From positions 3,339,922 through 3,403,921 of the forward strand of contig RPFO01000276.1 in NCBI GenBank assembly GCA_009746045.1: a stretch of 64,000 nt of DNA. The letters run 5' to 3'. Below are positions 1 to 64,000 of this stretch, piece by piece (position 1 is the first letter of the stretch; each line of letters starts with the position of its first letter). The DNA is from Mesostigma viride. Taxonomy: Eukaryota > Streptophyta > Mesostigmatophyceae > Mesostigmatales > Mesostigmataceae. The notes under the pieces are model-generated. The model saw only the letters and a program-made list of their open reading frames with translations, was not told the DNA's origin and searched no databases. Made by a program: the position numbers and the translations under genes.

Positions 1-322
1 AGTTTTGTGCACTGACGATAATTATGCTACGTATTGAGAAGTAGTTTTAGACGCGGCCAGTTGTTGTCGTCGGCGATTCTGGCGCTTAATACATGCGATG
101 CCAGGCAAAAAGCAAGGGTTAGAAGTATACTTCTAAACGGCTGCAGGGTGCATAGTTTGGCCGTCTGCACAGTACCACCAAGGGAGATCATTACCTCATG
201 TGGTTATACACATCGAACGTAAATATTTGGGCGCGCAGTTTATCTTGGGTGTGCTGACGTAATCCAACACGTTCGTGGGCCATCTTGTGTGCCGGTGACG
301 GCGTACTCTCATTCTTGGTCAG

Positions 323-3300
323 AGAGCGCCAAGAAGCTGTGGCGAACGGCCAGCACAGCCGGCCGGGCGTCAGTCTCCAAGGGTGCCCAGGCCCCTAGTG
401 CGGACAGCACGCCTGGTGACATCAGCAGCATTGATGACTTGCTGCCCAAGAGCTTCTCCATGCCCATGCTGCCCATGTGGACGTCGGAGCGGGCCACCAG
501 CCCGCTGGTACGGAGCGCTTCCCTGCACGTGTCTTGATGTCCTGTGCTTATCGCTCGTTGTAACTATTCTTAGCTGTCACTACATATCAAGCAATTGGCC
601 ACATGGTTTGCCATGCCTACTGCCGCCTGCAAGAGGCATGGCTGCTGTGCATTGTGCAAGGGCGATCCAAGTGGGCAAGGACATTCCTAGGAATTGGGCA
701 AGGCAGCATCGGATTGTGTATGATGCGAGAAGTCAGAACAGCCCCATGGCAGTGGCTATATAACTGGCCAGATACGGTGGCCATACCCACAGGGATGCAC
801 AATTGGGACGGTCATCACTACGGAGGGTGCTTCAGCCCGGCAATGCAGGCCTCCGGAATGTCATCATGGCGATCGAAAGAAGCACATGGCTATAACTTGA
901 TGGCTGGCAGAAGAGACGCCGTGTATGCAAATCACGCTTCCTCTTGTGTGTGGGCGCACTCGGGTTCATGTATAGGTGTGCGTGGTTGTGTGGCTACAGT
1001 ATGCTTGTCTTTGCATGTATAGGTGTGCGTGGTTGTGTGGCTACAGTATGCCTGTCTTTGCATGTACAGGTGTGCGTGGTTGTGTGGCTACAGTATGCCT
1101 GTCTTTGCATGTACAGGTGTGCGTGGTTGTGTGGCTACAGTATGCCTGTCTTTGCATGTACAGGTGTGCGTGGTTGTGTGGCTACAGTATGCCTGTCTTT
1201 GCATGTATAGGTGTGCGTGGTTGTGTGGCTACAGTATGCTTGTCTTTGCATGTACAGGTGTGTGTGGTTGTGTGGCTACAGTATGCTTGTCTTTGCATGT
1301 ACAGGTGTGCGTGGTTGTGTGGCTACAGTATGCCTGTCTTTGCATGTATAGGTGTGCGTGGTTGTGTGGCTACAGTATGCTTGTCTTTGCATGTATAGGT
1401 GTGCGTGGTTGTGTGGCTACAGTATGCTTGTCTTTGCATGTACAGGTGTGCGTGGTTGTGTGGCTACAGTATGCTTCTCTTTGCATGTACAGGTGTGCGT
1501 GGTTGTGTGGCTACAGTATGCTTGTCTTTGCATGTACAGGTGTGCGTGGTTGTGTGGCTACAGTATGCTTGTCTTTGCATGTACAGGTGTGCGTGGTTGT
1601 GTGGCTACAGTATGCTTGTCTTTGCATGTACAGGTGTGCGTGGTTGTGTGGCTACAGTATGCTTGTCTTTGCATGTACAGGTGTGCGTGGTTGTGTGGCT
1701 ACAGTATGCTTGTCTTTGCATGTACAGGTGTGCGTGGTTGTGTGGCTACAGTATGCATGTCTTTGCATGTACAGGTGTGCGTGGTTGTGTGGCTACAGTA
1801 TGCCTGTCTTTGCATGTTTAGGTGTGCGTGGTTGTGTGGCTACAGTATGCTTGTCTTTGCATGTACAGGTGTGCGTGGTTGTGTGGCTACAGTATGCTTG
1901 TCTTTGCATGTACAGGTGTGCGTGGTTGTGTGGCTACAGTATGCCTGTCTTTGCATGTATAGGTGTGCGTGGTTGTGTGGCTACAGTATGCTTGTCTTTG
2001 CATGTACAGGTGTGCGTGGTTGTGTGGCTACAGTATGCTTGTCTTTGCATGTACAGGTGTGCGTGGTTGTGTGGCTACAGTATGCTTGTCTTTGCATGTA
2101 CAGGTGTGCGTGGTTGTGTGGCTACAGTATGCTTGTCTTTGCATGTACAGGTGTGCGTGGTTGTGTGGCTACAGTATGCTTGTCTTTGCATGTACAGGTG
2201 TGCGTGGTTGTGTGGCTACAGTATGCTTGTCTTTTCATGTATAGGTGTGCGTGGTTGTGTGGCTACAGTATGCTTGTCTTTGCATGTACAGGTGTGCGTG
2301 GTTGTGTGGCTACAGTATGCTTGTCTTTGCATGTACAGGTGTGCGTGGTTGTGTGGCTACAGTATGCCTGTCTTTGCATGTACAGGTGTGCGTGGTTGTG
2401 TGGCTACAGTATGCTTGTCTTTGCATGTACAGGTGTGCGTGGTTGTGTGGCTAACAGTATGCCTGTCTTTGCATGTACAGGTGTGCGTGGTTGTGTGGCT
2501 ACAGTATGCCTGTCTTTGCATGTACAGGTGTGCGTGGTTGTGTGGCTACAGTATGCTTGTCTTTGCATGTACAGGTGTTCGTGGTTGTGTGGCTACAGTA
2601 TGCTTCTCTTTGCATGTATAGGTGTGCGTGGTTGTGTGGCTACAGTATGCATGTCTTTGCATGTACAGGTGTGCGTGGTTGTGTGGCTACAGTATGCTTC
2701 TCTTTGCATGTTTAGGTGTGCGTGGTTGTGTGGCTATAGTATGCCTGTCTTTGCATGTATAGGTGTGCGTGGTTGTGTGGCTACAGTATGCTTGTCTTTG
2801 CATGTATAGGTGTGCGTGGTTGTGTGGCTACAGTATGCTTCTCTTTGCATGTTTAGGTGTGCGTGGTTGTGTGGCTACAGTATGCCTGTCTTTGCATGTA
2901 TAGGTGTGCGTGGTTGTGTGGCTACAGTATGCCTGTCTTTGCATGTATAGGTGTGCGTGGTTGTGTGGCTACAGTATGCTTGTCTTTGCATGTACAGGTG
3001 TGCGTGGTTGTGTGGCTACAGTATGCATGTCTTTGCGTGTACAGGTGTGCGTGGTTGTGTGGCTACAGTATGCTTGTCTTTGCATGTATAGGTGTGCGTG
3101 GTTGTGTGGCTACAGTATGCATGTCTTTGCATGTACAGGTGTGCGTGGTTGTGTGGCTACAGTATGCTTCTCTTTGCATGTTTAGGTGTGCGTGGTTGTG
3201 TGGCTACAGTATGCCTGTCTTTGCATGTACAGGTGTGCGTGGTTGTGTGGCTACAGTATGCTTGTCTTTGCATGTACAGGTGTGCGTGGTTGTGTGGCTA

Positions 3301-6300
3301 CAGTATGCCTGTCTTTGCATGTACAGGTGTGCGTGGTTGTGTGGCTACAGTATGCCTGTCTTTGCATGTACAGGTGTGCGTGGTTGTGTGGCTACAGTAT
3401 GCTTGTCTTTGCATGTACAGGTGTGCGTGGTTGTGTGGCTACAGTATGCTTGTCTTTGCATGTATAGGTGTGCGTGGTTGTGTGGCTACAGTATGCATGT
3501 CTTTGCATGTACAGGTGTGCGTGGTTGTGTGGCTACAGTATGCTTCTCTTTGCATGTTTAGGTGTGCGTGGTTGTGTTGCTATAGTATGCCTGTCTTTGC
3601 ATGTATAGGTGTGCGTGGTTGTGTGGCTACAGTATGCCTGTCTTTGCATGTATAGGTGTGCGTGGTTGTGTGGCTACAGTATGCTTGTCTTTGCATGTAC
3701 AGGTGTGCGTGGTTGTGTGGCTACAGTATGCATGTCTTTGCGTGTACAGGTGTGCGTGGTTGTGTGGCTACAGTATGCTTGTCTTTGCATGTATAGGTGT
3801 GCGTGGTTGTGTGGCTACAGTATGCATGTCTTTGCATGTACAGGTGTGCGTGGTTGTGTGGCTACAGTATGCTTCTCTTTGCATGTTTAGGTGTGCGTGG
3901 TTGTGTGGCTACAGTATGCTTCTCTTTGCATGTTTAGGTGTGCGTGGTTGTGTGGCTACAGTATGCCTGTCTTTGCATGTATAGGTGTGCGTGGTTGTGT
4001 GGCTACAGTATGCATGTCTTTGCGTGGTTGCATGCACCGATCAGGTAGTAGGCTCTCCCGCCTGCCTGCCCTTTCCTATCCTTTCCCCCACCGCCCTCCC
4101 TTGTTGTGCCCGTCTTTCTGTTCCCGTCTGGTGTTTCAACAAAGGGAGGGGGCTGCCCCACAGTGAGAGGTCCCAATTCCCTCCTCCAATTAGCCCCGTT
4201 TGCCATCATATGCCACCATATGCAACCATGTGCAACCATGTGCCACCATGTGCCACACCATGTGCGGCGGATCGCCCACGCTTACCCCCCAATGCGCTGC
4301 TTCCTTGGCTGCCTGCGTCCGCCACCTGGACAGCCCATTCACCTGCGGTGCGAGCGCCCCACCAGCTCGCTGGGTCGTGCCACCACAGCAGGCATCAAGC
4401 CAGGTGGCAAGATGCCGATGCAGAAGAAGGAGCGGGAGCACTTGTTCCACGAGTTTGTATCCCAGATGGCGCCGCCAGGAAGGTGCGGACTGCCATGACC
4501 CGTTCTTGCTGAGGTTGATCTGGGACTGGGCCAGCAACACTATGAGGGGCTGTGTGTAGCGTTGGCCTAGGGCCATGCCAGTTATTTGCTATCTCCCAGG
4601 CACACATTTAGAGGATTTTGGCAGCTGGACTAGAAATGGAATCGAGAAGAATCGCCCAAGCGCTAGCAGAGCAATCCATGGGGCCGATCCCATCCGCACG
4701 TTCCAGTAGCCAAGGCGGTTGCTTACTTTTCTTTCGGGTTTCAGTGGGTTTGCGCTCGGTTCCTGACTGGCTCTTTGCCCGTGCCAGGGTGTCGGCCGCG
4801 TGATGGTTGACCGTGCTGCTTCTCGTTGCCTGGGGCTGTGGTGTCCTGACGACAGGTCTCTTAGCTTTCGTGCTCCACAACTCCCCTCCTGCCCGCCATC
4901 ATGGAAATAGGTAGTTCTCCCTGTCCCATATGCTCGTTGCTTTGCTGGCCCCCCTCCCTCTTCTTCTCTCCCTCTTCTTCTCCTCTTCTTTTCTGTCAGC
5001 TTTTTGTGGCTCGCTGACATTAGCTCACGCGTGCGCGCACACTCATGCACACATGCACCCAGCGCCACATGCACCCACTCCCATGCACGTGCGTGAGCTC
5101 ATGCACACATCATCATGCATGCATACATGCTAATGCAAACGCCCTTGCCCACGGATCTTCATCGCATGAGCAGCGATGCCGCTCAGAGCACGCCTCCCCC
5201 AGGGGTGGAGGTCCGACCCCACACATCAGCGGGCCTATACGCGACCAGCAGCCTGGGCACACACACGGCCGCCAACCACCAGGGCGTGCGGGCAATCGGC
5301 GTCCGTGGCCCCCCCAACAGTGGCTTGAGCCTGTACGGCGGCAGCAGCGGGGGCAGCTCCCGCGTGCGCGTCACCCTGCAGGGTCAGCCCAGCATGGCCA
5401 AGGTGGTTCCCCCGATGCCCGCACACCTGGCAGCCACACGCTCCGCCAGGTCGTCCGAGGAAGTGGACAGGGACGGGGAGGATGTGACAGCTGGCAGCAT
5501 ACCTTTGGAGGCCATGGGAGGGAAGGAGGTCCGGGCATCCCCCGGCCCATTTGCGGATGCGCTCACACCGGTATGTTTTAGTACTACATCTACTACACGC
5601 GCATCGACTCACAGTATGTGGCATAGCACCAGTGGGCAGGGCAGCTACGCGCCGGCTGTGGGGTGTGATGGACCAAAGGGCATCTCGGCGGCCTGCTGTC
5701 GTGTGCAATGAGTTGGCCATCGGGGAGAGCACAAAGCATGCCACCGAGGCACAGCGTCTAGGGAGTTAGGCTCTGATTTTGTTGGTGCTGTCCTTTATGG
5801 GTGTTCGGACTGCTGCCGCCTTGAATGGGTGTTTGTGGTGGGAGAGTTCGTGAGAGCACCGGTCTGAACCTGTTGCGCCCATGGACATCCAAAGCTTGAG
5901 AGTTACCCCTGCATTTTGGTTGCTGGGATGGCCGCGGTGCTACGGGGGGCACTAGAGGGTGCCAGGGCCGACGCCCTTATGCTCGCTTGCTAGCAACGGC
6001 CAGGCGACCATCTTCCTGCCCCACCGGTCATCCCACCGATCCTGCCATGGCAGGTGTGGTGGAAGGTGCAATCACTAGCGGGCGGTAGGCCGATGCGCAA
6101 AGGGCATGGGAGTGCTTGATTCTACGGGGGCATCCGCACTGTGCCGTACCACGCTTTGCAACGTGTTTGCTTCAATGAACTAGGTTGTGGCACGCACTTT
6201 GGATGATTGCTTAAGACACTCTACCCCGCCCATCCGAGAGAGCCTAAAGCAAACGATGATCTCATGTCGCCTGCTGGGCGCCCCTCGCTTCCTCGGTGCC

Positions 6301-7286
6301 CCTCTCTGCTCTTGCCCCACTTTCTTCGCTTGCCTCTCTTGCCCTTTTGCCTGCCTGCGCCAGCTGGCCACCCGCCACGATGCGCTTGCGCTGCGTGCCT
6401 GGCTGCTGGGCACCCTCTCCGACCTGGGCATTGTCATCCCTGAAGGGAACGCCACAGGGATGTCGTCAACAAGGGGTACAGGGGGGAGTCGCCCCAGCAG
6501 CCGCATGGGGTTGGATGGGGACCGGCCTGCCAGCCCCGCCCTGCGTGCAGAGATGTCCAGCTGGGACATGAAGGACGGCACGTATGGGGGCGCCAGCAGT
6601 AATGGTGGGTGTCTCGGCTCGGCAAAGTGCCATCCCATGAGCTTCCTTGGCCGTGCGCAGCTTGCCTGGCTTTGCTGGAATCATCCGACGGACTTGGCTG
6701 TAAGGGATCGCAGCAGCTGACCCCCCCAACTGCCTGCCCAGCCATGTACAGGCATTCCAGGATCCTCACTTTGCTTCTCCTTGGCTCTTTGTACCTTCTA
6801 AAGTGTGTGTTCCCACTCCCTATCCGAGAAAGCCTGTGGAAGCTTGGCTGTGCGTCAGGCCGTTCACCTGTCAGTGATGCCCCCCTGGTTCATGCATGTC
6901 AAGTGGCATCACATGGTGACGGTGGGAGCGTTGGGAGCGTGCTGGAAATTAGACCATGTTGGTGATGTGTCTGTTTGCAGTATGTTTGTTGCAGCTTTTG
7001 TTTCCTTTTTCTTCTCTGGTTTGGTTGGAAGCTTGTACTGGACCCTGTTTCTCTCCCGTGCTCACCTCATGCTCTACCCACTGCCATCTTCCCTCTCCCG
7101 ACCGCCCTCTCCTGAGCCCCGTCTCCCGACCGCCCTCTCCTGGTTGCGGGGTGCTGTGCAGGCGCCCTGCCGTTCCACCCTGGCCCCTCGGTGTTCGACG
7201 ATGGCCAGATGGAGGAGGAGGACGTGGATATACTGACGCAGGCGTTCAAAGCACTCAACGTGGCAGAGACCGAGATGGAACGCCAG
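323..7286 (+). CDS. Gene A exons 1-5: N-terminal low-complexity region
   Basis: Five exons encode about 365 residues rich in Ser, Gly, Pro and Thr, with short basic or acidic clusters such as [15 protein letters not shown] (exon 2) and [14 protein letters not shown] (exon 5). Exon 3 (5174-5570) is mostly Gly/Ser-rich and probably disordered. Exon 4 opens with a helical stretch ([20 protein letters not shown]) and then turns into Ser/Arg/Gly-rich sequence. Phases are 0, 2, 0, 1 and 0 at successive donors and all acceptors match. I recognise no catalytic motif. The early exons are the least conserved-looking part, so their borders are somewhat less certain than those of the C-terminal exons. 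Confidence 0.65.
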
Positions 7287-7325
7287 GTGGGGGCGCGGCG
7301 GTTGGCAGTGTTGTATGTGTGTGTG

Positions 7326-7361
<36 letters not shown>

Positions 7362-10300
7362 TGTGCGTGTGTGTTCGCGTGTGGGGTGGGATGGGTCGAA
7401 GTGTGGGGTGGGATGGGTCGAAGGGGGGCGGGGAGCGGGGGGCAGGGGTTTGCTCTAAGCTCAGCGCTGTGGCCTGCCGCATGTCTCTGTGGATGGCTGG
7501 TCTCATCTTGTGGCCGCATGTCTCTGTGGATGGCTGGTCCCATCTTGCGTCCCCTTTTCATGTTGTGGCCGCATGTCTCTGTGGATGGCTGGTCTCATCA
7601 GTGTTCCTGGCTCCTTCATTCCCAGGCCCACTCTCTTTCGTGAAAGGGCGTGGCCAATGAACATTTTGTCTCACCAGCATGTGTGGGTTGCCAGAAGGGT
7701 CAAGTCCCAGTAAGAAGCGGGGAAGTAGCAGGTCTGTGCAGTCACAGTAGTTAATATCCCCGACCTGACATGCAGGTAGAAATGGATTCCAGTACTGATG
7801 GGCATTTTCCTGCTGACGAGCATCACCGACGAGAGTCTCTTTCACTGCGGCACAACGTAATTTACTTAATAGCTGCCTCCTGCTGCATCGCATATCCTTC
7901 CCCCCCTGCCAGGTAGCCACCCACTCGGAGGAGCGGCGGCAGGTGATGCACCACGCGTGGGCCATGGCGTGGCTCATCTTCCACTGCCTCAGCTGCGATA
8001 AACGGTTCCTTGACACGCTGCTGCACCAGAGTGAGTGGCCGCGTCGCAAGTAGCCAGCACGATGGGCCATGTGGGGAGTTCATAGGGTGCCCGCATGCCC
8101 CAGCATGGCCTGCACGCCCAGCATGGCTGATAGAACTTTGGCTGCGGTGTCAACCTACACCATCGCTACCACAGCATTCGGAATTGATATGGTTACAGGG
8201 GGCACTGAAAGCCTCTGTGCTAGTCCATGCGGCTACTCAAGTTTCACCAGTGCATCTGCTCGGCTGATGCCAGGATTGTGGCCAAGGCATCTTGGTTGCG
8301 GTCTTCACCGCTTGGCCGGGCGCGACGCTGGGGCCGCAGTGGACCGCAGAACGCGCACTCGCCATGAACCAGGCTGCGTGTATATGGGCGTGCATTATTG
8401 CACTCCATGGGATGTGTGTGGGAACAAAGCGACCTCATCATAACAGTGTTCCCCAGATTGGGGCAAAAGGCCTTCATGAAAGCTGCATGCCAAGCATGTG
8501 GTCCTGCTTCATGCCACGTGGACCAGTCCTTGAAGGGTGCGCGCACAGGATAAACAAAAGAACATGCTTGCTGTGTAGACTAGCTAGGCTGTTATGCTAC
8601 TGGGTCAATTGTTTGTGTGCTGGACCGATGTGTGTGCCACGTCGCCTTATGCCGCAGGCCACAGTTGATGCATTCTCCACGCTCGTGCCTACTCTGCATG
8701 GTGGTCTCCCTTTTCTTGCCACTCTGCCAGAGGAGGAAGAGTTCACGACTGCCAAGAACAAGATCCTGCATGAAGTGCTGGTAAGTCACCAGCCCTAGGC
8801 TTGCAGTGCTAGTTTTACAGTGCTGGTTGTGTCATGGATACTGCTATGAAGATGCTGCTGGGGGAGAGAGGCTGCTGAGCCTGTTGGGCTGTTTCTTTTC
8901 TTTGAACCTTTTACACTGTTGTTCTCTTGAGAGTTGCATGCTCTTTTGTGTGGGATGCTTGGTGCATTGTCATATCCAGACTATTTATTTATTCATTTGT
9001 TTATTTATTTATATTGTTATCCATCTCACCAAAAGATATATTAGAAAGATATATAAGATTAGGAAATGCACAAGGCTGGTCAAATTTTGTGTGCAGGCAG
9101 CATGCATGTCTCAAGCTCCCTTGTGGAAAAGTGTGGGTACGACTGCTTTTATGTCTTTGCACATGGAAGGGGTATGCTTGCGCTGCACAAATTGAGCCGG
9201 CTAGGGGCTCTTGTTGATGAGCTCTCGCTGGACTATCCCCGGCCCCCGCCGCCACCGCCGCCGCCACCACCCCCGCCACCACCACCACCACCACCACCAC
9301 CATCACCACCACCACCACCACCACCACCACCACCACCACCACCACCACCACCACCACCACCACCACCACCACCACCACCACCACCACCACCACCACCACC
9401 ACCACCACCACCACCACCATCATGCTTCCTTGTTGATTGATGCATACCTCTCCTTTTTTTTCTGCTTCTGCGTCCCTGCCCTTTGCAGTCGAAGGAGAAG
9501 GTCATTGTTCATGTGCTCACGCAGGAGACCGAGGCGTACAAACAGAAGAACAAGGAGTACCAGGCAGAGGTGAGGGATGCCAGAAGAACAAGGAGTGCGG
9601 GACAGAGGTGAGGGATGGCACAAGAACAAGGAGTGCAGGACAGAGGTGAGGGATGACACAAGAACAAGGAGTGCGGGACAGAGGTGAGGGATGACACAAG
9701 AACAAGGAGTGCAGGACAGAGGTGAGGGATGACACAAGAACAAGTGCAGGACAGAGGTGAGGGATGACACAAGAACAAGGAGTGCGGGACAGAGGTGAGG
9801 GATGACACAAGAACAAGTGCAGGACAGAGGTGAGGGATGACACAAGAACAAGGAGTACGGGACAGAGGTGAGGGATGACACAAGAACAAGGAGTGCGGGA
9901 CAGAGGTGAGGGATGACACAAGAACAAGGAGTGCAGGACAGAGGTGAGGGATGACACAAGAACAAGGAGTGCAGGACAGAGGTGAGGGATGACACAAGAA
10001 CAAGTGCAGGACAGAGGTGAGGGATGACACAAGAACAAGGAGTGCGGGACAGAGGTGAGGGATGGCACAAGAACAAGTGCAGGACAGAGGTGAGGGATGA
10101 CACAAGAACAAGGAGTGCGGGACAGAGGTGAGGGATGACACAAGAACAAGGAGTGCGGGACAGAGGTGAGGGATGACACAAGAACAAGGAGTGCGGGACA
10201 GAGGTGAGGGATGGCACAAGAACAAGGAGTGCGGGACAGAGGTGAGGGATGGCACAAGAACAAGTGCAGGACAGAGGTGAGGGATGACACAAGAACAAGG

Positions 10301-13300
10301 AGTGCGGGACAGAGGTGAGGGATGGCACAAGAACAAGGAGTGCGGGACAGAGGTGAGGGATGGCACAAGAACAAGGAGTGCGGGACAGAGGTGAGGGATG
10401 GCACAAGAACAAGGAGTGCAGGACAGAGGTGAGGGATGACACAAGAACAAGGAGTGCAGGACAGAGGTGAGGGATGACACAAGAACAAGGAGTGCAGGAC
10501 AGAGGTGAGGGATGACACAAGAACAAGGAGTGCAGGACAGAGGTGAGGGATGACACAAGAACAAGGAGTGCGGGACAGAGGTGAGGGATGACACAAGAAC
10601 AAGGAGTGCAGGACAGAGGTGAGGGATGGCACAAGAACAAGGAGTGCGGGACAGAGGTGAGGGATGGCACAAGAACAAGTGCAGGACAGAGGTGAGGGAT
10701 GACACAAGAACAAGGAGTGCGGGACAGAGGTGAGGGATGACACAAGAACAAGGAGTGCGGGACAGAGGTGAGGGATGACACAAGAACAAGGAGTGCGGGA
10801 CAGAGGTGAGGGATGGCACAAGAACAAGGAGTGCGGGACAGAGGTGAGGGATGACACAAGAACAAGGAGTGCAGGACAGAGGTGAGGGATGACACAAGAA
10901 CAAGGAGTGCAGGACAGAGGTGAGGGATGACACAAGAACAAGGAGTGCGGGACAGAGGTGAGGGATGGCACAAGAACAAGGAGTGCGGGACAGAGGTGAG
11001 GGATGACACAAGAACAAGGAGTGCGGGACAGAGGTGAGGGATGGCACAAGAACAAGGAGTGCAGGACAGAGGTGAGGGATGACACAAGAACAAGGAGTGC
11101 GGGACAGAGGTGAGGGATGACACAAGAACAAGGAGTGCAGGACAGAGGTGAGGGATGACACAAGAACAAGGAGTGCGGGACAGAGGTGAGGGATGACACA
11201 AGAACAAGGAGTGCGGGACAGAGGTGAGGGATGACACAAGAACAAGGAGTGCGGGACAGAGGTGAGGGATGACACAAGAACAAGGAGTGCAGGACAGAGG
11301 TGAGGGATGGCACAAGAACAAGGAGTGCGGGACAGAGGTGAGGGATGACACAAGAACAAGGAGTGCGGGACAGAGGTGAGGGATGGCACAAGAACAAGGA
11401 GTGCAGGACAGAGGTGAGGGATGACACAAGAACAAGGAGTGCGGGACAGAGGTGAGGGATGACACAAGAACAAGGAGTGCAGGACAGAGGTGAGGGATGA
11501 CACAAGAACAAGGAGTGCGGGACAGAGGTGAGGGATGGCACAAGAACAAGGAGTGCAGGACAGAGGTGAGGGATGACACAAGAACAAGGAGTGCAGGACA
11601 GAGGTGAGGGATGACACAAGAACAAGGAGTGCGGGACAGAGGTGAGGGATGACACAAGAACAAGGAGTGCAGGACAGAGGTGAGGGATGACACAAGAACA
11701 AGTGCAGGACAGAGGTGAGGGATGACACAAGAACAAGTGCGGGACAGAGGTGAGGGATGACACAAGAACAAGGAGTGCAGGACAGAGGTGAGGGATGACA
11801 CAAGAACAAGGAGTGCGGGACAGAGGTGAGGGATGACACAAGAACAAGGAGTGCGGGACAGAGGTGAGGGATGACACAAGAACAAGGAGTGCGGGACAGA
11901 GGTGAGGGATGACACAAGAACAAGGAGTGCAGGACAGAGGTGAGGGATGGCACAAGAACAAGGAGTGCGGGACAGAGGTGAGGGATGACACAAGAACAAG
12001 GAGTGCGGGACAGAGGTGAGGGATGGCACAAGAACAAGGAGTGCAGGACAGAGGTGAGGGATGACACAAGAACAAGGAGTGCGGGACAGAGGTGAGGGAT
12101 GACACAAGAACAAGGAGTGCAGGACAGAGGTGAGGGATGACACAAGAACAAGGAGTGCAGGACAGAGGTGAGGGATGGCACAAGAACAAGGAGTGCAGGA
12201 CAGAGGTGAGGGATGGCACAAGAACAAGGAGTGCAGGACAGAGGTGAGGGATGACACAAGAACAAGGAGTGCGGGACAGAGGTGAGGGATGGCACAAGAA
12301 CAAGTGCAGGACAGAGGTGAGGGATGACACAAGAACAAGGAGTGCAGGACAGAGGTGAGGGATGACACAAGAACAAGGAGTGCAGGACAGAGGTGAGGGA
12401 TGACACAAGAACAAGGAGTGCAGGACAGAGGTGAGGGATGACACAAGAACAAGGAGTGCAGGACAGAGGTGAGGGATGACACAAGAACAAGGAGTGCGGG
12501 ACAGAGGTGAGGGATGACACAAGAACAAGGAGTGCAGGACAGAGGTGAGGGATGACACAAGAACAAGGAGTGCAGGACAGAGGTGAGGGATGACACAAGA
12601 ACAAGGAGTACGGGACAGAGGTGAGGGATGACACAAGAACAAGGAGTGCAGGACAGAGGTGAGGGATGGCACAAGAACAAGGAGTGCAGGACAGAGGTGA
12701 GGGATGACACAAGAACAAGGAGTGCAGGACAGAGGTGAGGGATGGCACAAGAACAAGGAGTGCGGGACAGAGGTGAGGGATGACACAAGAACAAGGAGTG
12801 CAGGACAGAGGTGAGGGATGGCACAAGAACAAGGAGTGCGGGACAGAGGTGAGGGATGACACAAGAACAAGGAGTGCGGGACAGAGGTGAGGGATGACAC
12901 AAGAACAAGGAGTGCGGGACAGAGGTGAGGGATGACACAAGAACAAGGAGTGCAGGACAGAGGTGAGGGATGGCACAAGAACAAGGAGTGCGGGACAGAG
13001 GTGAGGGATGACACAAGAACAAGGAGTGCGGGACAGAGGTGAGGGATGGCACAAGAACAAGGAGTGCAGGACAGAGGTGAGGGATGACACAAGAACAAGG
13101 AGTGCGGGACAGAGGTGAGGGATGACACAAGAACAAGGAGTGCAGGACAGAGGTGAGGGATGACACAAGAACAAGGAGTGCGGGACAGAGGTGAGGGATG
13201 GCACAAGAACAAGGAGTGCAGGACAGAGGTGAGGGATGACACAAGAACAAGGAGTGCAGGACAGAGGTGAGGGATGACACAAGAACAAGTGCAGGACAGA

Positions 13301-16300
13301 GGTGAGGGATGGCACAAGAACAAGGAGTGCGGGACAGAGGTGAGGGATGACACAAGAACAAGGAGTGCGGGACAGAGGTGAGGGATGGCACAAGAACAAG
13401 TGCAGGACAGAGGTGAGGGATGACACAAGAACAAGGAGTGCAGGACAGAGGTGAGGGATGACACAAGAACAAGGAGTGCAGGACAGAGGTGAGGGATGAC
13501 ACAAGAACAAGGAGTGCAGGACAGAGGTGAGGGATGACACAAGAACAAGGAGTGCAGGACAGAGGTGAGGGATGACACAAGAACAAGGAGTGCGGGACAG
13601 AGGTGAGGGATGACACAAGAACAAGGAGTGCAGGACAGAGGTGAGGGATGACACAAGAACAAGGAGTGCAGGACAGAGGTGAGGGATGACACAAGAACAA
13701 GGAGTGCGGGACAGAGGTGAGGGATGACACAAGAACAAGGAGTGCAGGACAGAGGTGAGGGATGACACAAGAACAAGTGCAGGACAGAGGTGAGGGATGG
13801 CACAAGAACAAGGAGTGCGGGACAGAGGTGAGGGATGACACAAGAACAAGGAGTGCGGGACAGAGGTGAGGGATGGCACAAGAACAAGTGCAGGACAGAG
13901 GTGAGGGATGACACAAGAACAAGGAGTGCAGGACAGAGGTGAGGGATGACACAAGAACAAGGAGTGCAGGACAGAGGTGAGGGATGACACAAGAACAAGG
14001 AGTGCAGGACAGAGGTGAGGGATGACACAAGAACAAGGAGTGCAGGACAGAGGTGAGGGATGACACAAGAACAAGGAGTGCGGGACAGAGGTGAGGGATG
14101 ACACAAGAACAAGGAGTGCAGGACAGAGGTGAGGGATGACACAAGAACAAGGAGTGCAGGACAGAGGTGAGGGATGACACAAGAACAAGGAGTGCGGGAC
14201 AGAGGTGAGGGATGACACAAGAACAAGGAGTGCAGGACAGAGGTGAGGGATGACACAAGAACAAGGAGTACGGGACAGAGGTGAGGGATGACACAAGAAC
14301 AAGGAGTGCAGGACAGAGGTGAGGGATGGCACAAGAACAAGGAGTGCAGGACAGAGGTGAGGGATGACACAAGAACAAGGAGTGCAGGACAGAGGTGAGG
14401 GATGGCACAAGAACAAGGAGTGCGGGACAGAGGTGAGGGATGACACAAGAACAAGGAGTGCAGGACAGAGGTGAGGGATGGCACAAGAACAAGTGCGGGA
14501 CAGAGGTGAGGGATGACACAAGAACAAGGAGTGCAGGACAGAGGTGAGGGATGACACAAGAACAAGGAGTGCAGGACAGAGGTGAGGGATGGCACAAGAA
14601 CAAGGAGTGCAGGACAGAGGTGAGGGATGACACAAGAACAAGGAGTGCAGGACAGAGGTGAGGGATGGCACAAGAACAAGGAGTGCGGGACAGAGGTGAG
14701 GGATGACACAAGAACAAGGAGTGCAGGACAGAGGTGAGGGATGACACAAGAACAAGGAGTGCGGGACAGAGGTGAGGGATGGCACAAGAACAAGTGCAGG
14801 ACAGAGGTGAGGGATGACACAAGAACAAGGAGTGCGGGACAGAGGTGAGGGATGACACAAGAACAAGTGCAGGACAGAGGTGAGGGATGACACAAGAACA
14901 AGGAGTGCAGGACAGAGGTGAGGGATGACACAAGAACAAGGAGTGCAGGACAGAGGTGAGGGATGGCACAAGAACAAGGAGTGCGGGACAGAGGTGAGGG
15001 ATGACACAAGAACAAGGAGTGCGGGACAGAGGTGAGGGATGACACAAGAACAAGGAGTGCAGGACAGAGGTGAGGGATGGCAGAAGAACAAGGAGAACTG
15101 AACAGAGATGAGGGAGGACAGAAGGAGGAGTACCGGACAGAGGCAAGTTTAGCACAGTAGAACAAGGTGTGCACTCCTGGCTTCATGCTTGAGGACAATG
15201 TACGACCGACCCAGTAGTCATTATTTTCAACCATGGTACTACTGTGATCCAATAGTACTAGTTTTTTCTATAATGGTACTACATTCTACTATTAATTGAG
15301 GTCAAAACCAGGGACCCATTTCCCTGCACCTTAGAACCTTAACCGTCGGGCCAGGGGTGTAGTGCTGTTATCTGAGGTGAGGCAAGGAGTAGCGCATGCA
15401 AGTAAGGCACCCAGTAACGAGGGGTCAGTTGATATTAATATCTGAGGGTCTAGGTACATAGGAGCTACATGGAGTGCCGCACTGCGATGAGGCATGCCAT
15501 GCGCTGTGGGTGGCTGCTTGTGCTGCTTATGTGTGGAATGTGCGACGTGAGCGCGACGTGCCAGTCACTTGCAGCGTGCCTGCTAAGGAGATGGTGCGAC
15601 GGTCTGCTGGCCATTGCGCTTGGGTTGTGTGTGCCTGACCATGACTGACCCAGCGGCTTGCTACTGGCAGCCGGTGTCTCCGCCCTTGACATTCTTGTCC
15701 CCATGATGACCTTGTCTTCACCTTATGACCTACGCCAGGTTATTCCTACAGTTATATTTGAACCTAGTAAGTGCCCGTCTCCTTCAAAATTTTTGCTCCC
15801 ATCCTGTCCATTATGTGGAGGGACATCACCATCTCATCACGGCATCACCGGGCCATCACGACATCACCGCGCCATCACAATATCACCGTGCCATCACCTA
15901 CCTTAAACCTTATTTTGACCTTGGAGTTCCTCTCCTCAAACAAGGTCTTTTGCAGTGAAATGTGTCGCATGTCCCTGGCAACCACGGTTGCACACTCGTC
16001 CAATCTGTTGCTCATGCCGGCCTGCACGGGATGTCTAATGATTACCACCCCCTGCCAGTTGATGGATTAATTATGGCCCCATCGCATGAATGAGTCACGT
16101 GCGTGTGTGCAGGCGGACCGGCTCAAGCTGCGCATGAAGCAGGCGCGGGAGCTGCTGGTGATGAAGCGCGAGCTGATGGAGCTCGACTCGCACCTGCAGG
16201 ATGACCTGCAGGTATATACCCTGGGGTACAGGCGGGCCTAGCATCCGTAACTTGGTGTTGTGACGAGTTGACCGCTATGATGCCCATCCCTACAGTCAGC

Positions 16301-19300
16301 ATCTAGGAGGACGGCCGCCGTGACGTGATCGTAATGACAGGTCTAGCAGCCTGCATGGCCGCAGCTGCTAGGCTGGTTGGTGTTTCCTGACAGGTGTTTT
16401 CTAACAGGGAACCACCGTGACAAATGGAGGTGCCCTGTGTGGCCCCAATCTATCGTGTGTACGACGTGCTGTGTGCGGCGCCCAGCGAAAGGGATGCCAA
16501 CTCTTGGTGTGGTCAGCTGGGCAAGCAGAGCAACAACTTGCTTACTAGTAGTAGCATGCACCTGCGATTGCTCCATGGTAACAACTTTTGCTGATACTTC
16601 GGTTCTATCCTGCGAGTGGTGGGCACAGAGTTACGGTCAGCACGACCAGTACCTGTGCTTACTGTGCTATCTTCTTGCCTTGTGCACGCTGGTGGGCTAC
16701 CCCTGGTGGACATCGGCTCCTGCAGGGTGTCACGCTGGACCTGACAACGACGGAAAAAGAGCTGGACAACGACCGTCGGCGCATTAAGGATGCATCGGCC
16801 GACATCAACGACCAGGTGGGCACCCCGCTTGAGGTGACCGGACCTGTGGCGTCATGCGGCCCGCACCGTTCTCTGCCCTTGCTAGCGTACGGCTCCACAA
16901 GCTAGCAACTAGTGTGGCGACTAGACTGCTGTCATGCATGCTAGCAGTCTGCCCTACTGTTTCTACCTACAGGCTACCATGCCGCTGGGCAACCATCGCG
17001 GTGCTGGCCACCCTTATCTTCTGCTGGTATTGGTTGTCTTGTGTGGACTGGGTTGCCAATGCTGCCAGGGACATCGAGCTACCTTCCTACGGGAGCGTGC
17101 ACGCCTTGTTTCCTTAATAAGGAAACAAGGCGTACATAGATCATGGTTGCTGTGGGGATGGAAATGGCTTCAATGCCACACATCCAGACAAATGGCTACC
17201 TAAGAGTCCCAAGCATGTACACCTCATGGCGTGTATGAGTAGTAAGATGATGCCCCCTGTGGTGGGTTGAGGGCAGACACGGATATGTTGTAGCTAATAG
17301 CGCATCATGGTTTTGTGGAGCCCTGGAGTCAAACTTGCAAAGTTCACCGCTTCTTGACTGCAAGGCGGCAATGCAAGCCTTGCTAGCTGAGAGCTTGTGT
17401 CGCGGATGGGTTTTGCAAACTCTTTCCGTGGACCAATGGCCTTGGAGAAACCATCACCATGCTGGTACTGGGGCAAAACTGGAGCAAGGCACTTTCAGGG
17501 GCCATGCTGTTTTCCTGCCCACTTGGTGGCCTTGTTTGGGGCACCGCCACAACTCTCGGGGAACGGCTGGAGCGTATAAGTGTTGCTTGTTAATGCGTGC
17601 TTGGACTCTTTGGAATTACAAGCAGCTAACAGACAGTGAGTAGTCTTCCTATGGTTCAGCGACACACTTTTTACTGTCTGCTCTTTCTGCTTCCATCCTG
17701 TCTGCTCTTTCTGCTTCCTGATTGTGCTTCCATCCATCCGCCCGTGCACACTGTGCACGCAAGTCTAAGTATGCCGCGTGCGAGCGCCCCCTATTAAAGG
17801 CATTCCTCACTGGCCACGTGCCTGCCATGCCTCGCGCTCCCCCCCGGTTCACCCATCACATGCCAGGTGGCGCAATACATGGAGCTCCTCTCCGAGCTGG
17901 ACCGCACCAAGGCCGAGCACCGCCGGCTGACCGAGGAGCGTGAGCTGCTGCGAGCGCGCCTGCGCAAGGAGGGCGTGTCCCTGGCCGTGCCCACCCTGGG
18001 CCTGGAGACGACCATGGGCCGGCTGGGCCATGTCGCGATGAAAGCCGCGGCCACCGCCGCGAGCCAGATCAAGGCGCGCCAGGCCAGCGCGGGCAAGGGG
18101 CGGTTGTCAACTTCGGGGGACCCGTGGGACGAGCGTGTGCGGCGGTTGTCCAAGCAAGAGGAGGATGACCCGATGGTCACTATAGAGCTGTGTGCCGGCA
18201 CCAAGAGTATGCGGCTGAGCGAGGTGCCCATGACGCCGCGCCCAGTGTTCACCTCCAAGCTCGAGTCACGGAGCACCATCGCCAAGGTGCGCGTTTTACT
18301 TTCCTTTTCTTTGTGTTTAGGTGCATAGGTGCGACCGCATCTGATGTGTTTGGCATATCTGGCATGAACCTGTAATGCACTCATATCTGGCACCTTGTAC
18401 GGTGAAGTTACACTAGGCCAGCTGAGATTGTTGTGTTGTCGTTTGCGGTGGCAAGTATTTCCTCGGTTGTGTCACCCACAACAAAAGGATGCAGCGAACC
18501 TGTCCATGATGTTGCCCTTGTGACTGCGGTGAGTGGACGTCATGGTAGTACGACGATTGTATGTTTCTGGAGGGCATCTTACACACGGAAATGTCGAAGT
18601 AGAAAAGCACATACGGGTGGATGCCAGCCCTCCGTGTTTCCAATCCTTCCCTCTTCTCCAACCTGTGCCCCCTCTGGAGGTATTTCCTGGCATTGCCTTC
18701 CTTCTGTTTCCTCCTGCTGCCGTCATACTTGCCCCCATGCATGTCCAATCTCCTCCTTTTTCACCTTCTCGCCTTCCTGCCCTTTTTCTTTGCCTACTGT
18801 GTACTTTCCCAACCACCTCCCTCTCACGCGGGCCTCCCTTCCTGGCCAGTGTCGCTAGGTCATGCCCTTCGCCCCGCTGCCATGCCACCTGAGCCGATCC
18901 CGTCTACCTGCTTGCCCTCCTTCTGGTCTTGCCCTCTTCTCTGGCCCCTTTCCAACTCATGACCTCTCCGCCGCACTCCCGCCCCCCCCCCCTTGTGTGC
19001 ACATGACCACCTTGCCTGCTTCTCCCCTTTGCCGGCAGGTGCGCGAGCTTCAGCGGAAGGTGATCGACGCGCGGGTCACGTACCGCCACCTGCAGGACAA
19101 GGTGAGCGCAAGGCCCGGGCATTTATCCTTATTTGTTTTCTTTCATTCATTTCCTTCCCATTTTCGTGCTCGTGCAATTATTTCCATGCGTGAATCGCAA
19201 CCCACTTCTTTGTTCAGTCACGAAGCATCTGTTTATTCAATTCATGAAATTCATGTATTTTATGTTTGTTTTCATTTTGTCCCCTGGATTCGTGCATCCT

Positions 19301-22300
19301 GCATCCTGCCCTGTGGTACATGTACTCTTAATCTCCCTTTTTTGTTCGTTGCCGACCTGTGCATATTTTCTATCGCGAACACGTCCCTTGCTGCACCTGC
19401 TTGCTTACCCTTATTACCGCGCACAGGCGGTGCAGATGGAGAAGAGTCGCAAGCGGCGTGCCGAGGAGCAGCAGATACGGCAGTGGCAGTCCACACTGGA
19501 GCGTGAGGCGCCGCAGATCGCCGATGAGGCCAGCGGGCAGGCGGTGAGGGGTGGTGGCATACGGTAGCGGTTTGTTGCGATTTGCAGAGCGTTGCATCGC
19601 TTTGCCTGGATTTGCCTAGATTCGCCGAGATTCGCCGAGGTTTGCCCCGACTATCATGGAATCAGAATGACTCCTCTCACCTGGATCGCCCATGGGCCTC
19701 ACGCAAGACGCCATGTCCACACACACACACTCACGAAAGGCACATGTCTACACAATCATCTTGCCTCCGCGTGTGCAAGCAGAAGCGCTTCACCCCCCTG
19801 GGGTGTGACGAGGAGATCCCCAACTTCCTGCGCTCGAGCGACCCGGTCAAGAACCGGGCGTACCGCGTGGACGAGGTGCAGGAGCTGGTGGTGGAAATCT
19901 GGCGCGAGAAGCTGGACCACGTGAGTACGGGGGGGAAGTGGGATGTGGTGTGGAAAAGGGGGCCATGTGAGTCGTGGGTGGTGGTGGGATGCGGTGGGGA
20001 AAATGGGGGCCGTGTGATCCTCAGGGGTCTGGTGAGGACGGGGTGAGATGAGCGCCCTGGCATGGGCCTACCACCTGCGATTAACTGTTCAGGGTTTAGG
20101 GTTTGCTATTCACTTACTCCAAGTTTGCATCTGCTCCTCCCATGTTGTTAGGACGCCTGCTGGCGTCCCTTTGACACCACCCCTCCTGCTCGCCATCCCT
20201 TTGGTAGGCGTGTGCGAACACGCTGTCTGCATGGCCGGCAGGCATGGGCGAATGGGTGCGTTAGGAGCTCCCTGGCCGAAAGCCTTGAGCAGGGTGGCGT
20301 GGCATGCATGGTCATCATTCTCTCTATGTTGCTCCCCCTGCTTCCCAGCCTACTCGCCACAAGTAGGCTCCTCACCGCACATTACCGACTATCTCGAATT
20401 GTCTCGCCTAGTGGCCTGCCTCGTGCGTCTTTGGGAAGTGTGCACGACTCCGTTCTTACTGACACAAACTGGATGCTGGTCGCTGCCGCCGAGCTCTTCC
20501 CTGACTGCTCCTCCCTACTGAATCTGTGCTGCAATCAACTTGCCATGGGACTCTGCTCCCCCATCCCCCGCCCCCCCTTGTCGCCCATAGGACAAGAAGA
20601 CCGGTAGTCGCACGTCGCTGTTCCGCGCGGCCGACCACTACCTGCGGCGCAAGCTGCACATACAGTGCAACATTGTCGAGGTGCGCTGACACCCGTGCAC
20701 GAGACAGATTTTCCGAGACTTGGGTTGGATCCTTGTGCTGGTCCGCGTGCGATGGTTTGCCGTCATGGAAATGTGTTGTTGCCCTTGGAGGTGTGTCAGT
20801 CTCTGAAGTGGTGCGTGGGGTCTGATGTTACATAGGCATCGGTGGAGTCATGACAATATACTGACAAGAAATATAAGTGTGTCAGTCCCCAGGAGGGAGG
20901 CTTGCTGGTTGTCAAGAGATGTACTCGCATCGTCTTGACATGCGACCGCGCCGCAGCTGCAGAGCACAACCTGAGGGGCTCAGGATGAGTGCAGGGAGAA
21001 ACCGATGGCTCGCCCAATCGTGCGTGTTTCCCTGTTGATGTCTGTGCTTGCAAGTGTACTAAACTACTGGATTTGCGGCATGCTAACATATGGCCTTGCG
21101 TGCTGGTATGTCCAGAACTGTGGGAGACAACCCCATCACGTGGGTGTTGCACTCATGTTGGGCATGCCAGCGATGGGCATGCCTGTGCAGTGCGTGCATG
21201 GATGTTTGCACCCCCCATTGTAAAGATACTCTCACCTCTCCGTTTGAGATGTGACCTGGATTATGGCCATGATGGCTTCATCCAATCCGCCACCATTTAG
21301 GGGCATACCCAGGGGGTTGTGGGTGAACCCTGGGTATGCCCCTAGTTACCCTCAGGCTCCGCGAGAGGCCTTTATATTCTCCCAAACCTGCGCCTCTGAA
21401 TGAGTTCCAAGCCTATATGTGGCCACTAGACCATGTGGCAGCCCTACTGCACCCGCTATGCTTTTGCTATGTCGAAGCTTTATTGCACCCACAGGGGATG
21501 CCGGATCGTAAATTCGACGGGTCCAATTGTGCACCCTGTGGCATGCCTGTGGCATGAGGGAAGGGGCGGGTCTCTGCCCCCTGCCCGCTGTCCACACTCA
21601 GGGATTAAAAGCACTCTGGTGCTCTGTGACTCCCCAACGGGAGCACGTGTTTAATTTATTAAGTAAGTAAGTAATCCGCCACCAATGTGCATCCAACATC
21701 TCTTGTCTGAGTGCAAGCTATGCTAACGCCCCTTCATGCTGACACCCGTCCATGCTTGCGCCCGTCCCACTGTGTGTCCACTCACCTCTCCGTCCCCTTC
21801 CAGGCCGGCTACAGCCTGGTGGCCGGCATGCTGCTCTACCAGGAGTGCCACGATGCCGATTTATTCTACCACACCATGATCGGGGTGGTACGTCCAAGCC
21901 CCCTGTTCGTGTCCTCCGTGGGATGGATGCTGGCCCTGTTCTACCACACCATGATCAGGGTGGTGGGTGCGGGAAACAATGCCTGCTTCCTCATGGGGCG
22001 GATGCTGGATGCGCAAGGGTAAACAGCGATCAGGAGGTGCCGGATGGGGACCCTCGCCAAAGTGGGGGAGAAGCCGTGTCCATGATGTTGCGTGGGTGCG
22101 CAAGGCTCAACAGGAACCAGGCATCCAGAGGATCGCAGGACGGGAAGGGGGTTGGCAGCGCAAGCACGACCCTGTGCAAGTCATGGGTTGTCACATCTCC
22201 GTGTGACGTATTTGGCATCGTCCATGAGCCCACGTCGGGGCACTTTCTCGTCGGCTGCGTTCGATTGCCTGCCCGGTGTGCTGCACAGTTGTGGATCTCG

Positions 22301-25300
22301 AATATGAAATTCCCTTGGCCTTCGCCCCTCCCTTCCCCCGCGTATTCTTTTCCCCCTTGTCCCTCTCTCTCCTCGTTCCCTCACTCTGTCTGCCTGTCCC
22401 TCCTTCCCTTCCTGCGCTGCGCTCGTCGCGCCCTCCTGCTCGAATCGCCCGCAGGTGGACGAGTGCGTGTTCCTGGACCTGCACCACGCGACCGAGACGT
22501 TCCGCGACCGTGTCATCGCGATGGACCGGTGAGGGACATACTTCTATGACGTTGTTTGTTGTAATGCGTGTGTGAGGAACACACGACATTGTTCGTTGTA
22601 ATGGGTGTGTGAGGAAACACACAACGTTGTTTGTTGTAATGGGTGTGTGAGGAAACACACAACATTGTTTGTTGTGATGGACGTGTGAGGAACACACGAC
22701 GTTGTTTGTTGTAATGGACCGGTGAGGCAGTGCCGCACTGCCAGTTGTCATGGGCGCCGTGTATATGGCCCACACATGTATATGCATGGTCCTCACTATG
22801 GGCCGGTGAGGGTAGACACATAGATACGTAGATATAGGAAATGATGATAGATATAGGAAATGGTGATAGATATAGGCAATGATGATAGATGTAGGAAATG
22901 AAGATATATGTAGGAAATTATGATAGATATAGGAAATTATGATAGATATAGGAAATTATGACAGACATAGGAAATGGACCACTACTGGTGAGGACACGTG
23001 GCAATGCTGTTGTCATGGGTTTGTGAGAATGTTTGCTATCTACCGGCAAGGAAGGGCCACACTGTTACGATGGACGGAGGAGGAAGTGCTGCCATGAACA
23101 TGTGAGGGCAGGTGGCCATGGAGCGGTGACGAAGGGCGGTATTATTGCCATGGACTGCTAGGGACAGGTGGCAACAGGGCTGTAAGGGAACGGTGAGGAC
23201 AGTCACGATCCATCATGCGCTTATGGGGCAGCCCACACGGGGTGTTGCAATGCACCGATGAGGCAGCGCCAGTAGTCATGGCACCGTCCGCACACAAGCC
23301 CGCGGTTGGTCGCCATCAATTCGGTGGGTCGCCAAGGATCAGCAATGTGCGCTCGGCAGTCCCATGCGGGGAACACGACCAGCCCCCAAGTGGATAGTAC
23401 AGCACCGTGGGGCAGGTGGCACACCAACGATGCGGTGCTTCTGGACGTGGGCGGCAGAGTGATGCGATTGAAAGGGCGAGGGAAGGCAGGCGTGGGAGGG
23501 AAAAGGGCAAGGGGAGGAGGCAAGGGGGGTGGGCAGGTGGGTCAGCGCAAGGCATGGAGGGGGTTAAGGAGGGTAAACAGGGTGGCAAGGAGATATGGAC
23601 GGAATGGTATGGCTCCAAGCTGGCCCAAGCATATTAGTATCTAAAGACCAGGAGGGGTAATGTCAGGCAGCGCTGCCGTTCACGTCAACGGGGAGGACAA
23701 TGGCCAGGCAGTTTCATGTAGAGAACTACTCAGCACCTCGTACTGCTACTAAACACCTGGTTTTAGTAGTATCATGCCTTTGTCGTACTGCTGTATGCTG
23801 AATTAGCTGCAGGCAAGTGTGTTGCCAATATTTCCATCCCATTTGAATAATCCAAACAGCCCTGCCAGAAGGACCACCATCCAGGGCACTATGGTGTTGT
23901 TTTGTTGTTCATTCATGTGCTCGTCTTCTGCCTCACCCTCCACGTAGAGGCACCCTGCCTGTGGCCACTGCGTGCGTTTATCTTCCCCTCACATCCCAGG
24001 AACAACAATTTCGGGGAAGGGACGGGTCTTGTGCTCAGCGAGGAGGTGCAGGTGGGTCTAGTTCCCACCTTATCTTTCGCCTTTTGCAGAGACCGGAAGG
24101 CCCGTGCGTCTGTTTTCATGCACACTACGCGGACACGTACTCGAGCCTCCAATGAGCACACTCCTAAGGTGCCTGAACCAGTGTCTGTGTGTGTCCTGTT
24201 GGCCCGTTGACATGCAGGACAGGCACCCCCACTTTCGGTGTGATATGTTGGTCACCTTCCCTCACACATCTCCCTACCGCTCGCCACCTTGGCAACACCA
24301 GGCAGAGCCTGGGGGCTGCCAAGTCACTGCCACCTGTCTCATCCTGTGCTGATGTGTCCCTGCCCTCGTCTACGAGCATCATGTGTGGTCACCAACCTGT
24401 GTGTTTATGCTTTGTACTGTATGCGACCACCACATGCTGCCATGGGGGGGGGGGGGGGGGCGGGGCATGGGCGTGGGCGTGGGCGTGGGCATGGGCGTGG
24501 GCGTGGGCGTGGGCGTGGGCGTGGGCGTGGGCGTGGGCGTGGGCGTGGGCGTGGGCGTGGGCGTGGGCGTGGGCGTGGGCGTGGGCGTGGGCGTGGGCGT
24601 GGGCGTGGGCGTGGGCGTGGGCGTGCGCGTGCGCGTGCGCGTGCGCGTGCGCGTGCGCGTGCGCGTGCGCGTGGGCGTCGGTGTGGGCGTGGGCGTGGGC
24701 GTGGGCGTGGGCGTTGGCGTGGGCGTGGGCGTGGGCGTGGGCGTGGGCGTGGGCGTGGGCGTGGGCGTGGGCGTGGGCGTGGGCGTGGGCGTGGGCGTGG
24801 GCGTGGGCGTGGGCGTGGGCGTGGGCGTGGGCGTGCGTGCGCGTGCGCGTGGGCGTCGGTGTGGGCGTGGGCGTGGGCGTGGGCGTGGGCGTGGGCGTGG
24901 GCGTGGGCGTGGGCGTGGGCGTGGGCGTGGGCGTGGGCGTGGGCGTGGGCGTGGGCGTGGGCGTGGGCGTGGGCGTGCGCGTGCGCGTGCGCGTGCGCGT
25001 GCGCGTGGGCGTCGGTGTGGGCGTGGGCGTGGGCGTGGGCGTGGGCGTGGGCGTGGGCGTGGGCGTGGGCGTGGGCGTGGGCGTGGGCGTGGGCGTGGGC
25101 GTGGGCGTGGGCGTGGGCGTGGGCGTGGGCGTGGGCGTGGGCGTGCGCGTAGGCGTGGGCGTGGGCGTGGGCGTGGGCGTGGGCGTGGGCGTGCGCGTAG
25201 GCGTGGGCGTATTTGTGTGCGTGCGCACATGCATGCATGGCGTGCAATTGTACCTCACACAATCTTTTCCCGCCTGCACCTGTGTGCTTGTTGTCGCCCT

Positions 25301-28300
25301 TGCGTGTGCGCACTCTCACGTCTACCTGTGCCCTTGCGTGTGTTTGCGTGTCTGTCCCCGCCCATGTTCATGCCCTTGCCCCTGCTGCCCGCGCCCAGGC
25401 CGTGCTGGTACAGTCGGTCCCCTACCTTGATGACACCCGCATGAAACGGCTGCTAGATGTGCTGGAGCCCGTCACCAACGAGGAGGGGTGGATCAACTAC
25501 GCCGAGGTGTTCAACGCGCAGCTGCAGAAGGTGGGGTGAGGGGGGAGGGAGGGGGAGAGGGAAAACAGAGCAAGATGGGGGGTGCAAGAAGAGGTGAAGA
25601 GGAGGCAAGGGAGCGGTCAGGGGGTGAGGGGAGAGTTCAGAGGGGGGCAGGCCACAGGGCGTGGCCTTACCCCCTCTTAAGTAGGATAAGAGGGGGGCAG
25701 TTCCTGTGCGCACAAAACTCGGTTGTTAAGCTTACGTGCTTGGACAACCTACCATCTGGTTCAGGTTCACCCGGGCCTTCTCTCGACAGTGCCCAGATAC
25801 TCTCAAGGCAGTCGTAACTGCCAAGGGCAGGCCTGGTCGTAACGTCGTCTCCTGGTGTCTGGCCTCACAGGGCTGCCTCCAACCTTCTGCGCGGTAGCAA
25901 GCCAGGAACATTTCGTTGGATGTCCTCCCTATTTTTCACACTCTTCTCAGATCTGTGCAATGTAAGGATGCTAGGAAAGGCACCGGCAGTTATAAGCCCA
26001 AGGGTGAGCAGGCAGAGTTGCCCAGTTGAGTGCATACCTCGACCGTGTCGGCTTGCCAGCTTATCCCGTGCACCCTATTGAGAAATCCACTTAAGTGTTC
26101 GACGGCAGGCTCGGCCTGCGGGCCGTTTGGATGGTTGTATCTCCTGTTGCTGCACCCCGGCACGGATGTGGCTGCCCTGCATGTTGTGTATGCCCTGTCA
26201 TCCGGCTGACCTTGTTTTGCTCGCATGGTGCACATTCTCCCGCGGCATCTGTGCATTGGGGGTCATCGCCCTGCGCCCTCGTTGGCTGCATCCCTTGCCA
26301 TCGCTCCACTTCCTCTCCAGGGCTCTTTTTCCAACATGCTGCGAATCGAGCTGCTGGCGGACCGCTACCGTTTCCTGGGCATGCTCAAGGTACGCGCGCC
26401 AGCAGCACCGACGCTGAGAATGCCCTCTGCCCGGTGTCCTGTGCCCTGGGCCACCACATCGGGTCACATAACTGCCAACCCGGCAGCATCGTCTTTGGTG
26501 CTTGGTAGAAGTAAGGTGTTCTGGCTAGTTTATTGTTAGCAAATCTTCACAGCTGAAGCCCATGGGCCACGCCGTTCCCGGCATACTATACTTGACATGG
26601 CCCCATCACTACCATGGCCTAGTTCCCTTGTTCCCTTGTTCCCAAAACCGGCCAAAACACGCACGCATGGTGCCATCTGGTGTGTATGGTGCATGCCGTG
26701 TGCTGCTTGCCATGTCCAGAGTACCGTGTCATCAGCAGTCTGGAGTATATCGTACTTGTGATGGTATGTAAATGAGACAACCAGCGCAGGCCGGTAGAGT
26801 AGCAATCGCCAGGTACCAGATAACACGCTGGCTGCATTGCTGCAAAAGATGCTGTGTCATTCCCAGGCCAGGACTCGCTCCCTTGAGTCCTTCCTACGCC
26901 GTGCCAAGTAAGCAATACCGCTACCCAGGGAAGCTGCCGATAGCAATCCACCTTCTGCTGCATATTTTCACGATTCCTCCTGATGCTGAGACGGTGTCCT
27001 ACTTTGGCCACTGGCAATGCTGTGATGCACCGTACACTTGTGCACGCGTGCGCCGGCGGTGTGGCCAGCTGCCTGCTCATCGACTCGTGCCTGCCATCAT
27101 GCCATCACGCCATTATGCCATCTTGTCTGTGAGTGCCCTTGCCCTCGCCCATCTGGCCCGCGCAGACCCACCTGCAGTCCAAGGCGGCGGGCGGCTACCT
27201 GACCACGATGGCCATCCACGAGGCGCTCGCGGCCACCGATCCGAACATGCCGCCCGCGCTGATCAAGGAGTACACGGTAGGTGGCTACATGGTGGCAAGT
27301 GCACTTTCCTTTCCCCCTTGCATCAATCAAGGACTACACGTGAGATGGCATGGTGTGCTTTCCACGATTGCGGACCAAGGAGTACACCGAAGGCTTGCGC
27401 ACACCCATAGGAAAGAATGGTTCGTTGCAAGTGTCCCAGAACGGTGGCACGGTGTGGCTTCCGTGTGCTCCACATTCACGTATCCAGATGTACACCTGCT
27501 CACGTTTGATAGCACTAGTCACATTCGCCCCCATGGTTCTGGGAGTTAGATTTGATCCACTGGTTTAAGCAATTACTTGCGCGTCATGCGCATGGGTGTG
27601 CCACAGAGTACTATGCTAATATCATTACAAAAATAATTACAGGAAAGTTATCCACGGGTATATCTTGGGAATTTCAGACACACTCGCACCGCTCTCTGGT
27701 AAAAAGCCTCTTCGTAGTTGGGATATAGTTTGGGATGCCTTTGGATCAGGAGACTCCAATTTTTGCGAAATCTTGTGAGAGGTCCTGTGTCTGATTCCAG
27801 TATGGTACCGAAAGTTTCTTGGTAGGTTGCAACGGGGGTACACTCCAGAACGTGGTACGCGCGGTCCGTTTGCGGGTAAGTGGGGAGGAATGCATGGCGA
27901 GTATGATTATGGAGTCCCAAGTCTTCTTACGGGAAGACTGAGGAAGGGGAGAAGGCAGGCCTAGGGGCTGGGGGGATCAGTGCCATGTGTTGGCCTAGAA
28001 ATGGTGGCAGCACAGGACCCAGGACATCAACGTACCATGCGTTGCGTCCGAGGCCTGATAATAAGTTCGACTTAATTAGCAGTTCGGCGCAACAATGTTA
28101 AATAGGCGCAGTCTTAATATTGGACTAGTTAGGGCTATTTGTACAGCCGGTTCGGACGGGGTTGTACTTGCTATTCAGTCGGTTCTGTAGGACTTTCGGT
28201 ACTTTCATAGGTTCGATAATTTGGCACTGGCATCCGCCGGTACTTTTGGTCCGTTGGTGGATGTGTAGGTGCGCCGTATGTCAATGTGTGTGGACCTAGT

Positions 28301-29644
28301 ATAAGTCGTTTTGGGTCGTACGGTCAATTCGTGTGAACCGTAGCGCCCTAGAGATCTCGGTTGGCCATGCGTCCAAGCAGCGCTGCATGGCACTGCTTGG
28401 TATTCGTGTCATGACTGGCACGAACGGTGGTCGCTTCAATCATTCCGCAACCGGCACCGTGGCTAGTATGGACGATATCTATTCTAACATAGTCAGCTCA
28501 GTGACCCGACCAACTTTAGCCCTAGGTGAAACAACCTCTGGGGAGGCGTGGCTAGTGCCCCCCGAGGAACATGTAGCATTTTTCGACAGGAATCGGGAAC
28601 CATTCTTTTTCCCAACCCGCGGGCGTTACCAAGCCGGAATAAAGAGAAAGAGCGTTAACTCAATTCATTTCATTCATTCTGGGGGTAACCATGGTGAACG
28701 TTCCCGCGCACTATTATCTTTGGTGGCTCACGGCGTTGCCAAGCAGTGCCATGCAGCGTTGCTTGGACGCATGGCCAACTGAGATCTCTAGGGCGCTACG
28801 GTTCACACGAATTGACCGTACGACCCCAAACGACTTATACTAGGTCCACACACATTGACATGCGGCGCACCTACACATCCACCAACGGACCAAAAGTACC
28901 AGCGGATGCCAGTACCAAATATTGAACCTATGAAAGTACCGAAAGTACTACAGAACCGACTGAATAGCAAGTACAACGCCGTCCAAACCGGCTGTACAAA
29001 TAGCCCTAACTAGTCCAATAGTAGTATTAAGACTGCGCCTATTCAACATTGTTGCGCCGAACTGCTAATAAGTCGAACTAATTATCAGGCCTTGGACGCA
29101 ACACCATGGTAAGAAACGAAGAATAATAAGCTTGGGCTTGTCTTGTGCAAGTAGTGAGTCCTCGTCCCTGGTGCAATTGTGGGGCTGTGGGCCTGGCTGT
29201 GTTGCCACCTCACGAGTGTGCTGCTGCCTTCTGTACCGGCAGCGATGCCTCAGCCATGCAGAGTATTGGTTACAATATAGTGGACCACTATGAATACAAT
29301 ATAGTGTACCGCTCTCCAGTTTGGCTCTAACATATCTTTGATGTCTGTTGCATGCGCTTATCCGCACCAAGCTGTCAATCTTTTTTACTGTCCGAGGCAT
29401 GGTGCACATCGTCTGTCAACGAGCTTGCTGTCTTTTAAAACAACGCCAACTCGCATTGGCACCACCTCTCTTGCCGATTCTATATAAATGTGTTTGGAAT
29501 CTGCAGGTCAAGGGATTCGGAGGCCCAGAGAGCATGCACAAGGCTAACAACAAGATTGAGCTGAACCGCTTTTTAGTGGCGCTTACCTCGGGCACTGTGG
29601 GATATTACTGTCCACTGCTACACAGCTCAACACCCACTAAGTGA
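323..29644 (+). CDS. Gene A: long coiled-coil protein, TSNAXIP1-like C-terminal region (5' partial, 22 exons)
   Basis: Exons placed by GT-AG sites and phase: 323-507, 4334-4482, 5174-5570, 6364-6604, 7162-7286, 7913-8030, 8731-8780, 9489-9569, 16113-16211, 16726-16815, 17867-18286, 19039-19101, 19427-19543, 19783-19920, 20591-20680, 21804-21887, 22455-22528, 24000-24051, 25399-25530, 26321-26389, 27166-27276, 29507-29644 (TGA). Every junction keeps frame, giving about 1,006 residues. The first visible exon needs one base from an upstream exon, so the true start is outside the window. Order: Ser/Gly-rich N-terminal part, coiled coil (about residues 366-711), compact C-terminal domain. The C-terminal pattern ([14 protein letters not shown], then EIWREK, then a weak EF-hand-like segment) matches my memory of TSNAXIP1, a cilium/testis protein that binds translin-associated factor X; this is not verified. 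Any other ciliary coiled-coil protein is the alternative. Introns 4483-5173, 5571-6363, 6605-7161, 8031-8730, 16212-16725, 18287-19038, 19102-19426, 25531-26320 and 26390-27165 show nothing notable. Confidence 0.8.
966..4025. repeat. 47-bp minisatellite, about 65 copies, gene A intron 1
   Basis: A 47-bp unit starting GTGTGCGTGGTTGTGTGGCT and ending TGCATGTACAG is repeated head to tail about 65 times with scattered point variants (TATAG for TACAG, TTTAG, GCATGTC for GCTTGTC). It fills most of the intron between donor 508 and acceptor 4333. Each unit holds an ACAG|GTGTG motif that looks like an acceptor next to a donor. The open frames across it (such as repeated [12 protein letters not shown]) are a by-product of a stop-poor repeat and are not genes. 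The rest of the intron, 508-965 and 4026-4333, shows nothing recognisable. Confidence 0.97.
7313..7380. repeat. GT/GTGC microsatellite, gene A intron 5
   Basis: A run of GT and GCGT units directly downstream of the exon 5 donor. It is followed by two copies of a 22-bp GGTGGGATGGGTCGA-type repeat at about 7385-7425. Confidence 0.9.
7470..7603. repeat. Short direct repeat, three copies
   Basis: Three copies of a segment beginning CCGCATGTCTCTGTGGATGG start at 7477, 7513 and 7569, in gene A intron 5. No coding or splice role is seen. Confidence 0.85.
7913..19543 (+). CDS. Gene A exons 6-13: central coiled coil
   Basis: Eight exons (7913-8030, 8731-8780, 9489-9569, 16113-16211, 16726-16815, 17867-18286, 19039-19101, 19427-19543) encode heptad-rich charged helices, for example [40 protein letters not shown] and [20 protein letters not shown]. 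For exon 7 the acceptor at 8730 (after a pyrimidine tract) keeps frame with the phase-1 donor at 8030; the stronger-looking CAG at 8655-8657 does not. Exon 11 is the longest (140 codons) and runs from coiled coil into a Lys/Ser-rich linker. Intron 8 (9570-16112) carries the 38-bp minisatellite, and the exon 8 donor is the source of that repeat unit. Confidence 0.75.
9245..9422. repeat. (CCA)n trinucleotide array before the exon 8 acceptor
   Basis: About 175 bp of CCA/CCG triplets lie 66 bp upstream of the acceptor at 9488. They read as poly-Pro or poly-His in plus frames and poly-Gly or poly-Val in minus frames, all spurious. The array separates any branch site from the rest of intron 7. Confidence 0.95.
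9570..15090. repeat. 38-bp minisatellite, about 145 copies, derived from the exon 8 splice donor
   Basis: The unit is 27 bases matching the last nine codons of exon 8 (ending GGCAGAG) plus 11 bases of the intron start (GTGAGGGATGC), so every copy carries a donor-like CAGAG|GTGAGG. The first copy abuts exon 8 and, like the last copy, keeps the exon-like GCAGAAG that internal copies have changed to CACAAG. Some units lack GAG and are 35 bp. All three minus-strand frames are free of stops over about 5.5 kb, which makes false ORFs of more than 1,850 codons. Confidence 0.97.
15091..16112. other. Distal part of gene A intron 8
   Basis: Degenerate copies of the 38-bp unit fade out by about 15150. 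At 15830-15898 there is a short CATCACC-type repeat with units of about 10 bp. Nothing else is recognised before the exon 9 acceptor at 16112. Confidence 0.7.
17102..17132. repeat. Perfect 31-bp hairpin, gene A intron 10
   Basis: Arms CGCCTTGTTTCCTTA and TAAGGAAACAAGGCG flank a single A, giving a perfect 15-bp stem. It lies between exons 10 and 11 with no gene overlap. Confidence 0.95.
19783..29644 (+). CDS. Gene A exons 14-22: conserved C-terminal region
   Basis: Nine exons encode about 295 residues of globular character. Exon 14 has [20 protein letters not shown] and [12 protein letters not shown]; exons 15-16 have [14 protein letters not shown] and [20 protein letters not shown]; exon 17 has [20 protein letters not shown]; exon 19 has [19 protein letters not shown] and [12 protein letters not shown], which reads like an EF-hand-type helical pair without a full calcium loop. 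This order (FLR motif, IW-K motif, helical YNL/C-rich segment, EF-like segment) is the basis for the TSNAXIP1-like suggestion. Donor phases are 0 except exon 17 (phase 2), which exon 18 completes exactly. The last exon ends at TGA 29642-29644. Confidence 0.75.
19921..20058 (+). repeat. 46-bp donor-containing repeat at exon 14 donor
   Basis: GTGA motifs occur at 19921 (the exon 14 donor), 19967 and 20013, exactly 46 bp apart. Each is followed by a similar G-rich segment and preceded by CCA(C/T) or CCGT. Three imperfect copies are visible. Confidence 0.7.
21284..21684 (+). mobile_element. SINE-like retroposon with 12-bp target-site duplication
   Basis: A 377-bp insertion (21296-21672) in gene A intron 15 is flanked by perfect direct repeats AATCCGCCACCA (21284-21295 and 21673-21684). 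Near the left end is an inverted repeat GGGGCATACCCAGGG / CCCTGGGTATGCCCC (21300-21343). The 3' part includes GGGATTAAAAGCACT, a small stem CTCCCCAACGGGAG, then an AT-rich tail ending in AAGT repeats. No open frame of interest is present. A related copy is at 35818-36059. The short length, tail and target duplication indicate a SINE or a non-autonomous LINE derivative; I did not find convincing pol III A and B boxes. Confidence 0.8.
21864..21965 (+). repeat. Duplicated exon 16 end with second donor
   Basis: The exon 16 end TTCTACCACACCATGATC plus GGGGTG|GT is copied 75 bp downstream as TTCTACCACACCATGATC plus AGGGTG|GT, with the second potential donor at 21963. The intervening bases are unique. 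Confidence 0.9.
22529..22730 (+). repeat. 37-38-bp repeat carrying copies of the exon 17 donor
   Basis: GTGAGG occurs at 22529 (real donor), 22572, 22609, 22647, 22685 and 22722, each after ATGG/ATGC-type sequence. The copy at 22722 restores the exact exon end ATGGACCG|GTGAGG. Further diverged copies continue to about 23230 (near 22806, 22990, 23110, 23130 and 23193). Confidence 0.88.
22817..22978. repeat. About 20-bp AT-rich tandem repeat
   Basis: About eight units of the type GATAGATATAGGAAAT(G/T)AT lie inside gene A intron 17. The remainder of the intron, to 23999, shows no coding features; a purine-rich stretch lies at 23460-23600. Confidence 0.9.
24446..25210. repeat. (GGGCGT)n hexanucleotide block with GCGCGT interruptions, gene A intron 18
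   Basis: A run of about 18 G leads into about 760 bp of GGGCGT hexamers. Three similar interruptions, each of GCGCGT units followed by GGGCGTCGGTGT, are near 24625-24690, 24835-24866 and 24975-25020, showing internal segmental duplication. The long alternating Ala-Trp, Gly-Val and Arg-Gly frames are spurious. G-rich on one strand and rich in CpG. Confidence 0.95.
27256..27392 (+). repeat. Repeated exon 21 end and donor
   Basis: The exon 21 end ATCAAGGAGTACACG|GTAGGT is echoed at 27325-27345 as ATCAAGGACTACAC|GTGAGA and again at 27374-27388 as ACCAAGGAGTACAC without a GT. Spacings are 63 and 48 bp. Confidence 0.85.
27568..27960 (-). mobile_element. LINE 3' fragment in gene A intron 21
   Basis: The minus strand encodes a 90-residue piece with [10 protein letters not shown], of the H-x-x-x-C type found near the C-terminus of non-LTR retrotransposon polymerases. 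Its 3' flank (27568-27650) is similar to 36960-37045, next to another LINE fragment. It is truncated and has no reverse-transcriptase core. Confidence 0.5.
28033..29111. mobile_element. Fold-back (long inverted-repeat) element, 1.08 kb, gene A intron 21
   Basis: Left arm 28033-28400 and right arm 28739-29111 are near-perfect inverted copies of about 370 bp; both ends read TACCATG inward. The arms enclose about 340 bp of unique sequence. No transposase is seen. The 149-codon frame at 28333-28782 runs from one arm through the centre into the other and is not a credible gene. The outermost TA on each side could be a TA target duplication, which would fit a Tc1/mariner-type non-autonomous element, but this is uncertain. 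Confidence 0.85.
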
Positions 29645-30542
29645 AAGCTTACTATAGATTTCCCTGTTTGTGGGCACATGGATGAAGGTCTTTTCTGGCA
29701 GCCTTGCGCATTCAAAGGCATCTAAACTTGGCAAGAATCCCCTGTGAAAGTGCCTGTTCTTTACCTGTTGTTTACTTGTCCTCTTCCCTCCTTATTTATT
29801 CATTTTTTCGTGGAGCAACGAGGCAAGTATATACTCAGTCACTACTGGTAGATCGTTCATGCAGTATCAGCTCGTAAGGATAGATCAGTGGTGCATGCAT
29901 GAGCCATCCAAGAGTCTGGACAGCACGTTCACGATTGCGTCATGCGTGGGTGCCATGCAATACAGAGTAGAGGGTCACCCCCTACTAAATACGCTACATC
30001 CTACCCCTATTAAGGGGACGGGACATGCCCGAATTTTTTGGCGCCAAAAAATTTGCGCCGGAACCGAAGGTCATAAATTTCGCGTGCACGGTGCGCGCAC
30101 CCGTTGCGGAAGTGGCCATGGCGACTGCGTTCAGGCGAAACTACCACACTAGGGCAGGCGAAATGCAAAAATTTTACTCGAATATAAAAGACGATGAGTT
30201 TATGATGTTAGTTTGTGGCGGAAATCAGCTGGTTTACAATATCGCTGTTGTTTTTTTATGCCATCGGCATGGGGGGTAATCTGAATTTTTTGGTCGCGCG
30301 GAATGAAATAGAATTCATGATAGCGGCTGTAAAATCTTGTTTTTTGGGGTTGTTCTGACCGTAGCGCAGGCGTTAATATCGGTTGCATCGAATTCTAAAC
30401 CGAGCTGGTGCTTTTTGCCAGATTTTCGGCCATTATCGGTAAGTATACGCTACATCCTCGGCGTCCGCTAGCTACCAAGAGCGCGCCGCATGCCCGGGCC
30501 GAGGAGCTCTACTGCGAGCTCCGGCCTCCTGTCACCACTGCA
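29645..30542. other. Intergenic DNA downstream of gene A
   Basis: Gene A ends at 29644. This stretch has AT-rich homopolymers and no convincing frame. A segment at about 30000-30440 has unusual GGCGCCAAAAAATTTGCGCC-type sequence. No gene is called. Confidence 0.6.
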
Positions 30543-31015
30543 CCATCCGATTAATTAATTAATTAATTACTAGACACGTGACTGTCGGCCACGTGAGCAT
30601 AAGTCCTCAGTGGAGGGGAACATGGGATGGAATGGATTAATTAATTAATTAATTAATTAATTAATTAATTAATTAATTAATTAATTAATTAATTAATTAA
30701 TTAATTAATAGACACGTGACTGCGTCACGTGAGCATAAGTCCTCAGCTAGTGGGAGGGGAACATGGGATGGAATGGTATAAGCTATCTAGGTCCTAGTTA
30801 CAGGGGTGTGGGCACCGCGGCCCGAATATCGCTATGAATGCCATACTTGGTCACACTACGCGGAGCCCCCACAGGCTTGGGGGTGGTCTCCTTCATCACT
30901 ACTAGCTTGCCATCTATCCTTGCGCACCATCTGCCTCCATTAATTAATTATTAAATTAATAGACACGTGACTGCGTCACGTGAGCATAAGTCCATATTCT
31001 GTACATGTAAGTCAA
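30543..31015 (-). mobile_element. Serial LINE 3' ends with (TTAA)n tails
   Basis: Read on the minus strand, three copies of a 3' end (TCACGTGACGCAGTCACGTG or a variant, then TCTA) each run into a TTAA microsatellite: 30962 into 30961-30941, 30709 into 30708-30636, and 30571 into 30569-30551. The middle copy continues into the fragment at 30783-31620. This arrangement fits repeated insertion at, or tandem copying of, the same LINE tail. Confidence 0.6.
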
Positions 31016-31620
31016 TATTCTGCGCACCATCTGCCTCCATATTACAGACAAACCAGGAGGCTGCCCGGGGATGAGCCCGTCACGTCTAGTGTAGCACATG
31101 TCCATGCCGAGTCTATCACGAAAAGTCCACGGGTGGCGGCCCTGCCGCGCGCGGCCGGGGGCACGCCAGGTGAGGACATATTGCCCAGGCTGGGCGGGCT
31201 TGGTGCCAGCTAGTCTATCTGAGGTATCTACCTGATCTGTGCGGGCCAGGTGCCCGGCTAGGCCCAGGCGCCTGTGCCTAATAATGTGGGAAACATAGGG
31301 CAAATCAGCGTACAAATCCTCATTACTAATGTGCAAACCAAAGGGGATGTTAAGGGCCTTGCGCAGCATCTTGGTGACGGCGCCGTCGAGTCGTTGCGCT
31401 CCAGCTCCTGCGTCAGTGTCCACGTCTCGGCGCCGTAGGTCAGGATCGTCAGAATGACGACCTTGAAGAGGTCACGCTTGACGATCCGGGGTAGGGCGGG
31501 GTCGCTCCACCAGCGGCGGTGGTCATGGAGGTGCGCCCACGCCCACAACGGTACGAGCCGCGCCAAAGTCCGACCTCGTAAGCGGTACCCGAAAAGTGGC
31601 GCCAAATGCAAATTTTGGTG
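30783..31620 (-). pseudogene. Non-LTR retrotransposon (LINE) polymerase C-terminal fragment, copy 1
   Basis: Frames on the minus strand give RRWWSDPALPRIVKRDLFKV, LTILTYGAETWTLTQELE, then after frameshifts VTKMLRKALNIPFGLH and RRLGLAGHLARTDQVDT. The LTYGAETW and GHLAR motifs are typical of the region downstream of the LINE reverse-transcriptase core. It is frameshifted and interrupted by a TTAA-tailed segment at 30941-31020, so it is not functional. Near-identical sequence recurs at 36287-36960. Confidence 0.85.
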
Positions 31621-31624
31621 TGCG

Positions 31625-32300
31625 GGTGCACGACGGTGACCGAATTCCGGGCGACAGGCATGGCGGTCTGGCAGGCGATGTTGAGCGCGTAAATTAAGGC
31701 ATTATCAAGGCTGAAATTTTACGATCATCCTCCTAAGGAGTTATTCGGTCCACCATTATTTTTTTTTCGGCAGAAACTCTGCGGAATCGAACAGCATATT
31801 GCGTCATTCACAGGTGGGTGCCTGTTTGGTCGCAGATTTTCTCTCGACCCCACCTGACTGCAGCAAAAAAATTCCCGATGAAGTGCGCCCTAAGATCGAG
31901 TTTATGATCATAAACGACGCATTTTTTAATTCTAAAGACTTTGACCGAACGACTTTTTTCAATACCGCTGCAATTTTTTTTTCCCGAGCTACCGCATATT
32001 TCCGACCAATTTCAAGGCTGCGTCAGGCTTGGCAAACCGATAATCCATATATATTCGCGTTTGCCCCAAACGTCATGTTTAATGCAAGCTTTCTTGGCAC
32101 TAACGACGCCCACGGCGTCGGGGTTGTTATTAACCTCCCGACATGCACAACCTGCATGCCAGCAGGTGCATGCCGCAACGAATTTCTGCTGCGGGGTGTG
32201 CGAAACAGACCTCAAATGCAAGAGAGTCATGGTTATCGACTAGCGGTACGTTCTCATATTCATATCTAGGTGCCAATTTACTCCTTGACGAAGCCCTGGC
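31625..32300 (+). other. Unassigned segment with a 156-codon open frame
   Basis: A frame at 31799-32269 encodes a hypothetical polypeptide (includes DEVRPKIEFMIINDAFFNS and NLPTCTTCMPAGACRNEF) that I do not recognise. The stretch has T and A homopolymers and a composition unlike the LINE fragment beside it. No promoter or splice structure supports a gene. It could be a remnant of another mobile element. Confidence 0.3.
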
Positions 32301-32309
32301 CTTTCGCGG

Positions 32310-32694
32310 ATGAATGTTGTACCAGTTCCCCGTCTTCCGAGTCCCTTTGTGTCATCGTACTCCTATTTTACGGGAAGTGCGCCATTCAGCGAGCGACGGT
32401 TTGATGGCGAGCTGTTTCCTCACACGAGCGATGTGCAGCCTAGTTTAGAGACTAGGGATATCAAGAAGCAATTCTTCACACGGATGTTAGGGAGAGGCCG
32501 TGCTGGGTTGCGTGCAAGCTATTGCCGGCTGGCTGGCCATTGCCGCCGATGACAACATTGATGTCGACGCAGTCAAGGCTATGGATAACAAAGCTGCTGC
32601 TTTGTTATATATGGTTGTGCGTGGTACAAAATATGGGCAGTTTTCTTGCATGGCATGGCTGACCCTTAATGGCAAAGAAATGAAAGAATGTTGA
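32310..32694 (+). pseudogene. Possible decayed coding remnant
   Basis: A frame ending PSLETRDIKKQFFTRM is followed, after an apparent frameshift near 32498, by AIAADDNIDVDAVKAMDNK and MVVRGTKYGQFSCMAWL and a stop. The composition looks coding but the frame is broken and I recognise no family. Confidence 0.3.
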
Positions 32695-32699
32695 TGGCA

Positions 32700-34380
32700 A
32701 CCCCAGAGTTATGGGTGGCCTCCTTTAACGGTTGATGGCAGCGCGTGCTTTGATGAGTCCATCCAACCCATTGCATACATGCACGCCATTCCTCTTACGC
32801 ATCAACAAAGCATCTACCCTGACGCATGTGTAGGACATGCCTGTACATGAAAACTATTCATCATGGTTTGTGGAGCGGGTGTGATGCCATGAGAGCAGGG
32901 AGAGAGTCAATTGCTGGGCTAGGTCTGCTACCTGTGCTGCGGCCACATGGCGGCCTAGTGCACATGATGCCTTCCATGCCAGCACCCAAGCTGCCTTCAT
33001 CACCCACGGTGACACCATGACTGATGAGCCGAGGGCGTCATCATGGACGCCAACGTTCATGCAGTTCAGGCTGTGCGTGCTGGCGAAGGGCACGGGTAAA
33101 TGAGCCAATTACTACGCACGCTGCCACCAGCGCCAATGAAGAAACCCAAAACCTGCCCTTCAGATAGGTATGTGCAACTTTTTCTCATTTCTTGTGGCCT
33201 ACCAGCAACTCCTGATTTTCCTATGATGCATGTTGGCAGAATTTTGGCGACATTACGGCAGTGTGCATGGCCATACATCCACAATGCCAGGGGTGCAAGG
33301 GTTCAATTGCCAAGAGAACCACACACACATGCACATGCTCAACGCCTCTTACTCCAAGGCCACTGCCACTCACCCAGAAAGACAGGCACACATACGAACC
33401 ATTGCTGAGATGCAAGCCAGACTTCGGGTCCTTACGGCAATGAGAGATGGGATGAGGCACGACTAGTTTGACAGTTTAGCTGAGGAAGTGCAGTAGTTGG
33501 GAGACAGTCAAGGATGGCTGGGAGAAGCATGGCACAAGGTACAAGGATGACTGACAGTTGGCAAGCGCAAGGGCAAGAGCAAGAGCAAGACCACAATGAG
33601 AAAGGGCTATGGAGAGTTGGCCTCATGCAGCATGCGTTAATGTGGACTGTGGTACGCCTGTGGCCAGGCAGCTGACTGATATTGTGCAGTGGTCACTTCA
33701 TGCTAGGTATGATAGTGGCCAAGTTTATTTAGTTGCTTAGGGCAAACCTTGAGGCAGCAACAGGGGGCGGGGCTTGATTTGTCAGTGGCTACTTAATGCC
33801 ACCATGCTGGCTGAGAAGTTGGACGTCCAACATGGAAGCTGCGTGGCCAGCAAGGCAGGCCCAGGCTGAGAGTCTAGGCAGGAGCATGAGGTATGCAAGT
33901 TGAGGAATGGGGGATGAGGTGTGACAAGGTCAGGCAGGCAGGCCTTGTCAAGGGATATACCACTACTTACACTTAACGACGCCACAACAAAGGTGCGCAA
34001 ACGCATCGTCGCCATGCCGCCTGCCGAGTGACTTTCAACCCTCACGGCTGGTACGTGATGATTGCTGCATATCCAGGTTGGGTTTAGGTCTACTTTGCAT
34101 GCTGTGGGTGTAGAATAGACCTTCTAGCCCCTGTGACAGCTGCGAGTGGTATTTTCAGCAAGCCCCTCAATAGGAATCGCCTCAGCGTGGCCACTTGGGC
34201 ATATAGCCAGCTGGGTCCAGCCAATGTTTAGATGAACAAAATTTTATTTGTATGTCACAAAAGTCGTATTACATAATGGATGAAAGGATTTTATAGTTAG
34301 CAAGCCATATAAATGGGAGTTTGCCATATTTCACTTAGGAGGTTTGCTCAATCAGTGAGCGTCTTAGAACGAAACTGACA
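32700..34380. other. Intergenic DNA with no recognised gene
   Basis: Only short frames are present. One at 33230-33466 (ends RQAHIRTIAEMQARLRVLTA) and an overlapping one with CQGCKGSIAKR look weakly protein-like but lack support from a start, length or known motif. Confidence 0.5.
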
Positions 34381-34399
34381 TGTATTGCATGTATTACTC

Positions 34400-35100
34400 A
34401 ACCAAATGACATGATTGACCTGGATTTTTGTGCATTGTCTCAACTAGCGATTTTAAGCCTGCCTGCAAAGTTCCAACCTCAACTGAGCACACCTTCTATG
34501 AAAACTGCAATGAGTTGTGGTGAAAATGGCGAAAATCGCGCACTTTTGGTAACATTTGCTTACAAACTGCCATCAAATGACACCTGGTTGACCTGGATTT
34601 TTGTGCATTGGCTAAACTAGCGATTTTAAGTCTGCCTGCAAATTTCCAGCCTCAATTGTTCACACCTTCTATGAAAACTGCAATGAATGTGGCGAAAAAG
34701 GCGAAAATCGCGCACTTTTGGTAACATTTGCTGACAAACTGCCATCAAATGACACCTGGTTGACCTGGATTTTTGTGCATTGGCTAAACTAGCAATTTCA
34801 AGTCTGCCTGCAAATTTCCAGCCTCAATTGTTCACACCTTGTATGGAAACTGCAATGAATGGTGGTGAAAAAGGTGAAAAACGTGCGTTTTTGCTAGCAT
34901 TTGTCAGCAAAATGTCACCAAACGAAGTGTTAAGGACCTGAATTTTTTCACAATGTCTAAAATAATGATGTTAAGCATGCATGCAGAGATCCAGCCTCAA
35001 CTGGGCACATCTTGTATGGAAACTGCAACATTATGTGGTGAAAAACGTGAAAAACGCGCGTTTTTGCTAGCATTTGGTGGCAGTTTGTCACTAAATGGGG
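34400..35100. repeat. 173-bp satellite, about four copies
   Basis: The anchor GACCTGGATTTTTGTGCATT or its variant starts at 34417, 34590, 34762 and, diverged, 34935, a spacing of 172-173 bp. Units share TGCCTGCAAATTTCCAGCCT, ACTGCAATGA and a GCGCACTTTTGGTAACATTTG-like end. The later units are more diverged. No protein is encoded. Confidence 0.9.
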
Positions 35101-35282
35101 TCAGATGACCATGGGACCTGGTGCACAGTTGGTAGTCATGAGCATCAGTCTCCTTGCAAGCAGCCAGGCCAGGAGCTCTTTATTTGCATATTATACGGGA
35201 TTTGTTTATTGTAAAACCTGAAATTTTGCTAAAATAGATGTGCCAAAAATAGACCAACGAGGTCAGAAAAATCTGGAAAGTT

Positions 35283-36285
35283 CAATTCCTTCTATTGGTG
35301 TCCCAAACATGCTGCCTGCACATATCTAGCATGTTTGGACTTAATCTGTTCCATGTAGGGCTTATAAGGTAGGTTTTTGGCACTTTCATACCGTTGTGCC
35401 ATGCCGATCCGTGTCGTCATGTCGTCCTCGCAGTCGGGAAGCCAACTGCCGAGCAGCTTGAAGCGGCCTGAAGGAGGCCGGAGGGTAGTCGACCTCGGCA
35501 TCGTCTAAGAGGCGGAGTGTGGGTGGGGGCCCTGCCATGCCGAGGGCGGCCAGGGCCTCCGTTTTGGGGCTGATTTCAAAACCAACCGCCCGAGCCTCGA
35601 GCGCCAGGCAGTCCAGCCAAAGTTGGGCAGACTCCGGCTTCTCGATGAGCGTGATGTCGTCGGCATAAGTGAGGCCGGTCAGCTAGTAAATTCTGCTTGT
35701 TAGTCGGCCCCCCTTCCCCAAGCTCGTTCGTGATCGCTAGGCCAGGGGCACGGCCTGCAATGCTAGCAAAGCGAGCACGTGCCTGGCGCATAACATAATC
35801 CACTACAATAATAAACACTTTGCCCACGCTCCTTGCTATGATATGCTCACATGGGTCTTATTGCACCCACAGTTTGCCGGATCGTTAGCCTGTCCTTTTA
35901 GCTAGCCGCGCCCGATTGCAGCTGTGGCATGCCTTTGGCATGAAGGAGACTGGGGGTCTCTGCCCTTTCTCCTGTAGTGCACACACAGGGATTAAAAGCA
36001 CTTCGGTGCTCCGTGACTCCCCAACGGGAGCACGAGTTTAATTAATTAATTAATTAATTAATAATAAACAGGTACGGCGACAGGACGCAACCCTGCCAGA
36101 TGCCGGTCTGCAGTGGGCATGGCGGCCCACTGCCGGGGTAATGCCGTGTTGAGTGCGCACCGAAGTGGTCGACCCCTCATACAGCGTGCGGATGACGGTA
36201 ATCAGGGGAGTGGGGACGCGAGCACGAGCAAGTACAGCCCATAGAGCGTCCCGGCCAGAGGACAGAATCAAAAGCCTTGATGAGG
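35283..36285 (-). pseudogene. LINE reverse-transcriptase fragment, copy 2, split by a SINE-like insertion
   Basis: On the minus strand: KAFDS (motif A region), RDALWAVLARARVPTPLITV, CVLSPYLFI, then after an inserted 242-bp element IVVDYVMRQARARF, LTYADDITLIEKPESAQLWL (YADD, motif C) and GRFKLLGSWLPDCEDD. This is the catalytic core of a non-LTR polymerase. It carries frameshifts, the insertion at 35818-36059, and lacks both ends. A 5'-truncated copy of the neighbour at 36287-36960 abuts it directly. Confidence 0.88.
35807..36070 (+). mobile_element. SINE-like copy inserted in a LINE, 11-bp target duplication
   Basis: The insertion 35818-36059 is flanked by AATAATAAACA (35807-35817 and 36060-36070). 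Removing it rejoins the interrupted LINE frame at LFI|IVVDYV. Body matches 21296-21672 (TTATTGCACCCACAG, GGGATTAAAAGCACT, CTCCCCAACGGGAG), but is shorter at the 5' side. The tail is (TTAA)n instead of (AAGT)n. Confidence 0.88.
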
Positions 36286-36286
36286 A

Positions 36287-36960
36287 ATGGCTGAGGTAAG
36301 CTATCTAGGTCCTAGTTACAGGGTTGTGGGCACCACGGCCCGAATCGCTATGAATGCCATTACTTGGTCACGCGCGGAGCCCCCACAGACTTGGGGGTGG
36401 TCTCCTTCATCACTACTTGCCATCTATCCTTGCGTACCATCTGCCTCCATATTACAGACAAACCAGGAGGCTGCCCGGGTGAATGTGAGCCCGTCACGTC
36501 TAGTGCAGCACATGTCCATGCCGAGTCTATCACGGGAAGTCCACGGGTGGCGGCCCTGCCGCGCGTGGCCTGGGGCCCGCCACGTACTGAGGGGAGGACA
36601 TAACGCCCTAGCTGGGCGGGCTTGGTGCCAGCTAGTCTATATGATGCGTCTACCTGATCTGTGCGAGCCAGGTGCCCGGCTAGGCTCAGGCGCCTGTGCC
36701 TAAGAATGTGGGAAACATACGGCAAATATCAGTGTACAAATCCTCATTACTAATGTGCAAACCAAAAGGGATGTGAAGGGCCTTGCGCAGCATCTTGGTG
36801 ACGTTGCCGTCACGGCGTTGCTCCGCCAGCTCGATCCTGCGTCACGGTCCAGGTCTCGGCGCCGTCGGTCAGGATGTCCTCATAGGTCACGATATCGTCA
36901 GAATGGCGACGTTGAATAGGTCACGCTTGATGATCTGGGCCTAGGGCGGGGTTAAGTAAG
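36287..36960 (-). pseudogene. LINE polymerase C-terminal fragment, copy 3
   Basis: Closely similar to 30783-31530 but without the TTAA-tailed interruption. Encodes MPYVSHILRHRRLSLAGHLA and SVIWRQMVRKDRWQVVMKET on the minus strand. Several small indels break the frame upstream (near 36800-36900). Confidence 0.85.
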
Positions 36961-37898
36961 TAAGTACTTGCGTGTCATGCGCAAAGGCATGCCACGGATC
37001 GAGTACTGTGCTAATCTCATTAGAAAAATTATTACACACAAGTTTAAACAGTTATCGTCTGCATCATCCCCCAACCGTTAAGCACTACAGATGGGAATGT
37101 ACTAGATGGGGATGTAATCCTCATCCGAGCTGTCCTCTACTGTAATGGCAGACGAGGCGGTAGTGTAGCGGCTATCCTCAGGACCAATAACCTCCACGGC
37201 TCCACCTGCGGACTTCTACCCTGGCTAGCAACGGGCCGCGGGGCCTGTGGGGAGAAAACAGGAGCATACCCCTCGGGAAGGTGCTTATCGCAGACATGGC
37301 AGCCCATTTCTCCTTGTCAATCATGCGGGCGCGGATTACGGATAGTCCCAGAAGCCCTGCATCTTCAAGCAGTTGTGTCACATAGGTCCGGGTCGCGCCG
37401 CGCCGGTGCCCGGCGCGCGCAAGTTTGCCAGTGGGTTGCGATGGGACATGTACAAGGGGACCTTGCCATAGGAGGAGGTGTCTACCTGGTTGGCCCGGGC
37501 GGGGTTGCTCCACCAGCGGCGGTGGTCATGGAGGTGCGCCCACGCCATGCCGATCCGTGTCGTCAGGTCGTCCTCGCAGTTGGGAAGCCAGCTGCCGAGC
37601 AGCTTGAAGCGGCCTGAAGTAGGGTAGTTGACCTCGGTGTCGTCTATTATGAGGCGGCGTGTGGGTGGGGGCCCTGCCATGCCGAGGGTCAGGGCCTCCG
37701 TTTTGAGGCTGATTTCTAGATCAACCGCCCGAGCCTCGAGCGCCAGGCAGTCCAGCCAAAGTTGGGCAGACTCCGGCTTCTCGATTGAGCGTGATGTCGT
37801 CGGCATAAATGAGGTCAGCTAGTAAATTCTGCTTGTTAGTCGGCCCCCCTTCCCCAAGCTCGTTCGTGATCGCTAGGCCAGGGGCACGGCCTGCAATT
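36955..37898 (-). pseudogene. LINE fragment, copy 4, with internal deletion
   Basis: On the minus strand: LADLIYADDITL, then after a one-base insertion IEKPESAQLWLDCLALEARA and GRFKLLGSWLPNCEDDLTTR, then RRWWSNPARANQVDTSSYG, where the segment that holds LTYGAEAW in other copies is missing. The 3' end carries a (CTTA)n-type tail at about 36955 and sequence shared with 27568-27650. Confidence 0.85.
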
Positions 37899-38145
37899 CA
37901 TTAGCCGACGTTTAGTTTATTAGATGATGCATTAACCGGCGTTTAAGTAATTAATTAGCCATGCTTTGCCCACGCAGAGAGTTACTCTCTGCTGAGATGC
38001 CATTAAATCAAATTAAATTATAACATGACTCCGTTGGGAGATCATGTAGCACATATTCCCGTGGATGGATGGAGGGGGGACAAAGCCGCGAAACCGAACT
38101 AATCTAACTCTAAGCTAATCTAATCTAGAAAACCCTATACCTATT
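37899..38145 (-). mobile_element. LINE copy 5, 3' untranslated region
   Basis: Follows the stop codon of the frame at 38146-38840. It includes a stem CTCCCAACGGAG (38029-38040, minus strand) and then an AATTTAATTT stretch, similar to the 3' end of the SINE-like elements. Confidence 0.6.
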
Positions 38146-38840
38146 CTACTCAGCAAAGCGCCCCTTCCGCTTGGGGGGAGGGGGCTTGCCCACAGGGGCG
38201 GGCGTATGAGCCTGGACAATGGTATTCCACCTCTTCTTGTCCTGCATAGCAGTCCAAGCAAGAGAGAGGGAGTGAATGCGATGCTCAAACTGAGCTGGGA
38301 CCACTAGGTCAGCCATCAACTGCTGTGGGTAGGTCATGACATGTTTGCCTACCTTCTTAGGAATGTCCTTGGGGCCAGGCCAGGTCAGGATATGCCGCCC
38401 TGGCTGGCCAAGCCGCTGGGGGCCGGCCAGACCGAGGGCGGTGTCTACCTGGCTGGTGCGAGCAAGATGTCCTACGAATGCTATCCTACGCTGTCTAATC
38501 TCGTCCGAAATGCGAGGCATGCCCTGGTACAAAGATTCTAAAGGCCTATGTGTGGAAAACCCGACATTCAGGGCCTGACGGAGCATCCTGGTTACCGTGC
38601 CGTTGAGCTTGGCCGCCAGCGTGTCCGTGAGCGTCCATGCCTCGGCGCCATACGTGAGCACCGTGAGGACCAGGACCTTGAGGAGCATGGGCTTGTGGTG
38701 CTCGCCAAGGACCTTCGAGTGCCAGTAGGTTTTGAGCGAACGATGCCGAGCCCAGGCCAGGCCGATGCGGGTGTCCATGTGCATCGGCGGCGGTGTCAGG
38801 AAGCATGCTTCCCAGCAGTTTAAAGCGATCATGATGAGAT
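38146..38840 (-). pseudogene. LINE polymerase C-terminal part, copy 5 (second subfamily)
   Basis: A clean 229-codon frame: RIGLAWARHRSLKTYWHSKV, LVLTVLTYGAEAWTLTDTLA, VTRMLRQALNVGFSTHRPLE, RQRRIAFVGHLARTSQVDT and a Pro/Lys-rich C-terminus ending at a stop. It is the post-reverse-transcriptase region of a LINE, clearly diverged from copies 1-4. It lacks the reverse-transcriptase core, so it is 5'-truncated. Confidence 0.85.
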
Positions 38841-38849
38841 GCCATGCCC

Positions 38850-41150
38850 TAGCTATTGTCTAGCCATAGTCAATCTTCCACCCCATGCCAGGCCTTTTAC
38901 ATCATGGTGGTGCAGGTGCACCTTGCATGTGCACCCAGAGTAGGCGGCAGTTTACATCTCCCACCTGCAGGTTGTAGCCCAGAATGTACTACAAATCAAA
39001 TGCGCCTTCTCAGGGCTAGGTGTTACGTATGCTCCCCACGCAGTTATGTTCTTAATTAGCTTATTTATCAGGGAATTCGACGACTGAGGCCGTTGGGGAT
39101 ATAAGGCCACACCCGAGTCAAAAATCGTGTCTTGCCAGTATACCTAGTAGTCCGGTCGGTTATTAGAGGCTGGTCCGTATCGACATGCATGCAGTGCAAG
39201 CAAACGCACTGCATGCTCAAATGTGGAGACGTACTATTACGGAAACGCACAGTACTGTTGCGTAGTAATGGGCAGATCGATGCTCAAGACAATACCGAAA
39301 ACGATGGCGATTATCCCTTCTCGGCTCCTTTGCGGCCTTCCTGACTCCCTCCTCGTACCAACAAGCGTCCACAGTCTTATACCAACACCTCAGTTCATTT
39401 ACCGTATTCGATTGATCACGCAACTCGAAAGACAACGGGAAGCCGCAATTTATACTCGGCACCTATTAATCGGAGACAGCTGCAGGTCCTCGCTCTCAAG
39501 CAGCGCCCAATGCCCAGCTAAGTGTTGCCGCCCCCACATTAGTTTTCGTGCATACAAAAGCATCACTTAGGTGGGAACATCAATATGGCATTCTCCACCG
39601 CCATACAAATATCGAGCCTCCTCCAAGGAGTTGGCCGCAGTCTTAATTACAATTACTGCGCACTCCAGTTATAGTATAATTTCGAACGTCACAGGTAGAC
39701 TTACTGGCTGATATACCACATAGTTTGCATACTTAGCACGAGCGCTAGAGGCCTGCCAAGACACTGCCGTGTGCTGACCAACTGGACATGGAGAACCCCA
39801 CAAAGGCACGCCATAATGTGCTGGATATTTAAACCACTTTCTGAAACAACCCCCCTCGCATGTATACTTTAATTTCTTAACTGAATATTAGCGGCCGGCC
39901 GGGACATCAACGTCTGAACGTTAGTCGCCCGCCTCCATGCTGCATAGTTCCGTAAATGCTCACGGCTGCATGCCAGCCACACGAGATCAAGGCTACACCG
40001 GAAAGGGCCAGCTGACTTCCCTATGCATAAAAATCGATCGCATCATGAGAGCTAGCTAGTCACGCGCGCCCGGCCTGAAAAAAATAATGTTTGCTGCGCG
40101 CGCTCTGCGCCTGTATCGGCTCTAATAAATGAACGCGTGGCGGGATTCTCGGTCGCTGGTCCATCTTTCTATCCATTGGCAGGTACTCGGTAGAAATTCG
40201 CGCGAAAGGCAGCGTTATGACTTATGACCCAACAGCGAGATAATCATGGCCCAGAGTTATGCAACACCGCAGGAAACCCAAGAATGCATTTAAAACACAT
40301 CGCACGTGCCGGACTGGTGAGTACAATCCCACCTTTTGGTAAGATCTTACACTAGCATATACATATAAACATGGACAAGAAATTCCCACCTTCCCACGTA
40401 CATTGAGAAGCCGGGATCCTCGAGGCCCAAGCTCCCGTGGTGGCGGGGGTGAAAGGGGGCCATCGGTATTTGGGAAATTAAACCTCACGACATCTTAGTA
40501 ACACAGATCCGGCAGTGGCTAATTATTTATCGAGTTAGGCGCATTTTCATATGTAGGTTTCTTCTTACGGCATCCACTTAAAATGTGGTATATGGCCGCA
40601 AGTTTGGATTACATGCATACGCTTGGTCGCTAAAGCAGAGGCTGCTGCTTCCAGTTTCGCTTCAATATCCTCGTGAATCGTCGCAAGGGCCGTCAAAGTT
40701 TGGCAATCAATTCACGTATCTAACCTGTCCTGGAATCTCATGAGGAGCATTCCATTCCACGCCTGTTAGTGTGTAACCTAACGTTCTGGGAATCATGGAA
40801 ATCCTTTTTGCTCCCTGCTGGCTGTCTGCAAAAGCACGACGCGGCCTTGTCCTCTCGCAACCACCAGAATGCAGCTGCGTGCATGTTACGATATCCCCCA
40901 AAGCGCGAGATGCTTGTTGGTCCCTTGCACCTCTTTGGGCCGAGGACGCCAAGGCATTGAGGGTTAGTCGCTTGCCTCCTGCGCAGCCCGCATTCGGCGG
41001 GTGAAACGCCCCCGGCATCCCCGATTACGAACGCTAGATGAGGCCGCCGTCGGCCTGACATCCTTATCGCCATCTGCACCTGGCGTGGCCAGGCATCGTT
41101 CTGACGCCACATTGGTTCTACGTGAAGTAGTCAGCACCTCGCCATACCCC
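38850..41150. other. Intergenic DNA upstream of gene B
   Basis: About 2.3 kb without a convincing gene or repeat. A 10-bp inverted repeat GCATGCAGTG / CACTGCATGC lies at 39185-39214. Probably holds the upstream control region of gene B. Confidence 0.5.
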
Positions 41151-41155
41151 CCAAG

Positions 41156-41161
41156 TATAAA
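41156..41161 (+). promoter_or_regulatory. TATA-like box upstream of gene B exon 1
   Basis: TATAAA in AAGTATAAAGCC lies 47 bp before the ATG at 41203. That ATG sits in a good context (CCTGCCATGG). This implies a very short 5' leader if the box is used. Confidence 0.45.
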
Positions 41162-41202
41162 GCCTGTTGATAGCATAATACTAGGTCCACAGGAGACCTG
41201 CC

Positions 41203-42247
41203 ATGGACCCCTCGGTAGCTGCCGTCTATACCGCCGAGGCTCACGCGTTCCTGGTCGATGGCCTGCGCGTTCGCCGGCAGCAGCTCAACCAGCGGCTGGC
41301 CAGCGGCACGCTGACCGCCCACAGCGCTCTCGACCTACTCAGTGCGGAGCAGGTGTGGCGGCTGTATAGTCTCTGGGGACCCGGTGGTGGCACAGCAACG
41401 AACAAGGCGGAGGCCATCGACCATTACTTGAGTGGGCCTGATCAGCACGACCTGGTGTGGGATGCTATCAACCGGACATTATCGGAGCCCGAAGTGCCGC
41501 AGTGGGACGGCGCGCACTTGGCAAGCGCGTGGTATGGCCCGAGTGGCCAGCTTGCCGGTATGATCCCGGATGACGATCTGAAGAATGAGTGGACCGTTCA
41601 ACGTTTAGAGCAGGAGGTCTTCCGGAGAGAGGAGGAGGAGGATGGGGGCGAAGCGATGGTGGAGGTGGGGGAGCAAGGGGTTGGGACCCGGGACAGGGAC
41701 GCAGAAATCGCCAAGCTGCTGGAGTGGGAGGAGAGGCTGCCCGAGGAGCGGAAAACATTGCTGGCAAGGATATTGCCGCGCGTCGCGGCTGTAAACAGCC
41801 AATACATCGGGCAGCGGCTAGCTGCGACCATCTGGTTGGCTTTTGGCGACGTGTTGACCGTGCCAGCTGTGGTGGCTTGCTTCCCAAAAGGGGCTGAGAA
41901 CGAGGGCAACTTTAACTCCGTGTTTGACGCGCTGTTCCGGCTGATCGACCTGTGGTCGAAAGATCCCGAGGCACCGGTCCCCCTCCCCGGTTTCCGCCCC
42001 ATCGATGCCACCCTGCCCCTGGCTGCCCAGCGGCTGAGGCTGGATGCCCTCACAGTGGAGGAGATCGTGGACCCCCCGTTGCGTGTGGTCAAGGTGGACT
42101 TGACATCGCTTCAGCAGCGGTGTGTGCGCCGGGTGCTTCCCCGGGACGGCACCCGCTTGGACCTTGTCACCTCCTTGGTGGATACGGAAGACCAAACATT
42201 GTGCTTGATGGCTCTGGAGCGGATCCAAGCACGGATGCAGCTAGCAG
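41203..42247 (+). CDS. Gene B exon 1: 348-residue N-terminal region
   Basis: Starts at ATG 41203 ([20 protein letters not shown]) and runs to a donor at 42247|GTATGC. It holds two helical parts ([35 protein letters not shown]) around a Glu-rich segment ([20 protein letters not shown]). I recognise no domain. The link to the ATPase exons rests on phase (1 into 42365, 1 into 43484, 1 into 44621), so a separate gene ending near here cannot be excluded. If unspliced, the frame ends at 42300 after 365 residues. Confidence 0.6.
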
Positions 42248-45200
42248 GTATGCCTTTTGTTGCTGATGGAGCCAGCAGGTATTCCTCGTGTTGCTGGTAA
42301 AGCGAGTAGGTATGTACATTGTGTTACACATAGAGTCAGCAGCAGCTTTGCCTCGTGTTTGCAGTGCCGGAAGGTAACGGACGACGAGACAGTGCTTGCA
42401 TGGGTGTAGTGAATTGGTGGGTGCTATGTATATGGGTTATCGTGACATGGTGGGTGCTATGTATGTGGGTTATCGTGACATGGTGGGTGCTATGTATATG
42501 GGTTATCGTGACATGGTGGGTGCTATGTATATGGGTTATCGTGACATGGTGGGTGCTATGTATATGGGTTATCGTGACATGGTGGGTGCTATGTGAAGGG
42601 ACACATCACATCAATTAATATGGGTGTGTACGTAAGTTTGGATTTGAGCTCCTGAGTATGAGGATTGTCACCAATAACTTGCACGGGACGGGGGGGAACT
42701 GTCTTGGCAACACCTACACAGCATATGTACAGAGGCCACAAGCAACTTGGTCGAAATGGTGGTCTAGCACCAGCGGTGCTCATGCAACTTGTTCTGCCCG
42801 CTGGCACAGGCCAAGTGCTGCGAGGCCATGTCACGTCGCAACAGCACTGCTGGGTCTTTTGAGCTCAAGGGGTTTGCAGCTTTTCCAAATGAAATGAAAG
42901 TAGTATTGTTGCATTTTGCTTCTTTGAGGCAAAGCAGTCCGTGTCTAGGTACGTAGCACATAGGTCCAAGCTACCAATTTCTCCATACACATTGCTTTAC
43001 GATTTTCTATGAGCAGCCATGTCCAGGTGCTGGCATGTATCCAGCTGCCAACATAGGGCTTCGTTGCAGTGACACCACTGGCAGCTCCATACAGACACGA
43101 TATGGCTAGCTACGCATACACTATACTCTAGTATGGTAGGTTCCTGGCACCACTGGCAGTCCTAAGTGCATGCTTTCAACATGCAGGCACAACTTGGCGG
43201 GAGCCAGGCGATGCAGAGCTATGAGTGAGGCAGCCTGACGCGTTTTACCGTCATCCGAACGAGCAAATGAGAAATGGAGGAACGATGATCATGTTGCATG
43301 GATATCTCCATGCACCTTATGCATGCTCTTGACAAATGCACCTTATGCATGCTCTTGACAAATGCACATAGGGCATGTTTTTGACAAATACACCTTTGTG
43401 TGTTTACTAACAAATGCACCTTATGCGTGGTGTGTTCTTGACAAATGCACCTTACGCGTGTTCACGACTTTGTCTTACCGCAGCCACAGTAAATCGCCCC
43501 CCTGTTCGGCGAGTGAAGGTGCAGCACCCAGTCTCTCTGGTCCCTGAATATCCTTGTGAGTGGATGCAGCCATCATGGCATCTATGCATTCATTGAGAAC
43601 GGCAAATTACGGACATGAGTGGCAAAATGTATGAACTCTGAACCAGAACAACCACGGCGACTATGAGAACAGCCAGCCAACACTACCAACAACTACTTGT
43701 GGCCTATACACATGCTATGGATGATTGATTGTTGTGTGTAATTTATGTCAACCTGTATCATGCACCCTCGTCAGGCGCTGTCTTCTTGCTCTCTCATCAG
43801 GCATCATCGTCAGTCACCATTGTCAGGCATTGCAGTCAGGCACCATTGTCAGGCACCGTTGTCAGGCGTTGCAGTCAGGCACCGTTGTCAGGCACGGCAT
43901 TGCTTGCCTATCCACACAAGGTCAGCTCTGTGGTAGTGAACACACAGAGGTGTGAGATTGGCTCCTTAACTGTCTGTCCTGCTTATATTGCTGCTACCCC
44001 ATTACGCCGGAAAGTTAATAGGACCCTCGAGGTGCAGCCAGCGGCAATGACCTTAAGGGGCCTTTTACCTAAGCCCACATGCATGCCACCAAGACAGCTG
44101 TATAGCCGGCGAGACCCACTTTTGGGCCCGTTTTTTCTACCCGTCTCCTCCACCGTACCTTGAACCCATCTTGTGACAGTGGGTTGGCACACATTAGCAG
44201 ATGGCAGGCAACTGGCCCATTGCTGCGGGCTTTTGGAAGGGCTTGGCCTGGGTGGTAAAATGAGGCCTAGGGGTTACTATGCCAACGGCACACTTGGGGC
44301 AAATGAATGACAGGAGCGAATCAAACCAATTTTTGCGGTGGAGGATACGTTGCCAGCTGTCAGGGATGCCACCTGAAACGTTCTTAGCTCTTAGGTTTGA
44401 TTATCCGTTCGTGCCGTTCTTAACCGGCGTGTCCTTTTACTGCGCAGGTGGCTTATTGGTTCTCCCCAATTCCACGCAGTAAAGCCTTGCTAATCTTCTC
44501 CGTAGATTTGAGTTTCTCGCCATGCATGAAAGCTCCATGTGTACATTCCTTACGTTAGTGCATCCTTATTTTATGCATTCTCTCGCTGTTGATGTCGACC
44601 CTCTTGGTCCTGGCCACCAGCCCGGTACGGCGTCCGTGCAGAGCAGCTGGTGCTTCTGGAGCCCATCGACAACGCGTTCCACGCCCATAATGCGATCGGC
44701 AGTTATGCCAGCCAGGCCAAGTCCATCAACCTGACCATGTACTGCCCAGATGAGGTGAGGCTTATTCTGCCACCTTTCGGTGTAGTACTTCGCTGTCTGC
44801 TGGAAAATGGAGGATTGCCTGTTCCTGCCCCCTCCCTCGTCTATAACCCCACGATCATGTCCATGGATGATTTTTTATCCGAAACTTTTCTGTCATGACA
44901 CTTTTCTCTTTCTGTCATGACAACCGCTCCCAGCAATCACTGTTGGAAAACTGCATGCTGACGTCACAAGGCTTGGTACTGCAGCACCCCATTGTGGGTA
45001 GCTTTGGGGTGGACTGAAGAGGATGGGGTGTCCCTGTTTCTACCAAGTGCACCTCTTTGTGTCGTGTAAAGGGGGGAATGCTTTGTAGTGAGTGTTCAAT
45101 GTAGTGATAGCCGCGCTCCTCTCCCAACTTTGCCACAATACACCACCGGACCCATCTCTATGTACGCTCATGTTTTTTTTTATCTTTCATGAAAGGCAGC

Positions 45201-48200
45201 CACAATAAGGACATGTTCTGCGCACCATTCTTCTCCTGCCACCACGGGCTTCCCGGATGTCTGCACAGTGTGAGCTTGCCGTGTGCGGCTATGTAGTTGC
45301 CATGGCAACACCTTGAAAGCTCTTGCATTCCCAGGTACATGCGGTGAAAAAGGGCAAGGGCTGGCAACAGAGAACGCCCCCTTCCCTTCATCTCACCAGG
45401 CCCACCTATCGTCTCCATCCTTTCTTGCCTTCCCCTCCTGACAAAAGTCCGTGTGTGTGGGCACTGTCGTCCTTGGGCGCAGCTGGAGGTGGACAGCGAC
45501 TTCCGCAAGGCCCACATCATCCTCTGCGACAACGGCGCGGGAATGCACGTGGACCGCCTCATGCGGTGGGCGACTGATAGCGGCCACCCTGCGTTCGATA
45601 TTCCCCTTGAGAGCAGCGCAGGTGAGCAGAAAGGCGAGGGATCGCTCCCCCGGGCTGAAAGTCATGCCATTCTTAGGTGTTAGCAGGAATCCGTAAAGTT
45701 ACTGTGTAAGGGCTTTACTCCGCGCTCTGTTCATCAGCACATTTAGCAGCAAACAAGTGCCGTCCTCCACCACATGCTACTCGCACCCATTGTGAAGAAT
45801 CAAGTGCATGTAGCCCATAATGGCGGGGCACGTTACTCATATAGTTGGTCCTATCCATTTCTGGCCTTGCCTTGCTTTGCATGCATCACCACAAAACATC
45901 AAATTTATTACAATATGTGTGCTAGCTCTATACGGTGGAAAAACACAGACATGTCTACCAGATGGCAACACGGCCATCTGTATGCTAGGGTGAGCACACT
46001 ATGTGAATGTGCAGGGCCAGCCCACAGCAGCTGTGCCCCTGCTCTACCCCTTTTGCCAGGGTGGGTGGGTGGGAGGCAAAAAGAAACAACCTGCTTCCCT
46101 GGAATGGAAGCCCACCTTTTATAGCAACCACCTCTCCAGCCAACCCCTACCTGGGTGGCTGGGGTACGGGTGCCAGCACAAAAAAATATTTTTTCTAAAA
46201 TTATTTTTTCTTTTGGTGCTATACGGCGTTGCATTCTCCGCTCAGCAGGTTAGTCATAGATAAAATGAGCATAGCTCACCAAATCCATTTCTGGCCTTGC
46301 CTTGCTTTGCATGCATCACCACAAAACATCAAATTTATTACAATATGTGTGCTAGCTCTATACGGTGGAAAACACAGACATGTCTACCAGATGGCAACAC
46401 GGCCATCTGTATGCTAGGGTGAGCACACTATGTGAATGTGCAGGGCCAGCCCACAGCAGCTGTGCCCCTGCTCTACCCCTTTTGCCAGGGTGGGTGGGTG
46501 GGAGGCAAAAGAAACAACCTGCTTCCCTAGAATGGAAGCCCACCCTTTATAGCAACCACCTCTCCAGCCAACCCCTACCTGGGTGGCTGGGGTACGGGTG
46601 CCAGCACAAAAAATATTTTTTCTAAAATTATTTTTTCTTTTGGTGCTATACGGCGTTGCATTCTCCGCTCAGCAGGTTAGTCATAGATAAAATGAGCATA
46701 GCTCACCAAATCCATTTCTGGCCTTGCCTTGCTTTGCATGCATCACCACAAAACATCAAATTTATTACAATATGTGTGCTAGCTCTATACGGTGGAATAA
46801 CACAGACATGTCTACCAGATGGCAACACGGCCATCTGTATGCTAGGGTGAGCACACTATGTGAATGTGCAGGGCCAGCCCACAGCAGCTGTGCCCCTGCT
46901 CTACCCACATCTCCTTACATGGCTAACAGCCGAAAATACGTAGGACATGCAAAAAAGAAAACTTAAACTACCTAGCTATGGGGGTACTTTGTCCCAACCC
47001 AGGTTCACCCTCGGGTTAGTTAAACCATTTCCCCCCTGACCTCCCACACAAGGGTGAGGTCAGTTGATAGCTAAAAGACGAGAGATAAAAACAGGAGGAC
47101 GTCAAAACTCGACGCCACCGAAGTGGCGCCGGAAAGCCGCTGGGTCAAAACCCAGGGCCTGAGCCCAGAGGGCGGGTGGGATGTCGCGCCCCAGGAGGCT
47201 GCGGTGGAGGCCAATGTAGCGCGTGACCGAGAGGGCCGAAGCCCACCGGCCGCGCAGCTGGATGGCCTCCGGCGACTCGCCAGCGATGGCGTCGTGCGTC
47301 GCCCCCCCATGCCGGAGGCTGTGAAAAGAAAACATCCCTGGGATGCCCATGCGGGCCTGCACAGCCTCCCACTGCTGCCTAGCCTGGCTGTACGTTAAGC
47401 CCGAAAGAGGAGTGCATCCGGGGGCTGGCCAGCCGTCAGACGTCGCAGGAGCCACAAAGAAAGTGGATCCCGGACGAGGACGTGCTGGGCCGCCCCCTGC
47501 GCAGTTTTGGGGTTGCGCAGCACAAGGGCACCGACCATGGGCCCTGGCTCGAGAAGGGGGTGGCCGGGATGAGCCACATCCCGAACCCGCAGCCCTAGCG
47601 CCTCGCTAATGCGTAAATACTGCTGGAAAGCAATAATAATCAACGCACTCAAATGCACCTGTCGACGTGAAACTAGCAACAGGGCAGTGAAATAGCAAAG
47701 GCGCCAGGGCATAGGCGGAGGGCTGACAGCCGGAACAAGCCGCTGCCAACCTGCTAGCAGGCGGTCCGCCAGTACCCAATTCCGAACAATGTCGGGGTAG
47801 TACAGGTGCAGACAGGCCTTGGCATGCTGGCATAAGGTACGCCCCCGCCCGCCTCTGGCATGGTAGACAGCAGAAATCCACTCACAGAAAATGGCTTCCG
47901 CGTCAGCTGGGTCGACAGGGCCAGGTGGCGCCCACGCCACGTAGACAGCCGCCGCACGCCGGTACGCTGGCAAGGTAGACACAGGGTTGACTGTGCCCTC
48001 CAAAAGTGCCAAGTCCCGAGGGCGTCGCGCCCCCTCAGGCCCAGGGTTGGGATGCACGTCACCACACCGGGTCAAGTCAGGAATCCAAGCGCCACGCCGA
48101 CTGGCCTTGTCAGCTGGGTTGTGGTCGGTAGCCACCCAGACCCAGTGGCTCTGCATGTCGCCAGCCAGTGACAGAGCGCAGTAGCGCCGAACCAGCTGGT

Positions 48201-51200
48201 TGAGGCGGTAGGAAGACGACCGCCCTCTGACAAACGCCCCCACCACAGCACTGGAGTCTACGAGCCGGACGACTCGCTTACCTCGACACGCCTTGGTCCG
48301 GCACGACCACTCGACCCCCTGTGTCGCAGCAATCGCCTCCTTGACGTTGATGTGGTTAGGCTGCCCCCGCCACCGGTAGGACAGTGCCGTACGCCAGTGG
48401 CCACTATCCAGCAGGCTGTAGTCCCCCTCCTCCATGCGCTCCAGGTCCCAGTCCTCCCCAGACGTTAAAGCTGTCGTCCGCCACCCCCGCGCTTCGCGCC
48501 GGGTCGCCAGCCGGGCACAATCGGCCCCAGGCAGGTCCCTGTAGACCACCCCACCGCCGGAGCCGCTCGCATCACTTGCGACGACCCGGTCAGAAAGGGG
48601 CCGGGCCCTGGCCGCCCTCAAAAAGGGGGCCAGGTCGATCGCCGCCTGAAGCTCCTGGCGGGCCCCCGCAGGGAGGCGCCAGCGGCGCCCAGGCAGGGAG
48701 GCATTCATGGCTGCTAGCAGCCGGTACGTCTCAGACCACACCGAAAGCATGGGGCGGCACAGCAGATGCATCCACACCCACTTCCCAAGCACAGAACTAA
48801 GTTCGCGGTAGTATGTAAACCCGCGATCTAAGATTCTATGAGTAGCAGCGATAACTGCCACCACACGCTCAGGAACAGGCACCACGTCACCATCTCTTTG
48901 GTGAATGACCCCACCGCCTGCACACCAGTCTGCTCTGCTGTCGCCCGTACCACCTTGTCAGACTTCTGCACCAGCCCAACAGCGGCGTAGGCAGCCTGAA
49001 CACGATCTAGCTGCTGATTCACCCCATCCACCGACGCACAGTGGGTGAAATGGAGGTCATCGATCGTCACAGCATGCATACCTTCCAGATCCTGCCGAGA
49101 TTCGAAGCACGGCGAGGGCGCCAAGGGCGCAGCAGGGTCCTCCTCCAGCCTCAGCCGGACGGTCTCCCCCGCCTCGTTGGCCTCCGCCACCAGGATCAGC
49201 GCGGACATGTTGATGCTCAGCCCACGACTAGCCTCCAACGGCGGCTTGGGGCCACAGCGGTACAACACAGACTGATGCACACACTGGGCCACGGCGACGG
49301 CCAGCTTGTTGCCCATTGGCCAGCACAACATCCACGGCCACACCTTCCGACGAGCCCCACTCAGGCCCACCAGATCCGACCACACCGGCATCCACGCACA
49401 GTACCGCCGCATCCAAACTGGCAGGCGGAGTCTGTTGTAGTACGAATCCAAATCTGATACGCCCCCAAAAACATCCTCCCCAGCGCGCGTGGGCAAATCG
49501 CAAATCACGCCAAGGTGTGGTAAAAAAGCGGGCATAGGATCTGGTAGTGGCATGTTGCCACGCCGGTTGTCCACAATCAGCCGTATACGGCCGTCGGGCT
49601 TTCCGACCCCAAAAGTACCGTTCACCATAGGCGGCTCCTCCTCAAAAAATCCACCCAAAATCCCCCTCTCCACACACACCGTGCAAACCCGCGCGAACTC
49701 CTCCATGCTACACCCCCGCGAGATCCGCATCGACTTCTGCAAGATCCGCTCTGCTGGGCTCAGCGTCCGTACCATCCTACTCTCATCATTCAAAATTGCT
49801 CCCCAAGAGGGGGGTAGTAAGTTCAGCACATCCACTTGGCCACCTTCCCCCGGACCAGGCAAAGCCAAGCGTGCGGCCACTAACGGTTCGTAAGGGGCTC
49901 CTTCAGCATATTCACCCCCATCCACTACAGATCCTGCCATTGCCGCTACGGAACCACCGTTCCGGCGGACAAAGGACCTGCAAGCATCATCGATCCCATC
50001 TAGGGCCGCCTGCTGCAGAGGCCCGGGCACACGGGCTGAATCTACAGCAGGCGGGTCTCGCCCCCCCCCCCCATCCAGTTTAACGCCCTAACCGTCTGAC
50101 AGGCTAGTGTGCGAGCATTAAAAGCCCGACTCATCCTATCGCGCCTACGGCCTGAGCGTACCTGCTGCCACCAGTCACGAGGTGGCAGGGGTGCTGGAAG
50201 AGGTAGTGGAAGAAGGCACCGCTCCCTCACTTGTTGTTGTTGGACGGGCCGCCCTGCCCCTTCTTGCCGGGACCCTGCTCCAGCTTGTGCTGCAGCTTCC
50301 CCATGCTCATCGCCGCCCGCACCGCCGGAGACGCCAGCATTGCTCCACCCTCCTGGAATGGCAGCATTGCCGACGGAGTCCCCTTCCAACCCGTCGACCC
50401 CACATCCACCAGCTGGCATGCCGTGATCAGCTTTGCCAGGTACTCGGCTGCTGCCAGCTCCAGAATTACTTCGGAGCGTGGCGTGGCCCAGTAGCCAAAT
50501 TCTGTCACCATCGTGTCCAGAATTCCTGCCATCTGCAGGAGCAGCATCCTCCTCTCCCCGCTGGCTGAGCTGCCGTGCATCGTCAGCATTAACGATGCAC
50601 GGATGACTTCCCCCCCACGCTCTCTGCGTAGTCCAGCATCCCGGCAGCACCGCCTCCAGCATGTTGCTCACCAGGACCGGCACTGCATGCCCGCTCAGCG
50701 CCACCCCCTTCGTGCGCGCCAGCCTGCCAGCAGTCGCCGCTGCGGCTGGGCTTGCAGTTGCTGGAGTCTTTGCCTGGTCCAGCAGCTTCGACATGGCCGA
50801 TATCAGGTCGCCAATATCTCCGCCAGTGCGGGCGTTGCCCGGCGGGATGGAAGCCCTCCCGCTGGCGTTGCATAGCCCGTCTCGGTCCCCAGCAGCCGAC
50901 CTATGTTCCGGTCTAGGTCCGCCACATCCTGGTCGATCGCCCCAGGGGCGCCATCCTCCTCGCCAGCGCCCGGTCCACCATGCCCCGCCCCTCCGCTTCC
51001 ACCTGCCGAAGGGGGAACACCCCCAGCTCCCACCCCACCTGCTGACACTGGTGGATCCGGCTCTGCAATAGCCTCCCCCAGTTGCGCTGCTAGCACATCG
51101 GCCAGGGCCTCCTCCCCATCCCAGTCGCTGACAAACCCCCTTTTCTCCAACACGTCCATGACGTTCTTGGCACGCCCCGGATTGAGCTTCTGGATCCGCT

Positions 51201-54200
51201 CTAGCCAATGCCCCTCCCCTAGGATCTTCTGGACCGCAGTTGCGGCCTCCTTTGGGGTGCATCCCTCCCTGGCTTCTTGCTTGAGCTTTGCTATGAAATT
51301 CCGCTCTGGGGCTGTCACTGAGGTCATGGTGGGTTATAATGCTTGATGTGTTATATTGCGTTTTGTTTTTTGTGATGTGGTCACTTGAGGTTCTCAGGCA
51401 AAAGAAACAACCTGCTTCCCTAGAATGGAAGCCCACCTTTATAGCAACCACCTCTCCAGCCAACCCCTACCTGGGTGGCTGGGGTACGGGTGCCAGCACA
51501 AAAAATATTTTTTCTAAAATTATTTTTTCTTTTGGTGCTATACGGCGTTGCATTCTCCGCTCAGCAGGTTAGTCATAGATAAAATGAGCATAGCTCACCA
51601 ATTATGTGGTACCTTGACACCTGGAGCGTGGCCGTGGGGGCCACACCTTTGAATCACATGGCAAGCTTTTGAGAGAAAAGAGGCTGTTGGTGCCTGTGAG
51701 CATGTATTGAAATAATGGTAAGAGTGTTTTTCTTGTTGTTTTCCAAGTGCGCTTGTGGAGGTTATGGATGGTGGCCTTTCTACATTGGGTGGCGAGGCTT
51801 GAAATAGGAGCTTCCAGGGTTTGTGATGATAGTATTTGCAAATGAGCCATACCAAAGCTTGCACATTTCGTACAGTCGCGAAACTCTGTAGACAGGGCGC
51901 CAGGGTGAAGGCTCAATCGGCATCCTTCCTCCTTGCCACAGGAGCCAGTTACCCAGCGGTGGCATCAACACTTCCTTTGAAGCGCACCTTTCCTGATTTT
52001 GCTATGGTTGGTAGCCCTGCGTGCACTCGACAAACAGGCATCCCCAGTACTTGTCCATGCCCTAGCACGTCAGAACAAGGCAGCTGTTGCAACTGAGTTG
52101 AATCCTCAAGGCCTCTAAATCATCCACAGGCCACCCCATCCCCTTTTTTGTAACCCATGCTCCTATGTGGTGGCCAACGGATTGACAGGCGCTGACCAGG
52201 AGAAAGGTCCCAACCCGCATGCCCCTGGGACAGCTGATCATGAGGTGTTTGAGCAGAGGAGAAAGGGCAAAGAGTACCAATTTTATGATGGGACACCAGA
52301 AAGGGGGGTTGGCTCCAGGGCTGCCGGCTTATACCTGGGTACGGAACTGCTTGTGATTTCCAAGATGCGAGGCGGGATGGTCTGCGAGCTGCGGATGGTG
52401 AAGGTGGGTAGCGGCCCTCCTTTGTTCCCCCACTTGTCCCCCCAGTCATCTCCCCATTTCTCCCGTGTTTATCCCCTCAGCCGCCCCCCCCCCCCCCACA
52501 GAGGCATGATTCTGCCAGCCTTCATGTCCCTTATTTTGTACGCTCATGAGAGGCATAGCCGAAATGAAAAATCCCTATGCCCTGATGAAGTCTTGATGAC
52601 GAAGAACGCTGGCTGCGACCACGGTGCTCAAGAGATGCCTGTTTTTTTGCAATGTGCCAGCAGCTTCATAATGAGTAGGCTGTTTTGGGATAGTTGCCCA
52701 TCTCTCGTGCTTGTTGGGTTGGAGGATGATTGATGTGCAGGGATGTAATGTTGTCTGGGTGAAATGAGGTCAGGGTGGCCGGGGAACCGGATGCAAGAAT
52801 TTGATTTGTTTGAAGGACCAGGCAAGCTGACAACCGGTCAGGGCTAACCAGGGACGCGCCGTTTCTTGAACTATAATTGCTGTGCCAATGGTTCTGTCTC
52901 ATGCAGGAAGAGCTTGGCCGGCAAGAGTCAGCGGTTGCCCAGGGCCGGACCAGCTTTCACCAGGACAAAGCTTGGTATACAAGCGAGGTGTTTGAGCGAC
53001 CAGCCGGGAATTACGATGACAGTTTCATTACGTCCCCCCACCTGACCAAGTGCGGGTCCCTGGTGCAACGCATCATGGACATGGAGGCCAGGAGCGACCA
53101 CTTCACTGTCCTTGTCATCAGCTCTCTCATCCCTGAGCGTGCCAAGCATCTGATGAGTGAGGCAGATGAGTCTGCCTTCTACAGTTTGTGCCGGTGAGTC
53201 GCCTTCTACAGTTTGTGCCGGTGAGTCGCCTTCTACACCTTGTGCCGGTGAGTCGCCTTCTACACCTTGTGCCCGTGAGTTGCCTTCTACAGTTTGTGCC
53301 GGTGAGTCGCCTTCTACACCTTGTGCCGGTGAGTCGCCTTCTACAGTTTGTGCCGGTGAGTCGCCTTCTACACCTTGTGCCGGTGAGTCGCCTTCTACAC
53401 CTTGTGCTGGTGAGTCGCCTTCTACACCTTGTGCCGGTGAGTTGCCTTCTACACCTTGTGCCGGTGAGTCGCCTTCTACACCTTGTGCCGGTGAGTTGCC
53501 TTCTACAGTTTGTGCCGGTGAGTCGCCTTCTACACCTCGTGCCGGTGAATGGCCTTCTACACCTTGTGCCGGTGAGTTGCCTTCTACACCTTGTGTCGGT
53601 GAGTTGCCTTCTACATCTTGTGCCCGTGAGTTGCTTTCTATCTGTTGTGCCGGTGAATGGCCTTCTATGCCATGTGCCGCTGATCGCAATGGGCTGACCA
53701 TGTACCCACTACCCATTCACTGGTCAGCTGCCAAAGAGATTTGCAGCCATTTTCGAATGGTCACATTGCCTGGTAAGATGGATTTAGTGGGCGCACAATT
53801 GCATCTTTCACTATCACGCAGCTGGCGCGTGTTGAGAAATATATATATATTTAAGAAAGTCAAGTTCTGTGAAAAAGAAACTGCTGCTTTAGGGGGAAAC
53901 AGTTGAACTGTTATGTGGAGTTAGGCAAGGCTGTTTGGTGGATATTTTGAATGACCCTTTAATGCTCTCTTTCTTATGTACGGCTAGTTTAGTACGGATT
54001 CGTCTCTATGTACTCAGGCAGGGTAGGCCCCATTAATCAGAGGATACATCTGTATGTGATCAGAAGAGGCACTAGTTACAATAGAAGTGTTTCCAATGCC
54101 TGCTTGCAGCCTACAGCTGTTTAAGTTTTTGCGGCTGTTTTTCTCCTGTTTGATGCTGGCATGGATCTAGAAGATATGCTCCGCTACTGGACATAACGGT

Positions 54201-57200
54201 TTACCCCCAACATATGTCCTGGCATGAGCATGATGGGCCCTATGCTGCACGTATTTCGGCATGCTTAATTCACCGCGGCAAGCCTTGTGAGATGGGCTGC
54301 GGTCATGCACCTTGCGTGCCTGCAGGCACGTGCGCCAGATATATTTCTTTTTTCTCGATCTCGGAGACAAGAAGTATGTGGGCGGCCCAGTGGAGTTCAC
54401 CGCCGAGTTTGTGCGCATCAAGCGGGGCAACGGGAAGGAGCTGTACCGGCGAACGTGCCTCTTGCACGACAAGGACTTGGCGTTTCCGAGTCAAGAGGGG
54501 GAGGGGGCTAGTAAACCAGTTGCGCCAGATATGACCGTGGACCGCTACAGCCAGCTGCAGAAGTGGGCCATCAAGTGTCCAGATGGCACCCTGGAGGCCT
54601 TCGAGTTCAGCGTCGCCTTATTCAGCTCCAGCGAACTACACCACTACGGCAGTGAAATCAAGGTGACGATGAGTTGATTATCTTACAGGCTTGCCACACC
54701 TGGCGCGATTGTTGATGACACTATACTACTATAACGTTACCACATGCAAGGATGGCGTGTCCAGCGTATACCGGAGTTTGGTGCCTCTGTCAGGGCAGTA
54801 GCTAGTTAGCGCATGTTCCTATACCGCTCAATGCTTACCTGAAGTCCTTGTGTTGCGGTTATGACTTTGTAGAGGCACTTATACCATGAAGAGTGACCTC
54901 TACTAAACAGGCACATTCATTATGCTGTTGAGCAATCGAGGAAATCTGTTTATAAGTGGGGGTGTTTTCCTACTAAAACGTTTTGGTTTTCTTCTATGCA
55001 ACGCAGGCGGTGCCACCAAGCAAATGTTGTGGCGCGCTTCTGCTGTCTTGGTCACAATGCCACGCTCTGTTGGCCGTTGCTTTCCCACCAACTCCTCTCT
55101 CATCATCCATAGTCCATATGTGCAGAAGACTTGCACTCTTTGATTATTTCCAGGCATCCAAGTTGGCCAAGCCACAGTCCTCATCTCAATTATAGCTTAA
55201 AGCAGACGGGTAACTACCAGGGCCCTTAGATAATGTTGATTAAGAGAGCGACCATCTCTGATAGGATAAGATGACAGCACATGCTATTGTTGGAAGGAGG
55301 TGGCCACCGGTAGTTTCCAGCAATCTTGCTATCATAGCCTTTTCTCGGCCGTCCTAATGATCTTGGGGGGGTCCCCACTGTCCCCTCCGTCTCACTTGTT
55401 CTGTTGTGAAAAATAAACTTGCAGTGCTGTCCCGCGTATCATGATCCCCGCGTACTATATAGTTCCTCCAGTGCTTTCGTCCTGATGGTTTACTTACAAA
55501 CTCTGACATTGCCTGATTGCTTGTACCTGGATATGCATACCTATCCGCTCCGTCGGCCCAGGTCCTTCTCTGGTACCTGCCCTCTTACCGCATCGACACA
55601 CTGAAGAAGGTGGACTGGCCCCTGGAGCAGCAGCTGGCCGTGCTGTACAATGGGCGGGGCATGCCCTATGAGTTTGTGCCCAGGTGGGGCAGCCAGTTCG
55701 GTAGATGAGGTAGCATATGTACCAAGGTAGAATTTTGGTGCACATTATTGGACTTCAAGGGATTATTGGGTCTTTGAGGCATGGATTGGTGTTGAAGCAA
55801 ATTTTTATCTGTTTGTGCTAGTGCATGCGTAGCCCTACCTCCATGCCTCAGCTGTGGCATGAGTTTCTTGCAGCCCCTTAATGCCAGCTGGTCCATCTGC
55901 TCGCCCTTGCGGTCGCCTTCCCTCCTTCAGTATACAATACTGTATTCGCAATGGACAAGATGAATTATAGATGATAAAAGCCATGCGGACCTTGCGGTAG
56001 GGGCTGGTTGACTGCCGGCCTTCTCAAGCCAGGTCATGTAGCGGGACCTCTGCACGATCCAGCTGGTGGAGAAAGCGTCCATGCAGAGCAGCAGCTCTGT
56101 GTATCCCCCCAAAGATCACGGCTATCGTCCCTACGGATATAGTACATAGATTCTTGAAGTCCCCCCTTCGGTTTGCGAGCAAGTTTGGTCTAGATTCCTC
56201 CTCAGCCATGGATTTGACCCCAACTTACCTACACGTCTTGGTGGTCCTCCGTTCTCCTGTATTGAATCTCGTTTCGTACAACTTCTTTTACTTGCACCAA
56301 TTTGTGGGTCGATGCTCCGTGGTGCCGACAGCATCCTGCTCCTCCTGCCCCTGCTGGGTGTCAAGGCGGTCCACGACCCCTCGCTGTATGCCGACCTGCA
56401 GCGTGTGCGCGGAGTCATCTTTGTCGGTAAGAGCCCGGCCGTCCATCGCACTAAATGGAGCCTGGACCCACCACTGGCGCAGGGCCTGGAGCACTTCCTA
56501 CAGTCCAACCACCGCGAGGGGTTGACAGAGCCGGGGGTATGGGGGCGCCTTCTCCACTGGCTGTATCGCTGCCGTGAGGCCGAAAGGAAGGTGAGATGAT
56601 GCACCCTTTTTCTCTTCTTTTTTCTAACAGGGTTGGCATGTGCATGCCTTCATGAGAGGCTACAACCGTGGTCATATAGGCAGGTACAGTAGGCTTTCTT
56701 TCAAGCCATCACGGGAGACGATGGTGGAGGGCCACCGGTGCAGCCATGCCGCTGCCTTGACGGGCGAACCCCACCCGCAGCCATCGTGTGTGCATACGGA
56801 CAGGCCAATCTAGGAGTATATTGAGGATGTCATTGCGGGAAGGTCAGCTGCGGAGTGCAAGGATGTTTGACAACCTCCTCTTTGCGGCGCTGCTCCATAT
56901 TAATCCATGTTACGTATTAATTGCCAGCATCGGCTGAACTTAAGCACTGCAACTTTGGCATTCCACCGGCTCCTCAACCCCACCCCACCTACCGTAGTTG
57001 ACGTTCCATAGGAGGCTCCATCTGATGCATCCACTGCCATTTGAGCTCGTTGTTTAAGTTTTCGGCGGGAAACAGGCTGGTGTGTGCCCAATGCCTGTAT
57101 GAGTGGCATGGCCAGCGCCCCTTGCCGTGTGGCTGTCAAGTGTGAGTGGAGCACAAAACTTCATGGCTTCGATAACCACACGACTTAGCCGAGGAGGCTG

Positions 57201-59377
57201 GTGAGGATCATTAGGTGGCGCTCGCAGCATGTTATCAGGTGCCGTGGGAGCTGCTGCCAGAATCTGTGACAAGCTCGCAGCTTGTCAGCACGCGTCCTCC
57301 AATACTAGTATCCCTTACTCAGGTTACTATATTATGCCAGCTGTGTGCTGCCGCTTGCCTTACGTCTTTGCACACTCCTCATCTTGTTCCCCTCGACCTG
57401 TCTGTGGATGCCCATCAGCTGGACGCGGTGACCCTCAGCATGCCGTTCCCCGAGCTCCCCCTCAAGCAGCTTGAGGGCTTGCTGTATCGGGAGATGGTGT
57501 GTGGAAACACGACCAAGTACACCGCGGGGATGAAGGTGGTGGCCAGGGTCAAGGGGCGCCTGGCAGATGCGCCGCTAACCATTGTGGGGACCATTGTGGC
57601 GTTCAAGCCCCAGCGAGCCAAGCTGGGCGCGGGCGGCTTGTCGTACGAAGGGGTGCACAAGGGAGAAGGCAAGGAGGACGTGGCCGCTGGCGGCGAAGGG
57701 CTTCACAGCGAGGAGAGCGCGTTGGAGTGTATTGTGTACTTGCAACGCGAGCCCCAGGCCACCATCGCCTCCTCAGAGGGCGGGATCCGGTCACCCCACC
57801 TGTGGGAGGTGTCTTCCAGGTACGTCTAGAAGGCAAAATAGCTAGGGACATACTCCTGTAGTGCGATGTCTTGCTATTGAGCTCCACACGTTGTATTCAG
57901 TAACAAGACAGGCATTCGTTGGGCGCTCCGACGGTCAGCGAGCAGATGAAGTGCAGCTGGGGTGTCACCATTACTGCCGGCAGCTGGCTGGACCGCCCCC
58001 TTTGGGACCTTTTGCGTTGTAAGCATAAACTAAAAATATCTCACCCAAGGTATCTTGGGGTGGGCGTGTGGAGACATAAACTGTGGTCTTCATCGCAGCA
58101 TAGCTTGGTGGACATCTTGATATACTTTCGGCACTGTCTGGTTCCCGCAGGGACTTGCGAGAGGACGAGGACCCGGAGGTTTGCCTAGTGAAGGAACGGG
58201 CCAACGTCCCCACCGCGCTGATCCCAACGAAAGGCTCGTCGTGGCCCGGGCCCATGCTGGCGTGCCACCAACCGCTGGGGCATCCGGATGACAGTTCAAC
58301 GCGCTTGACGGTGGCAAGTGCGGCGGGGCCCAAGGCGCCAGTGAAATGGGCGATGTGGCAGCAGGTAACTTGCACAGGAGTTGGGAGTAGCTGTCAGCAG
58401 GTGAGTTCTGGCGGTATATAGCGGGGGACGTGGCAGCAGCAGGTGCAAACGCGGCATGATATGGGAGCAGGAAAAGACATGTATGCAGGCTGGCAACATT
58501 AGGCGGGCTGGTTGGTGGAACTTGATCAAGTCCAGGTTTCCCCGAGCAACCTGTGCATGCCCATGCGTTTCATGACACGGGCGAGAGGAAAATCCTTAAA
58601 TATCTTGTCATCATGCGATGTGCGCGTGATGGCATCCATCAGGTCGAGGTATGAAGAACTGGTGTCTGTCAATTAGAGGCATTAAGACGGACATTTTGAG
58701 CAGACAACGCATGCGGGATTAACGAAGATTGACATCATTGTTTGCATACCTTTTGTACGGTCTGACATGTGTAATGGTGGTGACGTGGTTGGCTTGTTGA
58801 AAGGTAAAAGAACACAGCTTGCCCCCCCGTTCTGTCTCTTATGCTAGGGACTCTGCTCCACGCTTCCTCGGTTCCCGCACCATGGTTGCATGCCTACTTG
58901 GTTGCGTGCCTGCTTGGTGGCATGCCTCCTCGGTTGCATGCCTTGGTCCTAGCAGAACGCCACCAAGCCATGCATCCCAAAGGTCATGCGCCGAGTGTTC
59001 TTCCAGGGAGCAGCCACCACCGGTGATGGCGGAGCGGCCAGCGGCGAGCGCGAGCTGGCCTTCTTGGCCATGTCATCCGACGCATCCGCTGATTCACCGT
59101 CAGACTTTGTGTTCCCAGGATTCGTCGTGCACCAGCCAGGCTCCTACCGGATCGAGTATTCGCTGGCAGAGCCCCGGATACTGTGGTGGGAGGAGCTACC
59201 CCGGCCGGTCTACCATGCCCAGTTCCTCGCTGTCGGTGGGTCAAGCCGTGCTTTGAGAAATCCCCAATAGCCCCAATGCCCACCATAATCAATCTCTCAA
59301 TGCACAAGCCTCGCGTGTGATGGCGTACGTCTTGAGTGGAAACCGAGGGGATGCACGGAGGGGCCTATGGAGCAGAG

Positions 59378-59423
<46 letters not shown>

Positions 59424-59441
59424 ATGTGTGTGTGTGTGTTC

Positions 59442-59472
<31 letters not shown>

Positions 59473-59534
59473 TGGGTGGGTGTGTGTGTATGTGTGTGTG
59501 TGTGCGTGTGTGTGTGTGTATTTGTTTGTGTGTT

Positions 59535-59580
<46 letters not shown>

Positions 59581-62500
59581 GTGCAGTCAGACGGGGTTAA
59601 CAGGGGGTGCCTGATTGGCCTGCTTGAGTTGAACCATTTGATCTCATGCTAGTTCTCCGTTTCTTTACAACCATGCGATTCTCATGCTTGGCCTCCCCAC
59701 CTGGCATCGCTGCCTTGCTGATTCTTGCAGCCGGCCCTCCCAGGTCCTTTGACCTCGACTTCCCCTCCCTGCTGCGCCTGCCAGCCCCTGGTGCCAACGC
59801 CCAATCCCGCACCCTGCCTGGCGCGCGGCTGAATGAGCCCTTTGAGGTTGTTCTCCACTTCTTCGACACTGACAAGACAGCACAGGACGGTGCGAAGACC
59901 AGCCGCAACGCTTGCACCCAGTTTGACCCTTCTGAGCTGCATCTCAGGGTGTCAGCAGGGGGTCATGAAGACCAGCTGTGTGTGGTCCAGGCACAAGTGG
60001 TGGGGTCTGAAAGCGCCAGCGGGAAAGGCCAGCCTTTGCGTGCTATGGTGCTGCTGACTCGTGCCGAGGCCGACCGCCCTGCCAGAGTACCGCTGAAGGG
60101 TACCGAGCAGGCTGTCACGTTCACCCTGAAAGGACCTGGGCAGGCTTGCCCCCCTTTCCAGCAGCAGCTGCTATTGCTTCCTGGTGAGTATCCTTAACTA
60201 TGTGTCCACGTTGCATAATGGGGAATAGGAACTGATGGAATAGGAATTCTGACGGCGTTAGCGCAGCTATAGGGAACCACACTAGAACTTTACGTTCATT
60301 TGTTAATGGCAAACCAGACATGTTGTAACATCAGGTGTAACAGGTACTGCCCTAAGTGCCATGTGTCTGTATCCACCACAACGGGGACCATTGGAGTAGA
60401 TGGTGACCGGCTTGTACGCAGCAAGTTCAGGTCCTAGGTGCACAGTCTCGTAAGTGAAATCATTTATATCATATCTACCTGCACAGTGGCTGCTTTCTTT
60501 GTCCAGTTTCTTCTCTGCTCGTTGATATCTGCGGAGCAATTTTACCTCGGCTATGATTAACAAATGAAAAGTAAGCTTGTCAAGCAAGCAAGACCCCTGC
60601 CAAGTTCGGTGAAGTACGTACTGCTCCTGTGTACTAGAACTTGGACGTGGCAAGATGTTAGGGCCAGTCAGTTTTATTACGGGTGTTTGGTGAAAAAAAT
60701 CTCTTGACTACCGTGCATGGTGTGTTTACACGATGCCGTTGAGCCATCGTACAGATGACCCAATGGTATCTGTTTACATGGCCCAAGCGTGGCTGTCTTA
60801 GTGGTCTCTGCTGCAGCTCACGTTCCGACGCGCATCGAACATAACCCTAGTATGCCGTGCTTGAATAAATAATTGCAGCGCCAGCCACATGGGTATGCTA
60901 CCAGGGTGCGTAGTAAAGCAGGAGTGCTTTTGTTGTCTGTATGTGCATTTAGTGGTGCTGTGGTCGCTGTGACCCATGTACTTCTTGTTCGCTACAAGGG
61001 CATCACGGATGTGGAAATGAATGTTTCGGTATGTGGTGCCATGTCACACAGCAAGCGTGGAAGGCTGTACATGACTAGCAGGGTTTCCAGGATTTTTGTT
61101 GCTCGGGAATTCTCGCTAATCCCTTGTGTTAGTGCTTCCTGTTGATTTCATGGGTGCTTTACATGCATTATATTTGTGCACGCACTACTGCGTTATTGCG
61201 ACAAAAAGTCTCTGCCTACAACGCACTGCGTTGTAGCATTGTACAGTGCACCACGTTGCTTACGCTGGCCGTAATAAGCGAGATAATGCCGGGCCTGATT
61301 CCCCCCCTCCCCCCTTGTGATTGTTATCAAGCTGGTGCCTGCCCCCCCCCCATGAGGGCTACAACGTTTTTTCTTTGCAAAGCAGAGCGAGGAGAGCTAT
61401 TGTTGAATAGTCTTAACTCCAAGTTCATGTCCTTGTCATGATTGTGTAACACCCAACCCGTGCCATCAAGCAGGCCCAGCGGCACCACAAGCGCCAGTAG
61501 ACGCGGGTGACTCTGACTTTGTGGGGCTGGAGGGCGTGAAGCAGGTGGTCAACCGAGAGACGTCCCTCTACTTCAAGGTGCGTTTCCACGACTCGGAAGG
61601 CAATGAGACGCGCTGCTTCCCTCCCCAGTCGCTCGTGAGGCTGCTCGTCACAAGCCCAAGGGAAGAGCCTGGCGAGCCAGGCACCGAGCTCATCGTTCTC
61701 GTTTCACGGTCCGCACAGTTCAGGGATGATGGCACGCTTGGCATCATCGACACCTCCACAACAGCAACAGCCTGCAAGGGGGAGATCTTCCTAGATGATG
61801 ACGGCGACATTGCTGTTCGCGGCCTGAAGCTGAGCCTGGACTTTTCTCAGCGCTCCTCCCGTCCCGACCAGGCGGCGTCCATCTGGGTGTCCCTGGACGT
61901 GCCTATTACGTTGGGGCAGGCTGGCCGGGCTGGAGCACAGCAAGGGAAGGATTCGGCTGGTCAGCATGTAGACCACGCCAGGATCAGCAAGATGAAGACC
62001 ATCCATGTGCGCCCCAGCGGCTGCCCCAGCAGGGTGCATCTCTGCTCGCTGGAAGGCGGCGTTTGGAAGCTCATGCGCTCCACGGGTGAGGCGAGTCCCG
62101 GCATTGACACCAGCATCGCCAAGTACCAGCTCCCGCCCATCATGGCAGGGCAGAGCCTTCCAAGGGTGGCTCTACGGGTCGAATCGGAAGCCGGGGAGAG
62201 GCTGGTGGGGCCCGTCATGGAGGGGAAAGTGGAACGGGCATCGAAGGCAGGGCAGGCGACGCCCAGCTCGTCTGGTTGGGACTTGCAGTACAAGATCGTG
62301 GCGGCAGGCAGCACGTACACATCTACGGCCGCAGTCCCTAACGATTGCATCCTTCCAACGCTCACGCTACCCCACCGTGCGGGTCGGCACGTTATCGAGG
62401 TAAAGGTCAAAGGATGGCCAAGGGAGCCTCCCCCCGATGGTGGTGGTAGTCAGCCCATGGCAGGCAGGCCCCTGTCAGGCAGCAGCCGGGAGGCGGGGCT

Positions 62501-64000
62501 GAAGCGGAAGATCCTTCTGGTGGCCGTGGTGGAGCCAGGTGAGCCATCTTATCATCCCAGGGTTCCAGGGTCGCTGTCAGAGTAGCTGTTATAGGGTCAG
62601 GAAGTTGTGGCTGTTGTCAAGTTGTAGCCGTCATCGGGACCAGCTGTTGTGGCTGTTGTCAAGTTGTAGCCGTTATTGGGACCAGCTGTTGTGGCTGTTG
62701 TCAAGTTGTAGCCGTCATTGGGACCAGCTGTCGTGGCTGTTGTCAAGTTGTAGCCGTCATCGGGACCAGCTGAGATATTGCCTCTTCCCAAGCATACATA
62801 CCCTTGGGCGCGGTGGGGATAGCTCTACCAGGCAATAGTAATTGTTTTATTGCCCGTGGAACACAGGGTAACCAGACTCTTCAGAGAACCGCGATAACAT
62901 GGCGTACTTCTTTCTGCCCCCTGCAAGCCATGGGTTGTAGCTGGGGGCAACTAGACCATTATCGATGTTCATTCCAATTCGCTTTGCATGGCATGGTTGC
63001 CCGTGGGGTGCGCGCAGGTCCCCACGCCAAGTGGTCGGTGATTGCAATCCCTCGCCAGGCGCCGCGGGAAGAGGAAGCGACGCTCGCCACGCAGCAGGTC
63101 ATCCCCGGTGCAGATGCTTGCCCCCTTGGCGGGCCACCCAGGCTCACCCTGGGCCACCCGCTGTCAACATCTGGACTCGCACTTGTGCCGTTAGATGCGT
63201 TCGATAACTGCGTGCCCATCCAAGATGCCCCCACATTGCGGGTGGTCCCCCGAGGGGCAGGCGAGTGTGGACCAGAGGCGGTCACGTTCTTGGCAGAGCC
63301 GTTGGGTGGCATGGACGTTGATAGTGGCCCACAGACATACCACAGTGACCCGCCGGGGCACGGGGGAGCCATGTCTTCAGATGAGGAGGCAAGGCCCATG
63401 GACACCCTGCCAGGGGGATACCTGCGCCAGGTCAGCGGCGGCTCGGGCCAGCCCAGTGGTGGCTACTTTTGCTTCCGCAGCGATGCAGAGGTGTACCTGT
63501 ACCGGCAGGAGCCGGTCTTCCCATCGCCAACCTCACGCACGGGAGAAGGGAGAACGGGGCTGTTGCCATCAGCGGACTATGCGCTGGAGATCTGCAGCGC
63601 CGGCGACTCCCAGGTCATGTCCAGGGTGGACGTGGAGATCTCGAACCCCAGTGCCGTTGCCTCCCCCGTCACCGTCCGTGTCCACGGGATGCCACTCAAG
63701 CACCTGATGTGCTGGCAGGAGATGAGCGGGATATGGGCAGAGGTCCGGGTGACCCTGCCTGGGGGGTGCAGCGTCCGCTTGTTGGACCGCTCGATCCAGC
63801 ATGTGCGACTGGAGGCCGCGAGCCCTGGGCTCGTGCTGGTCAAGAGGGACTGCCCGCTGTTCCCCGCGCTGTCTGCACGGCTGGAGCGAGGTGACGCCAG
63901 GGTCTGTGGGGAGCTGGGTGCAGCAGCGCAGCAAGGGGGGACAAGTGGGAGTGTGCCAGCATCAACTCCAGCGGTGACTTCCCCAGGACCGGTGTATGCA
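41203..64000 (+). CDS. Gene B: SMCHD1-like GHKL ATPase / chromatin protein (3' partial, 16 exons)
   Basis: Exons: 41203-42247, 42365-42403 (tentative), 43484-43555, 44621-44754, 45483-45621, 52189-52403, 52907-53193, 54326-54662, 55562-55683, 56332-56590, 57419-57819, 58151-58364, 58983-59235, 59731-60183, 61474-62538, 63018 to past the window end. Phases agree at every junction from 43484 onward. The N-box EPIDN, G1 box DNGAGM and G2 box RGVGSRAAG appear in order, as in GHKL ATPases, followed by [27 protein letters not shown], a [10 protein letters not shown] segment and a long beta-rich tail, the order I know from SMCHD1 (a noncanonical SMC protein in heterochromatin silencing). MORC and plant GMI1/DMS11-type proteins are the alternatives. 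The SMC hinge, if present, lies outside the window. Introns 43556-44620, 44755-45482, 54663-55561, 55684-56331, 56591-57418 and 60184-61473 show nothing notable. Confidence 0.82.
42248..42364 (+). repeat. Intron built of 31-bp tandem copies of the exon 1 donor
   Basis: Potential donors GTATG/GTATT lie at 42248, 42279 and 42310, exactly 31 bp apart, each after AG(C)AG-type exon-like sequence. A fourth diverged copy (from 42341) supplies CCTCGTGTTTGCAG, the acceptor at 42364. Confidence 0.85.
42365..43555 (+). CDS. Gene B exons 2-3 (tentative)
   Basis: Exon 2, 42365-42403, is 39 bp; the phase-consistent reading is [13 protein letters not shown] more protein-like reading ([13 protein letters not shown]) would need the second donor at 42278 and an acceptor at 42339, and then breaks phase with exon 3, so the structure is unsettled. 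Exon 3, 43484-43555, reads [20 protein letters not shown] and joins in phase to [19 protein letters not shown] of exon 4, giving a natural lead into the ATPase. Confidence 0.45.
42412..42597. repeat. 33-bp minisatellite, about 5.5 copies
   Basis: Units of the type GGGTGCTATGTATATGGG plus TTATCGTGACATGGT begin just after the tentative exon 2 donor (42403). The [11 protein letters not shown] frame is a repeat artefact. Confidence 0.92.
42598..43483. other. Gene B intron 2 remainder with a 27-bp-class repeat
   Basis: Nothing coding is seen. At 43312-43470, five to six imperfect copies of ATGCACCTTATGCATGC plus TCTTGACAA precede the exon 3 acceptor. Confidence 0.75.
43785..43905. repeat. GTCAGGC-type short repeat, gene B intron 3
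   Basis: Seven or eight copies of (T)GTCAGGCA(C/T) with alternating spacers. Non-coding. Confidence 0.85.
44621..53193 (+). CDS. Gene B exons 4-7: GHKL ATPase domain
   Basis: Exon 4 (44621-44754): [20 protein letters not shown], with the catalytic Glu and Asn of the N-box (E-P-I-D-N). Exon 5 (45483-45621): [20 protein letters not shown], with the Asp and Gly residues of the ATP-binding G1 box. Exon 6 (52189-52403): [20 protein letters not shown] and [13 protein letters not shown], the lid/G2 region. Exon 7 (52907-53193): [20 protein letters not shown]. Exon 5 ends in phase 1 and exon 6 starts with the two bases needed (acceptor AG at 52187-52188), so splicing over the 6,567-bp intron that holds the retroelement restores the frame. 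All three nucleotide-binding motifs are intact, so ATPase activity is plausible. Confidence 0.85.
45622..45853. other. Left remnant of gene B intron 5
   Basis: Short ancestral intron sequence between the exon 5 donor and the retroelement. Nothing recognised. Its counterpart is 51602-52188. Confidence 0.7.
46059..46073 (+). other. G-quadruplex motif in the A3-B3 linker
   Basis: GGGTGGGTGGGTGGG, four G-triplets with one-base loops, is framed by CTTTTGCC and GGCAAAAG, which can pair. The same motif recurs at 46488-46502. Confidence 0.85.
46488..46502 (+). other. G-quadruplex motif in the A2-B2 linker
   Basis: Second copy of the G-triplet motif with the same flanking inverted octamers. Confidence 0.85.
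47102..48885 (-). pseudogene. RNase H and tyrosine recombinase of the DIRS-like element (frameshifted)
   Basis: RNase [14 protein letters not shown] (Asp near 48572), [16 protein letters not shown] (Glu), [12 protein letters not shown] (Asp), [12 protein letters not shown] (Asp near 48125). Tyrosine recombinase: [17 protein letters not shown] (box I Arg near 47612), then in a second frame [14 protein letters not shown] (His and Arg near 47312-47323), QLRGRWAS and VTRYIGL (nucleophile Tyr near 47217). All catalytic residues are visible, but a one-base shift near 47405 (at FR|GLTYSQ) stops the first frame at 47395. Another shift near 48885 separates this part from the polymerase. Confidence 0.88.
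48828..50132 (-). pseudogene. Reverse transcriptase of the DIRS-like element (frameshifted)
   Basis: The open frame runs from 50030 to 48828. Palm motifs: [17 protein letters not shown] (first Asp near 49453), [14 protein letters not shown] (motif B) and [13 protein letters not shown] (paired Asp near 49060; T-I-D-D in place of the usual Y-x-D-D). The true start is probably upstream ([20 protein letters not shown], 50132), cut off by a run of about 13 C at 50058-50071. A single-base shift near 48885 breaks the link to RNase H. Confidence 0.85.
50227..51327 (-). pseudogene. gag-like ORF of the DIRS-like element (frameshifted)
   Basis: Starts [20 protein letters not shown] at 51327 and keeps one frame to 50803. 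A middle piece ([37 protein letters not shown]) lies in another frame, and the first frame resumes by 50589 ([20 protein letters not shown]) and ends QGGPSNNNK. About 366 residues if intact. The Gly/Pro-rich middle and the lack of zinc knuckles fit gag-like ORFs of DIRS elements, but I recognise the role only from position. Confidence 0.65.
51397..51601. repeat. Left split repeat A1 of the DIRS-like element
   Basis: Matches A2 (46503-46710) and A3 (46074-46283) from AGGCAAAAGAAACAACC to AGCTCACCAA. The outer flank (TATGTGGTACC) is unique, marking the element boundary. Confidence 0.93.
51602..52188. other. Right remnant of gene B intron 5
   Basis: Ancestral intron sequence between the retroelement and the exon 6 acceptor. 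No repeat or coding feature. Without the element the intron would be about 820 bp, typical of this gene. Confidence 0.7.
53173..53690 (+). repeat. 27-bp minisatellite of 18 extra copies derived from the exon 7 donor
   Basis: The exon 7 end CCTTCTACAGTTTGTGCCG plus the intron start GTGAGTCG forms a 27-bp unit, repeated 18 more times with small changes (ACACC for ACAGT, GTGAGTTG, GTGAATGG). In the exon frame each unit carries TGA right at the donor, so use of any downstream donor would truncate the protein. The long frames through it are artefacts. The rest of intron 7, to 54325, shows nothing notable apart from a short TA run. Confidence 0.96.
54326..57819 (+). CDS. Gene B exons 8-11: region after the ATPase (transducer-like)
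   Basis: Exon 8 (54326-54662): [20 protein letters not shown] and [20 protein letters not shown]. Exon 9 (55562-55683): [20 protein letters not shown] and [19 protein letters not shown]; the NGR-x-x-PY pattern matches my memory of SMCHD1. Exon 10 (56332-56590): [35 protein letters not shown]. Exon 11 (57419-57819): [37 protein letters not shown]. These follow the ATPase in the SMCHD1 order and probably form its transducer and adjoining domain. All phases fit (2 to 1-base start, 0, 2 to 1-base start, 0). Confidence 0.8.
58151..64000 (+). CDS. Gene B exons 12-16: long beta-rich (Ig-like) region, runs off the window
   Basis: Exons 58151-58364, 58983-59235, 59731-60183, 61474-62538 and 63018 onward encode about 1,000 residues of alternating hydrophobic strands and loops: [86 protein letters not shown]. 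Repeated pieces that read like G-x-Y-x-I/L-E/F strands fit tandem Ig-like folds as in SMCHD1. The last exon is open to base 64000. No hinge or coiled coil is reached. Confidence 0.75.
58350..58445 (+). repeat. Repeated exon 12 end and donor
   Basis: TGGCAGCAG|GTAACT (real donor, 58365) is followed by TGTCAGCAG|GTGAGT (58401) and TGGCAGCAGCAG|GTGCAA (58443), spaced 36 and 42 bp. Confidence 0.75.
59381..59578. repeat. (GT)n microsatellite, gene B intron 13
   Basis: About 200 bp of GT dinucleotides broken by a (GC)n patch near 59442-59456. Spurious Cys-Val frames only. Confidence 0.97.
62605..62775. repeat. 42-bp minisatellite, four copies, gene B intron 15
   Basis: Units of GTAGCCGTCATCGGGACCAG followed by CTGTTGTGGCTGTTGTCAAG. 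The [13 protein letters not shown] frame is an artefact. The rest of the intron, to 63017, shows nothing. Confidence 0.93.

Follow-up and report, generated by a model that had tools for sequence, protein, structure and literature searches.

In amphioxus, tandem duplications that extend over exon-intron boundaries have been described as "mirages" in the Adh3, TnC and PGBD5 genes and in the globin genes BflGb6 and BflGb9 (PMC3087553; PMC3902484). The accessible text of these papers reports repeat units of 10-160 bp in which splice sites are copied at both 5' and 3' boundaries while splicing is apparently undisturbed, and it was found to contain neither a frequency among introns nor a comparison with intron interiors (PMC3087553; PMC3902484). 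A looser parallel is provided by paralogues in human segmental duplications, for which the accessible text describes minisatellites of about 30 bp across exon-intron boundaries that alter splicing; these cases are of recent primate origin, and the repeats are often exonic and alternatively spliced (PMC2812944).

The DNA analyzed here, referred to as the window, is a stretch of 64,000 nucleotides of nuclear DNA from the streptophyte green alga Mesostigma viride (positions 3339922-3403921 of contig C1324). Several of its introns begin with arrays that are of the same kind as the amphioxus mirages: as in amphioxus, the repeat unit spans the exon-intron boundary and contains the splice site, and with 27-145 bp it lies in the minisatellite range. 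Unlike in the animal, the strong arrays of the Mesostigma sample occur at 5' boundaries only (none at 75 acceptors, where about one is expected), they comprise up to about 148 copies, and one of them multiplies the donor of a GC-AG intron. In contrast to the human paralogues, the copies lie within introns, and the models seen show an unaltered protein. The lineage, the frequency, the bias towards donors and the GC-AG example are new. A sequence-only reading of the window, which was aware of no described system with this signature, overlooked the amphioxus mirages (PMC3087553; PMC3902484, both as far as accessible). Among the matches listed in a literature search, no such repeats were reported for Mesostigma or green algae. 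The arrays add a second, very distant lineage to what had been a lancelet curiosity, and they are frequent enough for statistics.

Gene models and intron set

The published M. viride genome comprises 441.8 Mb with 66% repeats and a mean intron length of 1142 bp, according to the accessible part of its description (PMC6947507). The window contains two genes (Table 1), whose exons were placed by hand and, for the most part, recovered again by a small HMM trained on the same genes. Hand and HMM models together yield 33 donors, to which the deposited protein model P0001 adds the exon ending at donor 9570, giving 34. Two exon starts, that of the second exon of gene 1 and one near 8731, were placed approximately, and residues 1-22 of P0001 belong to an exon upstream of the window that was left out of the test. 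Joining the 13 exons of gene 2 produces no stop codon. A Pfam scan of the two window proteins submitted, gene 1 being represented by its scanned part only, gave no match.

The statistical comparisons are based on 75 introns with a total length of 84.8 kb, 32 from the window and 43 from elsewhere on the contig, in 15 gene models that were picked by exon quality while arrays were disregarded. Coverage amounts to about 354 kb out of a single contig of 4.4 Mb. The 43 outside introns represent the fairer test, since the window was chosen for showing the pattern. Donor 27277 is outside the set because the exon following it was not identified, and the case from a 20-kb stretch selected blindly (region C) is outside it as well. 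Removal of low-complexity queries left 73 of the 75 donors and 72 of the 75 acceptors in the alignment test. In the SBBP beta-propeller gene, the first intron of the model conceals an exon of P0003 that tblastn failed to place; its GC donor was corrected by hand for the first-copy alignment and intron-gain tests and stands uncorrected in the tests of TRF straddling, relocation and G excess. First-pass comparisons had given self-matches of score ≥14 at 14 of 146 donors versus 4 of 149 acceptors for all HMM exons, and array coverage, weak arrays included, at 18 of 195 donors versus 7 of 201 acceptors for the unselected HMM set. Both sets were replaced by the 75 introns because transposon and repeat ORFs were mixed in.

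Arrays at the donors of the window

Six of the 34 donors clearly precede copies of their own exon end and donor (9570, 21888, 22529, 27277, 42248 and 53194), and donor 19921 is a seventh, weaker case. This is close to the six clear and two weaker cases among 36 donors counted in the sequence-only reading, whose periods of 27, 31, 37-38, 38, 46, 63 and 75 bp are likewise recognizable. In a Smith-Waterman comparison of positions -30 to +10 around each of 33 donors with up to 1 kb of its own intron, donors 21888, 22529, 27277, 42248 and 53194 ranked first with scores of 16-34, while the best of 31 acceptors reached a score of 14 at rank 2. Donor 19921 scored only 12 at rank 3, and donors 58365, 8781 and 60184 (score 13) did not rise above the range of unrelated donors.

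Table 1. Genes, donor-associated arrays and other repeats in the window and elsewhere on the contig; a slash marks the exon-intron boundary, and scores with ranks are from the Smith-Waterman comparison
Feature	Position	Strand	Description
Gene 1	323..27276	+	Function unknown; P0001 = Mv08465 (jgi/Mesvir1); 21 exons entered the test
Interior array, intron 1	967..4023	+	47 bp x65; no copy of donor 508; ordinary background minisatellite
Gene 1 exon	9489..9569	+	Identical to P0001 residues 445-471; ends at donor 9570
Array at donor 9570	9542..15124	+	TRF, 148.2 copies; exon tail + GTGAGGGATG
Weaker array straddling donor 19921	19887..20048	+	46-bp period x3.4; TRF score 156
Duplication straddling donor 21888	21864..22008	+	75 bp; score 24, rank 1; TRF; second copy ...TTCTACCACACCATGATCAGGGTGGT
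Donor 22529 and copies	22515..22793	+	ATGGACCG/GTGAGG; score 16, rank 1
Hexamer array, gene 1 intron	24458..25210		(GGGCGT)n, 126 copies
Donor 27277 and copies	27257..27395	+	Two degenerate copies (~27326, ~27370); score 16, rank 1
Gene 2	41204..63890	+	13 exons entered the test; continues past the window end; partial relative P0002
Copies of exon end and donor 42248	42234..42314	+	31-bp period; TRF; score 16, rank 1
Recent tandem duplication, 7.4-kb intron of gene 2	45853..46906		428-bp unit x2.5, 99% identity
DIRS-like retroelement frames, gene 2 intron	47102..51466	-	RT and recombinase-like stretches, recognized by eye
Array straddling donor 53194	53162..53687	+	27-bp unit x19; TTTGTGCCG/GTGAGT; score 34; TRF
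bZIP gene	outside window		...SELEKRVSMLQ/GTGAGG, then three copies at 36 bp
FBXO9-like gene	outside window		70 bp x3.4; copied donor mutated, GTGACG to TTGACG
SBBP beta-propeller gene	69612..77341 (joined sequence)	-	GC-AG donor GGGAATCAG/GCAAGT, 17 copies of 47 bp

The largest array, at donor 9570, extends over 5.6 kb and occupies most of a 6.5-kb intron. As P0001 contains the preceding exon exactly, this minisatellite can be recognized as the amplified exon end and donor. Its units are spaced by 38 bp in 130 instances and by 35 bp in 16; they are nearly identical throughout, with two clearly variable positions, and the donor bases are unchanged in all 131 aligned 38-bp units. At donor 53194, GTGAGT is retained in 16 of 18 aligned units and replaced by GTGAAT in the other two. 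The copies of donor 22529 comprise a 38/75-bp array at 22548-22717 and others near 22713 and 22780; since the TRF array begins 20 nt within the intron, this donor was left out of the straddling count.

In the deposited model P0001, the junctions belonging to donors 9570, 19921, 21888 and 22529 fall on the first copy. Donor 27277 lies beyond the end of the P0001 match, and no deposited protein model was found for the gene of donors 42248 and 53194. The intron at donor 9570, in which about 148 donor copies are intact and nearly identical, offers a natural test of exon-proximal 5' splice-site choice.

Cases elsewhere on the contig

Arrays of this description were found in 8 of the 75 introns at a TRF score of ≥100, in addition to those at donors 22529 and 27277, which were recognized by alignment, and the one in region C. 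Outside the window they occur in a bZIP gene, an FBXO9-like gene and the SBBP gene (Table 1). The first two names are recognitions from the sequence, and the name SBBP comes from the search for relatives of its protein. The protein model of the SBBP gene, P0003 (Mv08454), joins ...DFLGNQ/VPVT at the first GC donor, so that gene models indicate the use of the first copy at five donors in total (P0001 and P0003). Among 120 listed of 862 matches, the other relatives of P0003 are bacterial where the organism is named, and a horizontal transfer of this gene is possible as judged from sequence similarity.

Within the blindly selected stretch C1324:500001-520000, 1 of 10 HMM introns, some others of which look doubtful, is composed of exon tail and GTAAGT in three 145-bp copies, the third copy having its donor mutated from GTAAGT to CCAAGT. 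One more apparent match, at about 185-186 kb in the joined sequence, probably represents a transposon or a spurious exon and was not counted. Across all cases, the periods of 27, 31, 36, 38, 46, 47, 70, 75 and 145 bp show no reading-frame preference. The pattern recurs in the FBXO9-like, bZIP and SBBP genes and in the blind stretch; the suggestion of a genome-level process was examined on about 354 kb of one contig.

Donors compared with acceptors, exons and intron interiors

Of the introns examined, about one in ten opens with a tandem array of the adjoining exon end and donor. Arrays with a TRF score of ≥100 straddle 8 donors and no acceptor in the 75 introns, where the 24 interior arrays predict 1.1 for each. 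Stricter TRF settings gave 5 donors and 0 acceptors versus an expectation of 0.95, and a score threshold of ≥50 gave 8 donors and 1 acceptor, with 1.8 predicted. When arrays were relocated within their own introns, the 8 donors observed compared with 0.95 expected, a number as high being reached in 0 of 5000 shuffles; for the 43 outside introns, 3 were observed versus 0.37 expected (P 0.0038; P 0.004-0.03 with other settings). The complete lack of acceptor arrays, in contrast, is no significant depletion, about 1 being expected there (P 0.39).

The sequence-only reading had proposed to compare self-matches at donors with those at acceptors and at random exon positions, and an excess at donors emerged in each comparison, as it did against intron interiors. 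By alignment, the donor lies in the first copy in 8 of 73 cases compared with 2.0% of interior points (P 1e-4), and, outside the window only, in 3 of 42 cases compared with 1.9% (P 0.047), while 0 of 72 acceptors lie within a last copy. When the boundary is scored for a first or last copy, the donor is positive in 9 of 74 introns and the acceptor in 0 of 75 (Fisher P 0.0014). The first-copy rate rises from 0% at offsets -60 to -35 (none of 216 exonic points at 35-60 nt from the donor) over 2.1% to 7.7% at -15 to +6 and 8.6% at +6 to +26, and then declines to 5.0% at +26 to +60 and further to 2.2%, 1.6% and 1.9%, background being reached by 60-150 nt. The mirror test at acceptors (-15 to +6) was negative at all 146 points. 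Donors thus firmly exceed acceptors and exons, and the excess over intron interiors is moderately firm.

A laxer control, in which any intron point was compared with the next 800 bp at a score of ≥16, whatever the order of the copies, gave 5 of 33 donors versus 38 of 355 interior points in the window and 4 of 74 versus 90 of 823 upstream, so that donors were not clearly above the interior; exon points reached this score in 1 of 164 cases in the window and in 20 of 820 upstream, repeat ORFs being included in the latter. In this control, interior and donors are similar because long arrays supply many points, and only a comparison of array births or of first copies reveals the donor excess over the interior.

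The 3' ends of introns are perhaps somewhat array-rich too, as weak arrays (score ≥50) end within 60 nt of an acceptor in 13 cases versus 6.4 expected (P 0.008), though strong arrays never cross it. For arrays with a score of ≥100 the corresponding numbers are 3 and 2.1, and the last-copy rate at 26-60 nt before the acceptor is 4.0%. With regard to strand composition, arrays with a score of ≥100 show a strong sense-strand G excess where they lie in the first third of an intron (11 of 12, mean skew 0.41), but not where they lie in the last third (2 of 9).

Possible origin of the arrays

The straddling geometry, the focus on donors, the lack of any strong array across an acceptor and the first-copy joins in two protein models would all be accommodated if the arrays are minisatellites that originated from donor-straddling duplications and persist because the first donor is kept, with tolerance and a mild local hotspot both contributing. 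We assign this reading a probability of roughly 60%. In this model, a small tandem duplication of 27-145 bp would have its source segment across the 5' splice site, and the spliceosome would stay on the exon-proximal first donor, turning the new copies of exon tail and donor into intron. As the first donor is still used and the copies fall within the intron, they would be nearly harmless and leave the protein unaltered. Some duplications would remain at two or three decaying copies, while others would grow into homogeneous arrays of up to about 148 copies, presumably by unequal exchange or slippage. A duplication across the 3' splice site would instead place a copy of the AG ahead of the real acceptor and would presumably be purged. 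An additional AG with an exon head before the true acceptor would be expected to do harm. Depending on the measure, duplications are observed about 4-8 times as often at donors as elsewhere in introns. Better detection would account for a part of this, and the remaining excess suggests a mild hotspot, perhaps tied to transcription or splicing, for which the evidence comes from few events.

The contribution of a hotspot would be dispensable if duplications arose uniformly in transcribed DNA, those in exons and at acceptors being purged and those at donors being tolerated and, in addition, more readable. Indeed, intron interiors are full of arrays (79 with a score of ≥50 in the 84.8 kb), while the exon and acceptor-boundary points are free of them. 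Moreover, a donor duplication with one copy protected by coding selection could stay detectable for twice as long, and with a background doubled accordingly the excess outside the window is not significant (P 0.22). The pooled donor excess, however, persists against the doubled background (P 0.008). Some donor arrays, such as the one at 9570, are young and homogeneous, so that a slower decay confers no advantage in their detection. A filter without any hotspot is a possible explanation of the data, albeit on the unlikely side. Such an advantage in detection explains up to about 2-fold of the excess, and the remaining 2- to 4-fold may reflect a hotspot or, in part, chance.

The opposite emphasis would make 5' splice sites of M. 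viride true hotspots of tandem duplication, where break repair or template switching at the junction, involving a paused polymerase or U1-bound nascent RNA, would continually give rise to minisatellites at donors, let introns grow at the 5' side and spare acceptors; we regard this stronger form as rather doubtful. Slippage or break repair primed at exon-intron borders, as proposed in the sequence-only reading, is compatible with the results, though uniform duplication, selection and better detection explain a good part of them. A cause in the donor sequence is unlikely: donor-like motifs occur in interior arrays at chance level (2 of 54 in sense and 3 of 54 in antisense orientation versus 3.2% in shuffles), and the motif itself is therefore not what duplicates. 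Likewise, sense-strand G excess at the 9 mirage donors, the GC donor being misplaced, is not significantly above that at the 66 others (P 0.10-0.20), which leaves R-loops unsupported as a cause. If it holds genome-wide, the donor bias would tie the birth of minisatellites to transcription or splicing and imply directional intron growth.

It is conceivable that the arrays are maintained by selection, the extra donor copies binding U1 snRNP and thereby aiding exon recognition or shielding the pre-mRNA from early cleavage. The intact donor cores at 9570 and the prevalence of GTGAGT at 53194 would agree with this. As the other positions of the unit at 9570 vary hardly more, however, recent homogenization suffices to explain its intact donors. 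The copied donors are mutated in the FBXO9-like gene and in region C, and the mirage donors as a group, except for the misplaced GC donor, do not score below others. Selection for the arrays is very improbable.

Intron gain by tandem duplication of an exonic AG/GT segment, reportedly put forward by Rogers and by Gao and Lynch, resembles the present case in that a segment with a donor-like site is duplicated in tandem, and such duplications place copies of the exon junction in introns. For amphioxus globins, the accessible text puts forward a related route (PMC3087553). Relics of this process, in which the intron end should match the exon end and the start of the next exon the start of the intron, showed neither match in any of 10 introns (the SBBP acceptor was used 3 nt off); unlike gained introns, those of Mesostigma apparently lengthen from the 5' end. 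Intron gain is therefore rejected for the ten introns tested and, although older, eroded cases are possible, hardly credible as a general origin. An assembly or gene-model artefact can be dismissed as equally improbable, since two deposited protein models concur on the joins at five donors and the copies of the two- and three-copy duplications have diverged, which speaks against assembly doubling, even though assemblies can mis-size long tandem arrays and the gene models are partly home-made.

Introner elements represent a multiplication of intron sequence in green algae. The copies described here differ in that they are local and derived from the adjoining exon; the one stretch searched genome-wide (22450-22760) had a single match in 440 Mb, namely itself. 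Separately from the donor arrays, a module, GTTGCGACSGCCGGCGTTTCT, was absent from 334 kb in two other regions when up to 3 substitutions were allowed. Its eight occurrences lie upstream of one gene and within that gene's introns, at about C1324:513350-518030, and its distribution suggests that it is possibly an intron-shared, introner-like sequence.
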